Shown in pieces: positions 1 through 64,000 of a stretch of 64,000 nt of DNA. The DNA is from Nonlabens sp. Ci31. Lineage in GTDB: Bacteria; Bacteroidota; Bacteroidia; Flavobacteriales; Flavobacteriaceae. The position numbers and the translations under genes are program-made. Under the pieces are notes generated by a model. It ran no database searches. It saw only the letters and a program-made list of their open reading frames with translations, and was not told where the DNA came from. Where the stretch lies: assembly GCF_012974865.1 (NCBI RefSeq), contig NZ_CP043633.1:2601501-2665500 (forward strand), written 5' to 3'. The first letter of the stretch is position 1. Each line of letters opens with the position of its first letter.

Positions 1-827
1 ATAAATTCAATCGTAAAAAAAGGGTCCGACCCTATAAGGCTGCTGTTTAACTCTATTTGATTTGTAACACTGTTGTATGTTCCAGGACCGCTTACTAAAG
101 ACACAACAGCACAAGCTGGTGATGCTATTTCAGATATAGTTACGTTATCCAGATTAAGCATACCAAAAGTAAGCCCTTGAAAAGCTGGATCTTTTTGAAC
201 GATAATACGGTAGTTTGCTATCCCATTAGTATTACGAACAAATGTATTTCCAGCAGCATCGCTCACCGCTGGTAAAATAGCTTCCTTAGAAATTTGGCCC
301 CAAGGGCTTACTGCTTGCGCAGTGCTGGTTAAACCTTGTGGACTGCAAAAACTTTCTGTATTTCCATTGCTAGTGTAGTCTGCGCAAATAGTATTAGTGG
401 CGGTAAAACCATTAGGCGTTTCACCTGCACAAAAACTGACGCTAATAGTAAAAGAACCACTTTGTACATTATTAGGTATATTAAATACTACCGCAGGTAG
501 TGCTGAGGTATCGATTAAATTAGGAATGCTATTAGGTGCAGGAATAGAGGAACCATTAAAGTCTACAAAGGCATTATTAGCTCTTACATCACTAGCGGCA
601 AAGCACAAGCCAGCAGGCAATGCATCTGTAATGACTAATGTGTTGCTATTGTTTAGGTTCTGAAAATCAATGGTGTAACTAAAACGTTCACCTGTCTGTA
701 TGCTGGGTACTTGAGGTGTTGATTTTTGTATACTGGCTTCACCGGTAGTATTGCTAATGCTTATGGTTTGAGCGTACAGGCTGCAATTCATTAGAAAAAC
801 CCCAATGACTATTAAAACATATTTCAT
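1..827 (-). CDS. Surface protein with DUF11-like repeats, N-terminal part (cut by window edge)
   Basis: The minus-strand frame is open from an ATG at 827 to the left edge with no stop, about 275 codons. It begins with a signal peptide (MKYVLIVIGVFLMNCSLYAQ), then a segment very like the start of the next upstream gene (1095-4817): both share GEASIQKSTPQ or GEATIQKSTPQ, a DFQNLN stretch, LPAGLC, and a KDPA(F/Y)QG(I/L)TFGMLNL segment. It is therefore a tandem paralogue of that gene. The DUF11-like conserved repeat is typical of long exported adhesins or surface proteins. The C-terminus, where a type IX sorting domain would be expected, lies outside the window. Exported location is inferred; the function is unknown. 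Confidence 0.8.
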   Translation of the reverse strand, partial: MKYVLIVIGVFLMNCSLYAQTISISNTTGEASIQKSTPQVPSIQTGERFSYTIDFQNLNNSNTLVITDALPAGLCFAASDVRANNAFVDFNGSSIPAPNSIPNLIDTSALPAVVFNIPNNVQSGSFTISVSFCAGETPNGFTATNTICADYTSNGNTESFCSPQGLTSTAQAVSPWGQISKEAILPAVSDAAGNTFVRNTNGIANYRIIVQKDPAFQGLTFGMLNLDNVTISEIASPACAVVSLVSGPGTYNSVTNQIELNSSLIGSDPFFTIEF

Positions 828-1058
828 GGTACTATTCTTTATACAATTCAAATTTTAAAAAGAAAATGTGCTAACAGAAGAATTGTTTATTGTTGGTAAA
901 TATATAAGTACTCTATACGATTTAAAAACTAAAATGTTGATTAAAACTATAATTGTCAACAGTATATACCCATTCATTTTTTGTTCAGAATTAGCTATGG
1001 TTGTTGTTTTTAATGGAGTACAGTAGCCGGCGGTATCTGCTATTTTATTTGTTTATGT

Positions 1059-1088
1059 AAGGTTCCGCTTTCGCGAAAGCGGAACCTT
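1059..1088. repeat. 30-bp perfect palindrome containing the dispersed GCTTTCGCGAAAGC core
   Basis: The core at 1067-1080 is extended on both sides to a perfect inverted repeat (arms AAGGTTCCGCTTTCG). It lies 6 bp downstream of the stop codon of the 1095-4817 gene, so it could act as a transcription terminator hairpin, but no clear T tract follows on the minus strand. It is one of eleven copies in the window. Confidence 0.85.
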
Positions 1089-1094
1089 TAAAGT

Positions 1095-4000
1095 TTATTT
1101 CTTAATAAATTTTAGAGCTTTCCACTGATGATCAATTTTTATAGCTATGATATAAATACCGTTTTTAAGATCTTGAGTATTAATACCTGTTGCAGTATTG
1201 TAATTGTTATGAGACATTTTTCTTCCTTTGAGGTCATAAATGATATATGCAAGACCGTCAATTTGTTCTCCAGAGATATATAACTTATCGATAGTAGGAT
1301 TAGGATATAGTTTTAATAAGTCTTCTTGTACCGCCACCTCATTACTAGAGAGCGTTGTACAACCGCCGCAATTAGCTTGTTCATAGTAGAAAAATTTACG
1401 CTCACAAGGATTGTAACTTATAGCAATAGGGCACCCGTTACTGTAATAGTCTACGATTCTGGTGATCACCCAGTCGCATCTTAAATCGTTTATATTAGGA
1501 GGTGTATCATTAAAACCAAACTGGTTTGATATGCCGGTAATGTTCATGTTAGGAAAGATACCAGTGGTTAGACCTCCGTTATTTTCATGAAAATACATTC
1601 TGCCGCCAGAAAAATTAATGTTCAGCGGGTCACTTATTAGTAAGTCTATATCACCGTCACAGTCCACATCGTAAAACTCAGGTGTGGGAAAACTACCTCC
1701 GTCTTCTGGGATAAACGGACTCGTTATACCTACTCCAGAGGATATATAATCTTGTGGAGCTACTAAATCGAGGTAAGGATAAGAAGCAGCCCCATTATTT
1801 TCATAGTAAGCAGTACCGGGAAACAGCATGCTTTGAGATGAAATTACAATATCCGGTAGTCCATCACTATTCACATCTCCTACGGCCATAAGAGCTGGGC
1901 CAAAGGTATAATCTAGCGTTCCCACTAACAAACCAAGACCAAAACTAAAGTTCCCTGCACAGTCGTTAAAATAAACTCTAGTCTCTGCATTAACACCATA
2001 TACGACTATATCTAAACAGCCATTGTTATTCCAATCGTAGAGTCTATAAGAAAGGGCATTTGTAATATTTAAGTTTACTGGTGGAAGGTTAAAGACGGGA
2101 GTGGTGTTTGTCCCGGCGGTATTTTCTAACCAGTATAAAACGGGAAAACCGTTACTGCTATTAATTTTAGTATACAAAATGTCAGTATCACCGTCATTAT
2201 CTACGTCGCCGTATTCTTTATCTTTAGTGTCGAAACGGTCAGTATCTAGTTCCTGTGCAATGGCGAGGGGAAATAAAACACCTTCGGCGACTTGATATGG
2301 TAAGAAGTTCAATGGTTCACACTGGTCTAATGGTGAGTCTATTAGAAGTGCTACTCGATTGCTTGGGATAATAATACCAGTGCCAGCGTCGCAATTTATT
2401 AAATAGGCACTATTAACGGCCATAGAACCAGTATTTATGTTAATAGAAGGTAAACTAGCACTAATGTTTATTTCAAAGCTACCACCAGGTGCAAGTATGG
2501 TATTGTTTTCATAAAAAATAGTTTGCGTATTTAAGTTGGGGTTATTACTTCCCGCAGTAACTACATTGCAATTAAAATTTGCAGGGTTCACACCGTTTGA
2601 GGGTGAAGTATTCAAATAAGATGTTGCGAAATCAGGTGCGTTTGAGCTTAAATTTGATAAAGAGAACGTACTATTTCTACTAAGAACTGTAGGATAAAAT
2701 ACATCGCCCATGGCGGGTAATTCGTCGATTATTTGAAATTGTGTTAGCGTCTTGTTGCCTAGGTTTTCAATTGTCATTTTATAATAAACATCTAGGTTGC
2801 AAGTAGGGTCATATATTAGCGAGCCTTGCTGGAAACTGTTATTATCATTGGATATTTCTTTCTTGAAGTTTATGACAACTGTTTCAATGACATTAACTTT
2901 AGCAGCATCTGTAATTACGGATAAACTATTTGCTGTGTTCACTATTGTAGCGATGTTATCTATGTTTCCGGGCGCAGTTAACGCTTTTACCTTTACTTTA
3001 ACGAGCGCACAAAAGAATTGATTTGCTGTATTTATACATTCAAATATGGTGGAAAAACTAGAACAATTTTCAGCTAGGTTTATTGCATCCCATGTAAGCG
3101 TTTGACCGTTTTGATTGAAGGTTGTTCCCGTGGGCATATTGCTATTATCTACAGAAATAAATTCATACTTAGGATCTAAGATATCAGTTAACGAACCAGT
3201 AAAATCTAGGCTGCCGTTATTTTGAATACAAATTTCAAACTCTAGCTCGTCAGTAGGAACTACATTAGTGATTGAGCTTACAAACGCATTATTGGTATTG
3301 GCTTTACGTACTTTTTTTAAAGCACAAAGTTTAACTTCCTCTGCAGCTACGGTAAATGAGGCACAACTGTTATTGTTAAAAGGCATATTTGCGGCAGGAG
3401 CCTCTAAAACTACTTGAGCTTGAAAGTTTGCACAATTAGTTACTACATCACCTACGTTCAGTACAGGGTCCAATGTAAAAAGTATTGTTATATTTAACTG
3501 GTCTCCAGGGAATAGTACTGTGTTGGTTTGAGCAGTAAGTTGTAAACTATTTCCTGATGCCATGAAAGGGAAAACACCAATATAGCCGTTACTCAAATTC
3601 ATAGGTATAGCAGTATTCCCATTTAAGATTAAATCAAACAGCATATTGCTGGATGCGCTATTTATGGTACCGTTAATAAATATAGACTGAGGCAGTATAT
3701 CATTAGGTAAATTATCTATAATGTCTAGCAAAGCCACTGGTCTGTTGTCTGTATTGGAGTAAAAGATAGTATAAGAACCCTGACAACCAGCGACAGGATT
3801 TGCCATTAAAACGTTTTTAAATATAGAGCTGCCCAGCGATGGTGGCGGTAAATTATCTACTGCAATTACTGTTGCCGTATCGGTCGCAATAGCTGTCGTA
3901 GGTGTGCTACCTAAAGGTGTTCCATTTAACTCAACTATATTAGGTATTACTTGTCCGTTTGTAAATGCTGGACAATTACCATAATCTACCTCTACAATAA

Positions 4001-4817
4001 ACTCTACATTTTCAAACGGATTAGCGCCTATTAAGTTGTTATTGAATGTTATAACGTTAGTAGCGGGATTAAATGTTCCAGGGCCACTTATTAAGATAGC
4101 TGTCGCGCAGGGTGGCGCAACTATCTCCGATATTGACGGGTTCACTAGATTCAACATTCCAAAGGTAATTCCTTGGTAAGCAGGATCTTTTTCTACGGTA
4201 ATTTTAAATCGAGCTTTTCCTGCGGTTGTAGGAATAAAGAAATTGCCACTTTGATCAGTAACCGCAGGAAATAGGGGTGTCTTTGAAATCTCACCCCATG
4301 GATTAACGGCAGCTGCGGTGCTGGTAAGTCCGGTACTAGTCGCAAATGTTTCTGTTCCACTGGATGCTGTATAGACTGCACTGATGTTGTTGGTGACATT
4401 AAAACCATCAGCAGTTATACCGGCACAAAATGTGACAGTAATAGTAAAGGAACCCCGTTGAATATTATTTGGTATATTGAATACTACAGTAGGTAGGGCG
4501 CTCGTATCAATAAGACCAGCAATCGGGCTAGAAATTGGGTTTCCATTAAAATCTATAAAAGTATTATCGGCAATAATATCACTGGCACTATAACATAATC
4601 CAGCTGGCAAAACATCGGTAATGGTTAGTGTATTTGCCTGATTTAAATTTTGAAAATCTATCTTGTACGCAAGTGGCTCACCTGTAGGAATACTTGTTCT
4701 CTGTGGAGTAGATTTTTGAATGGTAGCTTCACCAGTAAGGCTACTAGCGCTTATGGTTTGTGATTGTAGGTGCCAGGTGCTCAGTACAAAAAGGAATAAT
4801 AGTGCCGTTTTTTTCAT
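1095..4817 (-). CDS. Large secreted surface protein: DUF11-like repeats, FG-GAP/VCBS repeats, T9SS sorting domain
   Basis: About 1240 residues. I choose the ATG at 4817 because it puts a signal peptide (MKKTALLFLFVLSTWHLQSQ) at the start; an ATG ten codons upstream would add unrelated residues. Residues about 25-850 are Thr/Asn-rich DUF11-like modules (phrases such as ADTLPAG and IENLGNKTLT). Residues about 870-1110 hold calcium-binding-like FG-GAP/VCBS repeats: DVDNDGDTDIL, DWNNNGCLDIV, GDVNSDGLPDIV, DVDCDGDIDLL. The last 70 residues (LYPNPTIDKLYISG ... ALKFIKK) are a type IX secretion C-terminal sorting domain. It should be exported across the outer membrane and anchored on the surface or released. 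It lies 57 bp downstream of a lipoprotein gene on the same strand and upstream of its own paralogue, so the three may be co-transcribed. The ligand is unknown. Confidence 0.88.
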   Translation of the reverse strand: MKKTALLFLFVLSTWHLQSQTISASSLTGEATIQKSTPQRTSIPTGEPLAYKIDFQNLNQANTLTITDVLPAGLCYSASDIIADNTFIDFNGNPISSPIAGLIDTSALPTVVFNIPNNIQRGSFTITVTFCAGITADGFNVTNNISAVYTASSGTETFATSTGLTSTAAAVNPWGEISKTPLFPAVTDQSGNFFIPTTAGKARFKITVEKDPAYQGITFGMLNLVNPSISEIVAPPCATAILISGPGTFNPATNVITFNNNLIGANPFENVEFIVEVDYGNCPAFTNGQVIPNIVELNGTPLGSTPTTAIATDTATVIAVDNLPPPSLGSSIFKNVLMANPVAGCQGSYTIFYSNTDNRPVALLDIIDNLPNDILPQSIFINGTINSASSNMLFDLILNGNTAIPMNLSNGYIGVFPFMASGNSLQLTAQTNTVLFPGDQLNITILFTLDPVLNVGDVVTNCANFQAQVVLEAPAANMPFNNNSCASFTVAAEEVKLCALKKVRKANTNNAFVSSITNVVPTDELEFEICIQNNGSLDFTGSLTDILDPKYEFISVDNSNMPTGTTFNQNGQTLTWDAINLAENCSSFSTIFECINTANQFFCALVKVKVKALTAPGNIDNIATIVNTANSLSVITDAAKVNVIETVVINFKKEISNDNNSFQQGSLIYDPTCNLDVYYKMTIENLGNKTLTQFQIIDELPAMGDVFYPTVLSRNSTFSLSNLSSNAPDFATSYLNTSPSNGVNPANFNCNVVTAGSNNPNLNTQTIFYENNTILAPGGSFEINISASLPSININTGSMAVNSAYLINCDAGTGIIIPSNRVALLIDSPLDQCEPLNFLPYQVAEGVLFPLAIAQELDTDRFDTKDKEYGDVDNDGDTDILYTKINSSNGFPVLYWLENTAGTNTTPVFNLPPVNLNITNALSYRLYDWNNNGCLDIVVYGVNAETRVYFNDCAGNFSFGLGLLVGTLDYTFGPALMAVGDVNSDGLPDIVISSQSMLFPGTAYYENNGAASYPYLDLVAPQDYISSGVGITSPFIPEDGGSFPTPEFYDVDCDGDIDLLISDPLNINFSGGRMYFHENNGGLTTGIFPNMNITGISNQFGFNDTPPNINDLRCDWVITRIVDYYSNGCPIAISYNPCERKFFYYEQANCGGCTTLSSNEVAVQEDLLKLYPNPTIDKLYISGEQIDGLAYIIYDLKGRKMSHNNYNTATGINTQDLKNGIYIIAIKIDHQWKALKFIKK

Positions 4818-4874
4818 AAGGTCAAGTATTAGAATTTTTATGATCAATTTTTTATAGAATTGGTACTGTACCCG

Positions 4875-5888
4875 TTAAATTTCTTTATGTACAAACCCAA
4901 AGATGAAGCTGTTGAAGGTTTGTGTAACAAATGTTGGACTAAAATCTAGGTTAAACTCGGTGATTTCTGTCCTGTCTTGTAAGCCAGAATTTTGACTGGC
5001 CGGATAATTGGATATTAGGTGCAAGCGCTTACCACAATCTTTCCATTCCAGTTGCATAGAGTTCTCGTTTACGTTAAGCCCTGTAAATAATGGTGTAATA
5101 AGGTAGTTGTTTGCAGCATTGATTTTAATCTCAACTAGATCCACATTATTATTAATACTAGAAACAACATAAAATACATCTTTGTCTTGATGGTACTCTA
5201 AGCCGCTATAATTATCACCCGTAATGGGTAAACTGTTGTAAGTGGTTATAATTCCAGTATTTACATTGTAATAATGAATATTATTAGCTATTCTAAAGAA
5301 AAGTGTATCCACTCCATTGCTAGTCGCGGTAGCAAAAGTAAAGGAAGTGTCTCTTGAGGTTGTGCCAGGATTTAAACTAATAGTTGTCAGCACTGGTCCT
5401 AAAACACCTGTAGAAGTATTTAGGGTATGAATAGTATAACTAGGCTGCGCAGGATTAATATCCATATCCATCACATATAAAGTGCCATTAAGAAAAACTG
5501 GAGCTGTAATACGGCCTAGAATACCTTGAGTTGATGCCGGTAATGGGGTAGCAGTAATGGTGTTTAGACTTTCATCATAAACCAGCACATCGGACTGATT
5601 TTCCTGATTGAACCATATGGACTGTCTGTTCACCTTATCCCAAGCGCTCGGATTATTACGTGCGGTAATACTGTTGCTGATACTGCTATTAAGGTTAAAA
5701 GAACTGGTAGCAATATTTGAAGTTGTGTTTTGAACCACATTAATAATACCGTTAAAATTTGCCATATCTGATGTGCTCCAAGCAAAGTAAGTGTTATCAG
5801 CACAAGTAATTGTGGTAGCGGTACCATCGTCTTCCGTACATGAAAATAAGATAGCGATAATAAGTAAGTATAAGAGCTTGCTTTTCAT
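4875..5888 (-). CDS. Lipoprotein of unknown function, possible beta-propeller
   Basis: 337 residues starting MKSKLLYLLIIAILFSC: a signal peptide with a lipobox (LFSC) followed by acidic residues (TEDDG), so a lipoprotein processed by signal peptidase II. The rest is rich in Thr, Asn and Ser, with repeating beta-strand/turn phrases such as LYVMDMDIN, DTLFFRIANNIHYYN and DVFYVVSSINNNVDLVEI, suggesting a WD40/NHL-like beta-propeller, which is inference. I do not recognise a family. It is the first gene of a minus-strand run with the two surface proteins, which suggests a cell-envelope role beside them. Confidence 0.75.
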   Translation of the reverse strand: MKSKLLYLLIIAILFSCTEDDGTATTITCADNTYFAWSTSDMANFNGIINVVQNTTSNIATSSFNLNSSISNSITARNNPSAWDKVNRQSIWFNQENQSDVLVYDESLNTITATPLPASTQGILGRITAPVFLNGTLYVMDMDINPAQPSYTIHTLNTSTGVLGPVLTTISLNPGTTSRDTSFTFATATSNGVDTLFFRIANNIHYYNVNTGIITTYNSLPITGDNYSGLEYHQDKDVFYVVSSINNNVDLVEIKINAANNYLITPLFTGLNVNENSMQLEWKDCGKRLHLISNYPASQNSGLQDRTEITEFNLDFSPTFVTQTFNSFIFGFVHKEI

Positions 5889-6096
5889 GTTTTTTATTTT
5901 TAATAGTAATTACACAATTTATATCCAATTAACAAAGGATAAATATAGCAACAGTGATTTTGATTCGATCAAAGCTAACTTTCATTAGATCAACTTGATT
6001 CCGCTTTCTGTTTTTTTAAATTTTAAACAGAAATTTACTCTGAGCCAGCTCGGGGCGAAAGCGTAACAAAAACAATTTATTTGCTACTAATAAATT

Positions 6097-6363
6097 ATGA
6101 CAAACGAAATCAACTATATAGACTTTGAGCCGAAAGTGTCTCATAAAAGTTTCTGGAAAGGGAATAATTATGAATCTACTCAGGTGGTTATGGCACGGGT
6201 GAATGAATGGGTGCGCAAGAATTATAATTCTAAAATTATAAATATAGAAACACTTCTCATTCCAGATTCTGGGCATAACAAGAAAGAGCACAATGCCAAA
6301 AGACTTAGCATGCAAGGTGGATATGTTTATATGATTGAGGTGGTGAGAGTATGGTATCAATAG
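6097..6363 (+). CDS. Small conserved-looking hypothetical protein upstream of menB
   Basis: 88 residues, soluble, beginning MTNEINYIDFEPKVSHKSFW with no signal peptide or membrane segment. It ends 33 bp before menB on the same strand, but a separate promoter box lies between them, so menB need not depend on it. The composition (WVRKNYNSKIINIETLL, then a VYMIEVVRVWY end) looks protein-like and the opposite-strand ORF over it does not. I do not recognise a family; a role linked to menaquinone synthesis is only guilt by location. Confidence 0.55.
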   Translation: MTNEINYIDFEPKVSHKSFWKGNNYESTQVVMARVNEWVRKNYNSKIINIETLLIPDSGHNKKEHNAKRLSMQGGYVYMIEVVRVWYQ

Positions 6364-6372
6364 GATAGACCT

Positions 6373-6380
6373 TATATTTG
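6373..6380 (+). promoter_or_regulatory. Bacteroidota -7 box TATATTTG upstream of menB
   Basis: This matches TAnnTTTG, the -7 element used by the Bacteroidota primary sigma factor. It lies 16 bp before the menB ATG, predicting a leader of about 10 nt. No clear -33 TTTG is visible. Confidence 0.45.
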
Positions 6381-6396
6381 CCACAAAACTGATCTT

Positions 6397-7236
6397 ATGT
6401 CCATACATTGGAAAACTGCTATAGAATTTGAAGATATCACTTATAAAAAATGTGATGGTATCGCCCGTATCGCGTTCAATAGACCTGAGGTGCGCAATGC
6501 TTTTAGACCTAAAACAGTAAGCGAACTCATCAAAGCCTTTTACGATGCACAAGAAGACCTTTCTATAGGAGTAGTCGTTCTGACTGGAGAAGGACCTTCA
6601 AAGAAAGATGGTGGTTGGGCTTTTTGTAGTGGTGGAGATCAAAATGCACGCGGACACGATGGCTACAAAGACGATTCTGGAACTGGGCGTCTTAATATTC
6701 TAGAAGTACAACGCATGATACGTTTTATGCCTAAAGTGGTGATTTGTGCTGTGCCAGGTTGGGCTGTAGGTGGTGGACATAGTTTGCATGTCGTTTGTGA
6801 CATGACCATAGCGAGCAGAGAACACGGCGTATTCAAACAAACAGATACTGATGTGGCTAGTGTTGATGCTGGTTATGGAAGTGCCTACCTCGCCAAAATG
6901 GTAGGACAGAAAAAAGCACGTGAGATCTTCTTTTTAGGTCGAACCTATTCTGCTCAAGAAGCCATGGATATGGGAATGGTGAATGCTGTTGTACCACATG
7001 ATGAACTGGATCAAACTGCATACAATTGGGGGCAAGAAATCCTTAAGAAATCCCCAATAGCTATAAAAATGGCAAAATTTGCATTAAATGCTACTGATGA
7101 TGGTATGGTTGGTCAACAAGTTTTTGCTGGAGAAATGACGCGATTGATCTATATGACCGACGAGGCAAGAGAAGGAAGAGAAGCCTTTTTAGAAAAGCGA
7201 CCGCCTAATTGGGGGAGTGATCGTTATATACCTTAA
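6397..7236 (+). CDS. menB: 1,4-dihydroxy-2-naphthoyl-CoA synthase
   Basis: 279 residues of the enoyl-CoA hydratase/crotonase family. MenB closes the second ring of o-succinylbenzoyl-CoA to give 1,4-dihydroxy-2-naphthoyl-CoA in menaquinone synthesis, in the cytoplasm. Diagnostic features are the oxyanion-hole segment AFCSGGDQNARG at about residue 75, the GWAVGGGHSLHVVCDM helix at about 125, the TDVASVDAGYGSAYLA active-site stretch at about 148, and the C-terminal EKRPPNW end typical of MenB rather than of other crotonases. The length is normal. Other men genes are not adjacent, so the locus is split. Confidence 0.95.
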   Translation: MSIHWKTAIEFEDITYKKCDGIARIAFNRPEVRNAFRPKTVSELIKAFYDAQEDLSIGVVVLTGEGPSKKDGGWAFCSGGDQNARGHDGYKDDSGTGRLNILEVQRMIRFMPKVVICAVPGWAVGGGHSLHVVCDMTIASREHGVFKQTDTDVASVDAGYGSAYLAKMVGQKKAREIFFLGRTYSAQEAMDMGMVNAVVPHDELDQTAYNWGQEILKKSPIAIKMAKFALNATDDGMVGQQVFAGEMTRLIYMTDEAREGREAFLEKRPPNWGSDRYIP

Positions 7237-7380
7237 AGAAATCTGCTTTTTAGCAGCTTAAAGTCCGGTGTAGTGAATTTAAAATTTTTGTTTATTTTGT
7301 TTTTGCCTTGAGCAGCCTTAGAGTAAACTTCCCTATAGAAAATAGAAAGCGGAATAAACCAAAGCCTATAAACTTTCATT

Positions 7381-8196
7381 TTACAACACTCCACAACTAT
7401 TTACCACCCCTTCTATATTCAGCTGTAAATGCTTAGGCAATATATTGTCTCTGGGTAAAACAGCAAGATGTCGGTCTTCGTTTGAATCATAGACTTGTTT
7501 CAACAAGGGGTTTGGATAACCCAACTGTTCACAAATATCCTTGATGAGATCAATATGATGGATGAGGTTGTTGCTTCCCAAATGAAAGATACCACGTCTT
7601 CTTCTATTGATAATATAATGCAGCTGTTGTACTAATTTGTTAATATGAGTAGCATTGATCACCACATTAGGAAAAACATCTATCGCTTCATTTAATTGAA
7701 GCTGAGCTTTTATTTCATTTACTCGAGGAGAGCCTGCGCCGTAAATCATAGGAATGCGGCATATCACATATTTAGCAACGGGCTTGCGTAGTAATTCGTT
7801 TTCAATTTTAATTTTAAACCTGCCATAAATACTTTCAGATAGTGTTTTGTCGTATTCGTAACTAGGATAATTAGTGAAACGATCAAAGACATTTGCGCTG
7901 GATAGAAAGATAAGCTTACAGTCGTTCTTTTCTATATAATCTGCAATTTCAAAATGCATGCGCACCAGACTGGTAACATTCCCCCTTAAGGCTGTTACTA
8001 TAAACTTAGGCTTAAGATTATCTAAAAGTATATCAAGACTTTCCAGTTCATAATCAAACTGATGAAAATGCTTGTTTTTTTCAAAAGCAGCATGATCCGT
8101 TTTAAAAGTTGCATGTACATCAAAAAATGGTGCCAGTTCTTTATAGAGTGCATTACCTATAAAGCCACTACCGCCTAAAATTAAAATTCTACTCAA
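7381..8196 (-). CDS. NAD-dependent epimerase/reductase of the RmlD/SDR type
   Basis: 271 residues. The N-terminus MSRILILGGSGFIGNALY carries the extended-SDR dinucleotide-binding motif GGxGxxG, and the YEYDK stretch at about residue 115, after LIFLSSANVF, matches the YxxxK catalytic motif. RmlD-like reductases and sugar-nucleotide epimerases share this layout, and the substrate cannot be assigned from sequence. It lies 65 bp downstream of gcvT on the same strand, with a small hairpin (CCTTCC...GGAAGG near 8231-8248) between them, so it may be partly uncoupled from gcvT. Confidence 0.75.
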   Translation of the reverse strand: MSRILILGGSGFIGNALYKELAPFFDVHATFKTDHAAFEKNKHFHQFDYELESLDILLDNLKPKFIVTALRGNVTSLVRMHFEIADYIEKNDCKLIFLSSANVFDRFTNYPSYEYDKTLSESIYGRFKIKIENELLRKPVAKYVICRIPMIYGAGSPRVNEIKAQLQLNEAIDVFPNVVINATHINKLVQQLHYIINRRRRGIFHLGSNNLIHHIDLIKDICEQLGYPNPLLKQVYDSNEDRHLAVLPRDNILPKHLQLNIEGVVNSCGVL

Positions 8197-8261
8197 AAAT
8201 GATTATTTTTTTAGAAAGTCTACCAACTCACCTTCCCTTTAGGAAGGGTCAGGGATGGGCT

Positions 8262-9344
8262 TTACTTTTTATAAAAAGGTAATTTCACCACAGTCGCAGG
8301 AACTAAATTTTTCCTGATTTGTATGTAAATTTTACTTCCTGGAGCAGCAAAAACAGGGGGTACATATCCCATTCCTATTCCTATACCCATGGATGGAGAC
8401 ATCGTTCCACTAGTAACTATACCTAGATCTTTCTGTTTGCTGTCCTTTATTTCATAACCACCGCGAGGTATCGCACGATCATCCATCTCAAAGGCAACTA
8501 ACTTGCGATCAACACCATTTTCTTTATGTTTTTGGAGTTGTTCATAATTGACAAACGGCTTGGTAAATTTAGTCACCCAGCCCAGTCCTGCTTCAAAAGG
8601 AGAGGTGGTTTCATCTATGTCATTTCCATAAAGACAGTACCCCATTTCTAGACGTAAGGTATCTCTTGCAGCAAGTCCAACTGGCTTTATTCCAAAACTT
8701 GCTCCTGCTTCAAATACTTTTTTCCAGATTTGTTTTGCATCACTATTTTTACAATAGATCTCAAATCCGCCAGAGCCAGTGTAACCGGTGGCACTAATGA
8801 TGACATCTTCAACACCTGCAAAATTAGCTACTTCAAAATGATAGAATTTTATAGTACTTAAGTCTACTGAAGTTAGCGATTGCATCGCCTCGACAGCTTT
8901 AGGCCCTTGAATAGCCAGTAGGGAGTAATCTTCAGACAGGTTTTTCATGTCTGCATTCATGATGTTGTGCTTAGAAATATGAGCCCAATCTTTATCGATG
9001 TTAGAAGCGTTTACAACAAGAAAATACTCGTCTTCTTTCATTTTGTAAACAAGCATGTCATCTACTATACCGCCGGTTTCATTAGGTAAATACGCATATT
9101 GAGCTCTACCCACAGTAAGTTTTGAGGCATCATTAGAAGAAACTCTTTGGACCAACTCTAAAGCTTTAGGACCACTGATTAAAAATTCTCCCATATGAGA
9201 AACATCAAAAACACCTAAATGTTCTCTTACGTTTTGGTGTTCAATATTCACACCTTCATATTGAACAGGCATATTAAAGCCTGCAAAAGGAACCATTTTT
9301 GCTCCTAATGTTTCATGAATAGAGGTAAGTGCAGTATTTTTCAT
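8262..9344 (-). CDS. gcvT: Glycine cleavage system T protein, aminomethyltransferase
   Basis: 360 residues, full length for the family. GcvT transfers the methylene group from the aminomethyl-lipoyl H protein to tetrahydrofolate and releases ammonia. Visible signatures: GFNMPVQYEG near residue 22, VFDVSHMGEF near 45, the folate-binding DDMLVYK near 95, SATGYTGSGGFEIY near 184, and LAARDTLRLEMGYCLYGND near 224. The other glycine cleavage genes are not in this window, as is common in this phylum. No glycine riboswitch is seen upstream, only a short leader with a TACATTTG promoter box. Confidence 0.96.
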   Translation of the reverse strand: MKNTALTSIHETLGAKMVPFAGFNMPVQYEGVNIEHQNVREHLGVFDVSHMGEFLISGPKALELVQRVSSNDASKLTVGRAQYAYLPNETGGIVDDMLVYKMKEDEYFLVVNASNIDKDWAHISKHNIMNADMKNLSEDYSLLAIQGPKAVEAMQSLTSVDLSTIKFYHFEVANFAGVEDVIISATGYTGSGGFEIYCKNSDAKQIWKKVFEAGASFGIKPVGLAARDTLRLEMGYCLYGNDIDETTSPFEAGLGWVTKFTKPFVNYEQLQKHKENGVDRKLVAFEMDDRAIPRGGYEIKDSKQKDLGIVTSGTMSPSMGIGIGMGYVPPVFAAPGSKIYIQIRKNLVPATVVKLPFYKK

Positions 9345-9363
9345 GTGTTGATTTTTACAAGTT

Positions 9364-9371
9364 CAAATGTA
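9364..9371 (-). promoter_or_regulatory. -7 box TACATTTG for gcvT
   Basis: On the minus strand the sequence TACATTTG lies 19 bp upstream of the gcvT start codon and matches the Bacteroidota TAnnTTTG element, predicting a leader of roughly 12-15 nt. Confidence 0.5.
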
Positions 9372-9489
9372 GAGTTTTCCGATTAAAACTACCTAGTTTT
9401 TAAGCACAGCAAATTGCCAACTAATTCACAAATCTAGTAAGTAAGTATTGCCTTGATTTAATTAAATTGCCATATATAAAACAGACCTA

Positions 9490-11034
9490 TTGAAAATCTT
9501 AAGCGCAAAACAACTGGCAGAGGCCGATCAGTCTACGATTAGCAAACAACAAATCTCTAGTATCAAATTGATGGAACGGGCAGCAACTCTTGTTTTTGAA
9601 AGAATTCATCAGCGATTAAATGCTGCCCCAGTTCCTGTAAAGATATTTTGTGGAATAGGTAATAATGGGGGCGATGGTCTTGCTATAGCTCGGCACATGA
9701 TGGAGCATGGTTATCAAGTGACTGTTTATGTGACCAATTGTAGTAAAAAAAGATCGCCTGATTTTCTAGTAAATTATAATCGTATGAAAGAGGTGACCAA
9801 AGACTGGCCCATTTTATTGAGTTGTAAAGAAGATTTTCCAGAAATAACACCTCAAGACATTGTTATAGATGCCATTTTTGGAACAGGAATCAATAGAGCA
9901 TTAGAGGGATGGATGGCCGATTTGATCCACTATATAAGTGAATCTAAAGCTTTTAAAGTCTCCATCGATATGCCTAGTGGCTTGTACGCAAATACAGCTC
10001 ATCAACCAGAAGATGCTATTCTAAAAGCAGATCATACGTTTACATTTCAAACACCTAAATTGTCGTTTTTTCTTTCTGAAACAGCCAGTTACGTAGGTAC
10101 TTTTGAAATAATCGATATAGGGCTAGACCCTGAATATTTAATAGGAATTGCTCCACTGGCAGAATTAATTGATAGAGAAGCCGCTCAAATTAGGTACAAG
10201 GCTCGGGAGAAATTTACCTATAAAGGAGACTATGGTCATGTACTTACTTTTGCAGGTAGTAAAGGTAAGATGGGTGCTGCGGTTCTTTGCGCGGGTGCTG
10301 CCATTAACTCTGGAGCAGGAAAGGTGACTGCTTACTTACCAGAAGGGGGGAATAATATTTTGCAGACTTCCTTGCCAGAAGTGATGACTTTGTTGGGCGA
10401 TGGAAATGACTTTATTACAGATTTTAATCATCATCTGAAGGGGACTGTTTTGTGCATTGGACCTGGAATAGGAACAGAGAAGGATACAGTTTCCGCTTTC
10501 GCGAAAGCGATAAAACAACAAACAACACCCGCAGTAATAGATGCAGACGGAATAGTTATCCTAGCCCAACACCCAGAACTATTAACAACATTGCCCAAAG
10601 ATTCTATCCTAACTCCTCATGATGGTGAATTAAAACAGCTTATCGGGGGATGGAATAATAGCTATGAGCGATTGGAAAAAGTGCAAGAATTTTCTAAGAA
10701 ATACCATTTAATTCTTGTCTTGAAAGGTGCGCATACCCTTATCATATCTGGGTCAAGTATGTTTATCAATGATACGGGTAATCCAGGAATGGCCACTGCT
10801 GGCAGTGGAGATGTATTAGCGGGTATTATGGCTTCTTTTCTAGCGCAGGGATATGATCCACTTACAGCAGCTACTTTCTCTGTTTATATACATGGAGCAA
10901 GTGGCGATCTTGCAGCACAGACCTATGCTCATGAAGGTTTAAAGGCATCTGTGATATCTAATTTTATTGGCCCCAGTATACTTCAGCTATTTAGAAACCC
11001 ACCGCAAGAGCAAGATCAAGAGCAAGAACAATAA
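9490..11034 (+). CDS. nnr: Bifunctional NAD(P)H-hydrate epimerase / ADP-dependent NAD(P)H-hydrate dehydratase
   Basis: 514 residues. It repairs damaged NAD(P)H: the N-terminal YjeF_N half epimerises R/S-NAD(P)HX and the C-terminal carbohydrate-kinase-like half dehydrates S-NAD(P)HX back to NAD(P)H using ADP. N-domain: MERAA near residue 28, GIGNNGGDGLAIARHM near 55, AIFGTGINR near 114, SIDMPSGLYA near 158. C-domain: FAGSKGKMGAA near 256, CIGPGIGTE near 320, DADGIVIL near 347, and the GNPGMATAGSGDVLAGI nucleotide site near 433. The start codon is TTG at 9490. A copy of the dispersed palindrome encodes SAFAKA at residues 335-340, between the two conserved blocks. The C-terminus is a Gln/Glu-rich tail (QEQDQEQEQ). 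Confidence 0.95.
   Translation: MKILSAKQLAEADQSTISKQQISSIKLMERAATLVFERIHQRLNAAPVPVKIFCGIGNNGGDGLAIARHMMEHGYQVTVYVTNCSKKRSPDFLVNYNRMKEVTKDWPILLSCKEDFPEITPQDIVIDAIFGTGINRALEGWMADLIHYISESKAFKVSIDMPSGLYANTAHQPEDAILKADHTFTFQTPKLSFFLSETASYVGTFEIIDIGLDPEYLIGIAPLAELIDREAAQIRYKAREKFTYKGDYGHVLTFAGSKGKMGAAVLCAGAAINSGAGKVTAYLPEGGNNILQTSLPEVMTLLGDGNDFITDFNHHLKGTVLCIGPGIGTEKDTVSAFAKAIKQQTTPAVIDADGIVILAQHPELLTTLPKDSILTPHDGELKQLIGGWNNSYERLEKVQEFSKKYHLILVLKGAHTLIISGSSMFINDTGNPGMATAGSGDVLAGIMASFLAQGYDPLTAATFSVYIHGASGDLAAQTYAHEGLKASVISNFIGPSILQLFRNPPQEQDQEQEQ
10494..10509. repeat. Dispersed palindrome inside nnr
   Basis: CGCTTTCGCGAAAGCG, an exact copy. It is read in frame as Ala-Phe-Ala-Lys-Ala within the dehydratase domain. 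Confidence 0.9.
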
Positions 11035-11112
11035 TAATTTATAGTTTCTTACTTTAGGATTTGGTGCTTGATGTAATTATTATATATTTAAAAGCAAAAG
11101 TTATTCTTATCT

Positions 11113-11167
11113 TCAAATGAGATAATAAGTTCCTTTGAGGCTATTTACTGCGATTGTCAAATGAGAT
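11113..11167 (+). repeat. Two direct repeats TCAAATGAGAT upstream of cphA
   Basis: The 11-mer occurs at 11113-11123 and again at 11157-11167, 44 bp apart, which is about four helical turns. It sits 35-90 bp before the cphA start codon in the promoter region. Same-face spacing suggests a possible operator; this is inference, and no regulator is identified. Confidence 0.4.
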
Positions 11168-11201
11168 GATGTAATTCTTAAACGATCAAACCAACAACCC
11201 T

Positions 11202-13844
11202 ATGAATATACGTGAAATAAATGCTATGAGAGGACCTAATTACTGGTCCATAAGACGCCATAAACTTATTGTAATGGTTTTGGATTTGGGAAAAATGGAA
11301 GAGTTTCCTACTAATAAAGTACCGGGGTTTTCAGAGCGATTAAAAAAGATGTTTCCCACTATGTACTCACACCGCTGTTCTGAAGGTTGTGAAGGTGGTT
11401 TTTTTATGCGGGTTGACGATGGGACCTGGATGGGGCACGTCATAGAACATATTGCGTTAGAAATTCAGACCATTGCAGGAATGGATACGGGTTTTGGAAG
11501 GACACGTGGTTATGGGGAAGAAGGTGTTTACAATGTTGTGTTCTCCTACATGGAAGAAAGTGTTGGTCGTTATGCAGCAGAAGCTTCCGTAAAAATATGT
11601 AATGCATTAATCGCTGCAGAAGATTATGATCTCAATGACGACATACAAAGAATGCGCGAATTGCGCGAAGCAGATCGCCTAGGTCCTAGTACGGGTTCTA
11701 TTGTGGAAGAAGCAGAATCAAGAGGCATTCCATGGATCAGGTTGAATAAATATTCTTTGGTGCAGTTGGGTTATGGAGCAAATCAAAAACGTATTCAGGC
11801 TACTGTTACTAGTGAGACAAGCAGCATAGGTGTAGAGCTGGCTTGTGATAAAGAAGATACTAAATACCTATTAGAAAGGGCAGAAGTTGAAGTGCCTTGT
11901 GGAGATATTATACGTAGAGAGAGCAGCTTAGAAGATGCTTGTAAATACGTAGGTTACCCGGTTGTTATTAAGCCTATAGACGGAAATCACGGTCGTGGAA
12001 TTACAGTGGACATACAAAACTACGAAAGTGCTTTAGTGGCTTTTAACCATGCAAAAGAGAGTTCTCGAAGTGGAGCAATAATAGTTGAAAAATTCATTAA
12101 AGGCGAGGATTACCGTTTGTTAGTTATTAATAATAAACTGGTTGCTGGAGCGATTAGAACTCCTGCACATGTTGTAGGTGACGGAAAATCAACTGTACAA
12201 GGATTAATAGATAAGGTAAATAGTGATCCGCGTCGTGGTTATGGTCATGAAAATGTACTGACTCAAATCACTGTAAATGAGTTGACACAAACTATTATAA
12301 AAGCTGCCGGTTATACCTTAGAGTCTGTTATAGCTCTAGGCGAAAGATTGATTTTAAAAGATACGGCAAACTTAAGTACAGGAGGAACTGCTGAAGATAT
12401 CACCGATATCATTCACCCTGCTAATGTGAGTATGGCAGAGCGTATTTCAAAAATTATCGATTTGGATATTTGTGGAATTGATATCATGACAACAGATATT
12501 TCACAACCATTATCTGAAACAGGTGGAGCGGTATTAGAAGTAAATGCGGGTCCTGGATTTAGAATGCACTTGGCACCCACCAAAGGATTACCTCGTAATG
12601 TTGCTGCTCCTGTTATTGATAAATTATTTCCAAACAAAGGAGATACGGGTCGCATTCCTATTATCGCTATAACAGGTACTAATGGAAAAACAACCACGTC
12701 ACGTTTGATTGCGCATATTGCAAAAATGAATGGCTATCGCGTAGGCTATACCACCAGTGATGGGGTGTATATCCAAAACCGTTTATTAATGACTGGAGAT
12801 TGTACAGGCCCTGCCAGCGCAGAGTTTGTTTTAAAAGACCCAACGGTAAATATGGCGGTATTAGAATCTGCTCGTGGTGGTTTATTACGTGCTGGTCTGG
12901 GTTTTAAAAAATGTGATGTAGGTATTGTTACCAATATCGCTGCAGACCATTTAGGCTTAAAAGGAATCCATACCATCGAGCAACTCGCTAGAGTAAAAGG
13001 AGTTATCCCAGAAACCGTTTTGCCAGATGGATATGCAATATTAAATGCCGATGATGATTTGGTATACGAAATGAGACGCACTGTTGAATGTAATGTCGCT
13101 TTATTTTCTATGGATGAAAATAACCCTAGAATTAAAGCTTTGCAAAGATTGAATGGTATTACGGCTGTTTATGAAGAGGGTTATGTCACTATTTGTAGAG
13201 GAGAGTGGAAAATGCGACTGATGAAAGCAGAGCACATTCCATTAACTTTTGGTGGGAAAGCTAAGTTTATGATTCAGAATGTACTTGCTGCTATTCTTGC
13301 AGCTCATGTACAAGGAATGAGTAACGAAGATATCAAAGCAGCTTTAGAAACTTTTGTGCCTTCTCCATCACAAACTCCAGGACGTTTAAATCTATTTAAG
13401 TTCAGCAAGTTTGATATTCTATTAGACTATGCCCACAATGCTGCAGGTATGCGCGCGTTAAAAGATTTTATAGATGAGCTAGATGCTACTGTCAAAGTTG
13501 GAATTATAGCAGGAATAGGCGACAGACGAGAAGAAGATAATAATGAAATGGGCGCTATTGCTGCCGAAATGTTTGATGAAATTATCATTAGACAAGATAA
13601 ACGTTTGAGAGGAAAGACAGAGCAAGAGCTTATAAAGATGCTGGATGATGGGATTAAAAGTCAAGACCCCAATAAGAAGACCACTATTATTCCTTCTGAA
13701 AGTGAAGCTATTAAATACGCTGTTAAAAATGTAGTAGAAGGATCTCTTATTGTTTTGTGTAGCGACGTTGTTCCAGATGCATTAGAGCTTGTAAAAGAAT
13801 TGAAGGAGATGGATAATAGGGGGGAATTGCATTTGTTGGATTAA
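11202..13844 (+). CDS. cphA: Cyanophycin synthetase
   Basis: 880 residues, the usual length. CphA builds cyanophycin (multi-L-arginyl-poly-L-aspartate) by adding Asp and Arg in turn, each with ATP. Domains in order: N-terminal cyanophycin-specific domain (about 1-160, with a WMGHVIEHIALEIQ motif), ATP-grasp domain (about 210-480, with VVIKPIDGNHGRGIT and LEVNAGPGFRMH), and a Mur-ligase-like domain (about 485-880) with the P-loop GTNGKTTT near 491 and LLDYAHNAAGMRALKDF near 748. The ATG at 11202 begins MNIREINAMRGPNYWS, a typical CphA start. Downstream on the same strand lies the isoaspartyl peptidase and then, past an insertion element, cyanophycinase on the other strand. Confidence 0.96.
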   Translation: MNIREINAMRGPNYWSIRRHKLIVMVLDLGKMEEFPTNKVPGFSERLKKMFPTMYSHRCSEGCEGGFFMRVDDGTWMGHVIEHIALEIQTIAGMDTGFGRTRGYGEEGVYNVVFSYMEESVGRYAAEASVKICNALIAAEDYDLNDDIQRMRELREADRLGPSTGSIVEEAESRGIPWIRLNKYSLVQLGYGANQKRIQATVTSETSSIGVELACDKEDTKYLLERAEVEVPCGDIIRRESSLEDACKYVGYPVVIKPIDGNHGRGITVDIQNYESALVAFNHAKESSRSGAIIVEKFIKGEDYRLLVINNKLVAGAIRTPAHVVGDGKSTVQGLIDKVNSDPRRGYGHENVLTQITVNELTQTIIKAAGYTLESVIALGERLILKDTANLSTGGTAEDITDIIHPANVSMAERISKIIDLDICGIDIMTTDISQPLSETGGAVLEVNAGPGFRMHLAPTKGLPRNVAAPVIDKLFPNKGDTGRIPIIAITGTNGKTTTSRLIAHIAKMNGYRVGYTTSDGVYIQNRLLMTGDCTGPASAEFVLKDPTVNMAVLESARGGLLRAGLGFKKCDVGIVTNIAADHLGLKGIHTIEQLARVKGVIPETVLPDGYAILNADDDLVYEMRRTVECNVALFSMDENNPRIKALQRLNGITAVYEEGYVTICRGEWKMRLMKAEHIPLTFGGKAKFMIQNVLAAILAAHVQGMSNEDIKAALETFVPSPSQTPGRLNLFKFSKFDILLDYAHNAAGMRALKDFIDELDATVKVGIIAGIGDRREEDNNEMGAIAAEMFDEIIIRQDKRLRGKTEQELIKMLDDGIKSQDPNKKTTIIPSESEAIKYAVKNVVEGSLIVLCSDVVPDALELVKELKEMDNRGELHLLD

Positions 13845-14107
13845 TTGATTTGATGAGTTAAAAATTAAAGTCAAAATAAAAATAAAGCGATGCCAGTTCG
13901 AGCGATACTAGAAAACGATTTATGAAAGGAAACTCAGTTTGACTTTTTTGAAAATGGAAACATCCGGAATTCCGCCTTTAATGCCCGTAAGAATCTTGTG
14001 GCAATGGTCGGGGAAGGAAGCGGTATAGGAATAAAGAAGTAGAAGGCTAAACTCATGTTCGGTTAAACAAATGAACAGGTACAGTCTAAAAAAAATAAAA
14101 ACAAGGA

Positions 14108-15040
14108 ATGAACAACACATTTTCTATTGCCATACACGGTGGTGCTGGCACATTAGTAAAAGGAATGATGACTCCAGATTTAGAGTCAAGATATAAGAAT
14201 GATTTAAAGACTGCAATGCTTGCTGGATATGCTGTTTTGGAAGCAGGTAACACAGCAGTAGAAGCAGTAGAAGCAGCAATAATTGTTTTGGAAAACTCGT
14301 CATTATTTAATGCGGGAAAAGGAGCTGTATTTACAGCAAATGGAACCCATGAAATGGATGCCAGTATTATGGATGGTAAATCTTTAAACGCTGGTGCGGT
14401 TTCTTTAATTACTGGAATCAAGAATCCGGTAAGTCTTGCTAGAGATGTTATGGAAAAAAGTGAACATGTCTTTTTAGCTGGTGAAGGAGCTCATGAATTT
14501 GCTAAGGAATTGAATTACAATTTTAAAGATGCGGCCTATTTTCATGACGAATTTAGATACCAACAATGGATTGAAATCAAAGACACTGATAGTTTTCAGT
14601 TGGATCATTCTACAAAAAAAGACTCCAAATTTGGCACTGTAGGGGCCGTTGCTTGTGATAAACATGGCAATATAGCCGCTGCTACATCTACTGGAGGAAT
14701 GACTAATAAAAAATGGGGTCGAGTAGGAGACAGTCCTATGATCGGTTCTGGTAATTACGCTAATAATAAAACCTGTGCGATTAGTTGCACAGGGAGCGGG
14801 GAGTTTTTTATACGTGGCGTTGTTGCTTACGATGTTGCCTGTCTTATGGAACACAAAGGAATGTCTGTAGATGAAGCAGCTCAAGAAGTAATTCATAAAC
14901 GCATTCTAGAAATAGGTGGCGACGGTGGGTTAATCGCAGTGGACTCAAAAGGAAATATCTCCATGCCTTTTAATACAGAAGGAATGTATCGGGCTCATAA
15001 ATCTTCCACTGGTGAGGAAGGTATTTCTATTTATAAGTAG
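14108..15040 (+). CDS. iaaA: Isoaspartyl peptidase / plant-type L-asparaginase
   Basis: 310 residues of the Ntn-hydrolase asparaginase-2 family. The precursor cuts itself to alpha and beta subunits in front of a catalytic Thr, here Thr177 in KFGTVGAVACD; the substrate-binding signatures are GGAGTL near residue 12, NAGKGAVFTANGTHEMDAS near 68 and the glycine-rich TGSGEFFIRGV segment. Such enzymes split beta-aspartyl dipeptides, and the position behind cphA points to the beta-Asp-Arg released by cyanophycinase as substrate. The 263 bp between cphA and this gene show no convincing ORF. Flavobacterial asparaginases of this family can be exported, but no signal peptide is visible here, which suits cytoplasmic cyanophycin turnover. 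Confidence 0.93.
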   Translation: MNNTFSIAIHGGAGTLVKGMMTPDLESRYKNDLKTAMLAGYAVLEAGNTAVEAVEAAIIVLENSSLFNAGKGAVFTANGTHEMDASIMDGKSLNAGAVSLITGIKNPVSLARDVMEKSEHVFLAGEGAHEFAKELNYNFKDAAYFHDEFRYQQWIEIKDTDSFQLDHSTKKDSKFGTVGAVACDKHGNIAAATSTGGMTNKKWGRVGDSPMIGSGNYANNKTCAISCTGSGEFFIRGVVAYDVACLMEHKGMSVDEAAQEVIHKRILEIGGDGGLIAVDSKGNISMPFNTEGMYRAHKSSTGEEGISIYK

Positions 15041-15131
15041 AAGTTGCGACTAATAACCCCTGTATTTGTATTGGAGACCTTTGAAAAGGAAGTTTTATTA
15101 AGGTAAATTTAAATGGTAAATGGGATACGAG

Positions 15132-15139
15132 TATATTTG
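15132..15139 (+). promoter_or_regulatory. -7 box TATATTTG upstream of the alpha/beta hydrolase
   Basis: It matches TAnnTTTG and lies 11 bp before the start codon, predicting a leader of only about 5 nt. It suggests the hydrolase has its own promoter rather than reading through from the isoaspartyl peptidase gene. Confidence 0.45.
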
Positions 15140-15150
15140 CAACAGACCCT

Positions 15151-15936
15151 ATGCTACACCATTATACATATTTAAACGAAAACACCACCAAGTGGGTGAG
15201 TTTTGTGCATGGCGCTGGTGGAAGCAGTTCCATTTGGTTTCGTCAAATACGAGCTTTTAAAAAAGAGTTCAATGTTTTGGTATTAGACCTTAGAGGTCAT
15301 GGAAACAGTAAGCCTGTATTAAAAGATACCTTTAAGGAGGACTATACTTTTGACGTTATTACAGATGATATTATTGAAGTATTGGAACACTTGGATATAA
15401 AGAAATCCCATTTTATTGGAATTTCTTTGGGGACCATTTTGATCCGTAATTTGGCTGAAAAAAGACAAGATCTAGTGGAGAGCATGGTAATGGGTGGCGC
15501 TATTTTGAAATTAAATGTTCGTTCTCAGGTTTTAATGCGAGTTGGTAACATTTTTAAGTCTGTTGTCCCTTATATGATCCTTTACAAACTCTTTGCATTC
15601 ATCATTATGCCAAAGAAAAACCACAAGGAATCTAGAATGCTTTTTGCAAACGAGGCTAAAAAACTATACCGAAAAGAGTTTATCAGGTGGTTTAAATTAA
15701 CGGCAGAAATTAATCCGCTGTTGCGTTTATTTAGAGCTAACGACATTCAAATTCCTACCTTATATGTTATGGGAGCACAAGACCATTTGTTCTTGCCTTC
15801 TATTAAGAGGGTGGTAAAAGAACACGTGCAGTCTTCTTTGTATGTAGTAGAAAACTGCGGCCATGTTGTCAACGTGGAGCAACCTGAAAATTTCAATATA
15901 AAGACTATTGATTTTTTGAAAGCGATACCTTCTTAA
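15151..15936 (+). CDS. Alpha/beta-fold hydrolase
   Basis: 261 residues. The oxyanion-hole HGAGGSS lies near residue 20, LDLRGHGNS near 46, the nucleophile elbow GISLG (Ser catalytic) near 91, an acid in GAQDHLFLP near 208 and the catalytic His in NCGHVVNVEQP near 232. This is the full Ser-Asp-His set of the family; the substrate is unknown. No signal peptide, so cytoplasmic. It sits between cyanophycin genes, but the family is too broad to infer a role in that pathway. The insertion element starts about 130 bp after its stop. Confidence 0.85.
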   Translation: MLHHYTYLNENTTKWVSFVHGAGGSSSIWFRQIRAFKKEFNVLVLDLRGHGNSKPVLKDTFKEDYTFDVITDDIIEVLEHLDIKKSHFIGISLGTILIRNLAEKRQDLVESMVMGGAILKLNVRSQVLMRVGNIFKSVVPYMILYKLFAFIIMPKKNHKESRMLFANEAKKLYRKEFIRWFKLTAEINPLLRLFRANDIQIPTLYVMGAQDHLFLPSIKRVVKEHVQSSLYVVENCGHVVNVEQPENFNIKTIDFLKAIPS

Positions 15937-16064
15937 AATACTTAAAAAAGAAATTAATTTTTAAAGTTCTTACCTGTTTGTTTATAAGTGAGTAGCTATG
16001 ATCAATAGCTTATTTATTGATTACTAGCTAAATCTAATGTTCTTCAATATTTTTGATGTTTGCA

Positions 16065-17124
16065 TTAGGGATTGTAGTGGCATCCTTTTTATAGGTGAGT
16101 GTCTTGAATAACTAAATATTTTATAAATAAAAAGATTGAGTTACACACTTAGCATCTGTTTTATATCTTTATGATAAATTGGTTTAGCTATTACCATTCT
16201 TTCTATTGTTTTATGGAATATGCTCTGTTTGGATTGAGATCGATTAATTCTAAAACAGAATTCGTCAAAGTAGCTTTGCACATGCCATTTACTAACATGT
16301 GTAGGTATTGCTCTCAACCAAGATTTTAACTGCATAATTACAACATGTAGTTCTTTAAAATTACTTCCGTTATTACTTAGTTTCTGCTCTATATCATAAT
16401 TCTTTTTAAGTGGAGCATAACCTCTCCATTTATCGGTAACTATTTTTGCAGAGGGATCTATATGTTCTTCAAATATTGGAGTTAGTGATTTAGCTGAGTA
16501 ATCATCTATAGACTTCACATAAACTCTTTTGATTTTATGTTCGGCGCTCAGTTCTACCGCTATCACTGCTTTTTTCTTTTTTGAATCGTAACTTCTACCT
16601 TGCTTGCCTTGTTCTTTTCCCCCTACGGTAAATTCATCTACATGAACTATTTCGGTTAGAGGATATTTTTGACTGCTTTTCATTGACTTTCTAACTTTCT
16701 GCATGAAATACCAAGCGGTACCTTGACGGATATCAAATCGCTTTCCCATTTGAACACTGGAAACACTCTTGGTACTAGTACTCATTTCAAACACAACGCA
16801 GAATGCCTTTTGCAAACCAAATTTAACCTTATGAAACAAGGTGTTTGCAGTGGCGCTTTCAACGTGATTGCAACTGTAACAGTGATATCTATAACCAGAT
16901 TTTTCACAGCCCTTAGTGTGACCACATTTTGTACATGTAAAACCATCCTGCCATTTTATTTTTGCTAAATATGCTTTACAAGCATCATCATCTGGCAGTT
17001 CTTTCACAAAACTCAGTATATTTTGACCTTTAAATACTTCCATAACCCGTGTTATTAATGATAACAAGATACGGAAACTATATGACTAACTCAATAAAAA
17101 GATATAACGGAAAGACCGACCTTA
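16065..17124 (-). mobile_element. IS1595-type insertion sequence (approximate limits)
   Basis: About 1.06 kb around one transposase gene. Limits are tentative: a 5-bp direct repeat TTGCA flanks the proposed ends (16060-16064 and 17125-17129), and the ends carry only weak inverted similarity (a shared CTTTTTAT followed by GAGT). IS1595 elements usually leave 8-bp duplications, so the exact boundaries are uncertain. The length fits the family. It separates the two arms of the cyanophycin locus. Confidence 0.6.
16141..17043 (-). CDS. IS1595 family (ISXO2-like) transposase
   Basis: About 300 residues from the ATG at 17043 (MEVFKGQNIL); an ATG eight codons upstream is also possible. An N-terminal zinc ribbon, CTKCGHTKGC...YHCYSCNHVES, lies near residues 35-60. 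The ISXO2-like DDE nuclease domain follows: VHVDEFTVGG (first Asp) near 135, DKWRGYAPL (second acidic site) near 205 and HVSKWHVQSYFDEFCFRIN near 250. The frame is intact, so the element may be active. It moves DNA by cut and paste or copy and paste within the cell. Orientation is opposite to cphA. Confidence 0.92.
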   Translation of the reverse strand: MEVFKGQNILSFVKELPDDDACKAYLAKIKWQDGFTCTKCGHTKGCEKSGYRYHCYSCNHVESATANTLFHKVKFGLQKAFCVVFEMSTSTKSVSSVQMGKRFDIRQGTAWYFMQKVRKSMKSSQKYPLTEIVHVDEFTVGGKEQGKQGRSYDSKKKKAVIAVELSAEHKIKRVYVKSIDDYSAKSLTPIFEEHIDPSAKIVTDKWRGYAPLKKNYDIEQKLSNNGSNFKELHVVIMQLKSWLRAIPTHVSKWHVQSYFDEFCFRINRSQSKQSIFHKTIERMVIAKPIYHKDIKQMLSV

Positions 17125-17191
17125 TTGCACGCTAGTGTGATAAGTGAATGCCATGGGAAATCATATAATTGTTATTTAAACAGATTTTCTA

Positions 17192-18076
17192 TTAAATAAA
17201 AGGAGCTTCTATAGGAAGAACGGTTACTCTTCTATTTTTAATATCGTATTGATCACTGTTGGATAACACGTGAATGGTCATATTTGCTATAGTCATAGGC
17301 GTCCCTTCTTCGAGAAGTTTTTCGTTGTTGTGAGATAGTGAACTTCCGTCAAAAACAATCACCATCCCAGAACCTATAACGGTACAATGTGTGCCCTGTT
17401 TAATAATCACTCCTGTGTCCTCAGCAAGGCCTATTCCTAATAGATGTGGAAACTTTGCAATAGCTTCAGACTGACGTCCAAAACGACCTCTTTTTATAAA
17501 ATGGGTATCTATGATTAGTTCAGGTATCAGGCTCAAGCCTTTACGCATTCTAACAGCACCTTTTATAAAAGACTCTGTTGCACTGCCACCTGAAATCATT
17601 TCATTAGACATAGCCATAGCGCCAGCGCTGGTGCCAGCGATTACAAAACCAGTTTCATTTTTATAACGATCTATTAATATATCGTGAATAGTGGTACCGC
17701 CTATCTTTTGTGTAATTTTAGACTGATTACCCCCAGAAAACATAATACAGTTGGCCTTTTTTATGATGTCTATGGAAGACTGCTTTTCAGAATCTTCTTT
17801 TGACCTAATATCTAGCACTGTAACATTTTTACAACCTAAGGTATCAAATGCTTCTAAATAATTAGCGCCAACTTCAACCGGTATACTTGATGCGGTAGGG
17901 ATCACTACAATATTTGCATCAGTACCACCGGATTCCTGCACTACATGAAAGAGAATCCCATCTTCTACAAATTCTAACGTGTACTGTTCACTGTCTTCTA
18001 TTCCTTTATCTTCATTTCCACCTATTGGTATAAGTGTTCCTTTAGGAAATAGGATATTATCTTTATTCTCATTCAT
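17192..18076 (-). CDS. cphB: Cyanophycinase
   Basis: 294 residues of the peptidase S51 class, cytoplasmic. It cuts cyanophycin to beta-Asp-Arg dipeptides. The nucleophile is Ser150 in the GTSAGAMAMS elbow; FSGGNQ near residue 113 and the KGAVRMRKGLSLIPELIIDTHF block, ending RGRFGR, are standard for the family. The gene is on the opposite strand from cphA and separated from the rest of the locus by the insertion element. A TATTTTTG promoter box lies only 4 bp upstream of the ATG, so the transcript may be leaderless. Confidence 0.95.
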   Translation of the reverse strand: MNENKDNILFPKGTLIPIGGNEDKGIEDSEQYTLEFVEDGILFHVVQESGGTDANIVVIPTASSIPVEVGANYLEAFDTLGCKNVTVLDIRSKEDSEKQSSIDIIKKANCIMFSGGNQSKITQKIGGTTIHDILIDRYKNETGFVIAGTSAGAMAMSNEMISGGSATESFIKGAVRMRKGLSLIPELIIDTHFIKRGRFGRQSEAIAKFPHLLGIGLAEDTGVIIKQGTHCTVIGSGMVIVFDGSSLSHNNEKLLEEGTPMTIANMTIHVLSNSDQYDIKNRRVTVLPIEAPFI

Positions 18077-18080
18077 TATG

Positions 18081-18088
18081 CAAAAATA
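18081..18088 (-). promoter_or_regulatory. -7 box TATTTTTG immediately upstream of cphB
   Basis: On the minus strand TATTTTTG ends 4 bp before the cphB ATG. If used, transcription would start at or next to the start codon. Confidence 0.45.
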
Positions 18089-18375
18089 ATTTTTTTAAGT
18101 TGGAAACGCAGCTGTAACTCATAAGATTTAAATAGAAATAATGAGCAATTTCTTGCTGCTCTTTATTAATTCGTATCTTATTGAAACCAACAATGGAGTT
18201 TATAGGAACTCTGTAATTCTATTGACGGATGAACTCCAATCGATTTTTTTTAGAGATTTAATATAATTTAGGTCTAAAATATTGAATATCCTTAATTATT
18301 AAGGCATAAGAAGAACAATTGCTATGATAGAGTTGATCTTTTTGTTTAATATTACACCGTCTAAACAGCCTAAAA

Positions 18376-19878
18376 ATGACACATGAAATTTCTTCCAAAA
18401 GATTAAGTCTAAAAGATTTAAATCACATTTCTCAAAATGTTACTGAACTTCAACTATCAGAAAGCGCGCTAGATGCAATTCAAGCATGTAGGGATTATTT
18501 AGACAAGAATTTTGGAAGTGTCAATAGCAAGCCTACTTATGGCATTAATACTGGTTTTGGCTCGTTATGTCATACTCAAATAGATAGCGTTCACTTGACT
18601 CAGTTACAACATAATTTAGTCATGTCTCATGCTTGCGGGACGGGTGAGGAAGTGCCCGAACAAATTGTGAAATGGATGTTATTTCTTAAGATTCAAAGTT
18701 TGTGTTACGGACATAGTGGCGTGAGTGTGGAAGTGGTGCTTCGTTTAATAGATTTTTACAATCAAGGTGTTTATCCGATCATTTATGAGCAAGGGTCTTT
18801 GGGAGCTTCAGGAGATCTTGCGCCGCTGGCACATCTGGCATTGCCATTAATAGGTTTAGGAGAAGTAACCTATCAAGGAAATAGATATACGGGTGAAGAA
18901 ATTAATAAGATAAAGGGTTGGAAATCCTTACAATTACAATCCAAGGAAGGACTGGCCTTAATTAATGGAACTCAGTTCATGCTTGCTTACGGGGTATTGC
19001 TTTCTCTGGAATCTAGAAAGTTATGGTACTGGTCTCATATTACTGCTGCCTTATCTATAGACGGTTTTTCTTGTAACATGTCTCCATTTGATGAGCGTAT
19101 TCATTTGATAAGGCCTCATAAAGGACAGTTGACAAGTGCCTCGATCATCAGAGAACTATTAGAAGATAGTGAGATAGCGGCAAATGAAAAACAAAATGTA
19201 CAAGATCCGTATAGTTTTAGATGCACACCTCAAGTTCATGGTGCTACAAAGGATGCGATTGATTATATCGTCAAAACCGTTTTGACAGAATGTAATTCTG
19301 TTACAGATAATCCAAACGTTTTTCCAGAATCAGATACTATCATTTCTGGTGGTAATTTTCACGGACAGCCGCTCGCACTAGGTTTAGACTTTCTCTCCAT
19401 AGCTATGAGTGAGATAGGTAGCATTAGTGAACGTAGAATATTTCAATTGATGAGTGGAACACGCGATTTACCGCCGTTTTTATGTAAAAACGCAGGCCTT
19501 AATAGTGGCATGATGATCCTACAATATACAGCGGCAAGTATAGTTAGCCAGAATAAGCATTTAGCAAATCCATCTTCAACAGACAGTATTGTGAGTTCTA
19601 ATGGTCAAGAGGATCATGTAAGTATGGGCGCAAATGCAGCTACAAAATCATTTAAGATTATTGATAATATAAAGACAGTGCTGGCTATAGAGCTATTGAC
19701 CAGTTCACAAGCTCTGGAGTTTCATACTAAAGAGACCTCTAGTTTCTTGAAGTCCATAATATCTGTAGTGCGCAGTGTTGTAGAACCTTATGAAAACGAT
19801 CGTGTTATGTATAAAGACATACAACTTGCTAAAGAAATAATGGAGTTTACCGAGTTAGATATGGATATAATGAATTAG
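18376..19878 (+). CDS. hutH: Histidine ammonia-lyase
   Basis: 500 residues of the aromatic-amino-acid lyase superfamily. HutH removes ammonia from histidine to give urocanate, the first step of histidine breakdown. The MIO cofactor forms from Ala144-Ser145-Gly146 in GSLGASGDLAPLAHL. Other family signatures are YGINTGFGSL near 55, LVMSHACGTGEEV near 81 (the His in this motif favours HAL over PAL/TAL) and FRCTPQVHGATKDAI near 283. No hutU, hutI or hutG is adjacent. Its stop overlaps the stop of the convergent gene by 4 bp. Location next to a nitrogen-reserve locus fits a nitrogen-scavenging neighbourhood, but that is only suggestive. Confidence 0.93.
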   Translation: MTHEISSKRLSLKDLNHISQNVTELQLSESALDAIQACRDYLDKNFGSVNSKPTYGINTGFGSLCHTQIDSVHLTQLQHNLVMSHACGTGEEVPEQIVKWMLFLKIQSLCYGHSGVSVEVVLRLIDFYNQGVYPIIYEQGSLGASGDLAPLAHLALPLIGLGEVTYQGNRYTGEEINKIKGWKSLQLQSKEGLALINGTQFMLAYGVLLSLESRKLWYWSHITAALSIDGFSCNMSPFDERIHLIRPHKGQLTSASIIRELLEDSEIAANEKQNVQDPYSFRCTPQVHGATKDAIDYIVKTVLTECNSVTDNPNVFPESDTIISGGNFHGQPLALGLDFLSIAMSEIGSISERRIFQLMSGTRDLPPFLCKNAGLNSGMMILQYTAASIVSQNKHLANPSSTDSIVSSNGQEDHVSMGANAATKSFKIIDNIKTVLAIELLTSSQALEFHTKETSSFLKSIISVVRSVVEPYENDRVMYKDIQLAKEIMEFTELDMDIMN

Positions 19879-20303
19879 TTCATTCTATGGTTGGGTACGG
19901 ATCCATTAAAACAATCAAGTAGTTCCTTATGAGTCCAAAGAAGTGCTTCTTCTTTGTTAGGGAAGGATTTTAATTTACCAGGCTTAAAAAATTTACTTTC
20001 CAAAGGGACAGAGCTCATGCCTTGCGCCTTAGTTTCTACGATGCTTATACAACAAAGATCATTATGCTTCGTATTGTGTAAATGTACCATAGGGTCAATA
20101 CTATAGCTGTTTTCACGGATGCTGATATATCCTAATTTATAATTTTCACCGTAGTAAGAAATAACGGCATCAGCCAACATATTATTTAATTCTAAATTAA
20201 AATGAATTCCTTCTTTTATTCTACCTATAATTACATCAGTGTACAATTCAAAATCTCCAAAATCTAGGTCTAATGTCTTAATATGCTTCGTTTTACTATC
20301 CAT
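19875..20303 (-). CDS. Hypothetical protein, possibly SpoIIAA/STAS-like
   Basis: 142 residues, soluble, acidic start (MDSKTKHIKTLDLDFGDFEL). The end, FPNKEEALLWTHKELLDCF, resembles the final helix of SpoIIAA-like (STAS fold) proteins, where a phrase like F-x-x-x-EEAL-W is typical; this is inference from pattern only. It converges on hutH with a 4-bp overlap of stop codons. Confidence 0.65.
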   Translation of the reverse strand: MDSKTKHIKTLDLDFGDFELYTDVIIGRIKEGIHFNLELNNMLADAVISYYGENYKLGYISIRENSYSIDPMVHLHNTKHNDLCCISIVETKAQGMSSVPLESKFFKPGKLKSFPNKEEALLWTHKELLDCFNGSVPNHRMN

Positions 20304-20474
20304 GTCGTAAAGGTACTCTTAAAGAACTATGCATACATAGTATAATCAAGCTAATAACATAAAATCGATTAAAGCTGAATTTTACCGTTTATGTAATATT
20401 TAAAAGATGTGTTTAAGCACACTTATAAGTACTTTTAAAGAATACATCGTTTGAGTCAACTTTTATATATTACT

Positions 20475-20496
20475 GTCAGTTTATATATAAACTGAC
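20475..20496. repeat. 22-bp perfect palindrome
   Basis: GTCAGTTTA-TATA-TAAACTGAC, in the 270-bp gap between the hypothetical gene and clpC. It is AT-rich in the middle and could be a binding site or a hairpin; it shares no sequence with the dispersed GCTTTCGCGAAAGC family. Confidence 0.6.
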
Positions 20497-20513
20497 TAAT
20501 GATTAAATAAAAA

Positions 20514-20547
20514 AACGCATCTTAAAAAGTGATTTTTAAGATGCGTT
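20514..20547 (-). terminator. Intrinsic terminator of clpC
   Basis: On the minus strand a hairpin with arms AACGCATCTTAAAAA / TTTTTAAGATGCGTT is followed by a run of seven T residues, 27 bp after the clpC stop codon. Confidence 0.85.
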
Positions 20548-20573
20548 GGTATTTACAACTGTAGTCTATAAGA

Positions 20574-23135
20574 TTATTCTGCCGACTGTTCTGTGTCTGG
20601 TTTTACAATCTTTACGACTAGCTTGTCATTTTCTTTGTCAAATTCCATGAATATGGTATCACCTTCTTGCAGTTGACTATTGACAATCTCTTCTGCAAGA
20701 GTATCTTCAATATACTTTTGAATGGCACGTTTAAGAGGTCTAGCTCCATATTCTTTATCAAAGCCTTTGTCTACTATGTAGTTTTTTGCTTCATCACTTA
20801 GCGTTAATTCGTATCCTAAATCTTTAATACGAGAAAAGAGCTTTGCAAGTTCGATATCAATGATTTTGTAAATGTCTTCTCTTTCAAGCGCATTAAAAAC
20901 AATGACATCATCAATTCTGTTTAAGAATTCTGGAGCAAATGTTTTCTTTAAAGCTGCTTGTATAACGCTACTAGCATTATCACCTTCAGCCAATTTACGT
21001 GCTGCGGTACCGAATCCAACACCAGAACCAAAATCTTTCAATTTGCGAGCCCCTACGTTAGAAGTCATGATAATAATGGTGTTTCTAAAATCAATTTTTC
21101 TTCCTAAGCTGTCTGTTAAGAAACCATCATCTAGAACTTGAAGTAGCATATTGAAAACATCTGGATGTGCTTTTTCTATTTCATCTAGTAAGATCACTGC
21201 ATAAGGCTTGCGTCGCACTTTTTCAGTAAGCTGGCCACCTTCTTCGTAACCTACATAACCTGGAGGTGCTCCTATTAATCTAGAAATAGCAAATTTCTCC
21301 ATATACTCACTCATATCAATACGAATGAGCGAATTTTCAGAATCAAAAAGCTCGCTAGCAAGAACCTTTGCCAGTTGTGTTTTACCAACTCCAGTCTGTC
21401 CTAAGAAAATAAAAGAACCAATAGGCTTGTTAGGATCTTTCAATCCAGCTCTATTACGTTGTATTGCTTTAACGACTTGTTTTACTGCTTTTTCTTGCCC
21501 TATAACAAGATCTCCTATTGATTCATTGAGGTTACTCAGTTTTTTCATTTCCTTAGTAGCGATACGATTCACAGGTATACCTGTCATCATACTAACAACT
21601 TCGGCCACGTTATCTTCTGTAACAGTGTCTTTATGGAGCTTAGAAGCATCTTCCCATGCTTGTTGCGCTTCAGAAAGTTGCAATTCTAGTTTTTTCTCAT
21701 CATCGCGCAGTTTTGCAGCTTGTTCATACTTCTGCTTTTTAACGACGTTATTCTTCTCTTCCTTAACTTCTTCCAGTTGCTTTTCTATTTCAACGATTTG
21801 ATCAGGAACTTCTATGTTGGTAATGTGAATACGAGATCCAGCCTCATCCAAAGCATCTATAGCTTTATCTGGTAAAAAACGATCTGTCATATAACGGTTG
21901 GTAAGTTTCACACAAGCATTAATAGCTTCTGGAGTATACTCTACATTATGATGTTCTTCATATTTACCTTTGATGTTGTTCAATATAATAATTGTTTCTT
22001 CTACTGAAGTAGGTTCCACCATTACCTTTTGAAAACGTCTTTCTAACGCACCATCTTTTTCAATACTATTTCTGTATTCGTCTAGTGTTGTTGCCCCGAT
22101 GCATTGAATCTCTCCACGGGCTAGTGCAGGTTTAAACATGTTAGCTGCATCTAGGGAGCCAGCGGCTCCACCAGCACCTACTATGGTGTGAATTTCATCT
22201 ATAAAAAGAATAATATCTTCATTCTTCTCTAGTTCATTCATTACCGCTTTCATGCGCTCTTCAAACTGACCTCTGTATTTAGTTCCAGCGACTAGGCTAG
22301 CTAAATCAAGTGTTATTACCCTTTTGTTAAAAAGAATACGAGATACTTTTTTCTGAATAATCCTTAAAGCAAGACCTTCAGCTATAGCACTTTTACCAAC
22401 ACCAGGCTCTCCTATTAATAAAGGGTTGTTTTTCTTTCGACGACTCAAAATTTGAGATACACGTTGTATTTCTTCTGTACGACCTACAACTGGATCTAAT
22501 TTGTCATCTTCGGCCATTTTAGTTAAATCACGACCAAAATTGTCAAGAACAGGAGTTTTAGACTTTTTGTTAACCTTTTTATCTGCGCTAGGAGAGAAGA
22601 GGTTTTCTTTACCGCCGTCTTGCATGTCATCTCCAGCATCATCATCACTAAAAGATTGTGCACTCACATCTTCTACATAGCCATCTTCTTGGGAAAGGAT
22701 CAATTTAAATTCGTCCTTTACATTATCATAATCTACTTTAAGCTTGTTTAAAAGCTTTGTCGTAGGGTCATTTTCATTACGTAGAATACATAATAAAAGG
22801 TGTGCTGTATTTATAGAAGTACTTTGAAAAAGTTTTGCTTCTAGAAAAGTGGTTTTGAGTGCACGCTCTGCCTGTCTCGTTAAATGTAAATTCTTTTTTT
22901 CATTTATCGCGCTTGAGATATTTGGGTTTGCTGGGCTGAGTATTTCAACTTTACGACGCAAACTATCCAAGTCCACCGATAAATTAGTTAAAATCTCTAT
23001 CGCCTTCCCATCTCCATCACGCAGTAATCCTAACATTAAATGTTCAGTACCTATAAAATCATGACCTAATCGCAACGCCTCTTCCTTGCTATAGGCGATG
23101 ACGTCCTTTACTCTTGGTGAAAAATTATCGTCCAT
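20574..23135 (-). CDS. clpC: ATP-dependent Clp protease ATP-binding subunit ClpC
   Basis: 853 residues from the ATG at 23135 ([13 protein letters not shown], the normal family start; an upstream in-frame ATG adds 16 unrelated residues). ClpC is a cytoplasmic AAA+ unfoldase that feeds proteins to ClpP. Domains: Clp N-repeat (about 1-145), first AAA module with Walker [10 protein letters not shown] and Walker [10 protein letters not shown], a UVR-type middle region ([21 protein letters not shown]), second AAA module with GQTGVGKTQ, and the C-terminal D2-small domain. Both ATPase centres look complete. It has its own strong terminator and is divergent from gyrA, with a copy of the dispersed palindrome in the shared upstream region. 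Confidence 0.96.
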
Positions 23136-23210
23136 ATTGCTTCTTTCGTTTAAATGTATTGATTTTATCCTTTCAAAAAGCATTCCGTACTATAAAAAAG
23201 GGTTAATACT

Positions 23211-23238
23211 TTGTTAGGCTTTCGCGAAAGCCTAACAA
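23211..23238. repeat. 28-bp perfect palindrome between clpC and gyrA
   Basis: The GCTTTCGCGAAAGC core (23218-23231) is extended symmetrically by TTGTTAG/CTAACAA arms. It lies in the divergent promoter region of clpC and gyrA. Confidence 0.9.
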
Positions 23239-23403
23239 TAACAGTCATTTCCCCCAATATTTAAACTCTTAAAACTTATCCACATGAAGTGATTAAAAGT
23301 GTTAATAAAAATAGCTCATAATGAGTATCAAAGCCTTATTAATACTAGGGATTTACTTAAATTGCTAGTTGTTAAAATAACTAATTAATATAATCTGATT
23401 TAC

Positions 23404-25926
23404 ATGGCAGATGGAGAAAAATTAATCCCGATAAACATCGAGGATGAAATGAAGTCAGCATACATCGATTACTCGATGTCAGTCATAGTGTCACGTGCAC
23501 TGCCAGATGTGCGAGACGGACTAAAACCGGTACATAGAAGAGTTCTTTTTGGTATGTATGAACTGGGTGTGCTTTCTAATAGAGGTTACAAGAAAAGTGC
23601 GAGAATAGTAGGAGAAGTACTTGGCAAGTATCACCCACATGGAGATACTTCTGTTTATGATGCTATGGTGCGTATGGCTCAAGAATGGTCACTGCGTTAC
23701 ATGATGGTAGATGGTCAAGGTAACTTCGGTAGTGTGGATGGAGATCCTCCAGCAGCAATGCGTTACACAGAGGCAAAAATGCGTAAGATATCTGAAGAGA
23801 TGCTTGCAGATATTGATAAAGAAACGGTTGATACGCAGCTTAACTTTGACGATACCTTATCAGAGCCTACTGTTCTTCCTACTAAAATCCCTAATCTTCT
23901 TGTAAATGGTGCCAGTGGTATAGCTGTAGGTATGGCGACTAACATGCCACCACACAACTTAACAGAAGTGGTTGATGGTACTATAGCCTACATTGAGAAT
24001 AATGATATTGAGATCGATGAACTGATCACTCATATCAAGGCTCCGGATTTTCCTACTGGTGGTATTATTTATGGTTATGATGGTGTGAAAGACGCTTTTC
24101 ATACGGGCCGTGGACGTGTAAAAATACGTGGGCGTGTTAGAATTGAAGAAGTTAAAGGTCGTGAATGTATCATAGTGGACGAGTTGCCTTATCAGGTCAA
24201 TAAGGCAGATATGATTAAGAAAACAGCCGATCTTATTAACGATAAAAAACTAGAAGGTATCGCCTCGATAAGAGACGAGTCTGATAGAAACGGAATGCGT
24301 ATTGTTTATGTTCTTAAACGCGATGCTATTCCTAATATCGTGATTAATAAATTATACAAGCATACGTCACTTCAATCTAGTTTTAGTGTTAACAACATTG
24401 CTTTAGTGAAAGGACGTCCTCAGTTGCTCAATGTAAAAGAGATGATCCATCATTTTGTAGAGCACAGGCATGATGTAGTTGTTAGAAGAACTGTCTATGA
24501 GCTGCGTAAGGCAGAAGAACGAGCTCACATTCTGGAAGGATTGATCATTGCTAGTGATAACATCGATGAGGTTATTGCGTTGATACGATCTAGTAGTAAC
24601 GGTGAAGAAGCTCGCGCAAAATTAATTGAGCGTTTTGAGCTTTCCGAAATACAAGCTCGTGCGATAGTTGAAATGCGACTGAGACAGCTTACTGGACTGG
24701 AGCAAGATAAACTACGTACAGAGTATAGTGAATTGATGGAGACCATTACTGACTTGAAAGACATTCTTGAAAAGAAAGAACGTCGCATGCAAATCATTAA
24801 GGAGGAACTTATTGAGGTTAGAGAAAAATTTGGTGATGAGCGTCGCTCTCTAATAGAGTATGCAGGTGGTGATCTCAGTATAGAAGATATGATCCCTGAT
24901 GAGCAAGTAGTTATCACTATTTCTCATGCAGGTTATATTAAAAGGACAAGTCTTACAGAATACAAAACCCAAAATCGCGGTGGAGTAGGACAAAAGGCGA
25001 GTACCACAAGGGATGAAGATTTCTTAGTAGATCTCTTTGTAGGAACTAATCACCAGTACATGTTGTTCTTTACAGAAAAAGGGAAATGCTTCTGGATGCG
25101 CGTTTATGAAATTCCAGAAGGTAGTAAAACCTCTAAAGGTCGCGCTATTCAAAACCTAATCAATATTGAGCAGGATGATAATGTAAAATCAGTTATTTGT
25201 ACCCAAGATATTAAGGACGAAGAGTATATCAACAGTCACTTTGTGATTATGTGTACGAAGAAAGGTGTGGTTAAGAAAACATCTCTCGAACAATACTCTA
25301 GACCTAGGTCAAACGGTATCAATGCGATCACCGTCAGAGATGGAGATACCCTTCTAGAGGCAAAACTTACTACCGGAGACAGTCATGTAATGTTAGGTCT
25401 GAAGAGTGGTAAAGCCATTCGTTTTGATGAATCTAAAACACGTCCTATGGGTAGAAATGCCAGTGGAGTTCGTGGAATAAGATTATCTAATGAAGATGAT
25501 GAGGTCATAGGAATGGTGGCGGTTAACGATATGGATTCTAATATTCTTGTCGTATCAGAAAAAGGATATGGAAAACGTTCGAGTCTTGATGATTACAGAG
25601 AGACCAATCGTGGAGGAAAAGGTGTAAAAACCATTTCAGTTACGGAGAAAACGGGTGGTCTTGTAGCACTTAAGAATGTAAGCGACGAGGATGGTTTGAT
25701 GATTATCAATAAATCTGGAGTTGCGATACGTATGAATGTGGCTAACCTAAGGGTAATGGGGCGCGCAACACAAGGAGTGCGTTTGATTAATTTGAAAGGA
25801 AACGATTCTATTGCTGCAGTAGCTAAAGTTGTTAAAGAGGAAGAAGAAGAAATAGCATCTGAGGACGGTACAGTTTCTGAAACTCAAGACGCTGGCACGA
25901 CAGTTGTAGATGATAGTGAAGAATAA
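23404..25926 (+). CDS. gyrA: DNA gyrase subunit A
   Basis: 840 residues. GyrA cuts and rejoins DNA within the A2B2 gyrase complex, adding negative supercoils. The catalytic tyrosine is Tyr121 in AAMRYTEAK. The quinolone-resistance region reads [13 protein letters not shown]; Thr82 lies at the position of E. coli Ser83. The C-terminal half has six blades of the DNA-wrapping beta-pinwheel, with the GyrA box QNRGGVGQK near residue 523 and related GG-K phrases later. The tail is acidic. A TPR gene follows 14 bp downstream, probably in the same operon. Confidence 0.98.
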
Positions 25927-25940
25927 TAAATATATATAGT

Positions 25941-27128
25941 ATGAAACTTAAATTAACAATACTTTTTCTGGCTGTAGCTTCTATAGCTATGGCTCAGAAA
26001 AGAGAAATGAGAAAAATTGAGAAGGCACTAAAATCTAATGATATTTCAACGGCTATTGCATTATTCAATTCGATCGATGAAAGTACCATAGAGCCCAAGT
26101 ATGAAGGAGCGTATTCTTTTTACAAAGCAGCAACTACCGTTGGTGTTTCTGGTAAAAGTAGTGCCTCTGAGAAGGAGATTTATGTGTCTTTAGACTTAAT
26201 TGAAAACGCTGAAAAATTAGGCTATGATGAAAAGGAGTTATTAGCTGTAGTAGAAAGTAAAGCAAAAGATCGCTTATTTACTCTGGCAAATGAAAAGCTC
26301 AAATCTAATGATATGAAAGGGGCGTTAACTATTGTCAACTATCTTTCAAAGCTGGATCCTTCTAATATGAACATGTATTTTAATGCGGCTAATTTAGCTT
26401 ACCAGGCTGGTGAGTTTGAAATGGCTAAAGAAAAGTATCAAATCTTGCTGGATAATACATATACCGGTCAAGAGACTGCTTACGTTGCTGTAAATATATC
26501 AAATCAACAAGAAGAGGATTTCCCTAGCAAAAAGCTACGTGACTTTGCTGTTACTTCAAAATCGCACACTCAACCAAAAGATATTAAAACCTCCTCACAG
26601 GTAGGTAGTATGGTAACTAACTTGGTCTGGATGTATAAAAATGATGGTGATGTAGATAAAGCAAAAACTACATTTACTAAGGCTTTAAAAGATTTTTCTA
26701 ATGATGAGTCTTTAAAGTTTGCTAAGGCAGATATTTATTTGAACTTAGAAATGATTGAGGAATATAAAGCAGCGTCAAAAAGTCTTACGGAAGAAGTTAA
26801 AGACCCTAAGGTGTATGATAAACTTGCATTAGCAGCACTAAATACAAAGGATTATGACCAAGCCATAAAGTATTATGAGTTGAGCATAGGTATAGCGCCC
26901 GAAAATTTTGTTGCGCAAGCTAATTTAGGTCTTTGTTACGTGGAGAAAGGGAATTTAGAGACCACGCCTGCAAAGGATCAATTAGAACTATACAAGAAAG
27001 CAATTGCTTGTTATGAAAAAGCTCATGAAGTAGAGCCAGAAGATAAAACCGCGATTAATACATTAATTAGTTTATACGGTGTGTTTGACATGAACGATAA
27101 GGTTACAGAAATGAAGTCCAAATTGTAA
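25941..27128 (+). CDS. Exported tetratricopeptide-repeat protein downstream of gyrA
   Basis: 395 residues with a signal peptide (MKLKLTILFLAVASIAMAQ), so periplasmic or envelope-attached. Degenerate TPR helices run through the protein, clearest near the end (DYDQAIKYYELSIGIAPENFVAQANLGLCYVEKG and KAIACYEKAHEVEPEDKTAINTLISLYG). TPRs bind other proteins; the partner is unknown. The gene is 14 bp after gyrA and is followed by a bidirectional terminator. This gyrA-TPR pairing is common in flavobacteria, but I know of no functional link. Confidence 0.85.
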   Translation: MKLKLTILFLAVASIAMAQKREMRKIEKALKSNDISTAIALFNSIDESTIEPKYEGAYSFYKAATTVGVSGKSSASEKEIYVSLDLIENAEKLGYDEKELLAVVESKAKDRLFTLANEKLKSNDMKGALTIVNYLSKLDPSNMNMYFNAANLAYQAGEFEMAKEKYQILLDNTYTGQETAYVAVNISNQQEEDFPSKKLRDFAVTSKSHTQPKDIKTSSQVGSMVTNLVWMYKNDGDVDKAKTTFTKALKDFSNDESLKFAKADIYLNLEMIEEYKAASKSLTEEVKDPKVYDKLALAALNTKDYDQAIKYYELSIGIAPENFVAQANLGLCYVEKGNLETTPAKDQLELYKKAIACYEKAHEVEPEDKTAINTLISLYGVFDMNDKVTEMKSKL

Positions 27129-27155
27129 TGGATCAGTAATTTGATTTTATTATCC

Positions 27156-27170
27156 CGCTTTCGCGAAAGC
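27156..27170. repeat. Dispersed palindrome downstream of the TPR gene
   Basis: CGCTTTCGCGAAAGC, an exact copy of the core, lies 28 bp after the TPR stop codon and just upstream of the terminator hairpin. Confidence 0.9.
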
Positions 27171-27179
27171 AGTATAAAA

Positions 27180-27214
27180 CAAAAGCTCTTAGATCAACAT
27201 CTAAGAGCTTTTTT
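27180..27214. terminator. Bidirectional terminator between the TPR gene and the NlpC/P60 gene
   Basis: The hairpin AAAAGCTCTTAGAT...ATCTAAGAGCTTTT is followed by T residues on the plus strand and preceded by A residues, so it can work for both converging genes. Confidence 0.85.
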
Positions 27215-27237
27215 TATTGTCATATTTTGTTTTAAAA

Positions 27238-27987
27238 TCAAATAACTTTTTTGATCACTCTCAGTTTATGAGTGTGTATATTCTTTTCTATATTAAATAT
27301 GCCGCTTTGATCCAGCCGATCTATACGTACTTTTCCATGAGCATGAACAATATAATTATCGCTCATAATGATTCCTACATGAGTGATCTTTCCTTCCTGA
27401 TTGTCAAAGAAAGCTAAATCACCTGGCTCCGACTCCTCTATAAAACTAAGAACCTCACCTTGTGTTGCTTGTTCGCTAGCATCTCTTAAGAGATCAAAAC
27501 CATTTAATCGGTATATAAGTTGTGAGAAACCACTACAGTCTATTCCTAGCGGTGTTCTTCCTCCCCATAAATAAGGTGTGTTTAAAAAAAGTAACGCGTT
27601 ATTTATAAGTTGAGATTTACTAAAGTTGATCTTAGCGGTATCTATTGGAAACAGGTCGTTCAAGAAAGGAGTAGAACTCACTTGAGCACCAATGGTTATG
27701 GTACTCAAGGTATGGTCTTCATGTGTAAGATGTGCTATTAAATCTTTAGAATAGTAGTGCTCTTCTTTTAGTAAGTGATGGTATTCTTCTGCTTCGATCT
27801 CTTGGAACTGCTTGTTGTCTATCCAACCTTCATAATTATCATGAGCCAGTCTAATTTTAGACCACTTTTTTCTGCTCTCTACAATTTTAAAGATTTCTCC
27901 GTAGAGTACTTGAGACACCATTTCACTGGCATCACTAGTTTCAGACCTTAAGGGAGCAATAGAAATCGGACAGATACCGTATCTCAT
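27238..27987 (-). CDS. NlpC/P60 family cysteine peptidase (C40) with SH3-like N-terminus
   Basis: 249 residues. An SH3b-like region (about 1-80) includes YGEIFKIVESRKKWSKIRLAHDNYEGWID. The C-terminal NlpC/P60 domain contains the catalytic Cys in LGIDCSGFSQLIYR near residue 150, the His in HVGIIMSDNYIVHAHG near 205 and following residues. Such enzymes cut peptide stems of the cell wall. No signal peptide is evident, which is unusual for a wall hydrolase; it may be a cytoplasmic recycling enzyme. It begins 9 bp after the thiolase stop, so the two form an operon. Confidence 0.88.
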   Translation of the reverse strand: MRYGICPISIAPLRSETSDASEMVSQVLYGEIFKIVESRKKWSKIRLAHDNYEGWIDNKQFQEIEAEEYHHLLKEEHYYSKDLIAHLTHEDHTLSTITIGAQVSSTPFLNDLFPIDTAKINFSKSQLINNALLFLNTPYLWGGRTPLGIDCSGFSQLIYRLNGFDLLRDASEQATQGEVLSFIEESEPGDLAFFDNQEGKITHVGIIMSDNYIVHAHGKVRIDRLDQSGIFNIEKNIHTHKLRVIKKVI

Positions 27988-27996
27988 AAAACTTAA

Positions 27997-29169
27997 TTAA
28001 GATTGTAAGATTATCGCACTTGCGCCGCCGCCGCCGTTACATATTGCAGCTGCTCCTATGGTTCCATTTTCTTGTTTTAACACACTTAAAAGTGTGGTCA
28101 CAATTCTTGCTCCACTGCATCCTAATGGATGACCTAATGATACGGCTCCTCCGTAAACGTTAACATTTTTATCTTCAAGGCCTAGAATTTTCATATTGGC
28201 AAGACCTACTACTGAAAAAGCTTCGTTAAATTCAAAGTAATCCACATCTCCCATGTGAACACCAGCTTTTTTAAGCGCTTTTGGTAATGCTTTAGAAGGA
28301 GAAGTAGTGAAATATTTAGGTTCTTGAGCGGCGTCAGCATAGCCTATAATTGTTGCCAGTGGTACTAAACCAAGCTCTTGAGCTTTTTCTTCACTCATCA
28401 ATACTAAAGCTGCAGCGCCATCATTGATAGTAGAGGCATTAGCAGCAGTTACGGTGCCATCTTTTGAAAATGCTGGTCTAAGAGCAGAGATTTTTTCCAT
28501 TTTAATATTGGTAAACTCCTCATCGATAGATACAATAATATCTTCTCCTCTTCTTTGTGGAACAGCAACAGGAACCACTTCATCGTTAAATTTTCCATTT
28601 TCCCAAGCAGCTGCAGAGCGGTGATAGGATTGAATGGCAAAGTTATCTTGATCTTCTCTTGTGAAATTATGATCTGTAGCACATAGATCTGCGCAAGTTC
28701 CCATGGCTTCCTGACTATAAGCATCAACGAGGCCATCTTTTTGCATTCCGTCTATTAGGGTAGTAGGACCAAACTTTTGTCCAGTTCTCATTTGAACATA
28801 ATGTGGAATCATGCTCATGTTTTCCATTCCACCGGCTACAACGACGTCGTTATCACCTAGTGCGATAGATTGCGCAGCCATCATAATAGTTTTCATTCCG
28901 CTAGCACATACTTTATTTACGGTAGTAGCAGGGGTGCGATCGCTAATCCCAGCTCCTATAGCAGCTTGTCTTGCTGGTGCTTGTCCAGTGCCAGCTTGGA
29001 CGACATTTCCCATCAATACCTCATCAACATGATTTGGGTCCAATGAAATTTTATCTAAGGCACCTTTAATGGCTATAGCTCCTAATCTTGTCGCTGGAAC
29101 AGAAGATAATTTACCCATAAAACTTCCTATAGGCGTTCTAGCATAAGATACAATAACTACTTTCTTCAT
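27997..29169 (-). CDS. Acetyl-CoA acetyltransferase (thiolase)
   Basis: 390 residues from the ATG at 29169 (MKKVVIVSYARTPIGSFMG). A longer reading from 29241 is unlikely because a promoter box lies inside it. Active-site residues are all present: Cys88 in NKVCASGMK, His in the GHPLGCSGAR motif, and the second Cys in CNGGGGASA; NEAFSVV completes the site. The enzyme joins or splits acetoacetyl-CoA and acetyl-CoA. It acts in the cytoplasm. The exact pathway (ketone body, isoprenoid precursor or degradation) is not shown by its neighbours. Confidence 0.93.
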   Translation of the reverse strand: MKKVVIVSYARTPIGSFMGKLSSVPATRLGAIAIKGALDKISLDPNHVDEVLMGNVVQAGTGQAPARQAAIGAGISDRTPATTVNKVCASGMKTIMMAAQSIALGDNDVVVAGGMENMSMIPHYVQMRTGQKFGPTTLIDGMQKDGLVDAYSQEAMGTCADLCATDHNFTREDQDNFAIQSYHRSAAAWENGKFNDEVVPVAVPQRRGEDIIVSIDEEFTNIKMEKISALRPAFSKDGTVTAANASTINDGAAALVLMSEEKAQELGLVPLATIIGYADAAQEPKYFTTSPSKALPKALKKAGVHMGDVDYFEFNEAFSVVGLANMKILGLEDKNVNVYGGAVSLGHPLGCSGARIVTTLLSVLKQENGTIGAAAICNGGGGASAIILQS

Positions 29170-29186
29170 GATTCTGTTTTTCTTTG

Positions 29187-29194
29187 CAAAAATA
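29187..29194 (-). promoter_or_regulatory. -7 box TATTTTTG for the thiolase gene
   Basis: The minus-strand box lies 17 bp upstream of the ATG at 29169, supporting that start over the in-frame start at 29241. Confidence 0.5.
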
Positions 29195-29304
29195 ATGATT
29201 TTAATAAGCAATTCATAGAGTTCCTTTAATGCATCAACCAATTGTTTTCATTAAATAATGATATTTTAAAAGTATAGTTGTTAATTTGTTTTATACAGCG
29301 CGAG

Positions 29305-31341
29305 ATGAATAGATTATATAATTATCAAAATGTTATTTATAGAATAATTTTGTTATGCTTTTGCACAGCACTAACGGTCTATATATTCCCAAATAACAAT
29401 CGTTTTAAATACGATTACAACCAAGGAGAACCTTGGGATTATGAAACTTTGTACGCCCCTTTTTCATTCCCAATCGAGAAAGGTGAAAACGCTCTTTTAA
29501 ACGAGAGACAAAGTATTTCAGATAATGCGCCACGTTATTTTAAAATCGATCAGACTGTTGAAAAAAATGTACGCAACAACTGGCTTAATAATTATTCTAT
29601 AAAGAGCGATGATATAATCAGTACAGAAGAACTCAAACGTGTCAATTCTGAATTAAGCAAAATATTTTCTGAAATTTATAAAGTGGGTTATTTAGAATTA
29701 CCATTAGATTTAGAAGAAAACCAACCTGTTCTAATAGAGTTTAATAACGAATTACAATCGGCTACCTATAACGATCTGTATGAGCCTGAAGATTTAGGTC
29801 AACTTTTAAATGAACGGGTAGACCGCTTGAATACGAGCAGTTTTAAGAGAAGTGAATTGATAGCAGACCTTTTAGAGGTCATACAACCCAATATTACCTA
29901 TGATAAGGGATTAACGGATTTAGCGATTAACGAGGAGTTAAATAAAATTCTAACCACTAGAGGAGTGGTTTCTCAAGGAGTCAGGATCATTGCTCAAGGA
30001 GAAATTGTTGAAGGAGAAAAGTTACAAGTACTCAACACCTTAAACAATACTTATAAATCTCAAACGTGGACAGATTCACAATACAATTGGAAGCTTGGTG
30101 GTTATATCATACTAGTAGGTATGGCGTACACCATGTTGATATTGTTTTTATGGAGGTACAGGAAATCAATATTTGAAAACTTCAGAAAGCTTTTCTTTAT
30201 ATTTTTCAATATACTAGTAGTGGTTGTTTTAACCGCAACGGTAGTTAATATTGATGTTCAGTACATCTATGTCGTCCCTGTTTGTATTTTACCTTTAATC
30301 TTAAAAGCGTTTTTTGACGCGAGATTAGGCTTATTCACTCATGTCATTGCTATTTTTATTTTAAGTTTTATTGTGCCTAATAGTGACGAGTATTTGTTCT
30401 TACAAATGATGGCAGGTATTGTAACCATTCTCTCCAATAATGAAATTTATAAGCGAGCAAACCTGTTTCTTACTGTTGCTCAAATAATAGGCATATATTT
30501 CCTTTCCTATTTTGCCTTTTATGCTATTAATCAAGGAGGTGTTACTGGTTGGGAGTGGAGTAGGTTAGGCTACTTTGTACTCTGTGGTCTGGCGATGCTT
30601 TTTGTTTGGCCGTTGATATATATCTTTGAGAAGGTATTTGGTTTAGTAAGTGACGTATCACTTTTAGAATTAAGCGATACAAATTCAAAACTTTTAAAGG
30701 CTTTATCTAATAAAGCTCCTGGTACATTTCACCATTCTTTAAACGTTGCCAATATTGCAGAAACTGTCGCAAATGAAATAGGAGCAAACGCCATGTTAGT
30801 TCGTGTTGGAGCGCTTTATCACGACGTCGGTAAAATGTCTAATCCAACTTATTTTACAGAAAATCAAGGCAGTGGTATCAATCCGCATAATGATTTAGAT
30901 CCAGTAGATAGTGCGAGAATCATCATTGACCATACCCTTAACGGTATTGAGATCGCTCGTAAATACAACTTGCCAGATCGTATCATCGATTTCATTAGAA
31001 CTCATCATGGAGATAGCTTGGTTTATTATTTTTATGCCCAAGCAAAGGAGGATAATCCAGAAGTTGCAAAGGATAACTTCCGTTATCCAGGCCCAAAGCC
31101 TTTTAGTCAAGAAACAGCTATACTGATGATAGCTGATAGTGTAGAAGCAGCTTCTAAAAGCATCAAGAATCCCACGTCTGTAAAAATAGATACTTTAGTG
31201 AATAAAATAATAGACGGTCAGGTAGAAAGTGGTCAATTCCTCAACGCAAATATTACCTTTAAACAGATAGAAACTATTAAAGCTGTGATTAAAAAGAAGT
31301 TAGCCAGTATCTATCATTTGCGCATAGAATACCCTGAATAA
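29305..31341 (+). CDS. pgpH: PgpH-like c-di-AMP phosphodiesterase (7TM-HD family)
   Basis: About 678 residues from the ATG at 29305 (MNRLYNYQNVIYRIILL); a TTG nine codons upstream is weaker. Order: one N-terminal membrane segment, an extracytoplasmic 7TMR-HDED domain (about 45-260), seven membrane segments (about 265-450) and a cytoplasmic HD domain with FHHSLNVANIAETVA near 480, YHDVGKM near 513 and the later HH of IRTHHGDSLVYYF. Proteins of this class cleave cyclic di-AMP to pApA. The metal-binding H...HD set is complete. Members are fixed in flavobacteria, linking it to osmotic and envelope control. Confidence 0.9.
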   Translation: MNRLYNYQNVIYRIILLCFCTALTVYIFPNNNRFKYDYNQGEPWDYETLYAPFSFPIEKGENALLNERQSISDNAPRYFKIDQTVEKNVRNNWLNNYSIKSDDIISTEELKRVNSELSKIFSEIYKVGYLELPLDLEENQPVLIEFNNELQSATYNDLYEPEDLGQLLNERVDRLNTSSFKRSELIADLLEVIQPNITYDKGLTDLAINEELNKILTTRGVVSQGVRIIAQGEIVEGEKLQVLNTLNNTYKSQTWTDSQYNWKLGGYIILVGMAYTMLILFLWRYRKSIFENFRKLFFIFFNILVVVVLTATVVNIDVQYIYVVPVCILPLILKAFFDARLGLFTHVIAIFILSFIVPNSDEYLFLQMMAGIVTILSNNEIYKRANLFLTVAQIIGIYFLSYFAFYAINQGGVTGWEWSRLGYFVLCGLAMLFVWPLIYIFEKVFGLVSDVSLLELSDTNSKLLKALSNKAPGTFHHSLNVANIAETVANEIGANAMLVRVGALYHDVGKMSNPTYFTENQGSGINPHNDLDPVDSARIIIDHTLNGIEIARKYNLPDRIIDFIRTHHGDSLVYYFYAQAKEDNPEVAKDNFRYPGPKPFSQETAILMIADSVEAASKSIKNPTSVKIDTLVNKIIDGQVESGQFLNANITFKQIETIKAVIKKKLASIYHLRIEYPE

Positions 31342-31367
31342 TTTATTGAAAAAATCTTCATTTAAGT

Positions 31368-31397
31368 TTGTGGAATTATAAAGTTGGCTTACATTTG
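31368..31397 (+). promoter_or_regulatory. Promoter of the tRNA-Ser/tRNA-Pro pair
   Basis: A TTG of a TTTG -33 element (31368-31370) is spaced 19 bp from TACATTTG (31390-31397), a good match to the Bacteroidota TTTG-N19-TAnnTTTG promoter. It lies 40 bp before the tRNA-Ser gene. Confidence 0.6.
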
Positions 31398-31436
31398 CAA
31401 CCGCTTTCAGAAATGGAGCAAGTTCTTTAAAATTTA

Positions 31437-31520
31437 GGAGAGGTGCCAGAGTGGTAATGGAGCAGTTTGCTAAACTGTCGACGGGCAACCGTCGCCAGGG
31501 TTCGAGTCCCTGTCTCTCCG
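31437..31520 (+). tRNA. tRNA-Ser (anticodon GCT)
   Basis: 84 nt with acceptor arms GGAGAGG/TCTCTCC, anticodon loop TTGCTAA (GCT), a long variable arm (GACGGGCAACCGTC) typical of serine tRNAs, and T arm CAGGG-TTCGAGT-CCCTG. The CCA end is not encoded. Confidence 0.97.
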
Positions 31521-31601
31521 CAACTTAACCCTTTTAATATCTTAAAAAATATTAATTTTAAAGGTTAAATCATCAGTTCCCGAGCTGATATAAATAAAAT
31601 T

Positions 31602-31676
31602 CGGGGTGTAGCGTAGCCCGGTCATCGCGCCTGCTTTGGGAGCAGGAGGTCGCAGGTTCGAATCCTGCCACCCCGA
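31602..31676 (+). tRNA. tRNA-Pro (anticodon TGG)
   Basis: 75 nt with acceptor arms CGGGGTG/CACCCCG, anticodon stem CCTGC/GCAGG around TTTGGGA (TGG), and T arm GCAGG-TTCGAAT-CCTGC. CCA is not encoded. It is 81 bp after tRNA-Ser and probably co-transcribed. Confidence 0.97.
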
Positions 31677-31701
31677 CTAGAAGTTTTATTGCTTTTTATA
31701 T

Positions 31702-31735
31702 ACCGTCGTCATTTTATTATGAAGACGGTTTTTTT
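31702..31735 (+). terminator. Terminator after the tRNA pair
   Basis: The hairpin with arms ACCGTC/GACGGT is followed by seven T residues, 26 bp after tRNA-Pro. Confidence 0.8.
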
Positions 31736-31853
31736 GTTTCAAATTCTCCGTATATTATCTAAAATGTTTTTTAATTCTTACCTCTAGATTTAAAACAGTA
31801 GTTTTTTATGTTCTACTCGTCTATTTTTTTACGATTTAGAAATGCATCATCTC

Positions 31854-31867
31854 GCTTTTGCGAAAGC
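31854..31867. repeat. One-base variant of the dispersed palindrome upstream of pdxH
   Basis: GCTTTTGCGAAAGC differs from the core at one position (C to T in the centre). Intergenic. Confidence 0.75.
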
Positions 31868-31957
31868 AAAATACTCATCATCTATCTGTATATTTAAGAA
31901 TTGTTTGCCATTTCAAAAGAAGCATTTAATGTAAATTGCAGTGAAATAATTAGTCCC

Positions 31958-32602
31958 ATGCAAAGAGATCTTCAAAACTTACGTAAATCTTATGAAAAAG
32001 ATGCCTTACTAGAAAAAAACCTACCGAAAACCCCTTATCAACTATTTGACTCTTGGTTTCAGGAAGCCAAATCAACTATAGAAGTTGATGAGGCAAATGC
32101 GATGAGTCTTTGTACGCTAGGTTTGGATGGCTTTCCTAAATCACGTATCGTACTCTTAAAGGAGATTGTAGAAGGTAAGTTTTTGTTTTATTCGAATTAT
32201 ACTTCAGAAAAAGGAGTCGCTATGGAAGCCTATGATAAAGTCAGTCTTCACTTTTTTTGGCCGGCATTAGAACGTCAGATTATAATTAAAGGAAATGTGA
32301 AAAAGGTTTCCAGGGAGAAGTCCTTAGATTATTTTCATTCCAGACCACGAGGCAGCCAGATAGGAGCCTGGACAAGCAATCAAAGTAGCGCTATTATCTC
32401 CCGTGAAAAAATAGAAGAACAGTTGCATCATTTTGAAGAGAAATTTAAAGATCAAAAGATACCATTACCAGAATTTTGGGGTGGATATGATTGTGATCCG
32501 ATAAGTTTTGAATTTTGGCAAGGAAGACCGAACAGGCTTCACGATCGCATTTTGTTTGAATTGGAAAACGACCGTTGGACCTTTAAAAGATTACAACCCT
32601 AA
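31958..32602 (+). CDS. pdxH: Pyridoxamine 5'-phosphate oxidase
   Basis: 214 residues from the ATG at 31958 (MQRDLQNLRKSYEKDALLE), the standard length; a TTG at 31901 would add 19 residues with no family match. PdxH oxidises pyridoxamine or pyridoxine phosphate to pyridoxal phosphate with FMN. Motifs: SRIVLLKEIVEGKFLFYSNY near residue 68, SQIGAWTSNQSS near 137, FWGGYDCDPISFEFWQGRPNRLHDR near 177. Its stop codon overlaps the start of the next gene (TAATG), so it leads the polyphosphate operon although its function is unrelated. Confidence 0.95.
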   Translation: MQRDLQNLRKSYEKDALLEKNLPKTPYQLFDSWFQEAKSTIEVDEANAMSLCTLGLDGFPKSRIVLLKEIVEGKFLFYSNYTSEKGVAMEAYDKVSLHFFWPALERQIIIKGNVKKVSREKSLDYFHSRPRGSQIGAWTSNQSSAIISREKIEEQLHHFEEKFKDQKIPLPEFWGGYDCDPISFEFWQGRPNRLHDRILFELENDRWTFKRLQP

Positions 32603-33087
32603 TGAAGCGATTGATAGTTATAAGACATGGTAAATCAACTTGGGAGCTTCAGGTGAGAGATCACGATCGCGTACTGACACAACGCGGTATTGACGATGCA
32701 CATCTCATAGGAGAGGCATTAAAAGACCTGAATGTAGATCCAGATCAAATCTGGACCAGTACTGCGGCTAGAGCCCTGCAAACAGCAACTTTAGTTAGTG
32801 AGTATTTCAATTACAGTCTGTCAAAACTCGAGCTTAAAAGAGAGTTGTATACTTTTAGCAGTGATGAATTGATACATGTCATCTCTAATGCAGAGGATGC
32901 AATAGAAACCCTCGTTATCTTTAGTCATAACAATGGAATAACAGATCTGGTAAATGATTTGGGAAGCACCAGATTTGACAATGTTCCTACTACAGGAGTT
33001 GTAGCTATAGATTTTGATTCCAACTCTTGGTCTTGTCTAGGTAAAGGCATCACTAAATTTCATTTATTCCCTAAATTGTTAAAATGA
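32602..33087 (+). CDS. sixA: SixA-like histidine phosphatase
   Basis: 161 residues of the histidine-phosphatase superfamily, SixA branch. The catalytic RHG is Arg8-His9-Gly10 in LIVIRHGKST; ARALQTATLVSEYF near residue 60 and the second His in IFSHNNGITDLV near 113 complete the site. SixA-type enzymes remove phosphate from phosphohistidine. It overlaps pdxH by one base and ppk1 by 4 bases. PPK1 works through a phospho-histidine, so a functional link is attractive, but it is inference. Confidence 0.88.
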   Translation: MKRLIVIRHGKSTWELQVRDHDRVLTQRGIDDAHLIGEALKDLNVDPDQIWTSTAARALQTATLVSEYFNYSLSKLELKRELYTFSSDELIHVISNAEDAIETLVIFSHNNGITDLVNDLGSTRFDNVPTTGVVAIDFDSNSWSCLGKGITKFHLFPKLLK

Positions 33088-35132
33088 GTAAATATTATAA
33101 TAGAGAATTGAGCTGGTTGCGATTTAACGCAAGAGTATTACAAGAAGCAAGCGATAAAAATGTACCGCTTATAGAGCGCTTGAGATTTTTGGGAATTTTT
33201 TCAAATAATCTAGATGAATTTTTTAAAGTTCGCTATGCGACCATACAACGCATTCAAAGAGCAGGAAAGAACGCCACAAAATCTTTAGGCGGAATCAGTG
33301 CAGAAGACCTTTTACAGGAAATTAATAAAATGGTTATCGTTGATCAAGCTCATAGTTTTAGCGTACTTGCAGAGCTGGAACAGGAGCTTAAGAAAGAAAA
33401 GATCAGCCTTGTAGATGAGACGGAAGTGCTTCCCGATCATGAAGACTTTATAAGAAACTACTTTAATGAAAAAATAAGTCCAGCAATAGGTACCATAATG
33501 ATTAACGATGAGGTAGATTTCCCTCATTTGAGAGATGGATACGGTTACCTCGCTGTGCGTATGCTCATGACAGATAAAAGTATCAGATACGCCCTTATAG
33601 AGAAGCCTAAGTATTTGAATCGATTTGTAGTTTTACCTCAAATAGAAGGTGATGAAAGGCAATTCATCATACTCATTGATGACCTTATCAGGCATCGCAT
33701 GCACTATATCTTCAATATTTTTGATTATAAAGAAATTGAAGCACACATGATCAAGGTGACATTAGATGCAGAGCTAGATATGGAATTGGACCTTAAGAAA
33801 AGTTTATTAGAAAAAATACGTCGTAGTGTTCACGATCGTAAAGACGGAGATCCGGTGCGATTTGTTTACGACCGCCATATTCATGAAGATACTTTGCATC
33901 TTATCATGAAGAAATTACAAATCGATAACCACGATAGTATTATTCCGGGAGGAAGGTATCACAACAGAAGGGATTACTTGAAGTTTCCTAGTCTGGGAAG
34001 AACAGATTTACTATATGAAAAACTGCCGGCTTTGCCGATAAAAGAAGTAAAAATTAAAGGTTCTCTTTTAGAAAGAATAGCTAGAAAGGACATCCTTCAA
34101 TACACACCTTACCACACATTTGCTAATACCATTAAGTTTTTAAGAGAAGCAGCTCTTGATCCCCAAGTAAGGACCATTAAAATAACTATTTATAGGCTGG
34201 CTGAAGTATCGCAAATTGCTGGATCATTAATTAATGCTGTAAAAAACGGAAAAAAGGTTACTGTTTCCATCGAGCTACAAGCTAGGTTTGATGAGCAAGC
34301 CAATATCAATTATGCAGAGTTAATGCAGGAAGAAGGTGTTGATATGATATTTGGTGTTCCAGGACTCAAAGTGCATTGTAAAGCTTGTTGTATCACTCGT
34401 GAAGAAGATGGTAAAATTGTTAGATATGGCTTTATTTCTACTGGTAATTTTAACGAATCCACTGCTGGTATTTACACCGACTACACCCTGTTTACTGCAA
34501 ATCGGAAGATATTGAAAGAAGTAGAGCGTGTCTTTGAATTTTTTGAGGTCAATTACCGTCAGCATCGATATAAACATTTACTCGTTTCTCCTAATTATCT
34601 CAGAAATGGAATTGAGCGATTGGTTCGTCGTGAAATCGCTTTCGCGAAAGCGGGAAAATTTGCAAAAATGCGCATGAAAGTAAATTCTTTTTCAGATTTT
34701 AGAATGATTGATTTATTTTACGAGGCGTCTAATGCAGGTGTTCAAATAGAATTGATTGTGAGAGGAATTTGCTGTCTTGTTCCTGGTGTGAAAGGAATGA
34801 GTGAGAATATAAAGGTGATCAGTATTATAGACCGATTTTTAGAACATCCTCGTGTGTATCGATTTTATAATCAAGGACAAAACGACCTCTATATATCTAG
34901 TGCAGATTTTATGGGACGAAATCTAGACAGTCGTGTGGAAATAGCTTGTCCTATATACGATGAAGATATCAAGGCCGAAATTATAGCCACCATGGATATA
35001 TGCTGGAGTGATAATGTGAAAGCAAGAGAAATATGTGGAGACCAACTTAATAATTATGTAGTTAATGATGAGCCACCTGTAAGATCGCAATATGCCACAT
35101 ATGAGTTTTATAAAAATCAAATTACAAGGTAA
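33084..35132 (+). CDS. ppk1: Polyphosphate kinase 1
   Basis: 682 residues, full length. PPK1 moves the gamma-phosphate of ATP to a growing polyphosphate chain via a phosphohistidine, at the inner face of the membrane. The N-domain starts YYNRELSWLRFNARVLQEA; the catalytic histidine lies in GVPGLKVHCKACC (near residue 431); RQHRYKHLLVSPNYLR, FISTGNFNEST and the late SSADFMGRNLDSRVEIA motif are all family marks. A palindrome copy encodes EIAFAKAGK at about 516-524. The same segment can be aligned to E. coli PPK without a gap (from memory), so the copy is not an insertion. It overlaps the neighbouring genes by 4 and 1 bases. Confidence 0.97.
   Translation: MSKYYNRELSWLRFNARVLQEASDKNVPLIERLRFLGIFSNNLDEFFKVRYATIQRIQRAGKNATKSLGGISAEDLLQEINKMVIVDQAHSFSVLAELEQELKKEKISLVDETEVLPDHEDFIRNYFNEKISPAIGTIMINDEVDFPHLRDGYGYLAVRMLMTDKSIRYALIEKPKYLNRFVVLPQIEGDERQFIILIDDLIRHRMHYIFNIFDYKEIEAHMIKVTLDAELDMELDLKKSLLEKIRRSVHDRKDGDPVRFVYDRHIHEDTLHLIMKKLQIDNHDSIIPGGRYHNRRDYLKFPSLGRTDLLYEKLPALPIKEVKIKGSLLERIARKDILQYTPYHTFANTIKFLREAALDPQVRTIKITIYRLAEVSQIAGSLINAVKNGKKVTVSIELQARFDEQANINYAELMQEEGVDMIFGVPGLKVHCKACCITREEDGKIVRYGFISTGNFNESTAGIYTDYTLFTANRKILKEVERVFEFFEVNYRQHRYKHLLVSPNYLRNGIERLVRREIAFAKAGKFAKMRMKVNSFSDFRMIDLFYEASNAGVQIELIVRGICCLVPGVKGMSENIKVISIIDRFLEHPRVYRFYNQGQNDLYISSADFMGRNLDSRVEIACPIYDEDIKAEIIATMDICWSDNVKAREICGDQLNNYVVNDEPPVRSQYATYEFYKNQITR
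34637..34652. repeat. Dispersed palindrome inside ppk1
   Basis: CGCTTTCGCGAAAGCG, an exact copy, read in frame as Ala-Phe-Ala-Lys-Ala in ppk1. Confidence 0.9.
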
Positions 35133-36025
35133 TGGCATTTGAAATAAGAAAATATGGAGCCATTGATATAGGGACCAATGCTATTAGATTGCTAATTGCA
35201 ACAGTAACTTTATACAATGATGAGCCACCAGTTTTTAAAAAAATAAGCTTGATTAGGGTGCCGGTAAGACTAGGTCAAGATGTGTTTACTACAGGCAATA
35301 TTTCCAAAGAAAATATTGCTCGAATGATAGATGCTATGAAATCTTATCAGTTGTTAATGGGTGTGCACAAAGTAAAATCTTATAAGGCTTATGCGACTAG
35401 TGCAATGAGAGAAGCAAAGAACGGTAAAGATGTAGTAGAACTCATTGAAAAGGAGTCTGGAATTTATATAGATATCATTGATGGGTCTCACGAAGCGGCT
35501 ATCATCGCAATGACTGACTTACACGCAGTTATTGATGAAAGTAAAGTCTTTCTCTATGTAGATGTAGGTGGTGGTAGTACCGAGTTTACCCTATTTGCAT
35601 ACGGTAAAGAAATCGTATCCAGATCTTTTAAAATCGGTACGGTACGATTGCTGAATGACATGGTAAACAAAACACTTTGGGATGACGCTCAGCAATGGAT
35701 CAAAGAGGTAACAGCCCCTTATGAACGCATTGATTTAATAGGTTCTGGTGGCAATATTAATAACATTTTTAAAAGCAGTGGTAAAGGGATAGGTAAGCCG
35801 CTCTCTTACTTTTATTTAGCTAATTACTACGACCAACTCCAAAATTATAATTACGAAGAGCGAGTCTACCACCTTAACTTAAATCACGATAGGGCAGATG
35901 TTATTATACCAGCTTGTCGTATCTATTTAAGAGCTATGAAGTGGAGTAGAGCTAAAAACATCTATGTTCCTAAGATAGGTCTGACTGATGGTATCATTAA
36001 ATCCATATACAATGCTGACAAGTAA
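35132..36025 (+). CDS. ppx: Exopolyphosphatase (Ppx/GppA family)
   Basis: 297 residues, the short form holding only the two ASKHA lobes. YGAIDIGTNAIRLLI near residue 7 is the first phosphate loop and LYVDVGGGSTEFTLF near 139 the second; IGSGGNINNIF near 206 is the adenosine-like loop. It lacks the HD-like C-terminal domain of long E. coli-type Ppx. It removes end phosphates from polyphosphate or converts pppGpp. Its start overlaps the ppk1 stop by one base, so synthesis and breakdown enzymes are made from one message. Confidence 0.92.
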   Translation: MAFEIRKYGAIDIGTNAIRLLIATVTLYNDEPPVFKKISLIRVPVRLGQDVFTTGNISKENIARMIDAMKSYQLLMGVHKVKSYKAYATSAMREAKNGKDVVELIEKESGIYIDIIDGSHEAAIIAMTDLHAVIDESKVFLYVDVGGGSTEFTLFAYGKEIVSRSFKIGTVRLLNDMVNKTLWDDAQQWIKEVTAPYERIDLIGSGGNINNIFKSSGKGIGKPLSYFYLANYYDQLQNYNYEERVYHLNLNHDRADVIIPACRIYLRAMKWSRAKNIYVPKIGLTDGIIKSIYNADK

Positions 36026-36120
36026 TAAAAGTAAAGGGTTTTAATTTATACCACTTTCGAGGAGCGCTTCATTACATGGATGCATGCTAACATATCTTAA
36101 AGTACAATGCAACAATAGTT

Positions 36121-36693
36121 ATGAAAAAACTTTTCCTCTTTGTTTTTATGGTATCTGGAACAACTATGATGTATGCTCAAGTTGCTGGTGCAAATTCTTA
36201 TGGTTTTCGTTTAGGAGTAAATTACGCTTCATTATCAGGTGGGGATTTATCAAACGACTATAACAATCGAGTAGGTTTACACGCTAATTTTTTTGCACAG
36301 ATCCCTTTGAATGCCACTTTTTATCTACAACCAGAAATAGGTCTTTCTGCTTTGGGGGTGAATGAAAACGAAATAAGGTTAGATAACGGGGATATAGTAC
36401 AATTAAAGACCAACTGGTTGCAAGTTGCCGTTCTAGCTCATATAAAAACGAGTAACCAGATTTTTGTTCTCATTGGTCCACAAGCTGGTGTTAACGTGAC
36501 TGAAAGAGATCAAAACGACTACTACAACTATGATTTTGATGGTGTTGTAGGTTTAGGTTATATGTTTAGTGAGAACTTAGCTCTAGACTTGCGCTATGGT
36601 TATGGGTTTTCTAATGTTTTTGATAAAGAATTTGCAGGTGTTTCTGAGGCGAGTAATAGGTGGTTGCAATTAGGAGTCTCTTATAAATTATAA
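36121..36693 (+). CDS. Outer-membrane beta-barrel porin-like protein
   Basis: 190 residues: signal peptide (MKKLFLFVFMVSGTTMMYAQ) then alternating beta strands typical of the OMP_b-brl/PorT-like family (YGFRLGVNYASLSG, FYLQPEIGLSALG, VLIGPQAGVNV, VVGLGYMFSENLALDLRYGYGFSNVF) and a terminal strand WLQLGVSYKL. It is predicted to sit in the outer membrane as a small eight-strand barrel. The role is unknown. It has its own short upstream region after ppx and converges on dnaX. Confidence 0.85.
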   Translation: MKKLFLFVFMVSGTTMMYAQVAGANSYGFRLGVNYASLSGGDLSNDYNNRVGLHANFFAQIPLNATFYLQPEIGLSALGVNENEIRLDNGDIVQLKTNWLQVAVLAHIKTSNQIFVLIGPQAGVNVTERDQNDYYNYDFDGVVGLGYMFSENLALDLRYGYGFSNVFDKEFAGVSEASNRWLQLGVSYKL

Positions 36694-36766
36694 ATACCAC
36701 TTCAATTTATATACAGTAAAGTTTCTTATTAAAGAGGCTTTTTATGTTTGGTCTATTTTCTTTCTA

Positions 36767-38617
36767 TTAAAAGTCCAAATCAAATGTTCTTCTCAATAGG
36801 TCTACGGCAGGGTTTTTCTCTACTAGTTTTGTGAACTTATCTTGGTCGGTATAAACATATTTCTTAGTAACGCTTTTATCTACTGTTATTTCAAATTCTA
36901 TAAGATAATTGTTTAACTCGCGTTTTAAGTATTCTAAGATCTGACCCTGTGATTTCTCGAGATCTTCCTTCATGGATTTGTTAGGAAAACGTAACATGAT
37001 AGTGTTGCCTTTAAGAATAGGCTGGTCTGCGTTGATGATACTGGCTAGTATAAGTTGTCCTCTTTCTTTAAGATGGTCCACATACTTAACCCATAACAGG
37101 CTTAACTGCTCTTGAGTAAACACTTCCTCTGGCAATTGGTGCTGTGCTACCTTTTTACCTTGTTGTTGAGCAATATGTGTATTTTTTTCCTCTATTCCTT
37201 GAATAGAAAGCCCGCTTATCTTTTTCCTGCTTTTATCTAGTAAGGCTTTTCGTTTCTCTTCAAGAGATGCTGATATCGAAGGTGAAGGCGCATCAGTAAC
37301 TAATTCTTCTTGTTTTTCTTCCTGTTTTTCTTCCTGCTTGCCTTCTGTACCTGAATGGTTTGCTGTACTTTCAGGAGTGTTATACGTGGGTGATTCTTCG
37401 CCTACTTGAGAGCTTTTTTCTTGCAAAACCGTTTCCACCTCTTTCTTTTCTTCTTTTACTTCAATAGAAGTAGGTAAAGATGAAAGGGTTGCATTAACAG
37501 CAATGTGCTCAAATTGGACAGCTGGTATGATGTACTTTACATCATTTTTTTTTTCTCCATCAGAAGTGATGGAGGCAAGTTGCATAAGAGTTAATTCTAT
37601 CAGAAGCCGCTGGTTGCGACTCGATCGATAATTAAAGTCAGCTTGATTTGCTATTTCAATACATTGTCTTAAAAAGGGAAGATCCACTTTTTTAGACTGG
37701 TCTAAATACTTTGCCTTCGTTTTCTCTCCTACTTCTAGCAATGGTATGGTACGCTCATCCTTACAGACCATCAGATCTCTAAAATGAGAAGCCAGACCGC
37801 TTACAAAGTGCTGTCCATCAAAACCTTTTGCCATGATGACATTATAGTCCACTAACAATTGTGGAATGTTATTTTCCAGCAATAAATCAGTCACATTAAA
37901 ATAAGTATCTCTATCAAGAACATTTAGGTTTTCGGTAACTGCTTCAATAGTGAGCTCTTTTCCCGAAAAGCTTACCACACGGTCAAAAATGGATAGGGAA
38001 TCCCTCAAGGCACCATCAGCTTTTTGAGCGATGATCTGTAGGGCATCTTCTTCAGCATTGATGCCTTCTTTTAAAGATATGCGCTTTAGATGCTCTCGCA
38101 TGTCGCTCACTGTAATACGTTTAAAGTCAAATATTTGACAACGAGAAAGTATCGTTGGAATAATTTTATGCTTCTCTGTTGTGGCAAGAATAAAGATCGC
38201 ATGAGCAGGTGGTTCTTCTAGAGTTTTAAGAAACGCATTAAAGGCCGCATTAGAAAGCATGTGTACCTCATCAATAATATAAATCTTGTATTTACCTACT
38301 TGAGGTGGTATGCGTACTTGGTCTACTATACTTCTTATCTGGTCGACACCATTGTTAGAAGCGGCATCTAACTCAAAAATATTAAAGGCAAAATCCTCGT
38401 CTGGATCATAGTTACCACTTTCATGGTTGATTTTTTTTGCAAGAATTCGGGCGCAAGTTGTTTTGCCGACCCCTCTAGGCCCGGTAAATAGCAAAGCTTG
38501 CGCTAGGTGATTGCTTTTTATTGCATTCTCCAGCGTCTTTGTAATAGCGCCTTGACCTACGACATCTTCAAAGGTTTCAGGACGGTATTTTCTAGCCGAT
38601 ACTATAAATGGTTCCAT
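36767..38617 (-). CDS. dnaX: DNA polymerase III subunit gamma/tau
   Basis: 616 residues. DnaX is the clamp-loader ATPase. Walker A GPRGVGKTTCARIL lies near residue 45, Walker B IIDEVHMLS near 116, sensor-1 LATTEKHKIIPTILSRCQIF near 144. The zinc-binding segment between Walker A and the DAASNNG motif has no cysteine cluster here (KINHESGNYDPDEDFAFN), unlike E. coli DnaX; this looks normal for flavobacteria. Between the conserved core and the C-terminal domain there is a low-complexity Glu/Lys-rich linker (about 390-470), including a short EEKQ repeat. The C-terminal domain from about 500 should bind the polymerase. A promoter box lies 4 bp from the ATG. Confidence 0.97.
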   Translation of the reverse strand: MEPFIVSARKYRPETFEDVVGQGAITKTLENAIKSNHLAQALLFTGPRGVGKTTCARILAKKINHESGNYDPDEDFAFNIFELDAASNNGVDQIRSIVDQVRIPPQVGKYKIYIIDEVHMLSNAAFNAFLKTLEEPPAHAIFILATTEKHKIIPTILSRCQIFDFKRITVSDMREHLKRISLKEGINAEEDALQIIAQKADGALRDSLSIFDRVVSFSGKELTIEAVTENLNVLDRDTYFNVTDLLLENNIPQLLVDYNVIMAKGFDGQHFVSGLASHFRDLMVCKDERTIPLLEVGEKTKAKYLDQSKKVDLPFLRQCIEIANQADFNYRSSRNQRLLIELTLMQLASITSDGEKKNDVKYIIPAVQFEHIAVNATLSSLPTSIEVKEEKKEVETVLQEKSSQVGEESPTYNTPESTANHSGTEGKQEEKQEEKQEELVTDAPSPSISASLEEKRKALLDKSRKKISGLSIQGIEEKNTHIAQQQGKKVAQHQLPEEVFTQEQLSLLWVKYVDHLKERGQLILASIINADQPILKGNTIMLRFPNKSMKEDLEKSQGQILEYLKRELNNYLIEFEITVDKSVTKKYVYTDQDKFTKLVEKNPAVDLLRRTFDLDF

Positions 38618-38621
38618 AAGT

Positions 38622-38629
38622 CAAAGATA
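38622..38629 (-). promoter_or_regulatory. -7 box TATCTTTG immediately upstream of dnaX
   Basis: The box ends 4 bp before the dnaX ATG, the same geometry as cphB, predicting a leaderless or nearly leaderless transcript. Confidence 0.5.
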
Positions 38630-38711
38630 CTTTTCTATGAGCTTTTAGATCGGCTTTCTAAGCTTATAATTTCTGTGAATTATCAACATTTATTAACTAG
38701 TTTTGCGACTT

Positions 38712-39021
38712 AGCAGGTCGCCTTATCGATCTTGTGCAAGCGAGGTAGGAAAGTCCGGACACTATAGGATAACATAGCGGCTAACGGCCGTCGTCCCGAG
38801 AGCTATCGGGATAGGACTAGTGCAACAGAAAGTATGTACAGGTAATGCTGTAGTGAAACCAGGTAAACTCTATGTAGTGAAATGTCGCGTAAATCAGAGC
38901 TTGAGCGCGATCCGCGCGATTCTGAAGGGTAGGCAGTTAGAGATAACGAGCAATCGTTATACTAGATAAATGATAAGGTGCTTGAGTAATTAGGTAACAG
39001 AATCCGGCTTATAGACCTGCT
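38712..39021 (+). ncRNA. rnpB: RNase P RNA (bacterial type A)
   Basis: About 310 nt. The ends pair as the P1 stem (AGCAGGTC at 38712 with GACCTGCT at 39014-39021). The universal core GAGGNAGGAAAGTCCGGACAC is present near 38740-38763, and the matching 3' conserved ACAGAATCCGGCTTATAGACC near 38997-39018. It is the catalytic RNA that trims tRNA precursors. A T-rich run follows (TATTTTTTATTCC). It lies upstream of, and divergent from, dnaX. Confidence 0.97.
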
Positions 39022-39060
39022 ATTTTTTATTCCATTTTAATAAATAACTGCATCGTATGA

Positions 39061-39663
39061 TCAGACCACTTTTTTTCCTGAAAGTGGAAAAGGTCGGTAG
39101 GCATAATAGTGTAAAACTTCTTCTATAGCCATTTTAAGAGCTTTATTGATTGGTAGTATGATGTTTCCTAAATGAAAATCAATTTGATTTAATTGCATGT
39201 AATAGGTCGAAAAAACAGGAACGGATAATCCTTTAGAAATAGCTTCTAGGGTAGCATTATAAGCGTGCGTTTGCCCTTCTTTTATGATTTTACAAGTAGC
39301 TATTCTCAATTTGCCATATTTATCGGTGCTGGCAGCACTTCCAAAAAGCCTACAGATCAAACCTCGGTATTTATAATTGCTGCAACGGCCTTGATCAATG
39401 ACAGACAAAGGTTGGTAAATCAAACAAGTGGAACTGTGATTTTCTTTTAATTTTAAGAGCATAATTTCTGCTTCTCCATTTAAAAACAAATGAAATGCCC
39501 AGGGTAAAAATTCTAATGGAGAAGCTTCTACATCTGGATAGGTGCAACATTTACCACAACTAGAAACACAACTCATTCCTGATGCTTTGGCAAAGGCAGT
39601 AGTTTCTTGCTCCAATTGGTGAAAAAGACCCTCTACTAATTGTACTTTACGCTCTATAGACAT
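39061..39663 (-). CDS. YkgJ-family cysteine-cluster protein
   Basis: 200 residues. The N-terminal CVSSCGKCC (near residues 32-40) followed by CLIYQP, GRCSNYKYRGLICRLFG and a later Cys (ATCK) is the pattern of UPF0153/YkgJ proteins, which bind a metal or Fe-S centre; the function is unknown. Residues TTAFAKASG (near 21-29) repeat the AFAKA sequence that palindrome copies encode elsewhere, with codons differing only at synonymous positions. It converges on the rnpB 3' end. Confidence 0.85.
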   Translation of the reverse strand: MSIERKVQLVEGLFHQLEQETTAFAKASGMSCVSSCGKCCTYPDVEASPLEFLPWAFHLFLNGEAEIMLLKLKENHSSTCLIYQPLSVIDQGRCSNYKYRGLICRLFGSAASTDKYGKLRIATCKIIKEGQTHAYNATLEAISKGLSVPVFSTYYMQLNQIDFHLGNIILPINKALKMAIEEVLHYYAYRPFPLSGKKVV

Positions 39664-39744
39664 TATTTTTTTAGGGAAGGTAATCTTATTAATCGCTGCA
39701 GTGCCTATTTGTAATTCTATTTTTTTAAGGGAATTTTAATTTGA

Positions 39745-39912
39745 TTAGTTATTCATCAACACGTATAACCAAGTGATGATGAATAAAAATAGGGTCAGCT
39801 GTTTTATCTTTATATTTCTATTTTCAGCGACTATTTTTTTGATGTTTTCTGCACTCTTGAAATCATTATTAAGGTTGCTAGTCGCTTGAAAAAAGAAAGT
39901 CTTAGTTGCCAT
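39745..39912 (-). CDS. Small single-membrane-segment protein (55 residues)
   Basis: Start ATG at 39912 (MATKTFFFQATSNLNNDFKS) with one hydrophobic segment at the C-terminus (LTLFLFIITWLYVLMN). The start overlaps the end of a 37-codon ORF by 11 bases on the same strand. No family recognised; it may be a gene remnant. Confidence 0.4.
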   Translation of the reverse strand: MATKTFFFQATSNLNNDFKSAENIKKIVAENRNIKIKQLTLFLFIITWLYVLMNN

Positions 39913-40015
39913 TGTTCTGTGCTTTCTTCTTCTTATCAATGATGCGTTGTATTACAGATTTTCTCTCTATTCCCAACTTGGAACGATTGTGATGTTCAGA
40001 GAGGTGTGGTTTCAT
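39902..40015 (-). CDS. Small basic peptide (37 residues)
   Basis: Too short to be listed by most gene finders. ATG at 40015, MKPHLSEHHNRSKLGIERKS then a lysine-rich end (IIDKKKKAQNN). It overlaps the 55-codon ORF by 11 bases, so translation could be coupled. The coding status is uncertain. Confidence 0.3.
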   Translation of the reverse strand: MKPHLSEHHNRSKLGIERKSVIQRIIDKKKKAQNNGN

Positions 40016-40071
40016 AATACTTTATATATCATCAATTCACCTAATAAAAAAGCAAATGGCGCTAACAATTG

Positions 40072-40400
40072 CTAGTAAATAGGAAGAAGTCTATCAGCGC
40101 TTTTCAAAGAGAAATTGTGATGTATCTTTCTTGGAATGACATATAAAACTAGAAAAGTGAATAGCATAAACCATCCAAAAACGTCAAAAGCAATAGGTAA
40201 CTTGGAATAGTCAGCATACAAGATCATGGCAATAGCAGGAATCAATCGAAGCGTAATCTCTGTATAGTTGATCAAGTTGTAGCTTCCGGCTTTTCTTAAT
40301 GTAGCTCTTGTTTTTTTAGGATCAAAAGCATTAAGAATCCAGCAAAAATAATAAAGACTCCGAAGAGTAGGATGATATATTTTGCTGTGGTTGTCATCAT
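40072..40400 (-). pseudogene. Small membrane protein (about 108 residues) broken by one frameshift
   Basis: The frame starts at ATG 40400 (MMTTTAKYIILLFGVFIIFAG: first membrane segment) and breaks near 40325 at CTTTTGATCC. Adding one base restores a continuous protein, DPKKTRATLRKAGSYNLINY..., continuing to LLPIY at 40072, with two more hydrophobic segments (LIPAIAMILYAD, FGWFMLFTFLVLYVIP). The total length (329 bp) is one short of a multiple of three, consistent with a single-base deletion in a T run. A true null mutation or a sequencing error is possible. Confidence 0.7.
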
Positions 40401-40443
40401 TATTTTAAGGACTAATTATTGGTATCGCTTGTGTTTTGCTCAA

Positions 40444-40797
40444 TTATCCAATAAAAAACTCAATTTGATCTTTAGGTAAGTAGTTTTGAAAGTAGTTAAT
40501 TAAAGGATGGTTATATGGTTTTACCTGGAGTTGATCTACATTAAAAAGTTCAATTTCATAAGTGCTACTTCTAGGAATGCTTATGGAGCCTATTTTTTTT
40601 GCCTTTCTACCCAATACATAAGATTGAATACCCCATGATGTTTTCTTACTTTCTATCTCAAGTCCAGTTCTCAATTCTTTGATAACAAAATGAAAGTTAT
40701 TGGTTTTAACTTTCCATCCACCTACGATTCTGACACTATAAAGGCCGGCTAGCAATTCAATTTTAGATCTGTTAGAAGTAATGTTTATAGGTTTCAT
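40444..40797 (-). CDS. Hypothetical protein (117 residues)
   Basis: 117 residues, soluble, MKPINITSNRSKIELLAGLYSV at the start, beta-rich, with two basic stretches (LGRKAKKIGSISIPRSSTYEIELF). No signal peptide or known motif. It lies in a stretch of small, partly broken genes, so it may itself be a remnant, but this frame is intact. Confidence 0.5.
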   Translation of the reverse strand: MKPINITSNRSKIELLAGLYSVRIVGGWKVKTNNFHFVIKELRTGLEIESKKTSWGIQSYVLGRKAKKIGSISIPRSSTYEIELFNVDQLQVKPYNHPLINYFQNYLPKDQIEFFIG

Positions 40798-40828
40798 TAA
40801 TTAAAAAAAAAGTAACTATTGCTGTTTT

Positions 40829-41567
40829 TCAAAAGTAGGAAATTCTATGACTAAAAGGCTCATTATATCGATAACTACAAACGCCACAGCTGTAAATTTG
40901 AGAATTTCGATCCTTTAAATGCGGTATGATGGTTTTTTGTCTTTCATTCAATTCATCCTCCATAATTAACCCAATAGCACCAATAGTTTGTAATTCTGAC
41001 GAAAATGATGTTAGTAATTTATTTAGTTTATTGACTTTTCCCTTTTCAACGTATTTAAGCATCGTTTTATATTCATCAGAAACATAATTTCCATTATATC
41101 CACATCCAGAAGCGACCTTATATTTTTCAAAAATCTGTTTATTTAATTCAGATAGTTTTATGTTGGATTGATACAGGTCATTATGTTTTATTAAATACTC
41201 ATTGAGATCATTGATAGAACCTTTAAATGATTTAGTTTTTAAATATTTTTTCTCATAATCATCATATTGAGAAATCCATCCAACTATTATAATACCATTG
41301 ATACTAACGTAATTTATTTTAATATCAATATCAAAATTCTTTTAGATAGAAATCTGATGTTGTTTATGAAGAAAATCGATCTTTCTATCTAATTTATCCA
41401 TAATGATGACCTCTTTTGATACTTCATAATAGATGGATAGAAGTTTTTGATCTAGAGAGTCAGATCTTTCTATGGTTGACTGAAAATCCTTTAATTTATC
41501 AAAATCATCTTGGGCAAAATCGGATTGCACAAATAGGAGTAATCATCAATAAAAGTATCTTTTTCAT
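40829..41567 (-). pseudogene. Exported protein of about 245 residues, inactivated by a frameshift and a stop
   Basis: An ATG at 41567 opens a signal peptide (MKKILLLMITPI) that would continue ...CAQSDFAQDDFDK but for a 2-base loss near 41530-41537. The same frame then runs to HKQHQISI, meets TAA at 41342-41344 and continues open for 171 codons (KNFDIDIKINYVSINGIIIVGW ... to SYRYNEPFSHRISYF). Two internal pieces alone look like short ORFs. Secreted coiled-coil-like protein; the function is unknown. Confidence 0.7.
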
Positions 41568-41579
41568 AACATAAACTTT

Positions 41580-42134
41580 TTACTCTTCCTCACTACTAGG
41601 ACCTTCAAAAAAGCTGAAAACCGTACCGCCATAACGGCGCTCGTTATCAAAGTGTTCGTGAGTAGCTAGTGAGGTGTGTTTAGAATGTTCTATAATAAGA
41701 ATACCATCTTCGGCAAGAAGCTCGTTAGCATACACATAGTTTGGGATTTTCAGAAACTCCTCTTCTTCCAGTGCATAAGGGGGGTCTGCAAAGATGATGT
41801 CGTACTTTCCTTTGTGTTTTTCTAAGAATTTGAATGCGTCTGCCTTTACGGTATCTATAGGGAAATCTAGTAATTCGGCAGTTTTTTTTATAAAAGCAAT
41901 ACAAGGCTGGTGTTGATCCACAGCTATAACGCTTCCAGCACCACGACTACAAAATTCATAAGACATATTGCCACTACCGGCAAAAAGTTCCAGCATTTTG
42001 ATATTATGGATATGGATCTTATGACGCAAAATATTGAACAATGCCTCTTTAGACATATCTGTAGTAGGTCGTACAGGTAAGTTTTTGGGAGCCGATATAC
42101 GGCGGCCTTTGTGTTTTCCAGATATTATACGCAT
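41580..42134 (-). CDS. rsmD: 16S rRNA (guanine966-N2)-methyltransferase
   Basis: 184 residues. RsmD methylates G966 of 16S rRNA with S-adenosylmethionine. MRIISGKHKGRRISAPKNLPVRPTTDMSKEALFNIL is a textbook start; the SAM loop LELFAGSGNMSYE lies near residue 50 and the catalytic FADPPYAL near 118. Its start overlaps the end of the DUF3822 gene by 10 bp, an arrangement found across this phylum, so the two are co-expressed. Confidence 0.95.
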   Translation of the reverse strand: MRIISGKHKGRRISAPKNLPVRPTTDMSKEALFNILRHKIHIHNIKMLELFAGSGNMSYEFCSRGAGSVIAVDQHQPCIAFIKKTAELLDFPIDTVKADAFKFLEKHKGKYDIIFADPPYALEEEEFLKIPNYVYANELLAEDGILIIEHSKHTSLATHEHFDNERRYGGTVFSFFEGPSSEEE

Positions 42135-42898
42135 AAGATTTGTTCTAAATAGTTAGGGTAATCTTCTATATAACTTACATAACGTACGTAGGTATATAAG
42201 AGATCAAATAATTTTTCTTCTTGCTGCTCAGTACATAAGATCATTTTCATGGTCTCTGGATCGAGATCATTGTGATGCGTGGTAAACATCGTGTAATATA
42301 AAATATCTTCTATAGCGTCATGCGGGAAAAGATTTTGTGCCACGAGCTTTCCGTTTTTAAAAATAGTCAAGTAAAAATGACTTTTCTTAATGTCTAAGTA
42401 TACTTGGGGTTGCAACGCAGGGACTTCCTTATTCCTCAACTCTAGGATGCGAGAGCTGTAATGAAAATATTCATAGCTGCCATAGCGGTCAAAGAAGTAG
42501 TTATTGATATTAGCATACGCAATGTACACCGTATGTATGTCTAGATCTCCCAGATCTTTGTCCACACTCAAGACATCTGTTTCTAATATTCTCGCATTGT
42601 ATTTGAGATAATCTACTGCGTGGTCTTGCTTGTATAAAAGTGCTGGGACGCTGGTAAATATGTTATGGTGGTAGAATAGGGTAGCTTTCGCGAAAGCGTA
42701 ATTTAAAAAATCCTCTTCCTTAAAACAATCCTCTATGGACTGCAAGATTTCTATAGGGTTTGCTCGGTGCTTAAATTCCCTATGCAACGAATTTAAAATT
42801 CCTGTTGCGTCATAGGTATAAAAAGAAAGTCCATCCTGATGAATCAGGACGGACAGTTTCTTTATGGAGTCGTCAGGACTATTTTTCGTTGAGTGCAT
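42125..42898 (-). CDS. DUF3822 family protein
   Basis: About 257 residues from the ATG at 42898 (MHSTKNSPDDSIKKLSVLI). The family has an ASKHA-like (actin-fold) layout; its role is unknown, though it is regularly next to rsmD and coaD. Phrases such as LSFYTYDATGIL and YFHYSSRILELR fit. A palindrome copy encodes YAFAKAT at about residues 67-73, between helices. The start overlaps the preceding gene by 20 bp; a longer start at 42937 exists but is less likely. Confidence 0.85.
   Translation of the reverse strand: MHSTKNSPDDSIKKLSVLIHQDGLSFYTYDATGILNSLHREFKHRANPIEILQSIEDCFKEEDFLNYAFAKATLFYHHNIFTSVPALLYKQDHAVDYLKYNARILETDVLSVDKDLGDLDIHTVYIAYANINNYFFDRYGSYEYFHYSSRILELRNKEVPALQPQVYLDIKKSHFYLTIFKNGKLVAQNLFPHDAIEDILYYTMFTTHHNDLDPETMKMILCTEQQEEKLFDLLYTYVRYVSYIEDYPNYLEQILCV
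42684..42697. repeat. Dispersed palindrome inside the DUF3822 gene
   Basis: GCTTTCGCGAAAGC, exact, read in frame (minus strand) as Ala-Phe-Ala-Lys-Ala. Confidence 0.9.
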
Positions 42899-43631
42899 AC
42901 TGTCTTGGCCAGTTTCCACTAGTAGTAATTTCCTCAAGGCTACCTACAAAGATGGTAGGGCCATCAATACCTTCTACACTTTTCATTTCTAATTCTTGTT
43001 GTACTAACCTTTCTGGTTGGTCAAAGAGAATATCTTTCTTATTTGCCACCGCACGGAAAACCGGTACTCTGTTTTCTTTATCGATGACAACATCGGTCTT
43101 TAACTCGATAGAACCAGGAGCTCCTTTGATAGTATACTTTAATAGTTGAGAGACGTCTACTTTACTAAATAGGGAATCTTTAACTGAAGTAAATCCTAAA
43201 GTATCTGTAAGCGTTATCTCTTTTTTGTATCCATTAGGATCATCAGCACGAAGTCTAAATTTGATGTTGCGCTCTTCATCAATTATCGTGCTATCACGCT
43301 TTTGAGTTAAAGCAAACTGAGCGGTGTCTATAAAACGAGATAATTTATCAATATCATCACTATATCCCCCTGTGATGGACTTGTGGGCATTTTGTGCTTC
43401 TCTTAGGAGTACCAATTGGGCTACAACTTCTTTGTAACGCTCTTCTTTTGCTGCTTCAAACTTTACGGGTTCCTCTATAGACTTGTAAAGCTTGTATCCA
43501 AAAAAGCCACTTATACCTAGTAACACAACAATTATAATGGGGTGTAATTTTTTAGGGATCTTATTAATGAATATCGCTAATAAAACAAGGACTATAAGAC
43601 CTAAAACAACTGCTATAATTAAATTGACCAT
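42879..43631 (-). CDS. Membrane-anchored protein of unknown function
   Basis: 250 residues. Two N-terminal hydrophobic segments (LIIAVVLGLIVLVLLAIF at 4-21 and LHPIIIVVLLGISGFFGY at 32-49) are followed by a coiled-coil-like EEPVKFEAAKEERYKEVVAQLVLLREAQNAH stretch and a soluble, beta-rich remainder. The helix followed by a QNAHKSITGGY turn recalls pseudopilin-like proteins, but this is weak. The operon has rsmD and DUF3822 downstream. No family recognised with certainty. Confidence 0.75.
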   Translation of the reverse strand: MVNLIIAVVLGLIVLVLLAIFINKIPKKLHPIIIVVLLGISGFFGYKLYKSIEEPVKFEAAKEERYKEVVAQLVLLREAQNAHKSITGGYSDDIDKLSRFIDTAQFALTQKRDSTIIDEERNIKFRLRADDPNGYKKEITLTDTLGFTSVKDSLFSKVDVSQLLKYTIKGAPGSIELKTDVVIDKENRVPVFRAVANKKDILFDQPERLVQQELEMKSVEGIDGPTIFVGSLEEITTSGNWPRQYALNEK

Positions 43632-43748
43632 ATTTGAAGGGTTTAATGCTATTTTTTAACGCTAACAAATCTACAATTTTTTTTCACTCGTCCTAGCCTG
43701 AGATATAAAATTTGAGTTAAGTTTATACTCAGTTTTCCACAATCCTCA

Positions 43749-45173
43749 ATGACTTCACAAGAATTTTACAAAGCACTCCTATTAGACTTTCCCTTCAAGC
43801 CTACAAATGAGCAAGATAGGGCCTTAGAGTCCATAGCCGATTTTATTTTAGATAAAAATAAAGATCGGCTTTTTATGCTGCGCGGTTATGCAGGAACTGG
43901 AAAAACCACCTTGACAAGTACTATTGTTAAGAGTATTTGGAAGTTAAAAATGACTTGTGTGCTGCTTGCACCTACCGGTAGAGCAGCAAAAGTGATCAGT
44001 AATTATTCCAATAAACAAGCAGCTACGATTCACAGAGAAATTTATTATCCAAAAAGTCAAGGAAATGGTAGCGTGCAGTTTACCTTGAAGCAAAACAAAC
44101 ACCGCAATGCGCTTTTTGTTGTAGATGAGGCATCAATGATTCCTGATGTGGTTGCAGAGAATAAAATGTTTGGTGGGAACGGTTCTCTTCTAGACGACCT
44201 CATTGAATATGTATACAGTGGTGTAAATTGTAAGTTGATGATTATAGGAGACACCGCACAGCTGCCTCCAGTAAAACTTGATGTTTCTCCAGCACTGGAC
44301 AGACAGTTGATTGAGCAACGTTATTTAAAAGAAGTCACAGAGATCGAATTAGACGAGGTTAAACGCCAAAGCGAGAACTCGGGAATCCTGCTCAATGCTA
44401 CAGGAATACGCAATCATATACTACATGAGGAATTTGATTTTAAATTTGATGTAGAGAATTTTACCGATATCAATAGACTTATAGACGGTTATGAGATCAT
44501 GGATGCCATCACTAGCGCCTATGATTTTCACGGCCATGAAGAAACCGCGATTATCGTACGTTCTAATAAAAGAGCCAATTTGTATAACCAGCAAATACGA
44601 TCGCGTATCTTGTTTAATGAGAATGAGCTCTCACCAGGAGATTATCTAATGGTAGTTAAGAACAACTACCATTGGTTAGAACCCTCTAGTGATGCTGGAT
44701 TTATAGCCAATGGTGACATCGTAGAAGTTTTAGAAATCTTTTCTTTTAAAAATATTTACGGTTTTCACTTTGCAGAGGTGAAAGTAAGAATGGTGGATTA
44801 TCCTAAAATGAAAGAATTTGAAACCGTTCTCTTAATGGATACCCTCACTTCAGAAACACCTTCTTTAACATATGACGAGAGTAATAAACTCTATCAAGAA
44901 GTGCGTATGGATTATCTAAAACTACCCAAATACAAACAGTATAAAGAGATCAAAGAGAATCCGTTTTTTAATGCCTTGCAGGTGAAGTTCTCTTATGCGA
45001 TTACCTGTCATAAATCACAAGGTGGGCAGTGGGAAAATGTGATTGTAGAGCAACCTTATTTACCGGAAGGACCTAATAAAGGCTATTTAAGATGGCTGTA
45101 TACGGCAGTTACTCGTGCCAAAACAAATTTGTATCTTATAGGTTTTAAAAACGATCATTTTATAGAAAACTAG
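43749..45173 (+). CDS. RecD-like ATP-dependent DNA helicase
   Basis: 474 residues, SF1B. Walker A GYAGTGKTTLT lies near residue 46, Walker B FVVDEASMI near 122, motif III GDTAQLPPVK near 172, and the C-terminal UvrD_C_2-type block SYAITCHKSQGGQWENVIVEQPYL, then YTAVTRAKTNLYLIG, near 415-465. It lacks the N-terminal domain of long RecD2. Likely to unwind DNA ends in repair; no recB or recC homologue is near. It ends 3 bp before the DUF4126 gene, forming a two-gene operon. Confidence 0.9.
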   Translation: MTSQEFYKALLLDFPFKPTNEQDRALESIADFILDKNKDRLFMLRGYAGTGKTTLTSTIVKSIWKLKMTCVLLAPTGRAAKVISNYSNKQAATIHREIYYPKSQGNGSVQFTLKQNKHRNALFVVDEASMIPDVVAENKMFGGNGSLLDDLIEYVYSGVNCKLMIIGDTAQLPPVKLDVSPALDRQLIEQRYLKEVTEIELDEVKRQSENSGILLNATGIRNHILHEEFDFKFDVENFTDINRLIDGYEIMDAITSAYDFHGHEETAIIVRSNKRANLYNQQIRSRILFNENELSPGDYLMVVKNNYHWLEPSSDAGFIANGDIVEVLEIFSFKNIYGFHFAEVKVRMVDYPKMKEFETVLLMDTLTSETPSLTYDESNKLYQEVRMDYLKLPKYKQYKEIKENPFFNALQVKFSYAITCHKSQGGQWENVIVEQPYLPEGPNKGYLRWLYTAVTRAKTNLYLIGFKNDHFIEN

Positions 45174-45176
45174 TTC

Positions 45177-45755
45177 ATGACGGATATTATTTTAAGTATT
45201 TGTCTAGGAATAGGACTTGCCGCAAGTGTCGGTTTTAGAGTATTTATACCGCTTCTTTTTGCAAGTATTGCGGCATATTTAGGTATTATACCTCTTCATG
45301 AAAGCTGGCAATGGGCTGGAAGTATTACGGCTGTGATTGTTTTGGGCGTTGCCGCTGTGGTAGAATTACTGGCTTATTACATTCCTTATATAGACAATTT
45401 ACTAGACACAATTTCAGTACCGCTGGCTGCTATCGCTGGTACTGCTGTGATGGTAAGTGTTATGGGTGATTTGAATCCGGTAATTACTTGGTCGCTTGCC
45501 GTTATCGCCGGTGGAGGAACTGCCGCTGCTATTTCTACCACAACATCTGCCGTTCGTGCTAGCAGTACCGCAACCACTGGTGGATTAGGTAATCCAGTAG
45601 TAAGTACCATAGAAGCTGGTTTTTCTAGTGTGCTATCCGTTCTGTCCATTGCTTTTGCGCCGCTTGCCGTTATAGTAGTTTTCTTTCTTTTGATAGGAAT
45701 AAGGAAGTTGTATAAGAAATTGTTTAAGAAGAAAAAGGAGGCAGTTGCTGATTAA
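45177..45755 (+). CDS. DUF4126 family membrane protein
   Basis: 192 residues with five to six hydrophobic segments: LSICLGIGLAASVGFRVFIPLLFASIAAYLG at the start, the conserved Gly/Ala/Thr-rich TSAVRASSTATTGGLGNPVVSTIEAG segment near 125 and FAPLAVIVVFFLLIGI near 165, ending in a lysine-rich tail (LFKKKKEAV). The function is unknown; it is in the inner membrane. It starts 3 bp after the helicase stop. Confidence 0.85.
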   Translation: MTDIILSICLGIGLAASVGFRVFIPLLFASIAAYLGIIPLHESWQWAGSITAVIVLGVAAVVELLAYYIPYIDNLLDTISVPLAAIAGTAVMVSVMGDLNPVITWSLAVIAGGGTAAAISTTTSAVRASSTATTGGLGNPVVSTIEAGFSSVLSVLSIAFAPLAVIVVFFLLIGIRKLYKKLFKKKKEAVAD

Positions 45756-45781
45756 ATCTGTTCTCTTTTTATAATTATATT

Positions 45782-45795
45782 GCTTTTGCGAAAGC
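45782..45795. repeat. One-base variant of the dispersed palindrome downstream of the DUF4126 gene
   Basis: GCTTTTGCGAAAGC, the same C-to-T variant as at 31854. It lies between the DUF4126 gene and the small membrane protein family. Confidence 0.75.
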
Positions 45796-45820
45796 GGAAC
45801 AACTACAACTACTCATACTT

Positions 45821-46276
45821 ATGTTTTTACTTTTTAAACCTAAAAATGCTAGCTATTATATCACGCCAGATAATGAATCTATAGTAATAGAGGATGATGT
45901 TATCTCGAGATATTGGTTAAATTTATTGGTTGGGCCTATTACTGGTGCTAATATTTTAATATTTCATGAAAATTGGGATACATGGTGGTCAGTATTATTA
46001 GGATTGATAATCTTAATTTGTGTTTTGATATCAGTAGTCATGATCAAGACAGGGTGTGTTGCATCCAGAATTTTAATAAACAAAATTGATCATCTGTTTA
46101 TCCGCAATCTTGTCGGAGTTCAGCAAACTTCCATAAGGCTTAAAAATGGCACATACCGCAATATAATTTTTGAGACGACCGCTGCGAGAAAAACATTTAT
46201 ACATTTTATGAGAGAAAATAGTTTTGATATAAAAGAAACAGATAGAAGATTACCTTTACTTCCGCTCAATTATTAG
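45821..46276 (+). CDS. Membrane protein, intact member of a tandem family
   Basis: 151 residues. MFLLFKPKNASYYITPDNES begins a cytoplasmic segment; two membrane stretches follow (WLNLLVGPITGANILIF and WSVLLGLIILICVLISVVMI), then a C-terminal domain (INKIDHLFIRNLVGVQQTSIRLKNGTYRNIIF). The C-terminal domain, with its IRLKNG(T/R)xR turn, is recognisable again in the two decayed copies downstream. The function is unknown. Confidence 0.65.
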   Translation: MFLLFKPKNASYYITPDNESIVIEDDVISRYWLNLLVGPITGANILIFHENWDTWWSVLLGLIILICVLISVVMIKTGCVASRILINKIDHLFIRNLVGVQQTSIRLKNGTYRNIIFETTAARKTFIHFMRENSFDIKETDRRLPLLPLNY

Positions 46277-46302
46277 ATAATATTAAAATTACGTTGATCA
46301 AT

Positions 46303-46738
46303 ATGAAGACATTTTTCAAAAACCTTTTTGAAGCCAAAAGATCTGAAGTTAGTTTTAACTCAAAAACGCAAATTTTTGAGGTTGCAGATAATGCAAAGTC
46401 TATAAAGGGTTTGTATACGCAATGGGTTTCATACAACTTGTCTTTGCTGGATTAGAATTTTTAAAATCCAATCAATCTGACTATTCTTCTTGTTTTTAGT
46501 TCTTCTTCTGGTTCATTTGTTATTCTTTTCTTATGCATCAAAAATTCCATTAAAAGAAATCAGCCACCTTATTTATCGCAAGTCAAGAAGTAGTGACACA
46601 GTAGCGGTTAAATTGAAAAATGGCAGGTTGAGAAAATTATATTTGTACGAATTAAAAGAAAATGATAAAAAAGTAAATTGGTTTAGAGAGCAAGGTGTCG
46701 ATGTAAAAAAGACATCATTTATGTCTTTTTTGTGATTT
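46303..46738 (+). pseudogene. Second copy of the tandem membrane protein family, frameshifted
   Basis: The frame opens MKTFFKNLFEAKRSEVSFNSK and runs to QWVSYNLSLLD then a stop; other frames continue with a membrane segment (LFLVLLLVHLLFFSYASKIPL) and the C-terminal domain DTVAVKLKNGRLRKLYLYE...WFREQGVDVKK. At least two frameshifts separate the parts. The last part alone is a 81-codon ORF starting with TTG and is not a real gene. Confidence 0.65.
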
Positions 46739-46797
46739 AAATGATTGCGAGAAAGAGCTAATAACTTGATTTAGGAAAATAATTAAGGAACAAAAGG

Positions 46798-47216
46798 ATG
46801 GTGTTTTTTAAAAACCTTTTTAAGAGTAAAAGCTCTGAAGTTAGTTTTAAATCAAAGACTCAAATCTTTGAGATAGATGATTTTGCAAAAGGATAAACCT
46901 GGCTTAAGCGAATTATGTTATGATCACAATTATTTTTATACATCGGTATGTATTTTACTTCTGATGATTTTTAAAGGATTTTCTCTATTTTTTTCCATCT
47001 TTTCGTAGTTATTTGTCCGGTTTTCTTCTTCAAAACATCTACCATATCCTCTGAAGCATTAATAAATATAAAGCATACTAATTACCGCAAAATCATAGAA
47101 GCGCTATCATAAGAATAAAATTGAACAATAGAAAATTTAGAAATCTATATGTTTTTCAAGTAGAAGTAGCAAAGGAAAAAGTAAATTTGATCCGTGATCA
47201 GGGTGTTCTTATTTAA
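46798..47216 (+). pseudogene. Third copy of the tandem membrane protein family, heavily decayed
   Basis: It begins MVFFKNLFKSKSSEVSFKSK, nearly the same as the second copy, and stops after 33 codons (FAKG). The end is recognisable as IRIKLNNRKFRNLYVFQVEVAKEKVNLIRDQGVLI. The middle has several frameshifts and stops. No intact ORF remains. Confidence 0.6.
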
Positions 47217-47258
47217 AAGAAGAGGCTCTTGTTCTCCTAATATTTTAAAACAACACCT

Positions 47259-47999
47259 TTGAAAAAAATCGCGGTTATTCCAGCACGTTTTGAAGCCAGT
47301 AGATTTCCTGGTAAACTCATGAAGGATCTTTGTGGGAAGTCAGTGATCTTACGTACTTATGAAGCAGCCTTGAACACCGGTCTTTTTGATCAAGTACTCG
47401 TTGCGACAGATAGCAAAGTGATCTATGACGAGATTATTAATAATGGGGGAGAAGCGGTAATGAGTCGCAGAGATCACCAAACAGGAAGTGATCGCATTGC
47501 AGAAGCAGTAGAGAATTATAAAGCAGATATAGTCATTAATGTTCAAGGAGATGAGCCATTTACCAATCAAGCAGATCTTAAAAAGCTCATTGAAGTATTT
47601 GAAAATGATCCAAAGAAAGAAATTTCCTTAGCTTCTCTAATGCACGAAATACAGGATCAACAAGATATTCAAAATCCCAATAATGTAAAAGTGATTACAG
47701 ATTTGAGTGGTCATGCCTTGTATTTTTCACGTTCTGTGATTCCATTTCCCAGAGACGAGAACCTTTTACAACCCGTTTTTAAACATATAGGGATTTACGC
47801 TTTTAGAAAAGAAGCTTTATTAGATTTTTATAATCAATCTCCTACACCATTAGAGTTGTCAGAAAAGATAGAGTGTATACGGTATTTGGAGCATGGTAAG
47901 AAAATCAAAATGATTGCTACAGATCACTTAAGTATAGGAATTGACACAGCAGAAGACTTAGAGAAAGCAGTAGTCCAATGGAATCAACTGCATAACTGA
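47259..47999 (+). CDS. kdsB: 3-deoxy-manno-octulosonate cytidylyltransferase
   Basis: 246 residues with a TTG start at 47259. KdsB activates Kdo with CTP to CMP-Kdo for lipid A core assembly, in the cytoplasm. [19 protein letters not shown] near residue 5 is the nucleotide-binding loop; [11 protein letters not shown] near 78, [12 protein letters not shown] near 90 and [12 protein letters not shown] near 170 are diagnostic. The gene is followed by a strong bidirectional terminator. Confidence 0.96.
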
Positions 48000-48004
48000 T
48001 AACA

Positions 48005-48040
48005 AAAAAGGCTCTTATTTAATAAATAAGAGCCTTTTTT
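48005..48040. terminator. Bidirectional terminator after kdsB
   Basis: The hairpin AAAAAGGCTCTTATTT...AAATAAGAGCCTTTTT has a T run on each strand and sits between the converging kdsB and GNAT-like genes. Confidence 0.88.
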
Positions 48041-48057
48041 AATGGGTATTGGAGTAC

Positions 48058-48375
48058 TTAAATAGCAATTCCAACCGGAAGCATATCCTTGTATTTCAAT
48101 CGGTTTTTTCTTACAAAACCTGCAATTTTAGGATGAGTAGGAACCACTTTGAGTTCTTTCTCATTTTTTATGTTTTCAAAAACAGCAGTTAAAAATTCGT
48201 TTCTAAACTCCACATCGTCCTCAAGTTCTTCAGGCATGATTAATTTAGTAAGGAAAATTTTTCTTTCTTGCTGGGCATATTCTATTTTTGCCATCATATC
48301 GCCTTTGCGACATTCGTACTGACGTAAAAATTCATTGTCAGTAACTTCAAGGGTAGCGGAGGTATCCATATACAT
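48058..48375 (-). CDS. GNAT-like N-acetyltransferase (short YjdJ type)
   Basis: About 103-105 residues (starts MYMDTSA; the ATG at 48369 is an equally good start). It keeps the central acetyl-CoA fold: KIEYAQQERKIFLTKLIMPEELEDD, then the helix EFRNEFLTAVFENI and the VVPTHPKIAGFVRKN segment of the short Gcn5-related family. Substrate unknown; cytoplasmic. The promoter box at 48483-48490 would give a leader of about 100 nt. Confidence 0.85.
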   Translation of the reverse strand: MYMDTSATLEVTDNEFLRQYECRKGDMMAKIEYAQQERKIFLTKLIMPEELEDDVEFRNEFLTAVFENIKNEKELKVVPTHPKIAGFVRKNRLKYKDMLPVGIAI

Positions 48376-48482
48376 TATTTTAACTCATTATAACCTACTA
48401 AATAATAGACGATCACTAATTTTATTAAAGGTAACTTTATGGTCGATTAGCGATGTGAGTAAAAATTTCACTTATAATGGTG

Positions 48483-48490
48483 CAAAGATA
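48483..48490 (-). promoter_or_regulatory. -7 box TATCTTTG for the GNAT-like gene
   Basis: A minus-strand TATCTTTG in the divergent region between the GNAT-like gene and the alpha/beta hydrolase, about 108 bp from the start codon, implying a long leader. Confidence 0.4.
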
Positions 48491-48556
48491 GTTTAAAATT
48501 GATGCATAAAAGGAAATATTAATGTTAAACCACTGATGTAAATCATTACTTAACTT

Positions 48557-49204
48557 ATGAGACACGTTTACCTTATGCCGGGTATGGCAGCTTCTTCTTT
48601 AATTTTCGAGAATATACAACTTCCTGAAAATGAATTTACTCTTCATTATTTAGAATGGATGATCCCTGAAAAAAAGGAAAGTTTGACTTCGTATGTCAGA
48701 CGCTTATTAACATTAGTCACTCACGAAAACCCGGTTCTTATAGGGGTTTCTTTCGGCGGTATAATTGTTCAGGAAATGGCAAAACAGATAACCGTAGATA
48801 AACTTATTCTTATCTCTACCGTTAAATCTAACAAAGAATTTCCTAGAAGGATGCGGTTTTCCAGAAGGCTAGGCTTGCATAAAATTTTCCCTACTCGTCT
48901 TGTAGAAAGTTTTGATGTATTGAGTTCATACAGTTTTGGTATTGCTTCTAAGAAAATAGAAATGTATAAAAAATACCTTTCTGTAAATAGCTCTATTTAC
49001 CTAGACTGGGCGCTGGACACCATTATCAACTGGGATCAAGAAGAATCCTTACCTGGTGTTATTCATATTCATGGCGATGCAGATCCTGTTTTTCCTATTA
49101 AATACATTAACGATTGCATTGTTATTCCTAAGGGGACTCATGTAATGATTGTGAACAGATACCGCTGGTTCAATGAACATTTGCCAGCACTTATTCTTTC
49201 ATGA
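48557..49204 (+). CDS. Alpha/beta hydrolase
   Basis: 215 residues. YLMPGMAASSLIFENI near residue 5 is the oxyanion loop, GVSFGGIIVQEMA near 74 the nucleophile elbow (Ser), DGDADPVFP-like IHGDADPVFPIKY near 170 holds the acid, and GTHVMIV near 195 the His. The cap region is short. Substrate unknown; cytoplasmic. It ends 76 bp before the lytic transglycosylase gene, which has its own promoter. Confidence 0.82.
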   Translation: MRHVYLMPGMAASSLIFENIQLPENEFTLHYLEWMIPEKKESLTSYVRRLLTLVTHENPVLIGVSFGGIIVQEMAKQITVDKLILISTVKSNKEFPRRMRFSRRLGLHKIFPTRLVESFDVLSSYSFGIASKKIEMYKKYLSVNSSIYLDWALDTIINWDQEESLPGVIHIHGDADPVFPIKYINDCIVIPKGTHVMIVNRYRWFNEHLPALILS

Positions 49205-49254
49205 AAAGGAGAAAGCTTAACGGTTTGTTAGACGTTAATCGTTACATCTTTATA

Positions 49255-49262
49255 TATCTTTG
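49255..49262 (+). promoter_or_regulatory. -7 box TATCTTTG for the lytic transglycosylase gene
   Basis: It overlaps the in-frame TTG at 49260, so that TTG cannot be the true start; the ATG at 49281 lies 18 bp downstream of the box. Confidence 0.5.
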
Positions 49263-49280
49263 AACAAATTTGTTAAACTC

Positions 49281-50222
49281 ATGAAAAAAATACTTTTAGG
49301 GGCTGGAATAGCCATCGTTTTTATAGTAATCATTAGTGCTATCCAACAAGGAGGAGCTGCTTCTGCAATTGCTACCTTGAATACATCGACTGATGTAAAA
49401 GTTGAAAAACGTGTACAAAATTATAATGTTTACAGTATCAACTTACCTAAAAGTCTTGATTTTGCTGGTGAAGCAGTACCGCTTAACCAACCAGATATAA
49501 GAGAACGAGTTGATCGTGAGTTTCTAGTAAATACCTATTGGCAATCTAATGGGATATTACTTATTAAAAGAGCTCAGAAATATTTTCCAATAATTGAGCC
49601 TATTCTTGCAGAAAACGGTGTGCCAGACGATTTTAAATATCTAGCGGTTATAGAAAGTGGTTTACAAAATGTTACTTCTCCAGCTGGAGCCAGAGGTTTT
49701 TGGCAAATTATGACAGGAACAGGTAGGGAATTAGGATTGGAAGTAAATGATAATGTTGACGAGCGCTACCATATAGAAATGGCGACCAAAGCGGCATGCG
49801 ATTATTTAAAAGAAAGCAAATCAAAATTTGGAACCTGGACTCTTGCTGGAGCTGCCTATAATGCCGGTAACGGAGGAATCAATAAACAGTTAGAAGCGCA
49901 AGGAGTTGAAAGTTATTACGATCTTCTTTTAGGAGAAGAAACTGGTCGTTATGTTTTTAGAATTCTAGCTATCAAAGAGATTCTTAAAAGCCCGAAAAAC
50001 TTTGGCTTTAACGTAAATCCCAGTCATGGGTATGAAGTTATTCCTACTAAAAATGTTTTGGTAGATTATGAGGTGGATGATCTTTCCGCTTTCGCGAAAG
50101 CGAATAACATCAATTATAAAATTCTTAAAATTCACAACCCTTGGCTAAGAGAGCCTAGGTTAGATAATAAATCAAAAAAGGAATATGCCATCGCTATTCC
50201 TGAAAAGGGATACTACAATTAA
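49281..50222 (+). CDS. Lytic transglycosylase (MltD-like, SLT fold)
   Basis: 313 residues from ATG 49281 (MKKILLGAGIAIVFIVIISAI: signal/anchor). The SLT domain spans about 95-235: LAVIESGLQNVTSPAGARGFWQIMTGTGRELGL (catalytic Glu in ESG), and AAYNAGNGGIN. The enzyme cleaves the glycan backbone of peptidoglycan non-hydrolytically in the periplasm. A C-terminal LysM-like segment follows (YEVDDLSAFAKANNINYKIL), within which a palindrome copy encodes SAFAKA. Cardiolipin synthase follows 2 bp later, so they share an operon. Confidence 0.92.
   Translation: MKKILLGAGIAIVFIVIISAIQQGGAASAIATLNTSTDVKVEKRVQNYNVYSINLPKSLDFAGEAVPLNQPDIRERVDREFLVNTYWQSNGILLIKRAQKYFPIIEPILAENGVPDDFKYLAVIESGLQNVTSPAGARGFWQIMTGTGRELGLEVNDNVDERYHIEMATKAACDYLKESKSKFGTWTLAGAAYNAGNGGINKQLEAQGVESYYDLLLGEETGRYVFRILAIKEILKSPKNFGFNVNPSHGYEVIPTKNVLVDYEVDDLSAFAKANNINYKILKIHNPWLREPRLDNKSKKEYAIAIPEKGYYN
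50087..50102. repeat. Dispersed palindrome inside the lytic transglycosylase gene
   Basis: CGCTTTCGCGAAAGCG, exact, read in frame as Ala-Phe-Ala-Lys-Ala in a LysM-like segment. Confidence 0.9.
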
Positions 50223-50224
50223 GA

Positions 50225-51703
50225 ATGATTAATTGGATTCTTTCTAACTGGTTTACGAGTCTTCTTATCATCAATTATTTGGTGGCGCTGAGTGCTGCAT
50301 TTTTTCTTATAAGAAGCAATCAAAATCCAAGAAAGACACTTTCTTCCCTTTTATTTTTAGTTGCTCTTCCTTTTATAGGTTTAGGTATTTATTATTTCTT
50401 CGGACTCGAATATAGAAAGTCAAAGATCTTTAAACGCAAAGAATTGACTGCACACAAACTAATTAAGGATTGGAACACAAGGTTATATTTGTCAGATGAG
50501 AAGTTAACGGAGTATGAAAATGATTTTTTAGAAGAAAGAGTAAAATTAGTCCGACTTTTAAATTACAACCAATCTGCAGCTCTTACCTTACAAAATGATC
50601 TAAAAGTTCTTATCAACGGAAAGCAAACCTTTAAAAGTATTTTTAAAGATCTAGATGAAGCAAAAGATCATATACACCTAGACTATTTTATTATTCAAGA
50701 TGATCGTATAGGAAGTCAGTTTATCGATAAATTAATTGCTGCTCGTAAACGAGGCATAGAGGTAAAACTCATATACGATTCTGTTGGAAGTAATATTTCT
50801 AGAAATGCAAAAGGCAGAATGAAAGATGCAGGAATAGAATTCCACGCATTTATGCCGGTGTTGTTTTCAAACTTTACCCGTAAAGCAAATTATAGAAATC
50901 ACCGTAAGATTTGTATAGTCGACGGTCATATAGGTTACTTAGGGGGTATTAATATAAGTGATGATTATATAAACACTAAAGAGGATCCTTCTAAACTATA
51001 CTGGAGAGACACTCATTTACGTATAGAAGGGCATGCTGTAAAAAGTATGCAATTACAGTGGTTGCTTAACTGGTACTTTGTTTGTGACCATATTAAAAAT
51101 GAAACGGATCTTGTAATTCCAGACTCTTATTTTCCTGAAATAGACGAGAAGAAAAATAAACCTGTACAAATAGCCGCAAGTGGTCCAGATACGGATTGGG
51201 CAAATATTATGGAGGCTATTTTTATGGCCATCACCACAGCAGAGAAGAGTATTAAAATCACTACACCTTATTTTATTCCTAATGAAGCTATTTTTACGGC
51301 ACTTAAAAGTGCTGCAAGAGGCGGAGTAAAAGTAGACATCATGGTACCTAAGAAAGGGGATAGTTGGGCAGCGAGATATGCGAGTCGCTCTTATTTTAGA
51401 GAGATTCTTGAAAGTGGCGTAAAAATACACTGGTACCATCGGGGGATGTTGCATGCAAAAACAATGGTGGTAGATGAAGAGTTTGCCACTATAGGAACTT
51501 CTAATATGGACTACAGAAGTTTTGATATTAATTTTGAGATCAACGCCCTTATTTTTGACGAAGATATTTCTGAAGAGCTCAATGATCAATTTTATAAAGA
51601 TTTAGACTATTGTGAACAAGTTGTTATTGAAAAGTGGGTAAAAAGGGATAAATGGAATAAAATGAAAGAGTCTTTTTGTAGATTGTGGGCTCCATTATTA
51701 TAA
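50225..51703 (+). CDS. cls: Cardiolipin synthase
   Basis: 492 residues of the phospholipase D superfamily. Two N-terminal membrane segments (about 5-28 and 37-60) hold it in the inner membrane. HKD motifs: HRKICIVDGHIGYLGG near residue 225 and HAKTMVVDEEFATIGTSN near 410. It joins two phosphatidylglycerols (or PG with another donor) into cardiolipin. It begins 2 bp after the lytic transglycosylase stop. The TauE/SafE gene starts 3 bp after it. Confidence 0.95.
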   Translation: MINWILSNWFTSLLIINYLVALSAAFFLIRSNQNPRKTLSSLLFLVALPFIGLGIYYFFGLEYRKSKIFKRKELTAHKLIKDWNTRLYLSDEKLTEYENDFLEERVKLVRLLNYNQSAALTLQNDLKVLINGKQTFKSIFKDLDEAKDHIHLDYFIIQDDRIGSQFIDKLIAARKRGIEVKLIYDSVGSNISRNAKGRMKDAGIEFHAFMPVLFSNFTRKANYRNHRKICIVDGHIGYLGGINISDDYINTKEDPSKLYWRDTHLRIEGHAVKSMQLQWLLNWYFVCDHIKNETDLVIPDSYFPEIDEKKNKPVQIAASGPDTDWANIMEAIFMAITTAEKSIKITTPYFIPNEAIFTALKSAARGGVKVDIMVPKKGDSWAARYASRSYFREILESGVKIHWYHRGMLHAKTMVVDEEFATIGTSNMDYRSFDINFEINALIFDEDISEELNDQFYKDLDYCEQVVIEKWVKRDKWNKMKESFCRLWAPLL

Positions 51704-51705
51704 TC

Positions 51706-52110
51706 ATGAAATCAACTAAAATGAGCTTAACAACTGTATTACTACTATTATTAATAGGAATGCTTGCCGGTGTTTTGAGTGGTAGTGTAGGCGTAGGTGG
51801 AGGTGTCATTATGGTACCTCTAGCTATCTGGTTTTTAGGGTACTCCCAGCATCAAGCGCAAGGAATGAGCCTGGCTGTGCTGGCTGTACCTGTGACCTTA
51901 CTCGCTGCTTATACTTATCATACCAACGGTCATACGCTAGACTGGCGTTATGCTCTCATTATTGCAGTAGCATTTGTAGTAGGTGGTTATTTTGGTTCCA
52001 AGATCGCTATTAGTCTTAATCAGCAAATGCTTAAAAAGGTATTTGGAGTTATATTATTAGTCGTTGCAATTAAAATGATTTTTTTCTCTAGTGCTAAAGG
52101 AGTTAGTTAA
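51706..52110 (+). CDS. TauE/SafE family membrane protein, half-size
   Basis: 135 residues from ATG 51706 (MKSTKMSLTTVLLL). LIGMLAGVLSGSVGVGGGVIMVPL near residue 10 is the family's N-terminal repeat motif; four hydrophobic segments in all. Full-length transporters have two such repeats (about 250 residues), so this is a half protein that may work as a homodimer. Proposed anion (sulfite/taurine-like) export; the substrate is unproved. An in-frame GTG at 51685 lies inside cls and is rejected as the start. Confidence 0.82.
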   Translation: MKSTKMSLTTVLLLLLIGMLAGVLSGSVGVGGGVIMVPLAIWFLGYSQHQAQGMSLAVLAVPVTLLAAYTYHTNGHTLDWRYALIIAVAFVVGGYFGSKIAISLNQQMLKKVFGVILLVVAIKMIFFSSAKGVS

Positions 52111-52181
52111 GAAAACCCTAACATTTTTAAAGATCTAAATCACCGACATTTACATACTTATTAAAATTTAAAAATCACACC

Positions 52182-53027
52182 ATGAAAAAATTAATAGTTG
52201 TTTTAAGTTTAATGCTTGTTGCTACTACTGTTAAGGCTCAGATAGATGCGCCACAACCTAGCCCAAGCGCTAAGGCTATGCAAACCGTAGGTCTTACAGA
52301 AGTTACTTTAGAATATTCTCGTCCAGCAAAAAGAGGAAGAGATATTTTTGGAGAGTTAGTGCCATTTGATAAACTGTGGAGAACTGGTGCAAACTCAAAT
52401 TCCATGATTACATTTTCTGATGATGTCAAATTTGCTGGTACTGACGTAGAAGCAGGGACTTACGCTGTTTACACAAAACCAGGAAAGAAAGAATGGACCG
52501 TAATGTTATACAACGATACGAGCAACTGGGGTAACCCTAGAACTTGGGATGAAGATAAAGTAGTGGCTACTGCTACCGTAGAAACTAAAAAATTGAAAAA
52601 TGAAGTAGAAAGCTGGACCATGGCAATCAACGAAGTTTCTATGGAAGGTGCTCATTTACAAATGATGTGGGATGAAACATTAGTAGCTGTTCCCTTTTCT
52701 GTTCCTACAGCTGCAAAAACACAAGCGAGTATCGATAAAGTAATGGCAGGACCATCAGCAGACGATTATTACAGTGCTGCTACTTTTTACTTGGACGCAA
52801 ATAAAAACTTGCAACAAGCACACGAGTGGATATCTGAAGCCGTGGAAGCGCGTCCTGAAGCTTATTGGATGCACAGAAAAAAATCTCTTATAGAGGCAAA
52901 AATGGGTAACAAGTCTGCTGCGATTGCATCGGCAAAAACTTCTTTGACTCTTGCAGAAGAAGCAAAAAATATGGATTACGTAAAATTGAATACAGACAGC
53001 CTTAAAGAATGGGGTGTTAAAATGTAA
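52182..53027 (+). CDS. DUF2911 family secreted protein
   Basis: 281 residues: signal peptide (MKKLIVVLSLMLVATTVKAQ), then the DUF2911 domain (about 25-170) with QTVGLTEVTLEYSRPAKRGRDIFG, WRTGANSNSMITFSDDV and ADVEAGTYAVYTKPG-like TDVEAGTYAVYTKP. The C-terminal third is helical and TPR-like (ADDYYSAATFYLDANKNLQQAHEWISEAVEARPEAYWMHRKK). Periplasmic; the function is unknown. A terminator hairpin follows 65 bp later. Confidence 0.9.
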   Translation: MKKLIVVLSLMLVATTVKAQIDAPQPSPSAKAMQTVGLTEVTLEYSRPAKRGRDIFGELVPFDKLWRTGANSNSMITFSDDVKFAGTDVEAGTYAVYTKPGKKEWTVMLYNDTSNWGNPRTWDEDKVVATATVETKKLKNEVESWTMAINEVSMEGAHLQMMWDETLVAVPFSVPTAAKTQASIDKVMAGPSADDYYSAATFYLDANKNLQQAHEWISEAVEARPEAYWMHRKKSLIEAKMGNKSAAIASAKTSLTLAEEAKNMDYVKLNTDSLKEWGVKM

Positions 53028-53091
53028 ACACAATTTATTGGATTACCGATTTATTGCCATCAAACGCAGTACTATAGCGCAACATTTAAAG

Positions 53092-53122
53092 ACCGTCTGG
53101 AATAATTCTAGACGGTTTTTTT
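53092..53122 (+). terminator. Terminator after the DUF2911 gene
   Basis: Arms ACCGTCT/AGACGGT around an AT-rich loop, followed by seven T residues. Confidence 0.8.
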
Positions 53123-53178
53123 ATTTCTAGACGCAACCATTTTCATTTTTTCATACTTATAGAAAAGAACTTATAACT

Positions 53179-54130
53179 ATGAAGATTATAAATCTATATA
53201 TTCTAGCATCATTTCTGATGTTCTTATCTTGTACAATAGATGAATTGGTGGCGGAGGATGATAATCAAAATACAGTTTCAGCACTTTATAAATACATTGG
53301 GTGCCACCTAGACGTGTCAACTAATCCTCCTACCGAATTGGATTCTACAGTTTATGATGTGATCGATAATAAAATAGAAGTCATGTCAACCTATTATTCT
53401 AATGCAAGTAAGGAGTCTTCTCCATTTAATTACGTAAGTCAGCACTTATTTACTATTATATATTTTGAAGATGCTATTCCAAAATGCCGGAGAGAAGATT
53501 TTTCCTATGACAGTGCAGGATATCTATCAGAACGTTTATCTACTCGAGGTAGTGATTTTTTGAAATATAACTTAAAGCGAATTCAAGACACTACTTATAT
53601 AAACTTAGAAACGAGTACTACTGGTATGACCTATATTTCTATTCCTTCTAACCCTTTATTCAAGGTCGTTACAAATCAAAATGATCAGGTAACTTATGTA
53701 GAGACAAGAGATGATATTAATGGATTTACAAGAAAAACTAATTATAATGTATGATTCCGTGGGTAATTTGATATTTGAAATGGGGAATTCAACTTGCGAT
53801 AATGGTGACATCGTTCCTAATATGGTATCTAACATGACTGACACAAATTTTATCAATCCTATCACAACTCTGTGCAATGAAACATACTCAAAATTTGCCA
53901 ATCATATTTTTTACTCTATAAGATCTGAAGGTATTAATTTGGGTTTAGGACCCAAGAGACTTTCTAGCAACCTTTTAAATTCTTATGAGTATTCACTATT
54001 TACTAACTTTCTAACCTTCCTAATTAATGAATTGAATAATGATGGTCTGATAGAACTTATCACTTATGAAACTAAGGAAGGCAGTGGGATGCCCTTCTCA
54101 TCTTTCAAAGAAGAATTTTACTGTCAATAA
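53179..54130 (+). pseudogene. Lipoprotein with YD-like repeats, broken by a 2-base deletion
   Basis: A signal peptide with lipobox (MKIINLYILASFLMFLSCTID) starts a frame that ends at a TGA at 53752-53754. Restoring two bases (GTATGAT to GTATATGAT near 53749) gives a continuous protein of about 317 residues: ...TRKTNYNV-YDSVGNLIFEMGNST... to the stop at 54130. The total length, 952 bp, is one more than a multiple of three, as expected for a 2-base loss. YDSAGYLSERL and YDSVGNLIFEM are YD-repeat-like phrases. It ends 4 bp before the sigma factor gene, so it belongs to that operon. It may be a sequencing error. Confidence 0.72.
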
Positions 54131-54134
54131 ATTT

Positions 54135-54689
54135 ATGAATCTAGAAAAAATCATAAAGCAATGTAAAAAAGGAGACATAAAGGCTCAAAAAGAGCTTTAT
54201 GACACCTATAAAGACGGGCTTTTTGTTTTGTGTTTAAAGTATAGTAGAAATAGAGAAGAGGCTGAAGACAACTTGCAGGATTCTTTTATGGTGATCTTTA
54301 CTTCCATTGAAAAATATAAGGGTAAAGGTAGTTTTGAAGGATGGATGAAGCGTATAGTGATCAACAAAGCCATCACTTTATTTAAAAGAGAATCTAATTT
54401 TAATGTTTTGATTAATGAAGATATTACAAAAGACATCGTCATTGAAAAATCTTTAATAAGCGCTATTCCTTTACAAGAAATTTTAAGAGCAGTGCAAGAA
54501 TTACCCACGCGATATAAGATGGTGTTCAACCTTTATGAAATGGATAACTACACTCATAAAGAAGTAGCTCAAATGTTGGACATTACTGAGGGCACATCAA
54601 AATCAAACCTGTATAGAGCAAAAGTTATCCTTAAAGAAAGCTTACAAAAATGGAATACTACTTCAAAAAATAGATCGTATGGAAACTAA
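54135..54689 (+). CDS. ECF-type RNA polymerase sigma factor
   Basis: 184 residues from ATG 54135 (MNLEKIIKQCKKGD). Region 2 includes KAQKELYDTYKDGLFVLCLKY, NREEAEDNLQDSFMVIFTSI and the -10-recognition helix FEGWMKRIVINKAITLFK; region 4 includes LPTRYKMVFNLYEMDNYTHKEVAQMLDITEGTSKSNLYRAKVIL. It directs RNA polymerase to a specific regulon. It overlaps the next gene by 11 bp, and that gene encodes its likely anti-sigma factor, so the two are translationally coupled. Confidence 0.94.
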   Translation: MNLEKIIKQCKKGDIKAQKELYDTYKDGLFVLCLKYSRNREEAEDNLQDSFMVIFTSIEKYKGKGSFEGWMKRIVINKAITLFKRESNFNVLINEDITKDIVIEKSLISAIPLQEILRAVQELPTRYKMVFNLYEMDNYTHKEVAQMLDITEGTSKSNLYRAKVILKESLQKWNTTSKNRSYGN

Positions 54690-56034
54690 GAAAGATATAG
54701 GATCGGCGATAAAGAATCAGCTAGAATCGTTACATGCAACTCCTAGCGACAAGGTCTGGAAACAATTAGAATCTGATTTGCAAAAGAAGAAGAGGGGAAG
54801 AGCGCTGCCATTTTGGCTTTGGTACGCAGGAATAGGTGTTTTAGCAATCGGAATTTTGATAGGAGGTTCTTTTCATTATTTATCAAGTACTCCTGATAGT
54901 TTTCCAGTAGAAAATAAAATTTCTTCTTCAAATAAAAACTCCAGTAGTGAGGTTCAAGACGAACAAATAGAATTGCAAAAAAACGCTTCTTTACTTAATA
55001 ATGATAGCAATACTAATGATGCTTTATTAAATGATGAGCATCAAGCAAAAGGAGTTCTTAACAGTACGGATTCAAAACAAGATAAAGAGGATAGGAACTC
55101 CATAGCAAAAGAATCAAATCTCATAGCAAAGGAACCTTTTGAGCTAGCTTCAAACTTTAACCCGCAAAAAAATAAAAATAATAGTGCTGACGATTTTCCA
55201 TTAGAATTTGAAAAGGAAGAACAGAAATCTGTCATCAATTCACATGCAGTTGAAAAAATGCTGATTGATAAGGATACGCTATCATCAAAAATTACCGACC
55301 TAGATAAAAGCCCTAAGCAACTTAAAGAGGAAAATCTCACTTTATCAAATGACAGTACAAGTCTACCACTTAAGAGGAACCCTTGGAGTGCCAGCGTTTC
55401 TGGAATAGTTAATTTTTACGACAATTTTAAAAATGGATCTTTAATTGATAGAAATTTTGATGGCAATCAAGTCGATAGAAAGGTACACTTGAATTATGGG
55501 CTTGCCTTACACTATAATCTCAATACAGAATGGACTTTAAGAATAGGAGCAAACCTAATTAAATATGACCAAACTACCCGAAGAGCAGACTCCACAGCGA
55601 TTGATTTTGAAAATCTTGAATATGTTCGATATACCACAGAAGTTTCAGAAATAAATAGTTTTGTAAATAACTCTGAAACGATAGACATCACTCAAAATTT
55701 CACCTACCTAGAAATACCTTTACAAATGAGGTATTCCTTTTATGGAGAAGAAGTAGATTTTGGTGTAATAGGTGGTTTACAATCGAGAATACTTTTAACA
55801 GATAATATTATTTTGGATTCTGACACAAGACAGCTCAAAATAGGCGAGTCGAGTACGATTTACGATATAGGAGTTTCGGCACATTTTTCTCTTGCATCTA
55901 GAATAAAGCTGTATAAGAAGTTTTATTTCAATATAGAACCTTCCATTTACTACCATTTAAAACCTTATGAGACGGATAGAATTAACTCCCCTTCAGAATT
56001 TAGATTTACGAGCAGTTTAGAATATAAGTTTTAA
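54679..56034 (+). CDS. Likely dual-membrane-spanning anti-sigma factor with an outer-membrane beta-barrel
   Basis: 451 residues in three parts. Residues 1-43 are cytoplasmic (GSAIKNQLESLHATPSDKVWKQLESDL), resembling the sigma-binding end of Bacteroidota anti-sigma factors. One inner-membrane segment follows (about 44-68, LPFWLWYAGIGVLAIGILIG). Residues 70-230 are a long, low-complexity, charged and Ser/Asn-rich linker able to cross the periplasm. Residues 236-451 are an outer-membrane-barrel-like domain (WSASVSGIVNFYDNF, LNYGLALHYNL, YLEIPLQMRYSF, ending FRFTSSLEYKF, an aromatic C-terminal strand). This layout matches the dual-membrane-spanning anti-sigma factors described in Bacteroides thetaiotaomicron (Dma family). 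It is coupled to the preceding sigma gene by an 11-bp overlap. Confidence 0.85.
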   Translation: METKKDIGSAIKNQLESLHATPSDKVWKQLESDLQKKKRGRALPFWLWYAGIGVLAIGILIGGSFHYLSSTPDSFPVENKISSSNKNSSSEVQDEQIELQKNASLLNNDSNTNDALLNDEHQAKGVLNSTDSKQDKEDRNSIAKESNLIAKEPFELASNFNPQKNKNNSADDFPLEFEKEEQKSVINSHAVEKMLIDKDTLSSKITDLDKSPKQLKEENLTLSNDSTSLPLKRNPWSASVSGIVNFYDNFKNGSLIDRNFDGNQVDRKVHLNYGLALHYNLNTEWTLRIGANLIKYDQTTRRADSTAIDFENLEYVRYTTEVSEINSFVNNSETIDITQNFTYLEIPLQMRYSFYGEEVDFGVIGGLQSRILLTDNIILDSDTRQLKIGESSTIYDIGVSAHFSLASRIKLYKKFYFNIEPSIYYHLKPYETDRINSPSEFRFTSSLEYKF

Positions 56035-56073
56035 GTAATGTCAAATTTCGATAGCATTATATGGAAAAAGTTA

Positions 56074-56091
56074 CCGCTTTCGCGAAAGCGG
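56074..56091. repeat. Dispersed palindrome downstream of the anti-sigma gene
   Basis: CCGCTTTCGCGAAAGCGG, exact and extended by one pair, 40 bp after the stop codon. It could end the sigma operon, but no T tract follows. Confidence 0.9.
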
Positions 56092-56283
56092 AACACTTCT
56101 AAATCTTATCCATAATTAGGCTTTCTAAGAAGATAAACTTCCTGTAAAAATTTAAAATCAGGAATTTATGATGTAAACGCAAAACCAGTAAAGAAAGAAA
56201 TAACGCTCATCTGATACAAGATGGTAAAACATTAAAAACAACATTTGAACCGAAGCTATTCACTAAAAAAAAATAAATAAAAG

Positions 56284-56724
56284 ATGAAAAAAGTATTAAA
56301 CATTTTAATTATTGTTACTCTTTTAACTACTGTTTCTTGCGATAATGATGATTCTGTAGTTGAATTGAACCCAAACAGCGTTACAGATTGTTCATTGAGC
56401 TATACTGTAGATCTTGATCAATACTTTGTAGGTATTTGTCTAGATGGAACAAATTCTGCGTTACCAGGTGAAACTATAACTTATGCGAGTAAAGCAACAC
56501 CTAATTTTACTGAAATAATATGGACTGTTGAATCAGGAAGTATGGAGGTAATGGGGATTGTAACTAGTGTTGAAAATAACGTAGAGAATGGTCGATTAAA
56601 ATCCATAGCTACTATTAGATTTAATTCTGATTTTTCTGGTGGAAGCTTAAAAGCTGAGGCGATCAACAATGATGGTGAGTACGCAGGAATGAGTCTTCCA
56701 GTAGAAGTGAGAAATAATCAATAA
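56284..56724 (+). CDS. Small lipoprotein with a PKD-like fold
   Basis: 146 residues, MKKVLNILIIVTLLTTVSCDND: a signal peptide with lipobox VSC followed by acidic residues. The rest is beta-rich, with PGETITYASKATPNFTEIIWTVESGSMEVMG reminiscent of PKD/Ig-like modules. Function unknown. It follows the sigma/anti-sigma operon by 250 bp, so it might be a target of the sigma factor; this is inference. Confidence 0.72.
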   Translation: MKKVLNILIIVTLLTTVSCDNDDSVVELNPNSVTDCSLSYTVDLDQYFVGICLDGTNSALPGETITYASKATPNFTEIIWTVESGSMEVMGIVTSVENNVENGRLKSIATIRFNSDFSGGSLKAEAINNDGEYAGMSLPVEVRNNQ

Positions 56725-56978
56725 AGTTACACCACAAAGACTACAAGCGATTGCTTATTCTCGCTTACTTCTAAAATCAATGAGGATTTTCAATTTGTGT
56801 TGTACTTGTTAAGGTGGTTGCTAATTCAAGAAAACAGTCCTAGTCGAGACGACCAACTGTGGTGACCCTATACTTAGGAAGAAGATTAGCATGCTAATTA
56901 AAATACTCAAATATCTGTTAAACAGAGTAAAAACCATTAGCTATTTTTTAAATTTAGATTCAACATAAAAATAAAACA

Positions 56979-57389
56979 ATGAAGTTTTCAAGAAATGCAA
57001 ATGCCCAATGGGAAGGAACAGGTAAAGAAGGAAAAGGAAATATTTCTACACAAAGTGAAGTGCTAGATAAAACAGCATATTCATTCGGTACGCGCTTTGC
57101 AGAAGGTAAAGGAACTAATCCTGAAGAACTAATAGGAGCTGCACATGCGGGTTGCTTTACCATGCAATTGAGTTTTTTACTCAACGAGGAAGGCTTTACA
57201 GCTACTTATTTATCCACAGATGCTAAGGTCACATTTGAAGATGGCGAAATCACACACATAACTTTAGAATTAACTGGGGATGTTCCAGATATATCTAAAG
57301 AAAAGTTTGCAGAGATCGCAAAAAAAGCAAAAGAAGTCTGTCCTATATCAAAAGTGCTTAAGGCAGAGATTTCTTTAGAAATTAAGTAA
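56979..57389 (+). CDS. OsmC-family peroxide-reducing protein
   Basis: 136 residues. The two redox cysteines of the OsmC/Ohr family are visible: Cys in GAAHAGCFTMQLSFLL near 57 and Cys in AKEVCPISKVL near 121. The start MKFSRNANAQWEGTGKEGKG is typical of OsmC. It reduces organic peroxides in the cytoplasm using thiols. The gene is followed by a terminator. No hydroperoxide regulator is adjacent. Confidence 0.94.
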   Translation: MKFSRNANAQWEGTGKEGKGNISTQSEVLDKTAYSFGTRFAEGKGTNPEELIGAAHAGCFTMQLSFLLNEEGFTATYLSTDAKVTFEDGEITHITLELTGDVPDISKEKFAEIAKKAKEVCPISKVLKAEISLEIK

Positions 57390-57410
57390 TCAATGACATC
57401 TTATTTTAAA

Positions 57411-57440
57411 ACCGTCTGTAATAGTTCCAGGCGGTTTTTT
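57411..57440 (+). terminator. Terminator after the OsmC gene
   Basis: Arms ACCGTCTG and CAGGCGGT (one G-T pair) followed by six T residues. Confidence 0.8.
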
Positions 57441-57460
57441 AATGGAAACCATTTTCTATT

Positions 57461-58033
57461 CTAATAAAAATTCCAATTAAATGTCCAAATGATATTGTTA
57501 AAGATCGAGACTAGCCCGAACAAACTAGCAAGTTCAATAGCAATGATGCGGTAATTTTCATTCTTTATAGAACTAGCAATTAAAACAGGAGTAAATAAAT
57601 ATATCAAACCCAAAAACATATTGATAATTTTCCTGGACCTACCCAAAGCTCTATTTATAGCAGATTCAGCTCCCACTTCAGGAAAATGTCAAAAACCCAA
57701 AGCACCAATTAATATACCTTGCTGCAAATCAGCAGCTGATTTCAGTCTGGTTTGATATGATGTGGTTTATTGTTCCTCAAAACTAAAATCACGTTCAAAT
57801 GACTATTGTTTGCTTTGAAGAGGAGTCGCATAAGCTTTTGGTATGGATAGAGAAGATTGTTGTTGCCTACTTTTAAATAAGGTAGCAACTTCTCATATTT
57901 CTTTAGCCAGTTTTAATTCGAACTGCCCAAACAGGCGCAACCTATCATCTGGGTGTGTTTTTTATCTAATAATTTCCGAGCCGTAAAAAGAACCGTACTC
58001 TCTGAAGCCATCGTGGTAATAGTATTTGTTCAT
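57461..58033 (-). pseudogene. GYF-domain (DUF4339-like) membrane protein gene decayed by in-frame stops
   Basis: A single unshifted frame of 191 codons from ATG 58033 to TAG 57461 contains five internal stops (TAA, TGA, TAG, TAA, TGA). The first 50 codons read as a GYF_2/DUF4339 domain: MNKYYYHDGFREYGSF...KTHPDDRLRLFGQFELKLAKEI-stop-EVATLFK, matching the family pattern YYYHDG...GPF...VW..G...W..A.EIPEL..LF with the tryptophan lost. The distal part holds hydrophobic segments (ADLQQGILIGALGF and NMFLGLIYLFTPVLIASS). Only the last 71 codons remain open. It starts 3 bp after the symporter stop, so it was once the last gene of that operon. Confidence 0.7.
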
Positions 58034-58036
58034 CCT

Positions 58037-59767
58037 CTAGCTCTTTTGAAATTCAAAAGGAATGCGATCTTCCTTATTTAATAAACTAAACAAAAAGGCC
58101 ATTCCTATGGTTAAAAATGCTCCTAACGGATTCAACCATAGGAATGGAAGGATTTCAATACCTTCCACAAATTCATGTAAAATGGCACAAGTAGCAACAA
58201 TGACTTGTGAAATACAAGCTGCTATAAAAACGGCTTGTCCTTTTATTCTTTTCAAGTAAAAAGCGACCAAGAAAATTCCTAAAATAGTTCCGTAAAAAAT
58301 TGATCCTATAAAATTGACCAGTTGTATCAAGTTGTCAAATAAAGAAACAAAACTGGCAAAGAAGATAGCTATAAGGCCCCACATAAGCGTGAACCACTTG
58401 TTCATATTCACGTAATGATCATCGTCTTTTTCTTCCTTGCTGTATCTTTTATAGATATCTACAGCAGTCGTGGAACTTAAAGCATTTAATTCTGACGCTG
58501 TAGAACTCATTGCAGCACTTAATATAACTGCAAGCAATAAACCTATAAGCCCTTTAGGTAAATGATGCAATATAAAGTGTATAAATACAAAATCCTTATC
58601 GTTAGTTTCAATACCACTGTCTGCCTTTTCAATAAGGGTACGTGCCGTAGCTCTATTCATTTCTTCTTGAGATCTCAGATAATTCAAAGCCAATTCATAA
58701 TTGACTATATCCTCAGAATTAGAGGCGTTTAGTGCCGTGGCATACTTTTTTTGAACCTCTTGTTTTTCTTTTAATATTTCTTCATGACTGGACTCAAGTC
58801 TGCTGTACTGACCAGCAAATTCGCTTTCTTTTACTGCTTTTTCTGCTGCAGGGTTGAAGTTTAACGGTGTGGAGTTGAATTGATAAAAAACAAAAACCAT
58901 GACACCTACCAGGAGAATAAAAAACTGCATGGGTACTTTAAGCAGTCCATTAAATAGCAGTCCGATACGCATTTGTTTAACAGATTTCCCAGACAGATAG
59001 CGTTGTACCTGAGACTGATCAGTTCCAAAATAGCTCAACATTAAAAAAGTAGCTCCAAAAAGTGCGCTCCATACATTATAGCGATCATCTAAAGAGAAAT
59101 TAAAGTCTAGAATTTGCATTTTGTCAGCACTTCCTGCCATGGTGAGTGCATTATCAAAATTGACGTTATCTGGCAATTGAGTAACGATAAGGACAAAGGC
59201 AGTTACCATCCCGGCCATGATGACAATCATTTGTTGCTTTTGAGTCACGTTAACGGCTTTAGTCCCACCAGAAACCGTATAAATGATGACAAGAATACCT
59301 ATAATTATATTGAGGTATTTTAATTCCCAATCCAGTACGGCACTTAAAATGATAGCTGGGGCATAGATGGTAATTCCAGCGGCGAGACCACGTTGGATCA
59401 AAAATAGGATAGAGGCAAGAGATCTGGTTTTAAGGTCAAACCTTTTTTCTAGAAATTCGTAAGCAGTGTAGACTTTAAGTCTATGGTAAATAGGGATAAA
59501 AGTGATACAGATGATAATGACTGCGATGGGAAGTCCAAAATAGAATTGAACAAACTCCATTCCATCGGTATAGGCTTGTCCGGGAGTACTTAAAAAAGTA
59601 ATGGCACTTGCTTGGGTAGCCATTACCGAAAGACCAACAGTCCACCAACGAGCGTCACCACCTTTGATGTATTCTTCACTGGTCTGTCTTCCTCGAGTTT
59701 TATAAACTCCGTAAAGTACTATAAAGGCAAGCGTACTGACGAGTATGAACCAATCAACTATTTCCAT
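58037..59767 (-). CDS. Sodium:solute symporter (SSS family)
   Basis: 576 residues with about 13 membrane segments. WWTVGLSVMATQASAITFLSTPGQAYTDGM near residue 40 is the SSS N-terminal signature; the second motif region is near 400, LSAAMSSTASELNALSSTTAVDIYK. A long soluble insertion (about 300-370, charged, coiled-coil-like) sits between segments. Sodium drives uptake of a sugar or related solute across the inner membrane. The neighbouring PIG-L deacetylase gene suggests an amino-sugar-related substrate, but this is inference. It overlaps a 37-residue membrane peptide by 14 bp. Confidence 0.9.
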   Translation of the reverse strand: MEIVDWFILVSTLAFIVLYGVYKTRGRQTSEEYIKGGDARWWTVGLSVMATQASAITFLSTPGQAYTDGMEFVQFYFGLPIAVIIICITFIPIYHRLKVYTAYEFLEKRFDLKTRSLASILFLIQRGLAAGITIYAPAIILSAVLDWELKYLNIIIGILVIIYTVSGGTKAVNVTQKQQMIVIMAGMVTAFVLIVTQLPDNVNFDNALTMAGSADKMQILDFNFSLDDRYNVWSALFGATFLMLSYFGTDQSQVQRYLSGKSVKQMRIGLLFNGLLKVPMQFFILLVGVMVFVFYQFNSTPLNFNPAAEKAVKESEFAGQYSRLESSHEEILKEKQEVQKKYATALNASNSEDIVNYELALNYLRSQEEMNRATARTLIEKADSGIETNDKDFVFIHFILHHLPKGLIGLLLAVILSAAMSSTASELNALSSTTAVDIYKRYSKEEKDDDHYVNMNKWFTLMWGLIAIFFASFVSLFDNLIQLVNFIGSIFYGTILGIFLVAFYLKRIKGQAVFIAACISQVIVATCAILHEFVEGIEILPFLWLNPLGAFLTIGMAFLFSLLNKEDRIPFEFQKS

Positions 59768-59867
59768 AAACCGAGCTTATAATATAAAACAATACGGCAA
59801 AAACAATATTTGCTAGAATAACCAGTGCATACACAAGCTTCCATTTTTTAGAGTTTTCCTTGGCCAT
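59754..59867 (-). CDS. 37-residue single-membrane-segment peptide coupled to the symporter
   Basis: Short ORF: ATG 59867, MAKENSKKWKLVYALVILAN and then IVFAVLFYIISSVYGNS. A basic, charged N-terminus precedes one hydrophobic helix (about residues 11-32). It starts 20 bp inside the end of the PIG-L gene and ends 14 bp inside the start of the symporter, so all three are translationally linked. Small accessory subunits are known beside some SSS transporters (for example the DUF4212/MctS and YhdT types), which supports this being real; it is not homologous to those by eye. Confidence 0.7.
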   Translation of the reverse strand: MAKENSKKWKLVYALVILANIVFAVLFYIISSVYGNS

Positions 59868-62394
59868 CTTTGTTTTTAATTGGTTGATTTTCAACTCCTA
59901 TACTGATTATATTTGCCAGTAATTTATAAGCTCCTGAAACTCCAGCAGGTAATTCTCTAAAAAGGCTCAACCCTGTATAAACAATATGTCCCTTGCCATA
60001 TTCAGCAACGATCAGACTTCCTTTAGTCATTTGCTCATCCTTATCATTCATTCCTAAAATAGGAGTAAAAGCAGCATCCCATTTTTCTGGAAAATAAAGT
60101 CCGCGTTCCTGTACCCAACCTTCAAAATCTTTTGAGGTAATCGCATTAGGAGAGGACATGATCTTATGCTGAGGTTCTAATATGGTTACGGTAGCATTTT
60201 CATCAGTTACTCGCTTTCGCGAAAGCGTAATAGGTAAAGGTCCCAATGCATCTGTACTAATTCTACGACTTGTATTGTACTGCATCATCAAAGTACCTCC
60301 ATTTTTCACATAACTATCCAAACGATTTTGTAGTGCAGCCATAGCGTCTTCTGCTACATTATATGCTCTAATTCCTACTACTACGGCGTCGTATTTAGAA
60401 AGATCATCTGGCACTTCGCTTGGTTCAAATTTGAATACTTTACCACCTATAGCTTCAATCGCTTGAGCGACATCATCTCCAGCACCATTGATATATGCAA
60501 CAGTTTGAGCACGATTGATAAGACCAGGTTTTACTACTTGAGACTGGTTATCTCTAACCAACTGTTGATTAGGAATATGGTCGTAATCGATCTTAATCAC
60601 TTCCTGTTTAAAAGTCTGTGTACCTATCTTAACTAATCCAGAAATGATGCCTCTCGAAGCAGTTTTAGGTGGTTGTAATTTAAAGGTATAGGTTTTTTCC
60701 TCTCCTTTTTCTAAACCTTTAAAATTAAAATCTATAGGAGTAATGCTCCAGTCATCTGGATAACACAACTCTAAGCTGCCCTCAGGTAGTTTTTTATTAG
60801 CCTTAATGGTGACTTGAACAGGTTGTGTGGTATTTCCAGAGAATACGTATACTGGATTTTCTATGCTTACAGCAACTTCTGGAACGATATGAAATGGTTC
60901 ATTCACCTCTCCACGTACAGGGTCAGTGCGCTTGTGAATGATGGGAATTTCTCTGTATAATCGCGTTCCCTGTATTTCTATAAAGGTTCTAACTATAAAT
61001 TCAGGACCTGTTTCAGGTTTTCCAGTAAGACTTCTATTTTGAAATTGATACATTCCTAAAGTGCCTTTTTCTTTTAAGTAATAAGGAGTGCTCGCTTCGT
61101 AATATGGAGGAATTTTTAAGGTAGCTTGTATCGTTTTAGTATCGTTTTGATTTAGGCGAAGTTCCTTTTCTTCTATTTGAATCAGTTGGTTCGGTAGAAG
61201 ACTTACTTTAAAGTTTTCCTTGGACCTGTTCGTTAATTCTATACGTACCGTTAAAGACTCTCCAGCAGTTGCTGTAGATGTATTCACACTTGCTTCCAGA
61301 TAAATACCTGCCATATCAAGAACTATCTGATCGAGTTCATCTAGTTTGATTTTTTTCCAGTGTTGGTCTTTTAGTTGTTCCATTTGAGCTCGCATTTCTA
61401 ATAGTGAAGGAATGCTCGCCGTTGGATTCTTGAAATCGTAGTTGGCTATGATAGAGTTGAGTAAGGTCTGTATGCTACTGCCACCTTTTACACGAGTCCA
61501 AGTGGTGTTTATCCCAGAAAATAAATCAGACTTATCCGTAGGGAAAGAGCCTTTCAGATACTCTAGATATTCTGTTTGTGAACCTCTAGAACCAGAACTT
61601 CCAAAGCCTTGAGATTTGTGATTGCTTCTACTTAATGCAGCTATCTCGCTGTTAGATAATCCTTTGTATGGATAATAAGTTCCAGCATCTAGTTCTAGAA
61701 GATTGGTCTTATCGGCCTTTTCAAAAGCCTCTTCACTTCCATAAAACCACCAACTGGTATTAAAGAATATACGTTGTGTTTGCCAGGTGTCGAGTTCTTT
61801 TAACTGATTGGCATAAATAGTTTTATTTGCTGCAAAATCAAAAACTTTCATACTCAACATGGCGCTGCTGGTATGATGTCCGTGTGTTGATCCAGGAGTG
61901 CGATGGTCAAATCTATTAATAATTACATCTGGTTGAAACTCTCTGATAATACGTACCATATCTTCCATCACTTCCTGCTGGTTCCATATTTGTAACGTTT
62001 CATCAGGATGTTTGGAATAGCCAAAATCATTGGCACGTGTAAAAAATTGCTGCCCACCATCGGTATTTCTGGCTTCTAATAACTCTTGAGTTCTTATCAT
62101 TCCCAATTGTTCCCGCAACTGTGGCCCTATAAGGTTTTGACCACCATCACCACGAGTGAGTGATAGGTATCCGGTACGCGCCATTTTATCATTAGCAAGC
62201 CAAGAAATAAGCCGTGTATTTTCATCATCAGGATGCGCAGCCACGTAAAGTGCTGTTCCCAAAAAGCCCAATTTCTGGATTTGATGATAAATTTCGGCCG
62301 TATTAGGCTGTTTTTGAGCAAGCCTATTTTCTTGAGCAACAGCTGTTGACACAAGGAAAAGGGCCATTATAGAGGTAAAAAAACGATTCTTCAT
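59848..62394 (-). CDS. PIG-L family deacetylase fused to a ThuA/GATase-like domain
   Basis: 848 residues. A signal peptide (MKNRFFTSIMALFLVSTAVA) is followed by the LmbE/PIG-L domain (about 30-270): metal motif AHPDDE near 54, HGHH near 172 and RFDHRTPGS. These enzymes remove N-acetyl groups from GlcNAc-type sugars. The middle (about 360-620) is beta-rich, NPCBM/Ig-like. The C-terminus (about 640-840) is a ThuA-like glutamine-amidotransferase fold (VAYINGAGDDVAQAIEAIGGKVFKFEPS, VVGIRAYNVAEDAM, GGTLMMQYNTSRR, EYGKGHIVYTGLSLFREL). A palindrome copy lies within it, read as LSRKR. Periplasmic; in an operon with a symporter, suggesting handling of a deacetylated sugar. Confidence 0.9.
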   Translation of the reverse strand: MKNRFFTSIMALFLVSTAVAQENRLAQKQPNTAEIYHQIQKLGFLGTALYVAAHPDDENTRLISWLANDKMARTGYLSLTRGDGGQNLIGPQLREQLGMIRTQELLEARNTDGGQQFFTRANDFGYSKHPDETLQIWNQQEVMEDMVRIIREFQPDVIINRFDHRTPGSTHGHHTSSAMLSMKVFDFAANKTIYANQLKELDTWQTQRIFFNTSWWFYGSEEAFEKADKTNLLELDAGTYYPYKGLSNSEIAALSRSNHKSQGFGSSGSRGSQTEYLEYLKGSFPTDKSDLFSGINTTWTRVKGGSSIQTLLNSIIANYDFKNPTASIPSLLEMRAQMEQLKDQHWKKIKLDELDQIVLDMAGIYLEASVNTSTATAGESLTVRIELTNRSKENFKVSLLPNQLIQIEEKELRLNQNDTKTIQATLKIPPYYEASTPYYLKEKGTLGMYQFQNRSLTGKPETGPEFIVRTFIEIQGTRLYREIPIIHKRTDPVRGEVNEPFHIVPEVAVSIENPVYVFSGNTTQPVQVTIKANKKLPEGSLELCYPDDWSITPIDFNFKGLEKGEEKTYTFKLQPPKTASRGIISGLVKIGTQTFKQEVIKIDYDHIPNQQLVRDNQSQVVKPGLINRAQTVAYINGAGDDVAQAIEAIGGKVFKFEPSEVPDDLSKYDAVVVGIRAYNVAEDAMAALQNRLDSYVKNGGTLMMQYNTSRRISTDALGPLPITLSRKRVTDENATVTILEPQHKIMSSPNAITSKDFEGWVQERGLYFPEKWDAAFTPILGMNDKDEQMTKGSLIVAEYGKGHIVYTGLSLFRELPAGVSGAYKLLANIISIGVENQPIKNKDGQGKL
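60212..60227. repeat. Dispersed palindrome inside the PIG-L gene
   Basis: CGCTTTCGCGAAAGCG, exact. On the coding (minus) strand it is in a different frame from the other intragenic copies and encodes Leu-Ser-Arg-Lys-Arg. Confidence 0.9.
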
Positions 62395-62504
62395 ATCGTC
62401 TGTGAAGATAGAATTTTCAAATCTTAAAATTTTGTGAAGTTTTTACAGCTCCTCGACGTACGATTAACTACCATTTTTTGCGGTAATATTACTAAAGTTG
62501 AAAC

Positions 62505-62918
62505 CTATATAAAATACTCTAAGGCTAGATTTACTATTTTTCCTAATATAGTATTCCGAATAATTTTTAATTTTGATTGAAACTGTTTAGTTATCCAATG
62601 CTTTATTTTCTTTTTAAGAATCTTGATTTTATTGAGTTTTTTAGCCTTTTCAATTATCGAACTCTCTTCCTCCATTACAACAATTAAATTCTTTAATTTA
62701 TCATGTCCGTTTTTCCATGAGATATCATAGGATCCAGGATAGTAATATAAAGGAAAGAATTTTATGGAGTCTAGTGTCTTATGGTATAAACTCTCATAAC
62801 CATAAATTTGATTTATATACATTCGAGTTTTTTGTGTCAAGTAATCTAATTCTTTTAGATTTTTGGTTGGTAGCTGATTAGCTTGTTCAGCTAAGTTTTT
62901 GAGTAATAGAGTATTCAT
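62505..62918 (-). CDS. Hypothetical protein (137 residues)
   Basis: 137 residues, MNTLLLKNLAEQANQLPTKNL at the start, helical, very lysine- and isoleucine-rich at the end (KKLNKIKILKKKIKHW, then IRNTILGKIVNLALEYFI). No signal peptide or known domain. Base composition is more AT-rich than neighbours, and it stands alone between two unrelated genes, so it may be acquired DNA or a fragment. Confidence 0.45.
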   Translation of the reverse strand: MNTLLLKNLAEQANQLPTKNLKELDYLTQKTRMYINQIYGYESLYHKTLDSIKFFPLYYYPGSYDISWKNGHDKLKNLIVVMEEESSIIEKAKKLNKIKILKKKIKHWITKQFQSKLKIIRNTILGKIVNLALEYFI

Positions 62919-63109
62919 AAATTAAATTTTAAGGCATTTATTCGCCGCTACTCTTATAACGATTATACCTTAAAACTGTTTATCTTATTCTATCCAAATC
63001 AAGCGAAAAAAACGGTGTTTGAAGAATAAATATCAATGATAGTAAGGTCTAGGAAGAGCTTAAAAATATTTATAAATATGTTTTAATGGAGCAGGAGTTT
63101 AAGGTATTA

Positions 63110-64000
63110 TCACTCCATCAAATCCATAATCTTTGCCCATATTTCATCATGAAATAAAATAGGAACAGGCTCCTGAGCTGAGGTATCGCCCATACGTATC
63201 ACGACCATATCTAAACTAGGAACAACGTCTATAAATTGACCGTTTTTACCCAGAGCACTGAACATATCAGCCGGGCCAGATGGTGTTACTGACGATGGAA
63301 CAACAGCTGTAGATCCAGGAAATACCACAGAATCCTTTCCGTTGAGCCACCATAGGTAACCATAAGACTGGTTGATAGATTGAGATGTAGTTGTCATAGC
63401 TCTAAAATATGCCGTATCTCCTAAAACTCTTGTGTCCTCCCAAATTCCTTCGTTTAAAGTCAATAAGCCAAAACGTGCGGCACTTCTCGCCGTACTGAAG
63501 TATACTTCGTTTAAACCGTTGGTGCTCAACCAAGATCCATCCATACCTATTTTATCTTGAATTGCTGTATTTGTGAATTGGTTATTAGTAACCCCGGTAG
63601 CATTTTCTAAAACCCTATGCAACAAGGTATAGGTCCCATTGTGGTAATACCATTGACCTCCAGCATCGGTTAAATAATTAAGACAAGCTGGCGCAGTGCA
63701 ATCTGCATTCGGCACATTATAATCAATTCCCGTAGTAAAGGAGAGCTGGTTTTTAATGCTGATCAAATCTTCTTTGTTTGCTGTCATACCCGTCCAGCCA
63801 GTTCCTAAATAATCAGATGTTTTATCGTTGATATTTAAGCTGCCTTCCTCTTGTGCAATACCTATTAAAGTAGCCGTAAGCGATTTTCCGGCACTTGCCC
63901 AGTACCAATTGCTATTTGCAGTAAATGGATTTCCTTGTAAATCAGTATTCCAATAATTTTCTAAGACTATTTTCCCGTCGACCAGTATTATAAAAGCGCG
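63110..64000 (-). CDS. Serine hydrolase (beta-lactamase/class C type), C-terminal part
   Basis: The frame is open to the right edge (297 codons). The nucleophile motif SxxK is SAGK in YWASAGKSLTA near the N-terminal end of the visible part (about 63890), the second motif YxN is YHN in WYYHNGTYTLL, and KNG in LGKNGQFIDV stands at the K/H-x-G position. This is the penicillin-binding-like fold shared by esterases and D-aminopeptidases; which substrate is used is not clear. The N-terminus, with any signal peptide, is beyond the window. Confidence 0.88.
   Translation of the reverse strand, partial: RAFIILVDGKIVLENYWNTDLQGNPFTANSNWYWASAGKSLTATLIGIAQEEGSLNINDKTSDYLGTGWTGMTANKEDLISIKNQLSFTTGIDYNVPNADCTAPACLNYLTDAGGQWYYHNGTYTLLHRVLENATGVTNNQFTNTAIQDKIGMDGSWLSTNGLNEVYFSTARSAARFGLLTLNEGIWEDTRVLGDTAYFRAMTTTSQSINQSYGYLWWLNGKDSVVFPGSTAVVPSSVTPSGPADMFSALGKNGQFIDVVPSLDMVVIRMGDTSAQEPVPILFHDEIWAKIMDLME

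Follow-up and report, generated by a model that had tools for sequence, protein, structure and literature searches.

The window analysed here, a stretch of 64,000 nucleotides from the genome of Nonlabens sp. Ci31 (contig NZ_CP043633.1), repeatedly contains the perfect 14-bp palindrome GCTTTCGCGAAAGC. The question raised by this locus is what kind of element the palindrome represents and what could keep it at so many places.

Abundance of the Palindrome

The first-pass annotation listed nine exact copies and two variants with the same single-base change, GCTTTTGCGAAAGC (31854 and 45782). All of them were recovered at its coordinates (Table 1), and both gaps and genes are occupied, as it had reported. 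With up to two mismatches allowed, the window contains 11 matches, against a mean of 0.12 and a maximum of 2 in 100 dinucleotide shuffles, in agreement with the expectation that chance would supply far less than one copy.

Table 1. Exact and one-mismatch sites in the window (G242 and the other G numbers are genomes compared with the host).
Position	Site	Location	Remarks
1067..1080	exact	gap, 14 bp past stop codon of ORF 1095-4847 (-)	30-bp palindrome
10495..10508	exact	within ORF 9490-11034 (+)	exact in G242
23218..23231	exact	gap, ClpC-like ORF (-) / gyrA (+)	28-bp palindrome; exact site also in G242, G010, G406 and G400; aligned with one in G394
27157..27170	exact	between convergent ORFs	exact in G242
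31854..31867	one mismatch, GCTTTTGCGAAAGC	gap	
34638..34651	exact	within polyphosphate kinase 33084-35132 (+), codon phase 0	exact in 17/19 Nonlabens orthologues
42684..42697	exact	within ORF 42125-42937 (-)	exact in G242
45782..45795	one mismatch, GCTTTTGCGAAAGC	gap	G242 has exact site there
50088..50101	exact	within ORF 49260-50222 (+)	exact in G242
56076..56089	exact	gap, 41 bp past stop of ORF 54679-56034 (+)	18-bp palindrome
60213..60226	exact	within ORF 59848-62394 (-; PIG-L domain)	exact in G242

The host genome holds 487 exact copies, 590 copies with up to one mismatch and 645 with up to two, while the reversed pattern used as a control gives 0, 0 and 20, respectively. The counts are thus neither those of base composition nor those of a cluster confined to the window, and near-matches beyond one mismatch are few, an over-representation of the core as expected of an uptake sequence. 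The core is nearly all-or-none: in a 464-kb sample of the host genome, which includes the window, the full 14-mer is present in 63 of 67 occurrences of TTTCGCGAAA. TCGCGA had been noticed in the window solely within the sites. This holds in the window (9/9 inside sites) and fails outside it, since 28 of the 95 occurrences in the 464-kb sample lie beyond TTTCGCGAAA, a number near the shuffled expectation (4.92 per 64 kb). The 14-mer appears in no paper of the literature searched, which contains nothing on such an element, so the earlier remark that no element with this sequence is described agrees with that search.

Distribution among Flavobacteriaceae

Counting in related Flavobacteriaceae, as the first-pass annotation had proposed, singles out three motif-rich genera among 397 genomes of 237 genera. 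The palindrome is present in 23/23 Nonlabens genomes (288-857 copies each), in 18/18 Dokdonia genomes (369-905 copies each) and in Croceiramulus getboli (408 copies); every other genus has at most 19 copies. The 14-mer was found in 0 of 80 named gyrA loci, none of which belongs to Nonlabens, and these loci, pooled to 1.66 Mb, contain no palindromic 12-mer above 11 copies. Two other comparisons drew on 55 of 91 gyrA rows, with L109, L111 and L113 left out, and on 34 rows. In its polyphosphate kinase, the genus Leeuwenhoekiella is close to Croceiramulus and Dokdonia. Motif dialects in poor genomes were considered and rejected: no other dispersed palindromic 12-mer with at least three copies was detected in the 80 named gyrA loci and six of seven further loci. 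The same 12-mer screen returned the GCTTTCGCGAAAGC motif itself in four loci of motif-poor genomes.

Structure of the Sites and Their Flanks

The extended consensus comprises nearly invariant 14 bp, C at ±1, T at ±3/4 and then T/G-rich, C-poor flanks of about 20 bp per side, i.e., a weaker consensus around the core of the kind known from uptake sequences. The flanks are symmetric about GCTTTCGCGAAAGC and weaker in Croceiramulus. On either side, the strand leading into the site is rich in G and T, and the sequence 3' of the core is rich in A rather than T. In two genera, T and A recur with a period of three bases around the gap sites (position-shuffle P 0.001-0.011), to which neighbouring codons may contribute. 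A one-sided element was rejected, as a model with two arm classes performed worse than one symmetric model on held-out sites in four of five sets; the exception is the Nonlabens gene sites, where the two-arm-class model is slightly better.

Extended palindromes had been reported earlier, and they are present in the window (14 bp at two sites, 16 bp at four, and 18, 28 and 30 bp). The long ones arise mainly as a consequence of symmetric base preferences, because over many sites the arms pair no more than shuffled arms. As to a shared extension, CC...GG stands at two of the nine exact window sites (1067 and 56076).

Among 62 one-mismatch variants, folded position 4 is hit 0 times and position 7 once, a pattern that partial reading of near-sites would lead one to expect. 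The commonest one-base variant is C-to-T at the first C of CGCG (10/62), and the variant positions differ from those of deamination alone. Intergenic sites amount to 94/209 in Nonlabens and 54/98 in Dokdonia, many of them no more than 30 bp from a stop codon.

Conservation and Spacing

Conservation between orthologous loci, another check proposed for the repeat, is pronounced. In G406, 25/26 sites are exact against 24% of control 14-mers, and in G400 six of six are exact at orthologous places against 5% of controls. Aligned host sites are exact in 7/7 cases in G242, at 77.6% identity, and in one of two cases in G010. Sites are also lost: the host copies are exact for 26 of 31 G406 sites and for 6 of 10 G400 sites.

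Sites are seldom less than about 1 kb apart: the gaps below 1 kb number 0, 1, 0 and 2 in four contiguous stretches, against simulated values of 6.0, 8.9, 10.2 and 25.1; under an uptake reading this depletion implies that a fragment needs no second site. A deficit of short gaps is seen in three of three genomes and low gap variation in two of three, an even spacing like that of uptake sequences. Counts in 20 spaced stretches per genome are flat (with a variance/mean of 0.71 for the host and 0.72 for Croceiramulus), so the origin-terminus bias that had been suggested for checking is not seen in either genome. A 34-kb stretch free of sites exists. Site density drops with genome size in Dokdonia (rho -0.70, p 0.008, n=13), and the drop is not significant in Nonlabens (rho -0.18, p 0.45, n=20). 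The long inter-site gaps inspected contain mostly island-type genes. Close site pairs were considered as pointers to a regulator gene and discarded, their neighbouring genes being mixed.

Sites in Phages and Mobile Genes

Some phages have host-like sites, with GCTTTCGCGAAAGC in virion genes, and one site-bearing phage stretch has an integrase. In a phage-to-phage comparison of 26 out of 120 stretches, picked by eye, sites were exact at 68-70% identity. No sites occur in two phages that were isolated on a Nonlabens host; their annotation includes ERF and YqaJ recombination proteins of their own, and no integrase is among their listed features. Matches in a portal-protein search of deposited phages were all below 60% identity.

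The mobile efflux gene common to Nonlabens, Dokdonia and Croceiramulus keeps its site. Its comparison covered the 27 genomes out of 30 in which the gene was matched, the matches in G397, G416 and G419 being weak. This gene also occurs in motif-poor genera, and exchange is therefore not limited to motif bearers.

Comparison with Known Repeats

Like GCTTTCGCGAAAGC, the USS/DUS of Pasteurellaceae and Neisseriaceae, as presented in the available parts of two papers (PMC1939737, PMC7811141), occur in hundreds of copies with a sharp core and a weaker consensus around it, both inside genes and between them, at relatively even spacing. In the same parts, explanations of the accepted kind invoke drive through biased uptake, and the extended USS consensus has AT tracts (PMC1939737, PMC7811141); 23% of strong USS have another one no more than 100 bp away (PMC7811141). 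USS/DUS are, however, non-palindromic, often close together and tied to type IV pilus uptake systems, whereas GCTTTCGCGAAAGC is a perfect palindrome with symmetric flanks, shuns near neighbours and occurs in phages. Most bearers tested are without a pilus ATPase; with PF00437 above the cut-off in 3/18 motif-rich genomes, a shared pilus/secretion ATPase was rejected.

HIP1 of cyanobacteria is likewise a highly iterated palindrome of genes and gaps, lineage-fixed or lineage-absent (PMC4390886; the accessible text of this paper contains none of the strings Flavobact, Bacteroidet and TCGCGA). The HIP1 octamer is GCGATCGC, and GCTTTCGCGAAAGC differs from it in having 14 bp instead of 8, symmetric flanks and no shared C5 methylase. 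Chi resembles GCTTTCGCGAAAGC in its frequency of about one per 4-7 kb and its G/T-rich approach, but it is not a 14-bp palindrome. The sites parS, Noc and matS are 14-16-bp palindromes for dimeric chromosome proteins; unlike the hundreds of flatly distributed copies described here, they are few and clustered at the origin or terminus.

Possible Functions

The earlier guess of a HIP1-like, chromosome-organising or uptake-type repeat was a good one, as the element is genome-scale and position-conserved and its 14-mer is absent from the literature searched; of its parts, a C5-methylase link of the HIP1 type is disfavoured, and marking of origin or terminus is not seen. Our choice, a tentative one, is that GCTTTCGCGAAAGC may be a sequence of the uptake type that marks own DNA and is maintained by drive. 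It could quite possibly serve three genera and some phages as a palindromic, orientation-free tag deciding which DNA is taken up or tolerated, via transformation without type IV pili or via self-mark surveillance. We know of no earlier uptake or self-mark sequence in Bacteroidota. GCTTTCGCGAAAGC would lie at the centre of a dyad-symmetric recognition sequence, which a putative and probably dimeric factor of Nonlabens, Dokdonia and Croceiramulus would read as an own-DNA mark. Most likely it would act as a palindromic uptake sequence usable in either orientation, site-bearing DNA being preferred in natural transformation; by the resulting molecular drive, site alleles could spread and persist at about one per few kilobases in shared genes, gaps and resident phages.

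An uptake role is supported by universality in two genera, the all-or-none core, conservation in place, self-avoiding spacing and the extended consensus, as well as by the Dokdonia density drop, the island-type genes in long gaps and the site kept in the mobile efflux gene. Counted against it are site loss, the lack of a significant density drop in Nonlabens, the exchange of the efflux gene beyond bearers, and the phage sites exact at low identity, which are no obvious product of host transformation. The transformation machinery of a related flavobacterium has four essential parts without known counterparts, and type IV pilus machinery may be dispensable for flavobacterial transformation, according to the available part of PMC8459023; another flavobacterium prefers its own DNA (PMC7965970, available part). 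A component of this machinery, the DUF5689 protein, is present in 26/26 genomes tested, motif-poor genera included. It was rejected as the specificity receptor, since its tree splits the motif-rich genomes (AU p 2e-48) and the protein is not sorted by motif; no binding protein for GCTTTCGCGAAAGC was found, and the literature searched contains nothing on competence of the three genera. If an uptake or self-mark role is true, such sequences can be symmetric, pilus-independent and phage-borne, and they would offer a handle on the poorly understood flavobacterial transformation machinery. This role, like the main rival to it, could be tested in cultured marine strains (Nonlabens agnitus, Dokdonia donghaensis), and under both GCTTTCGCGAAAGC marks gene and phage traffic between genera.

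The main rival, itself doubtful though deserving serious weight, is a chromosome-maintenance site bound every few kilobases by a dimeric nucleoid or segregation protein, with one site per stretch. The dyad symmetry of core and flanks agrees with such a protein, as do the self-avoidance and the flat distribution. Prophages with their own sites would avoid a hole in the chromosome of the lysogen, which is consistent with conserved sites in phage contigs, including the stretch with an integrase, and with their absence from the two Nonlabens phages. Tolerance of the 34-kb site-free stretch and the decreasing density in Dokdonia speak against maintenance; moreover, each individual site is strongly retained even though the work would be spread over hundreds of them, and the sampled genera other than the three manage without GCTTTCGCGAAAGC. 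Were the site architectural, the chromosome would have anchors along its whole length, far more densely set and more sharply defined than any known to us. An unlikely role is that of a recombination or nuclease-control signal, Chi-like or a nuclease-sparing self-mark, readable from both sides and carried by phages that need host repair. The conserved phage sites and the recombination proteins of both site-free phages are in line with this role, and the G/T-rich approach and the periodicity find parallels in triplet RecA binding and in the location of Chi within GT-rich islands. Nevertheless, the periodicity may partly stem from codons, known Chi sites are short and directional, and a 14-bp palindrome with flanks of about 20 bp makes an unusual target for a nuclease that translocates along DNA.

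A HIP1-like palindrome linked to a solitary DNA methyltransferase acting on TCGCGA or CGCG is very improbable. The many copies in genes and gaps and the prevalence of the C-to-T variant would suit it; a shared C5 methyltransferase was rejected because 10/18 motif-rich genomes have no match to a C5 methylase, and the background frequency of TCGCGA and the positions of the variants also speak against this link. An inserted mobile repeat of the REP/RAYT type or a terminator hairpin is disfavoured, being hardly credible in spite of the intergenic sites near stop codons. Pairing of arms, compared with shuffled arms in three genera, shows no excess, a deficit in several sets (the Nonlabens gene sites among them) and no covariation, by which an RNA hairpin was rejected, and the A-rich sequence 3' of the core is not that of a terminator. 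REP/RAYT elements are extragenic unit insertions, whereas 115 of 209 Nonlabens sites lie in ORFs. In the polyphosphate kinase comparison (29 of 30 genomes; G401, with the second paralogue only, was left out), ten site-free orthologues align without an indel at the site, and this one traced site is shown to have arisen by substitution.

Occurrence in the host genome

Nine exact copies of the 14-bp palindrome and two like variants, reported in the first-pass annotation, were confirmed in the window (table below), which holds 11 matches at up to two mismatches against a mean of 0.12 in shuffled sequence. The restriction of TCGCGA to these sites, also noted there for the window, holds within it and fails beyond it: in a 464-kb sample of the host genome, 28 of 95 occurrences lie outside TTTCGCGAAA.

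Positions of the palindrome in the window
Start	End	Form
1067	1080	exact
10495		exact
23218		exact
27157		exact
31854		one-mismatch variant
34638		exact
42684		exact
45782		one-mismatch variant
50088		exact
56076		exact
60213		exact

The proposed genome-scale character of the repeat is borne out by the count. The host genome (one contig, 3,740,082 bases) contains the 14-mer 487 times exactly and 590 times at up to one mismatch, versus none at either threshold for the reversed pattern used as control. For Nonlabens this density (487 in 3.74 Mb) is low. The commonest one-mismatch variant of the host is C-to-T at folded position 6, the palindrome halves being superposed on the dyad (6 of 18); given this and the low density, sites, those at 31854 and 45782 in the window among them, may be eroding in the host lineage. 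A text search of the open-licence literature gave no match for the 14-mer; among papers that contain TTTCGCGAAA and speak of palindromes, two titles were listed, both unrelated.

Distribution among genera

The count among related Flavobacteriaceae, suggested at the outset, singles out three of 237 genera (397 genomes): Nonlabens (487–664 exact copies, 4 genomes), Dokdonia (857) and Croceiramulus getboli (408), all others having 0–19. Copies number 288–857 in 23 of 23 Nonlabens genomes and 369–905 in 18 of 18 Dokdonia genomes. In a class-wide survey of 395 genomes, none except the host exceeded 4 copies.

A weak excess of forms with up to two mismatches over the reversed control is observed in genera g144 (86 vs 20, 74 vs 10), g127 (92 vs 16, 48 vs 18), g42 (69 vs 8, 20 vs 6) and g53 (38 vs 7, 36 vs 9), and may reflect decayed sites or a dialect of the motif. 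The genomes showing it are G144, G329, G317, G127, G042, G053 and G273.

In a weakly resolved gyrA tree, one Dokdonia (G206) and Croceiramulus are sisters (support 100/95) and Nonlabens stands apart from them. A single clade of all rich genomes is marginally rejected (AU p 0.035), a result with which one origin of the motif or two are both compatible.

Anatomy of the site

The core is nearly all-or-none, since 63 of 67 TTTCGCGAAA in the 464-kb host sample belong to the full 14-mer. One-mismatch variants pooled from nine genomes fall on folded positions 1 to 7 in numbers of 20, 11, 4, 0, 14, 12 and 1. The flanks carry a symmetric signature, with C at ±1 (86% in Nonlabens) and T at ±3 and ±4; further out the 5' flank is T/G-rich and C-poor, mirrored on the 3' side, and this reaches about 20 bp and fades by 30–40 bp. 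Dokdonia has the same signature with A at ±2, and Croceiramulus a weaker one. In Nonlabens and Dokdonia it is also found at intergenic sites, where, even outside ORFs, T and A show a 3-base periodicity; RecA reads DNA in triplets.

The arms show no covariation, and on held-out sites a single symmetric model beats a model of two arm classes in 4 of 5 sets. This is how the target of a putative dimeric protein looks, and not an RNA stem. Half of the palindrome, d(GCGAAAGC), present at 1067–1080 and the other sites, is known as an unusually stable DNA mini-hairpin.

In samples consisting of stretches of genomes, with simple ORF calls covering 87–92% of the sequence, intergenic sites make up 94 of 209 in Nonlabens, 54 of 98 in Dokdonia and 8 of 62 in Croceiramulus. 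Coding sites prefer phase 0 (66 vs 21 and 28, Nonlabens).

Conservation, birth and transfer of sites

Conservation at orthologous loci, another point raised by the first-pass annotation, is evident. Of the host sites that could be aligned, 7 of 7 are exact in genome G242 (77.6% identity), 1 of 2 in G010 and 1 of 1 in G394. Against G406 (87.8% identity) the alignment shows 24 of 26 sites exact, and one further site once a misplaced gap is ignored, versus 24% for control 14-mers; against G400 (78.4%), counted likewise, 6 of 6 versus 5%. In the reverse direction the host has an exact site for 26 of 31 G406 sites and 6 of 10 G400 sites. Some sites have probably been lost by the host, because both comparisons turn up the same altered forms (GCTTTTGCGAAAGC twice).

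In polyphosphate kinase, 17 of 19 Nonlabens orthologues carry the exact site. In Dokdonia and Croceiramulus the same codons are siteless in 10 of 10 orthologues, and the absence of an indel there indicates that this site was made by substitution.

In loci taken from five motif-poor genomes, a single outer-membrane efflux gene (Pfam OEP) accounts for 10 of 22 sites; a pump gene adjoins it in at least one locus (an AcrB-type pump in L034). The efflux gene of motif-poor G215 has 88–94% nucleotide identity to eight rich genomes, and of 27 sequences compared, 23 keep the exact site at residue 329; these come from every rich genus and from six motif-poor genomes. Since gene and site are common to rich and poor genomes, copies in the latter arrived, at least in part, with moved genes. 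At least nine genera of the family have been involved in the movement of this efflux gene (L031, L033–L037; L398–L424).

Spacing and site-free stretches

Gaps below 1 kb number 0, 1, 0 and 2 in four contiguous stretches, none of them below 500 bp, against 6.0, 8.9, 10.2 and 25.1 in simulations keeping the coding/non-coding split. Among listed consecutive positions of three genomes they number 1, 4 and 5 against 10.8, 22.8 and 18.2, and a few site pairs are 197–489 bp apart. Gap variation is below chance in the host and in D. donghaensis G416, not in N. agnitus G397, and site counts are flat along two chromosomes. Density drops as genome size rises in Dokdonia (rho -0.70, p 0.008, n=13), with no significant fall in Nonlabens (rho -0.18, n=20).

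Ten proteins sampled from long gaps of the host and G397 include an SMC/AAA protein paired with a helicase, a protein of SbcC type, which looks Wadjet-like, an RHS protein, an ABC transporter and a CheB/CheR kinase, but also a housekeeping NAPRTase; three have no family at the cut-off used or a weak match only. The site-free stretches L428, L431, L432 and L433 contain the SMC/AAA–helicase and SbcC-type loci and, at two places, giant RHS-type genes of similar size.

Phages

A scan of viral contigs gave at least 120 stretches with matches, chance ones among them; 26 of those listed, picked by eye, have host-like flanks. Of ten proteins taken from six of these stretches, six match families of virion or packaging proteins (portal, major head, tape-measure, terminase), three match families of unknown function and one matches none. 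An integrase was found in one stretch, and L377 carries two sites, in its terminase and portal ORFs. Below 70% nucleotide identity, one phage group keeps the exact site in 3 of 3 comparisons and another group shows it with a single mismatch, whereas L319 and L350 do not share it; at 90% identity one L310 site differs by a single base in L328. No site at up to two mismatches is present in two phages that were isolated on a Nonlabens host (35.7 and 35.0 kb); their annotations being nearly parallel, they amount to about one genome's worth of evidence.

Possible function

Any explanation has to account for the retention of each single site, which is difficult to explain where a single diffuse task is spread over hundreds of them, for the redundancy of adjoining sites (self-avoidance), and for sites tracking shared genes and resident phages, not new islands. 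Uptake drive is favoured as the most likely reading because it joins all of these. One site would suffice per DNA fragment, site-bearing alleles would win through recombination, and unique islands would gain no sites, having no partner to supply them. A chromosome-maintenance site is the close rival, since it also accounts for the symmetry and the phages; a Chi-like signal ranks third, and C5 methylation is disfavoured.

With regard to uptake, transformation in Riemerella is described as needing four essential proteins without known counterparts (PMC8459023). R. columbina prefers its own DNA, and the k-mer table (up to 10 bp) of that paper contains no such palindrome (PMC7965970). Among the motif-rich genomes tested the pilus ATPase is mostly absent, whereas all 26 genomes examined for the DUF5689 component, motif-rich or motif-poor, possess it. 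The DUF5689 protein tree (L437–L459) does not sort by motif; it places a copy from Nonlabens (G403) with those of Croceiramulus, a single Dokdonia and two motif-poor genomes (100/100), a grouping that suggests exchange of this putative competence gene between genera.
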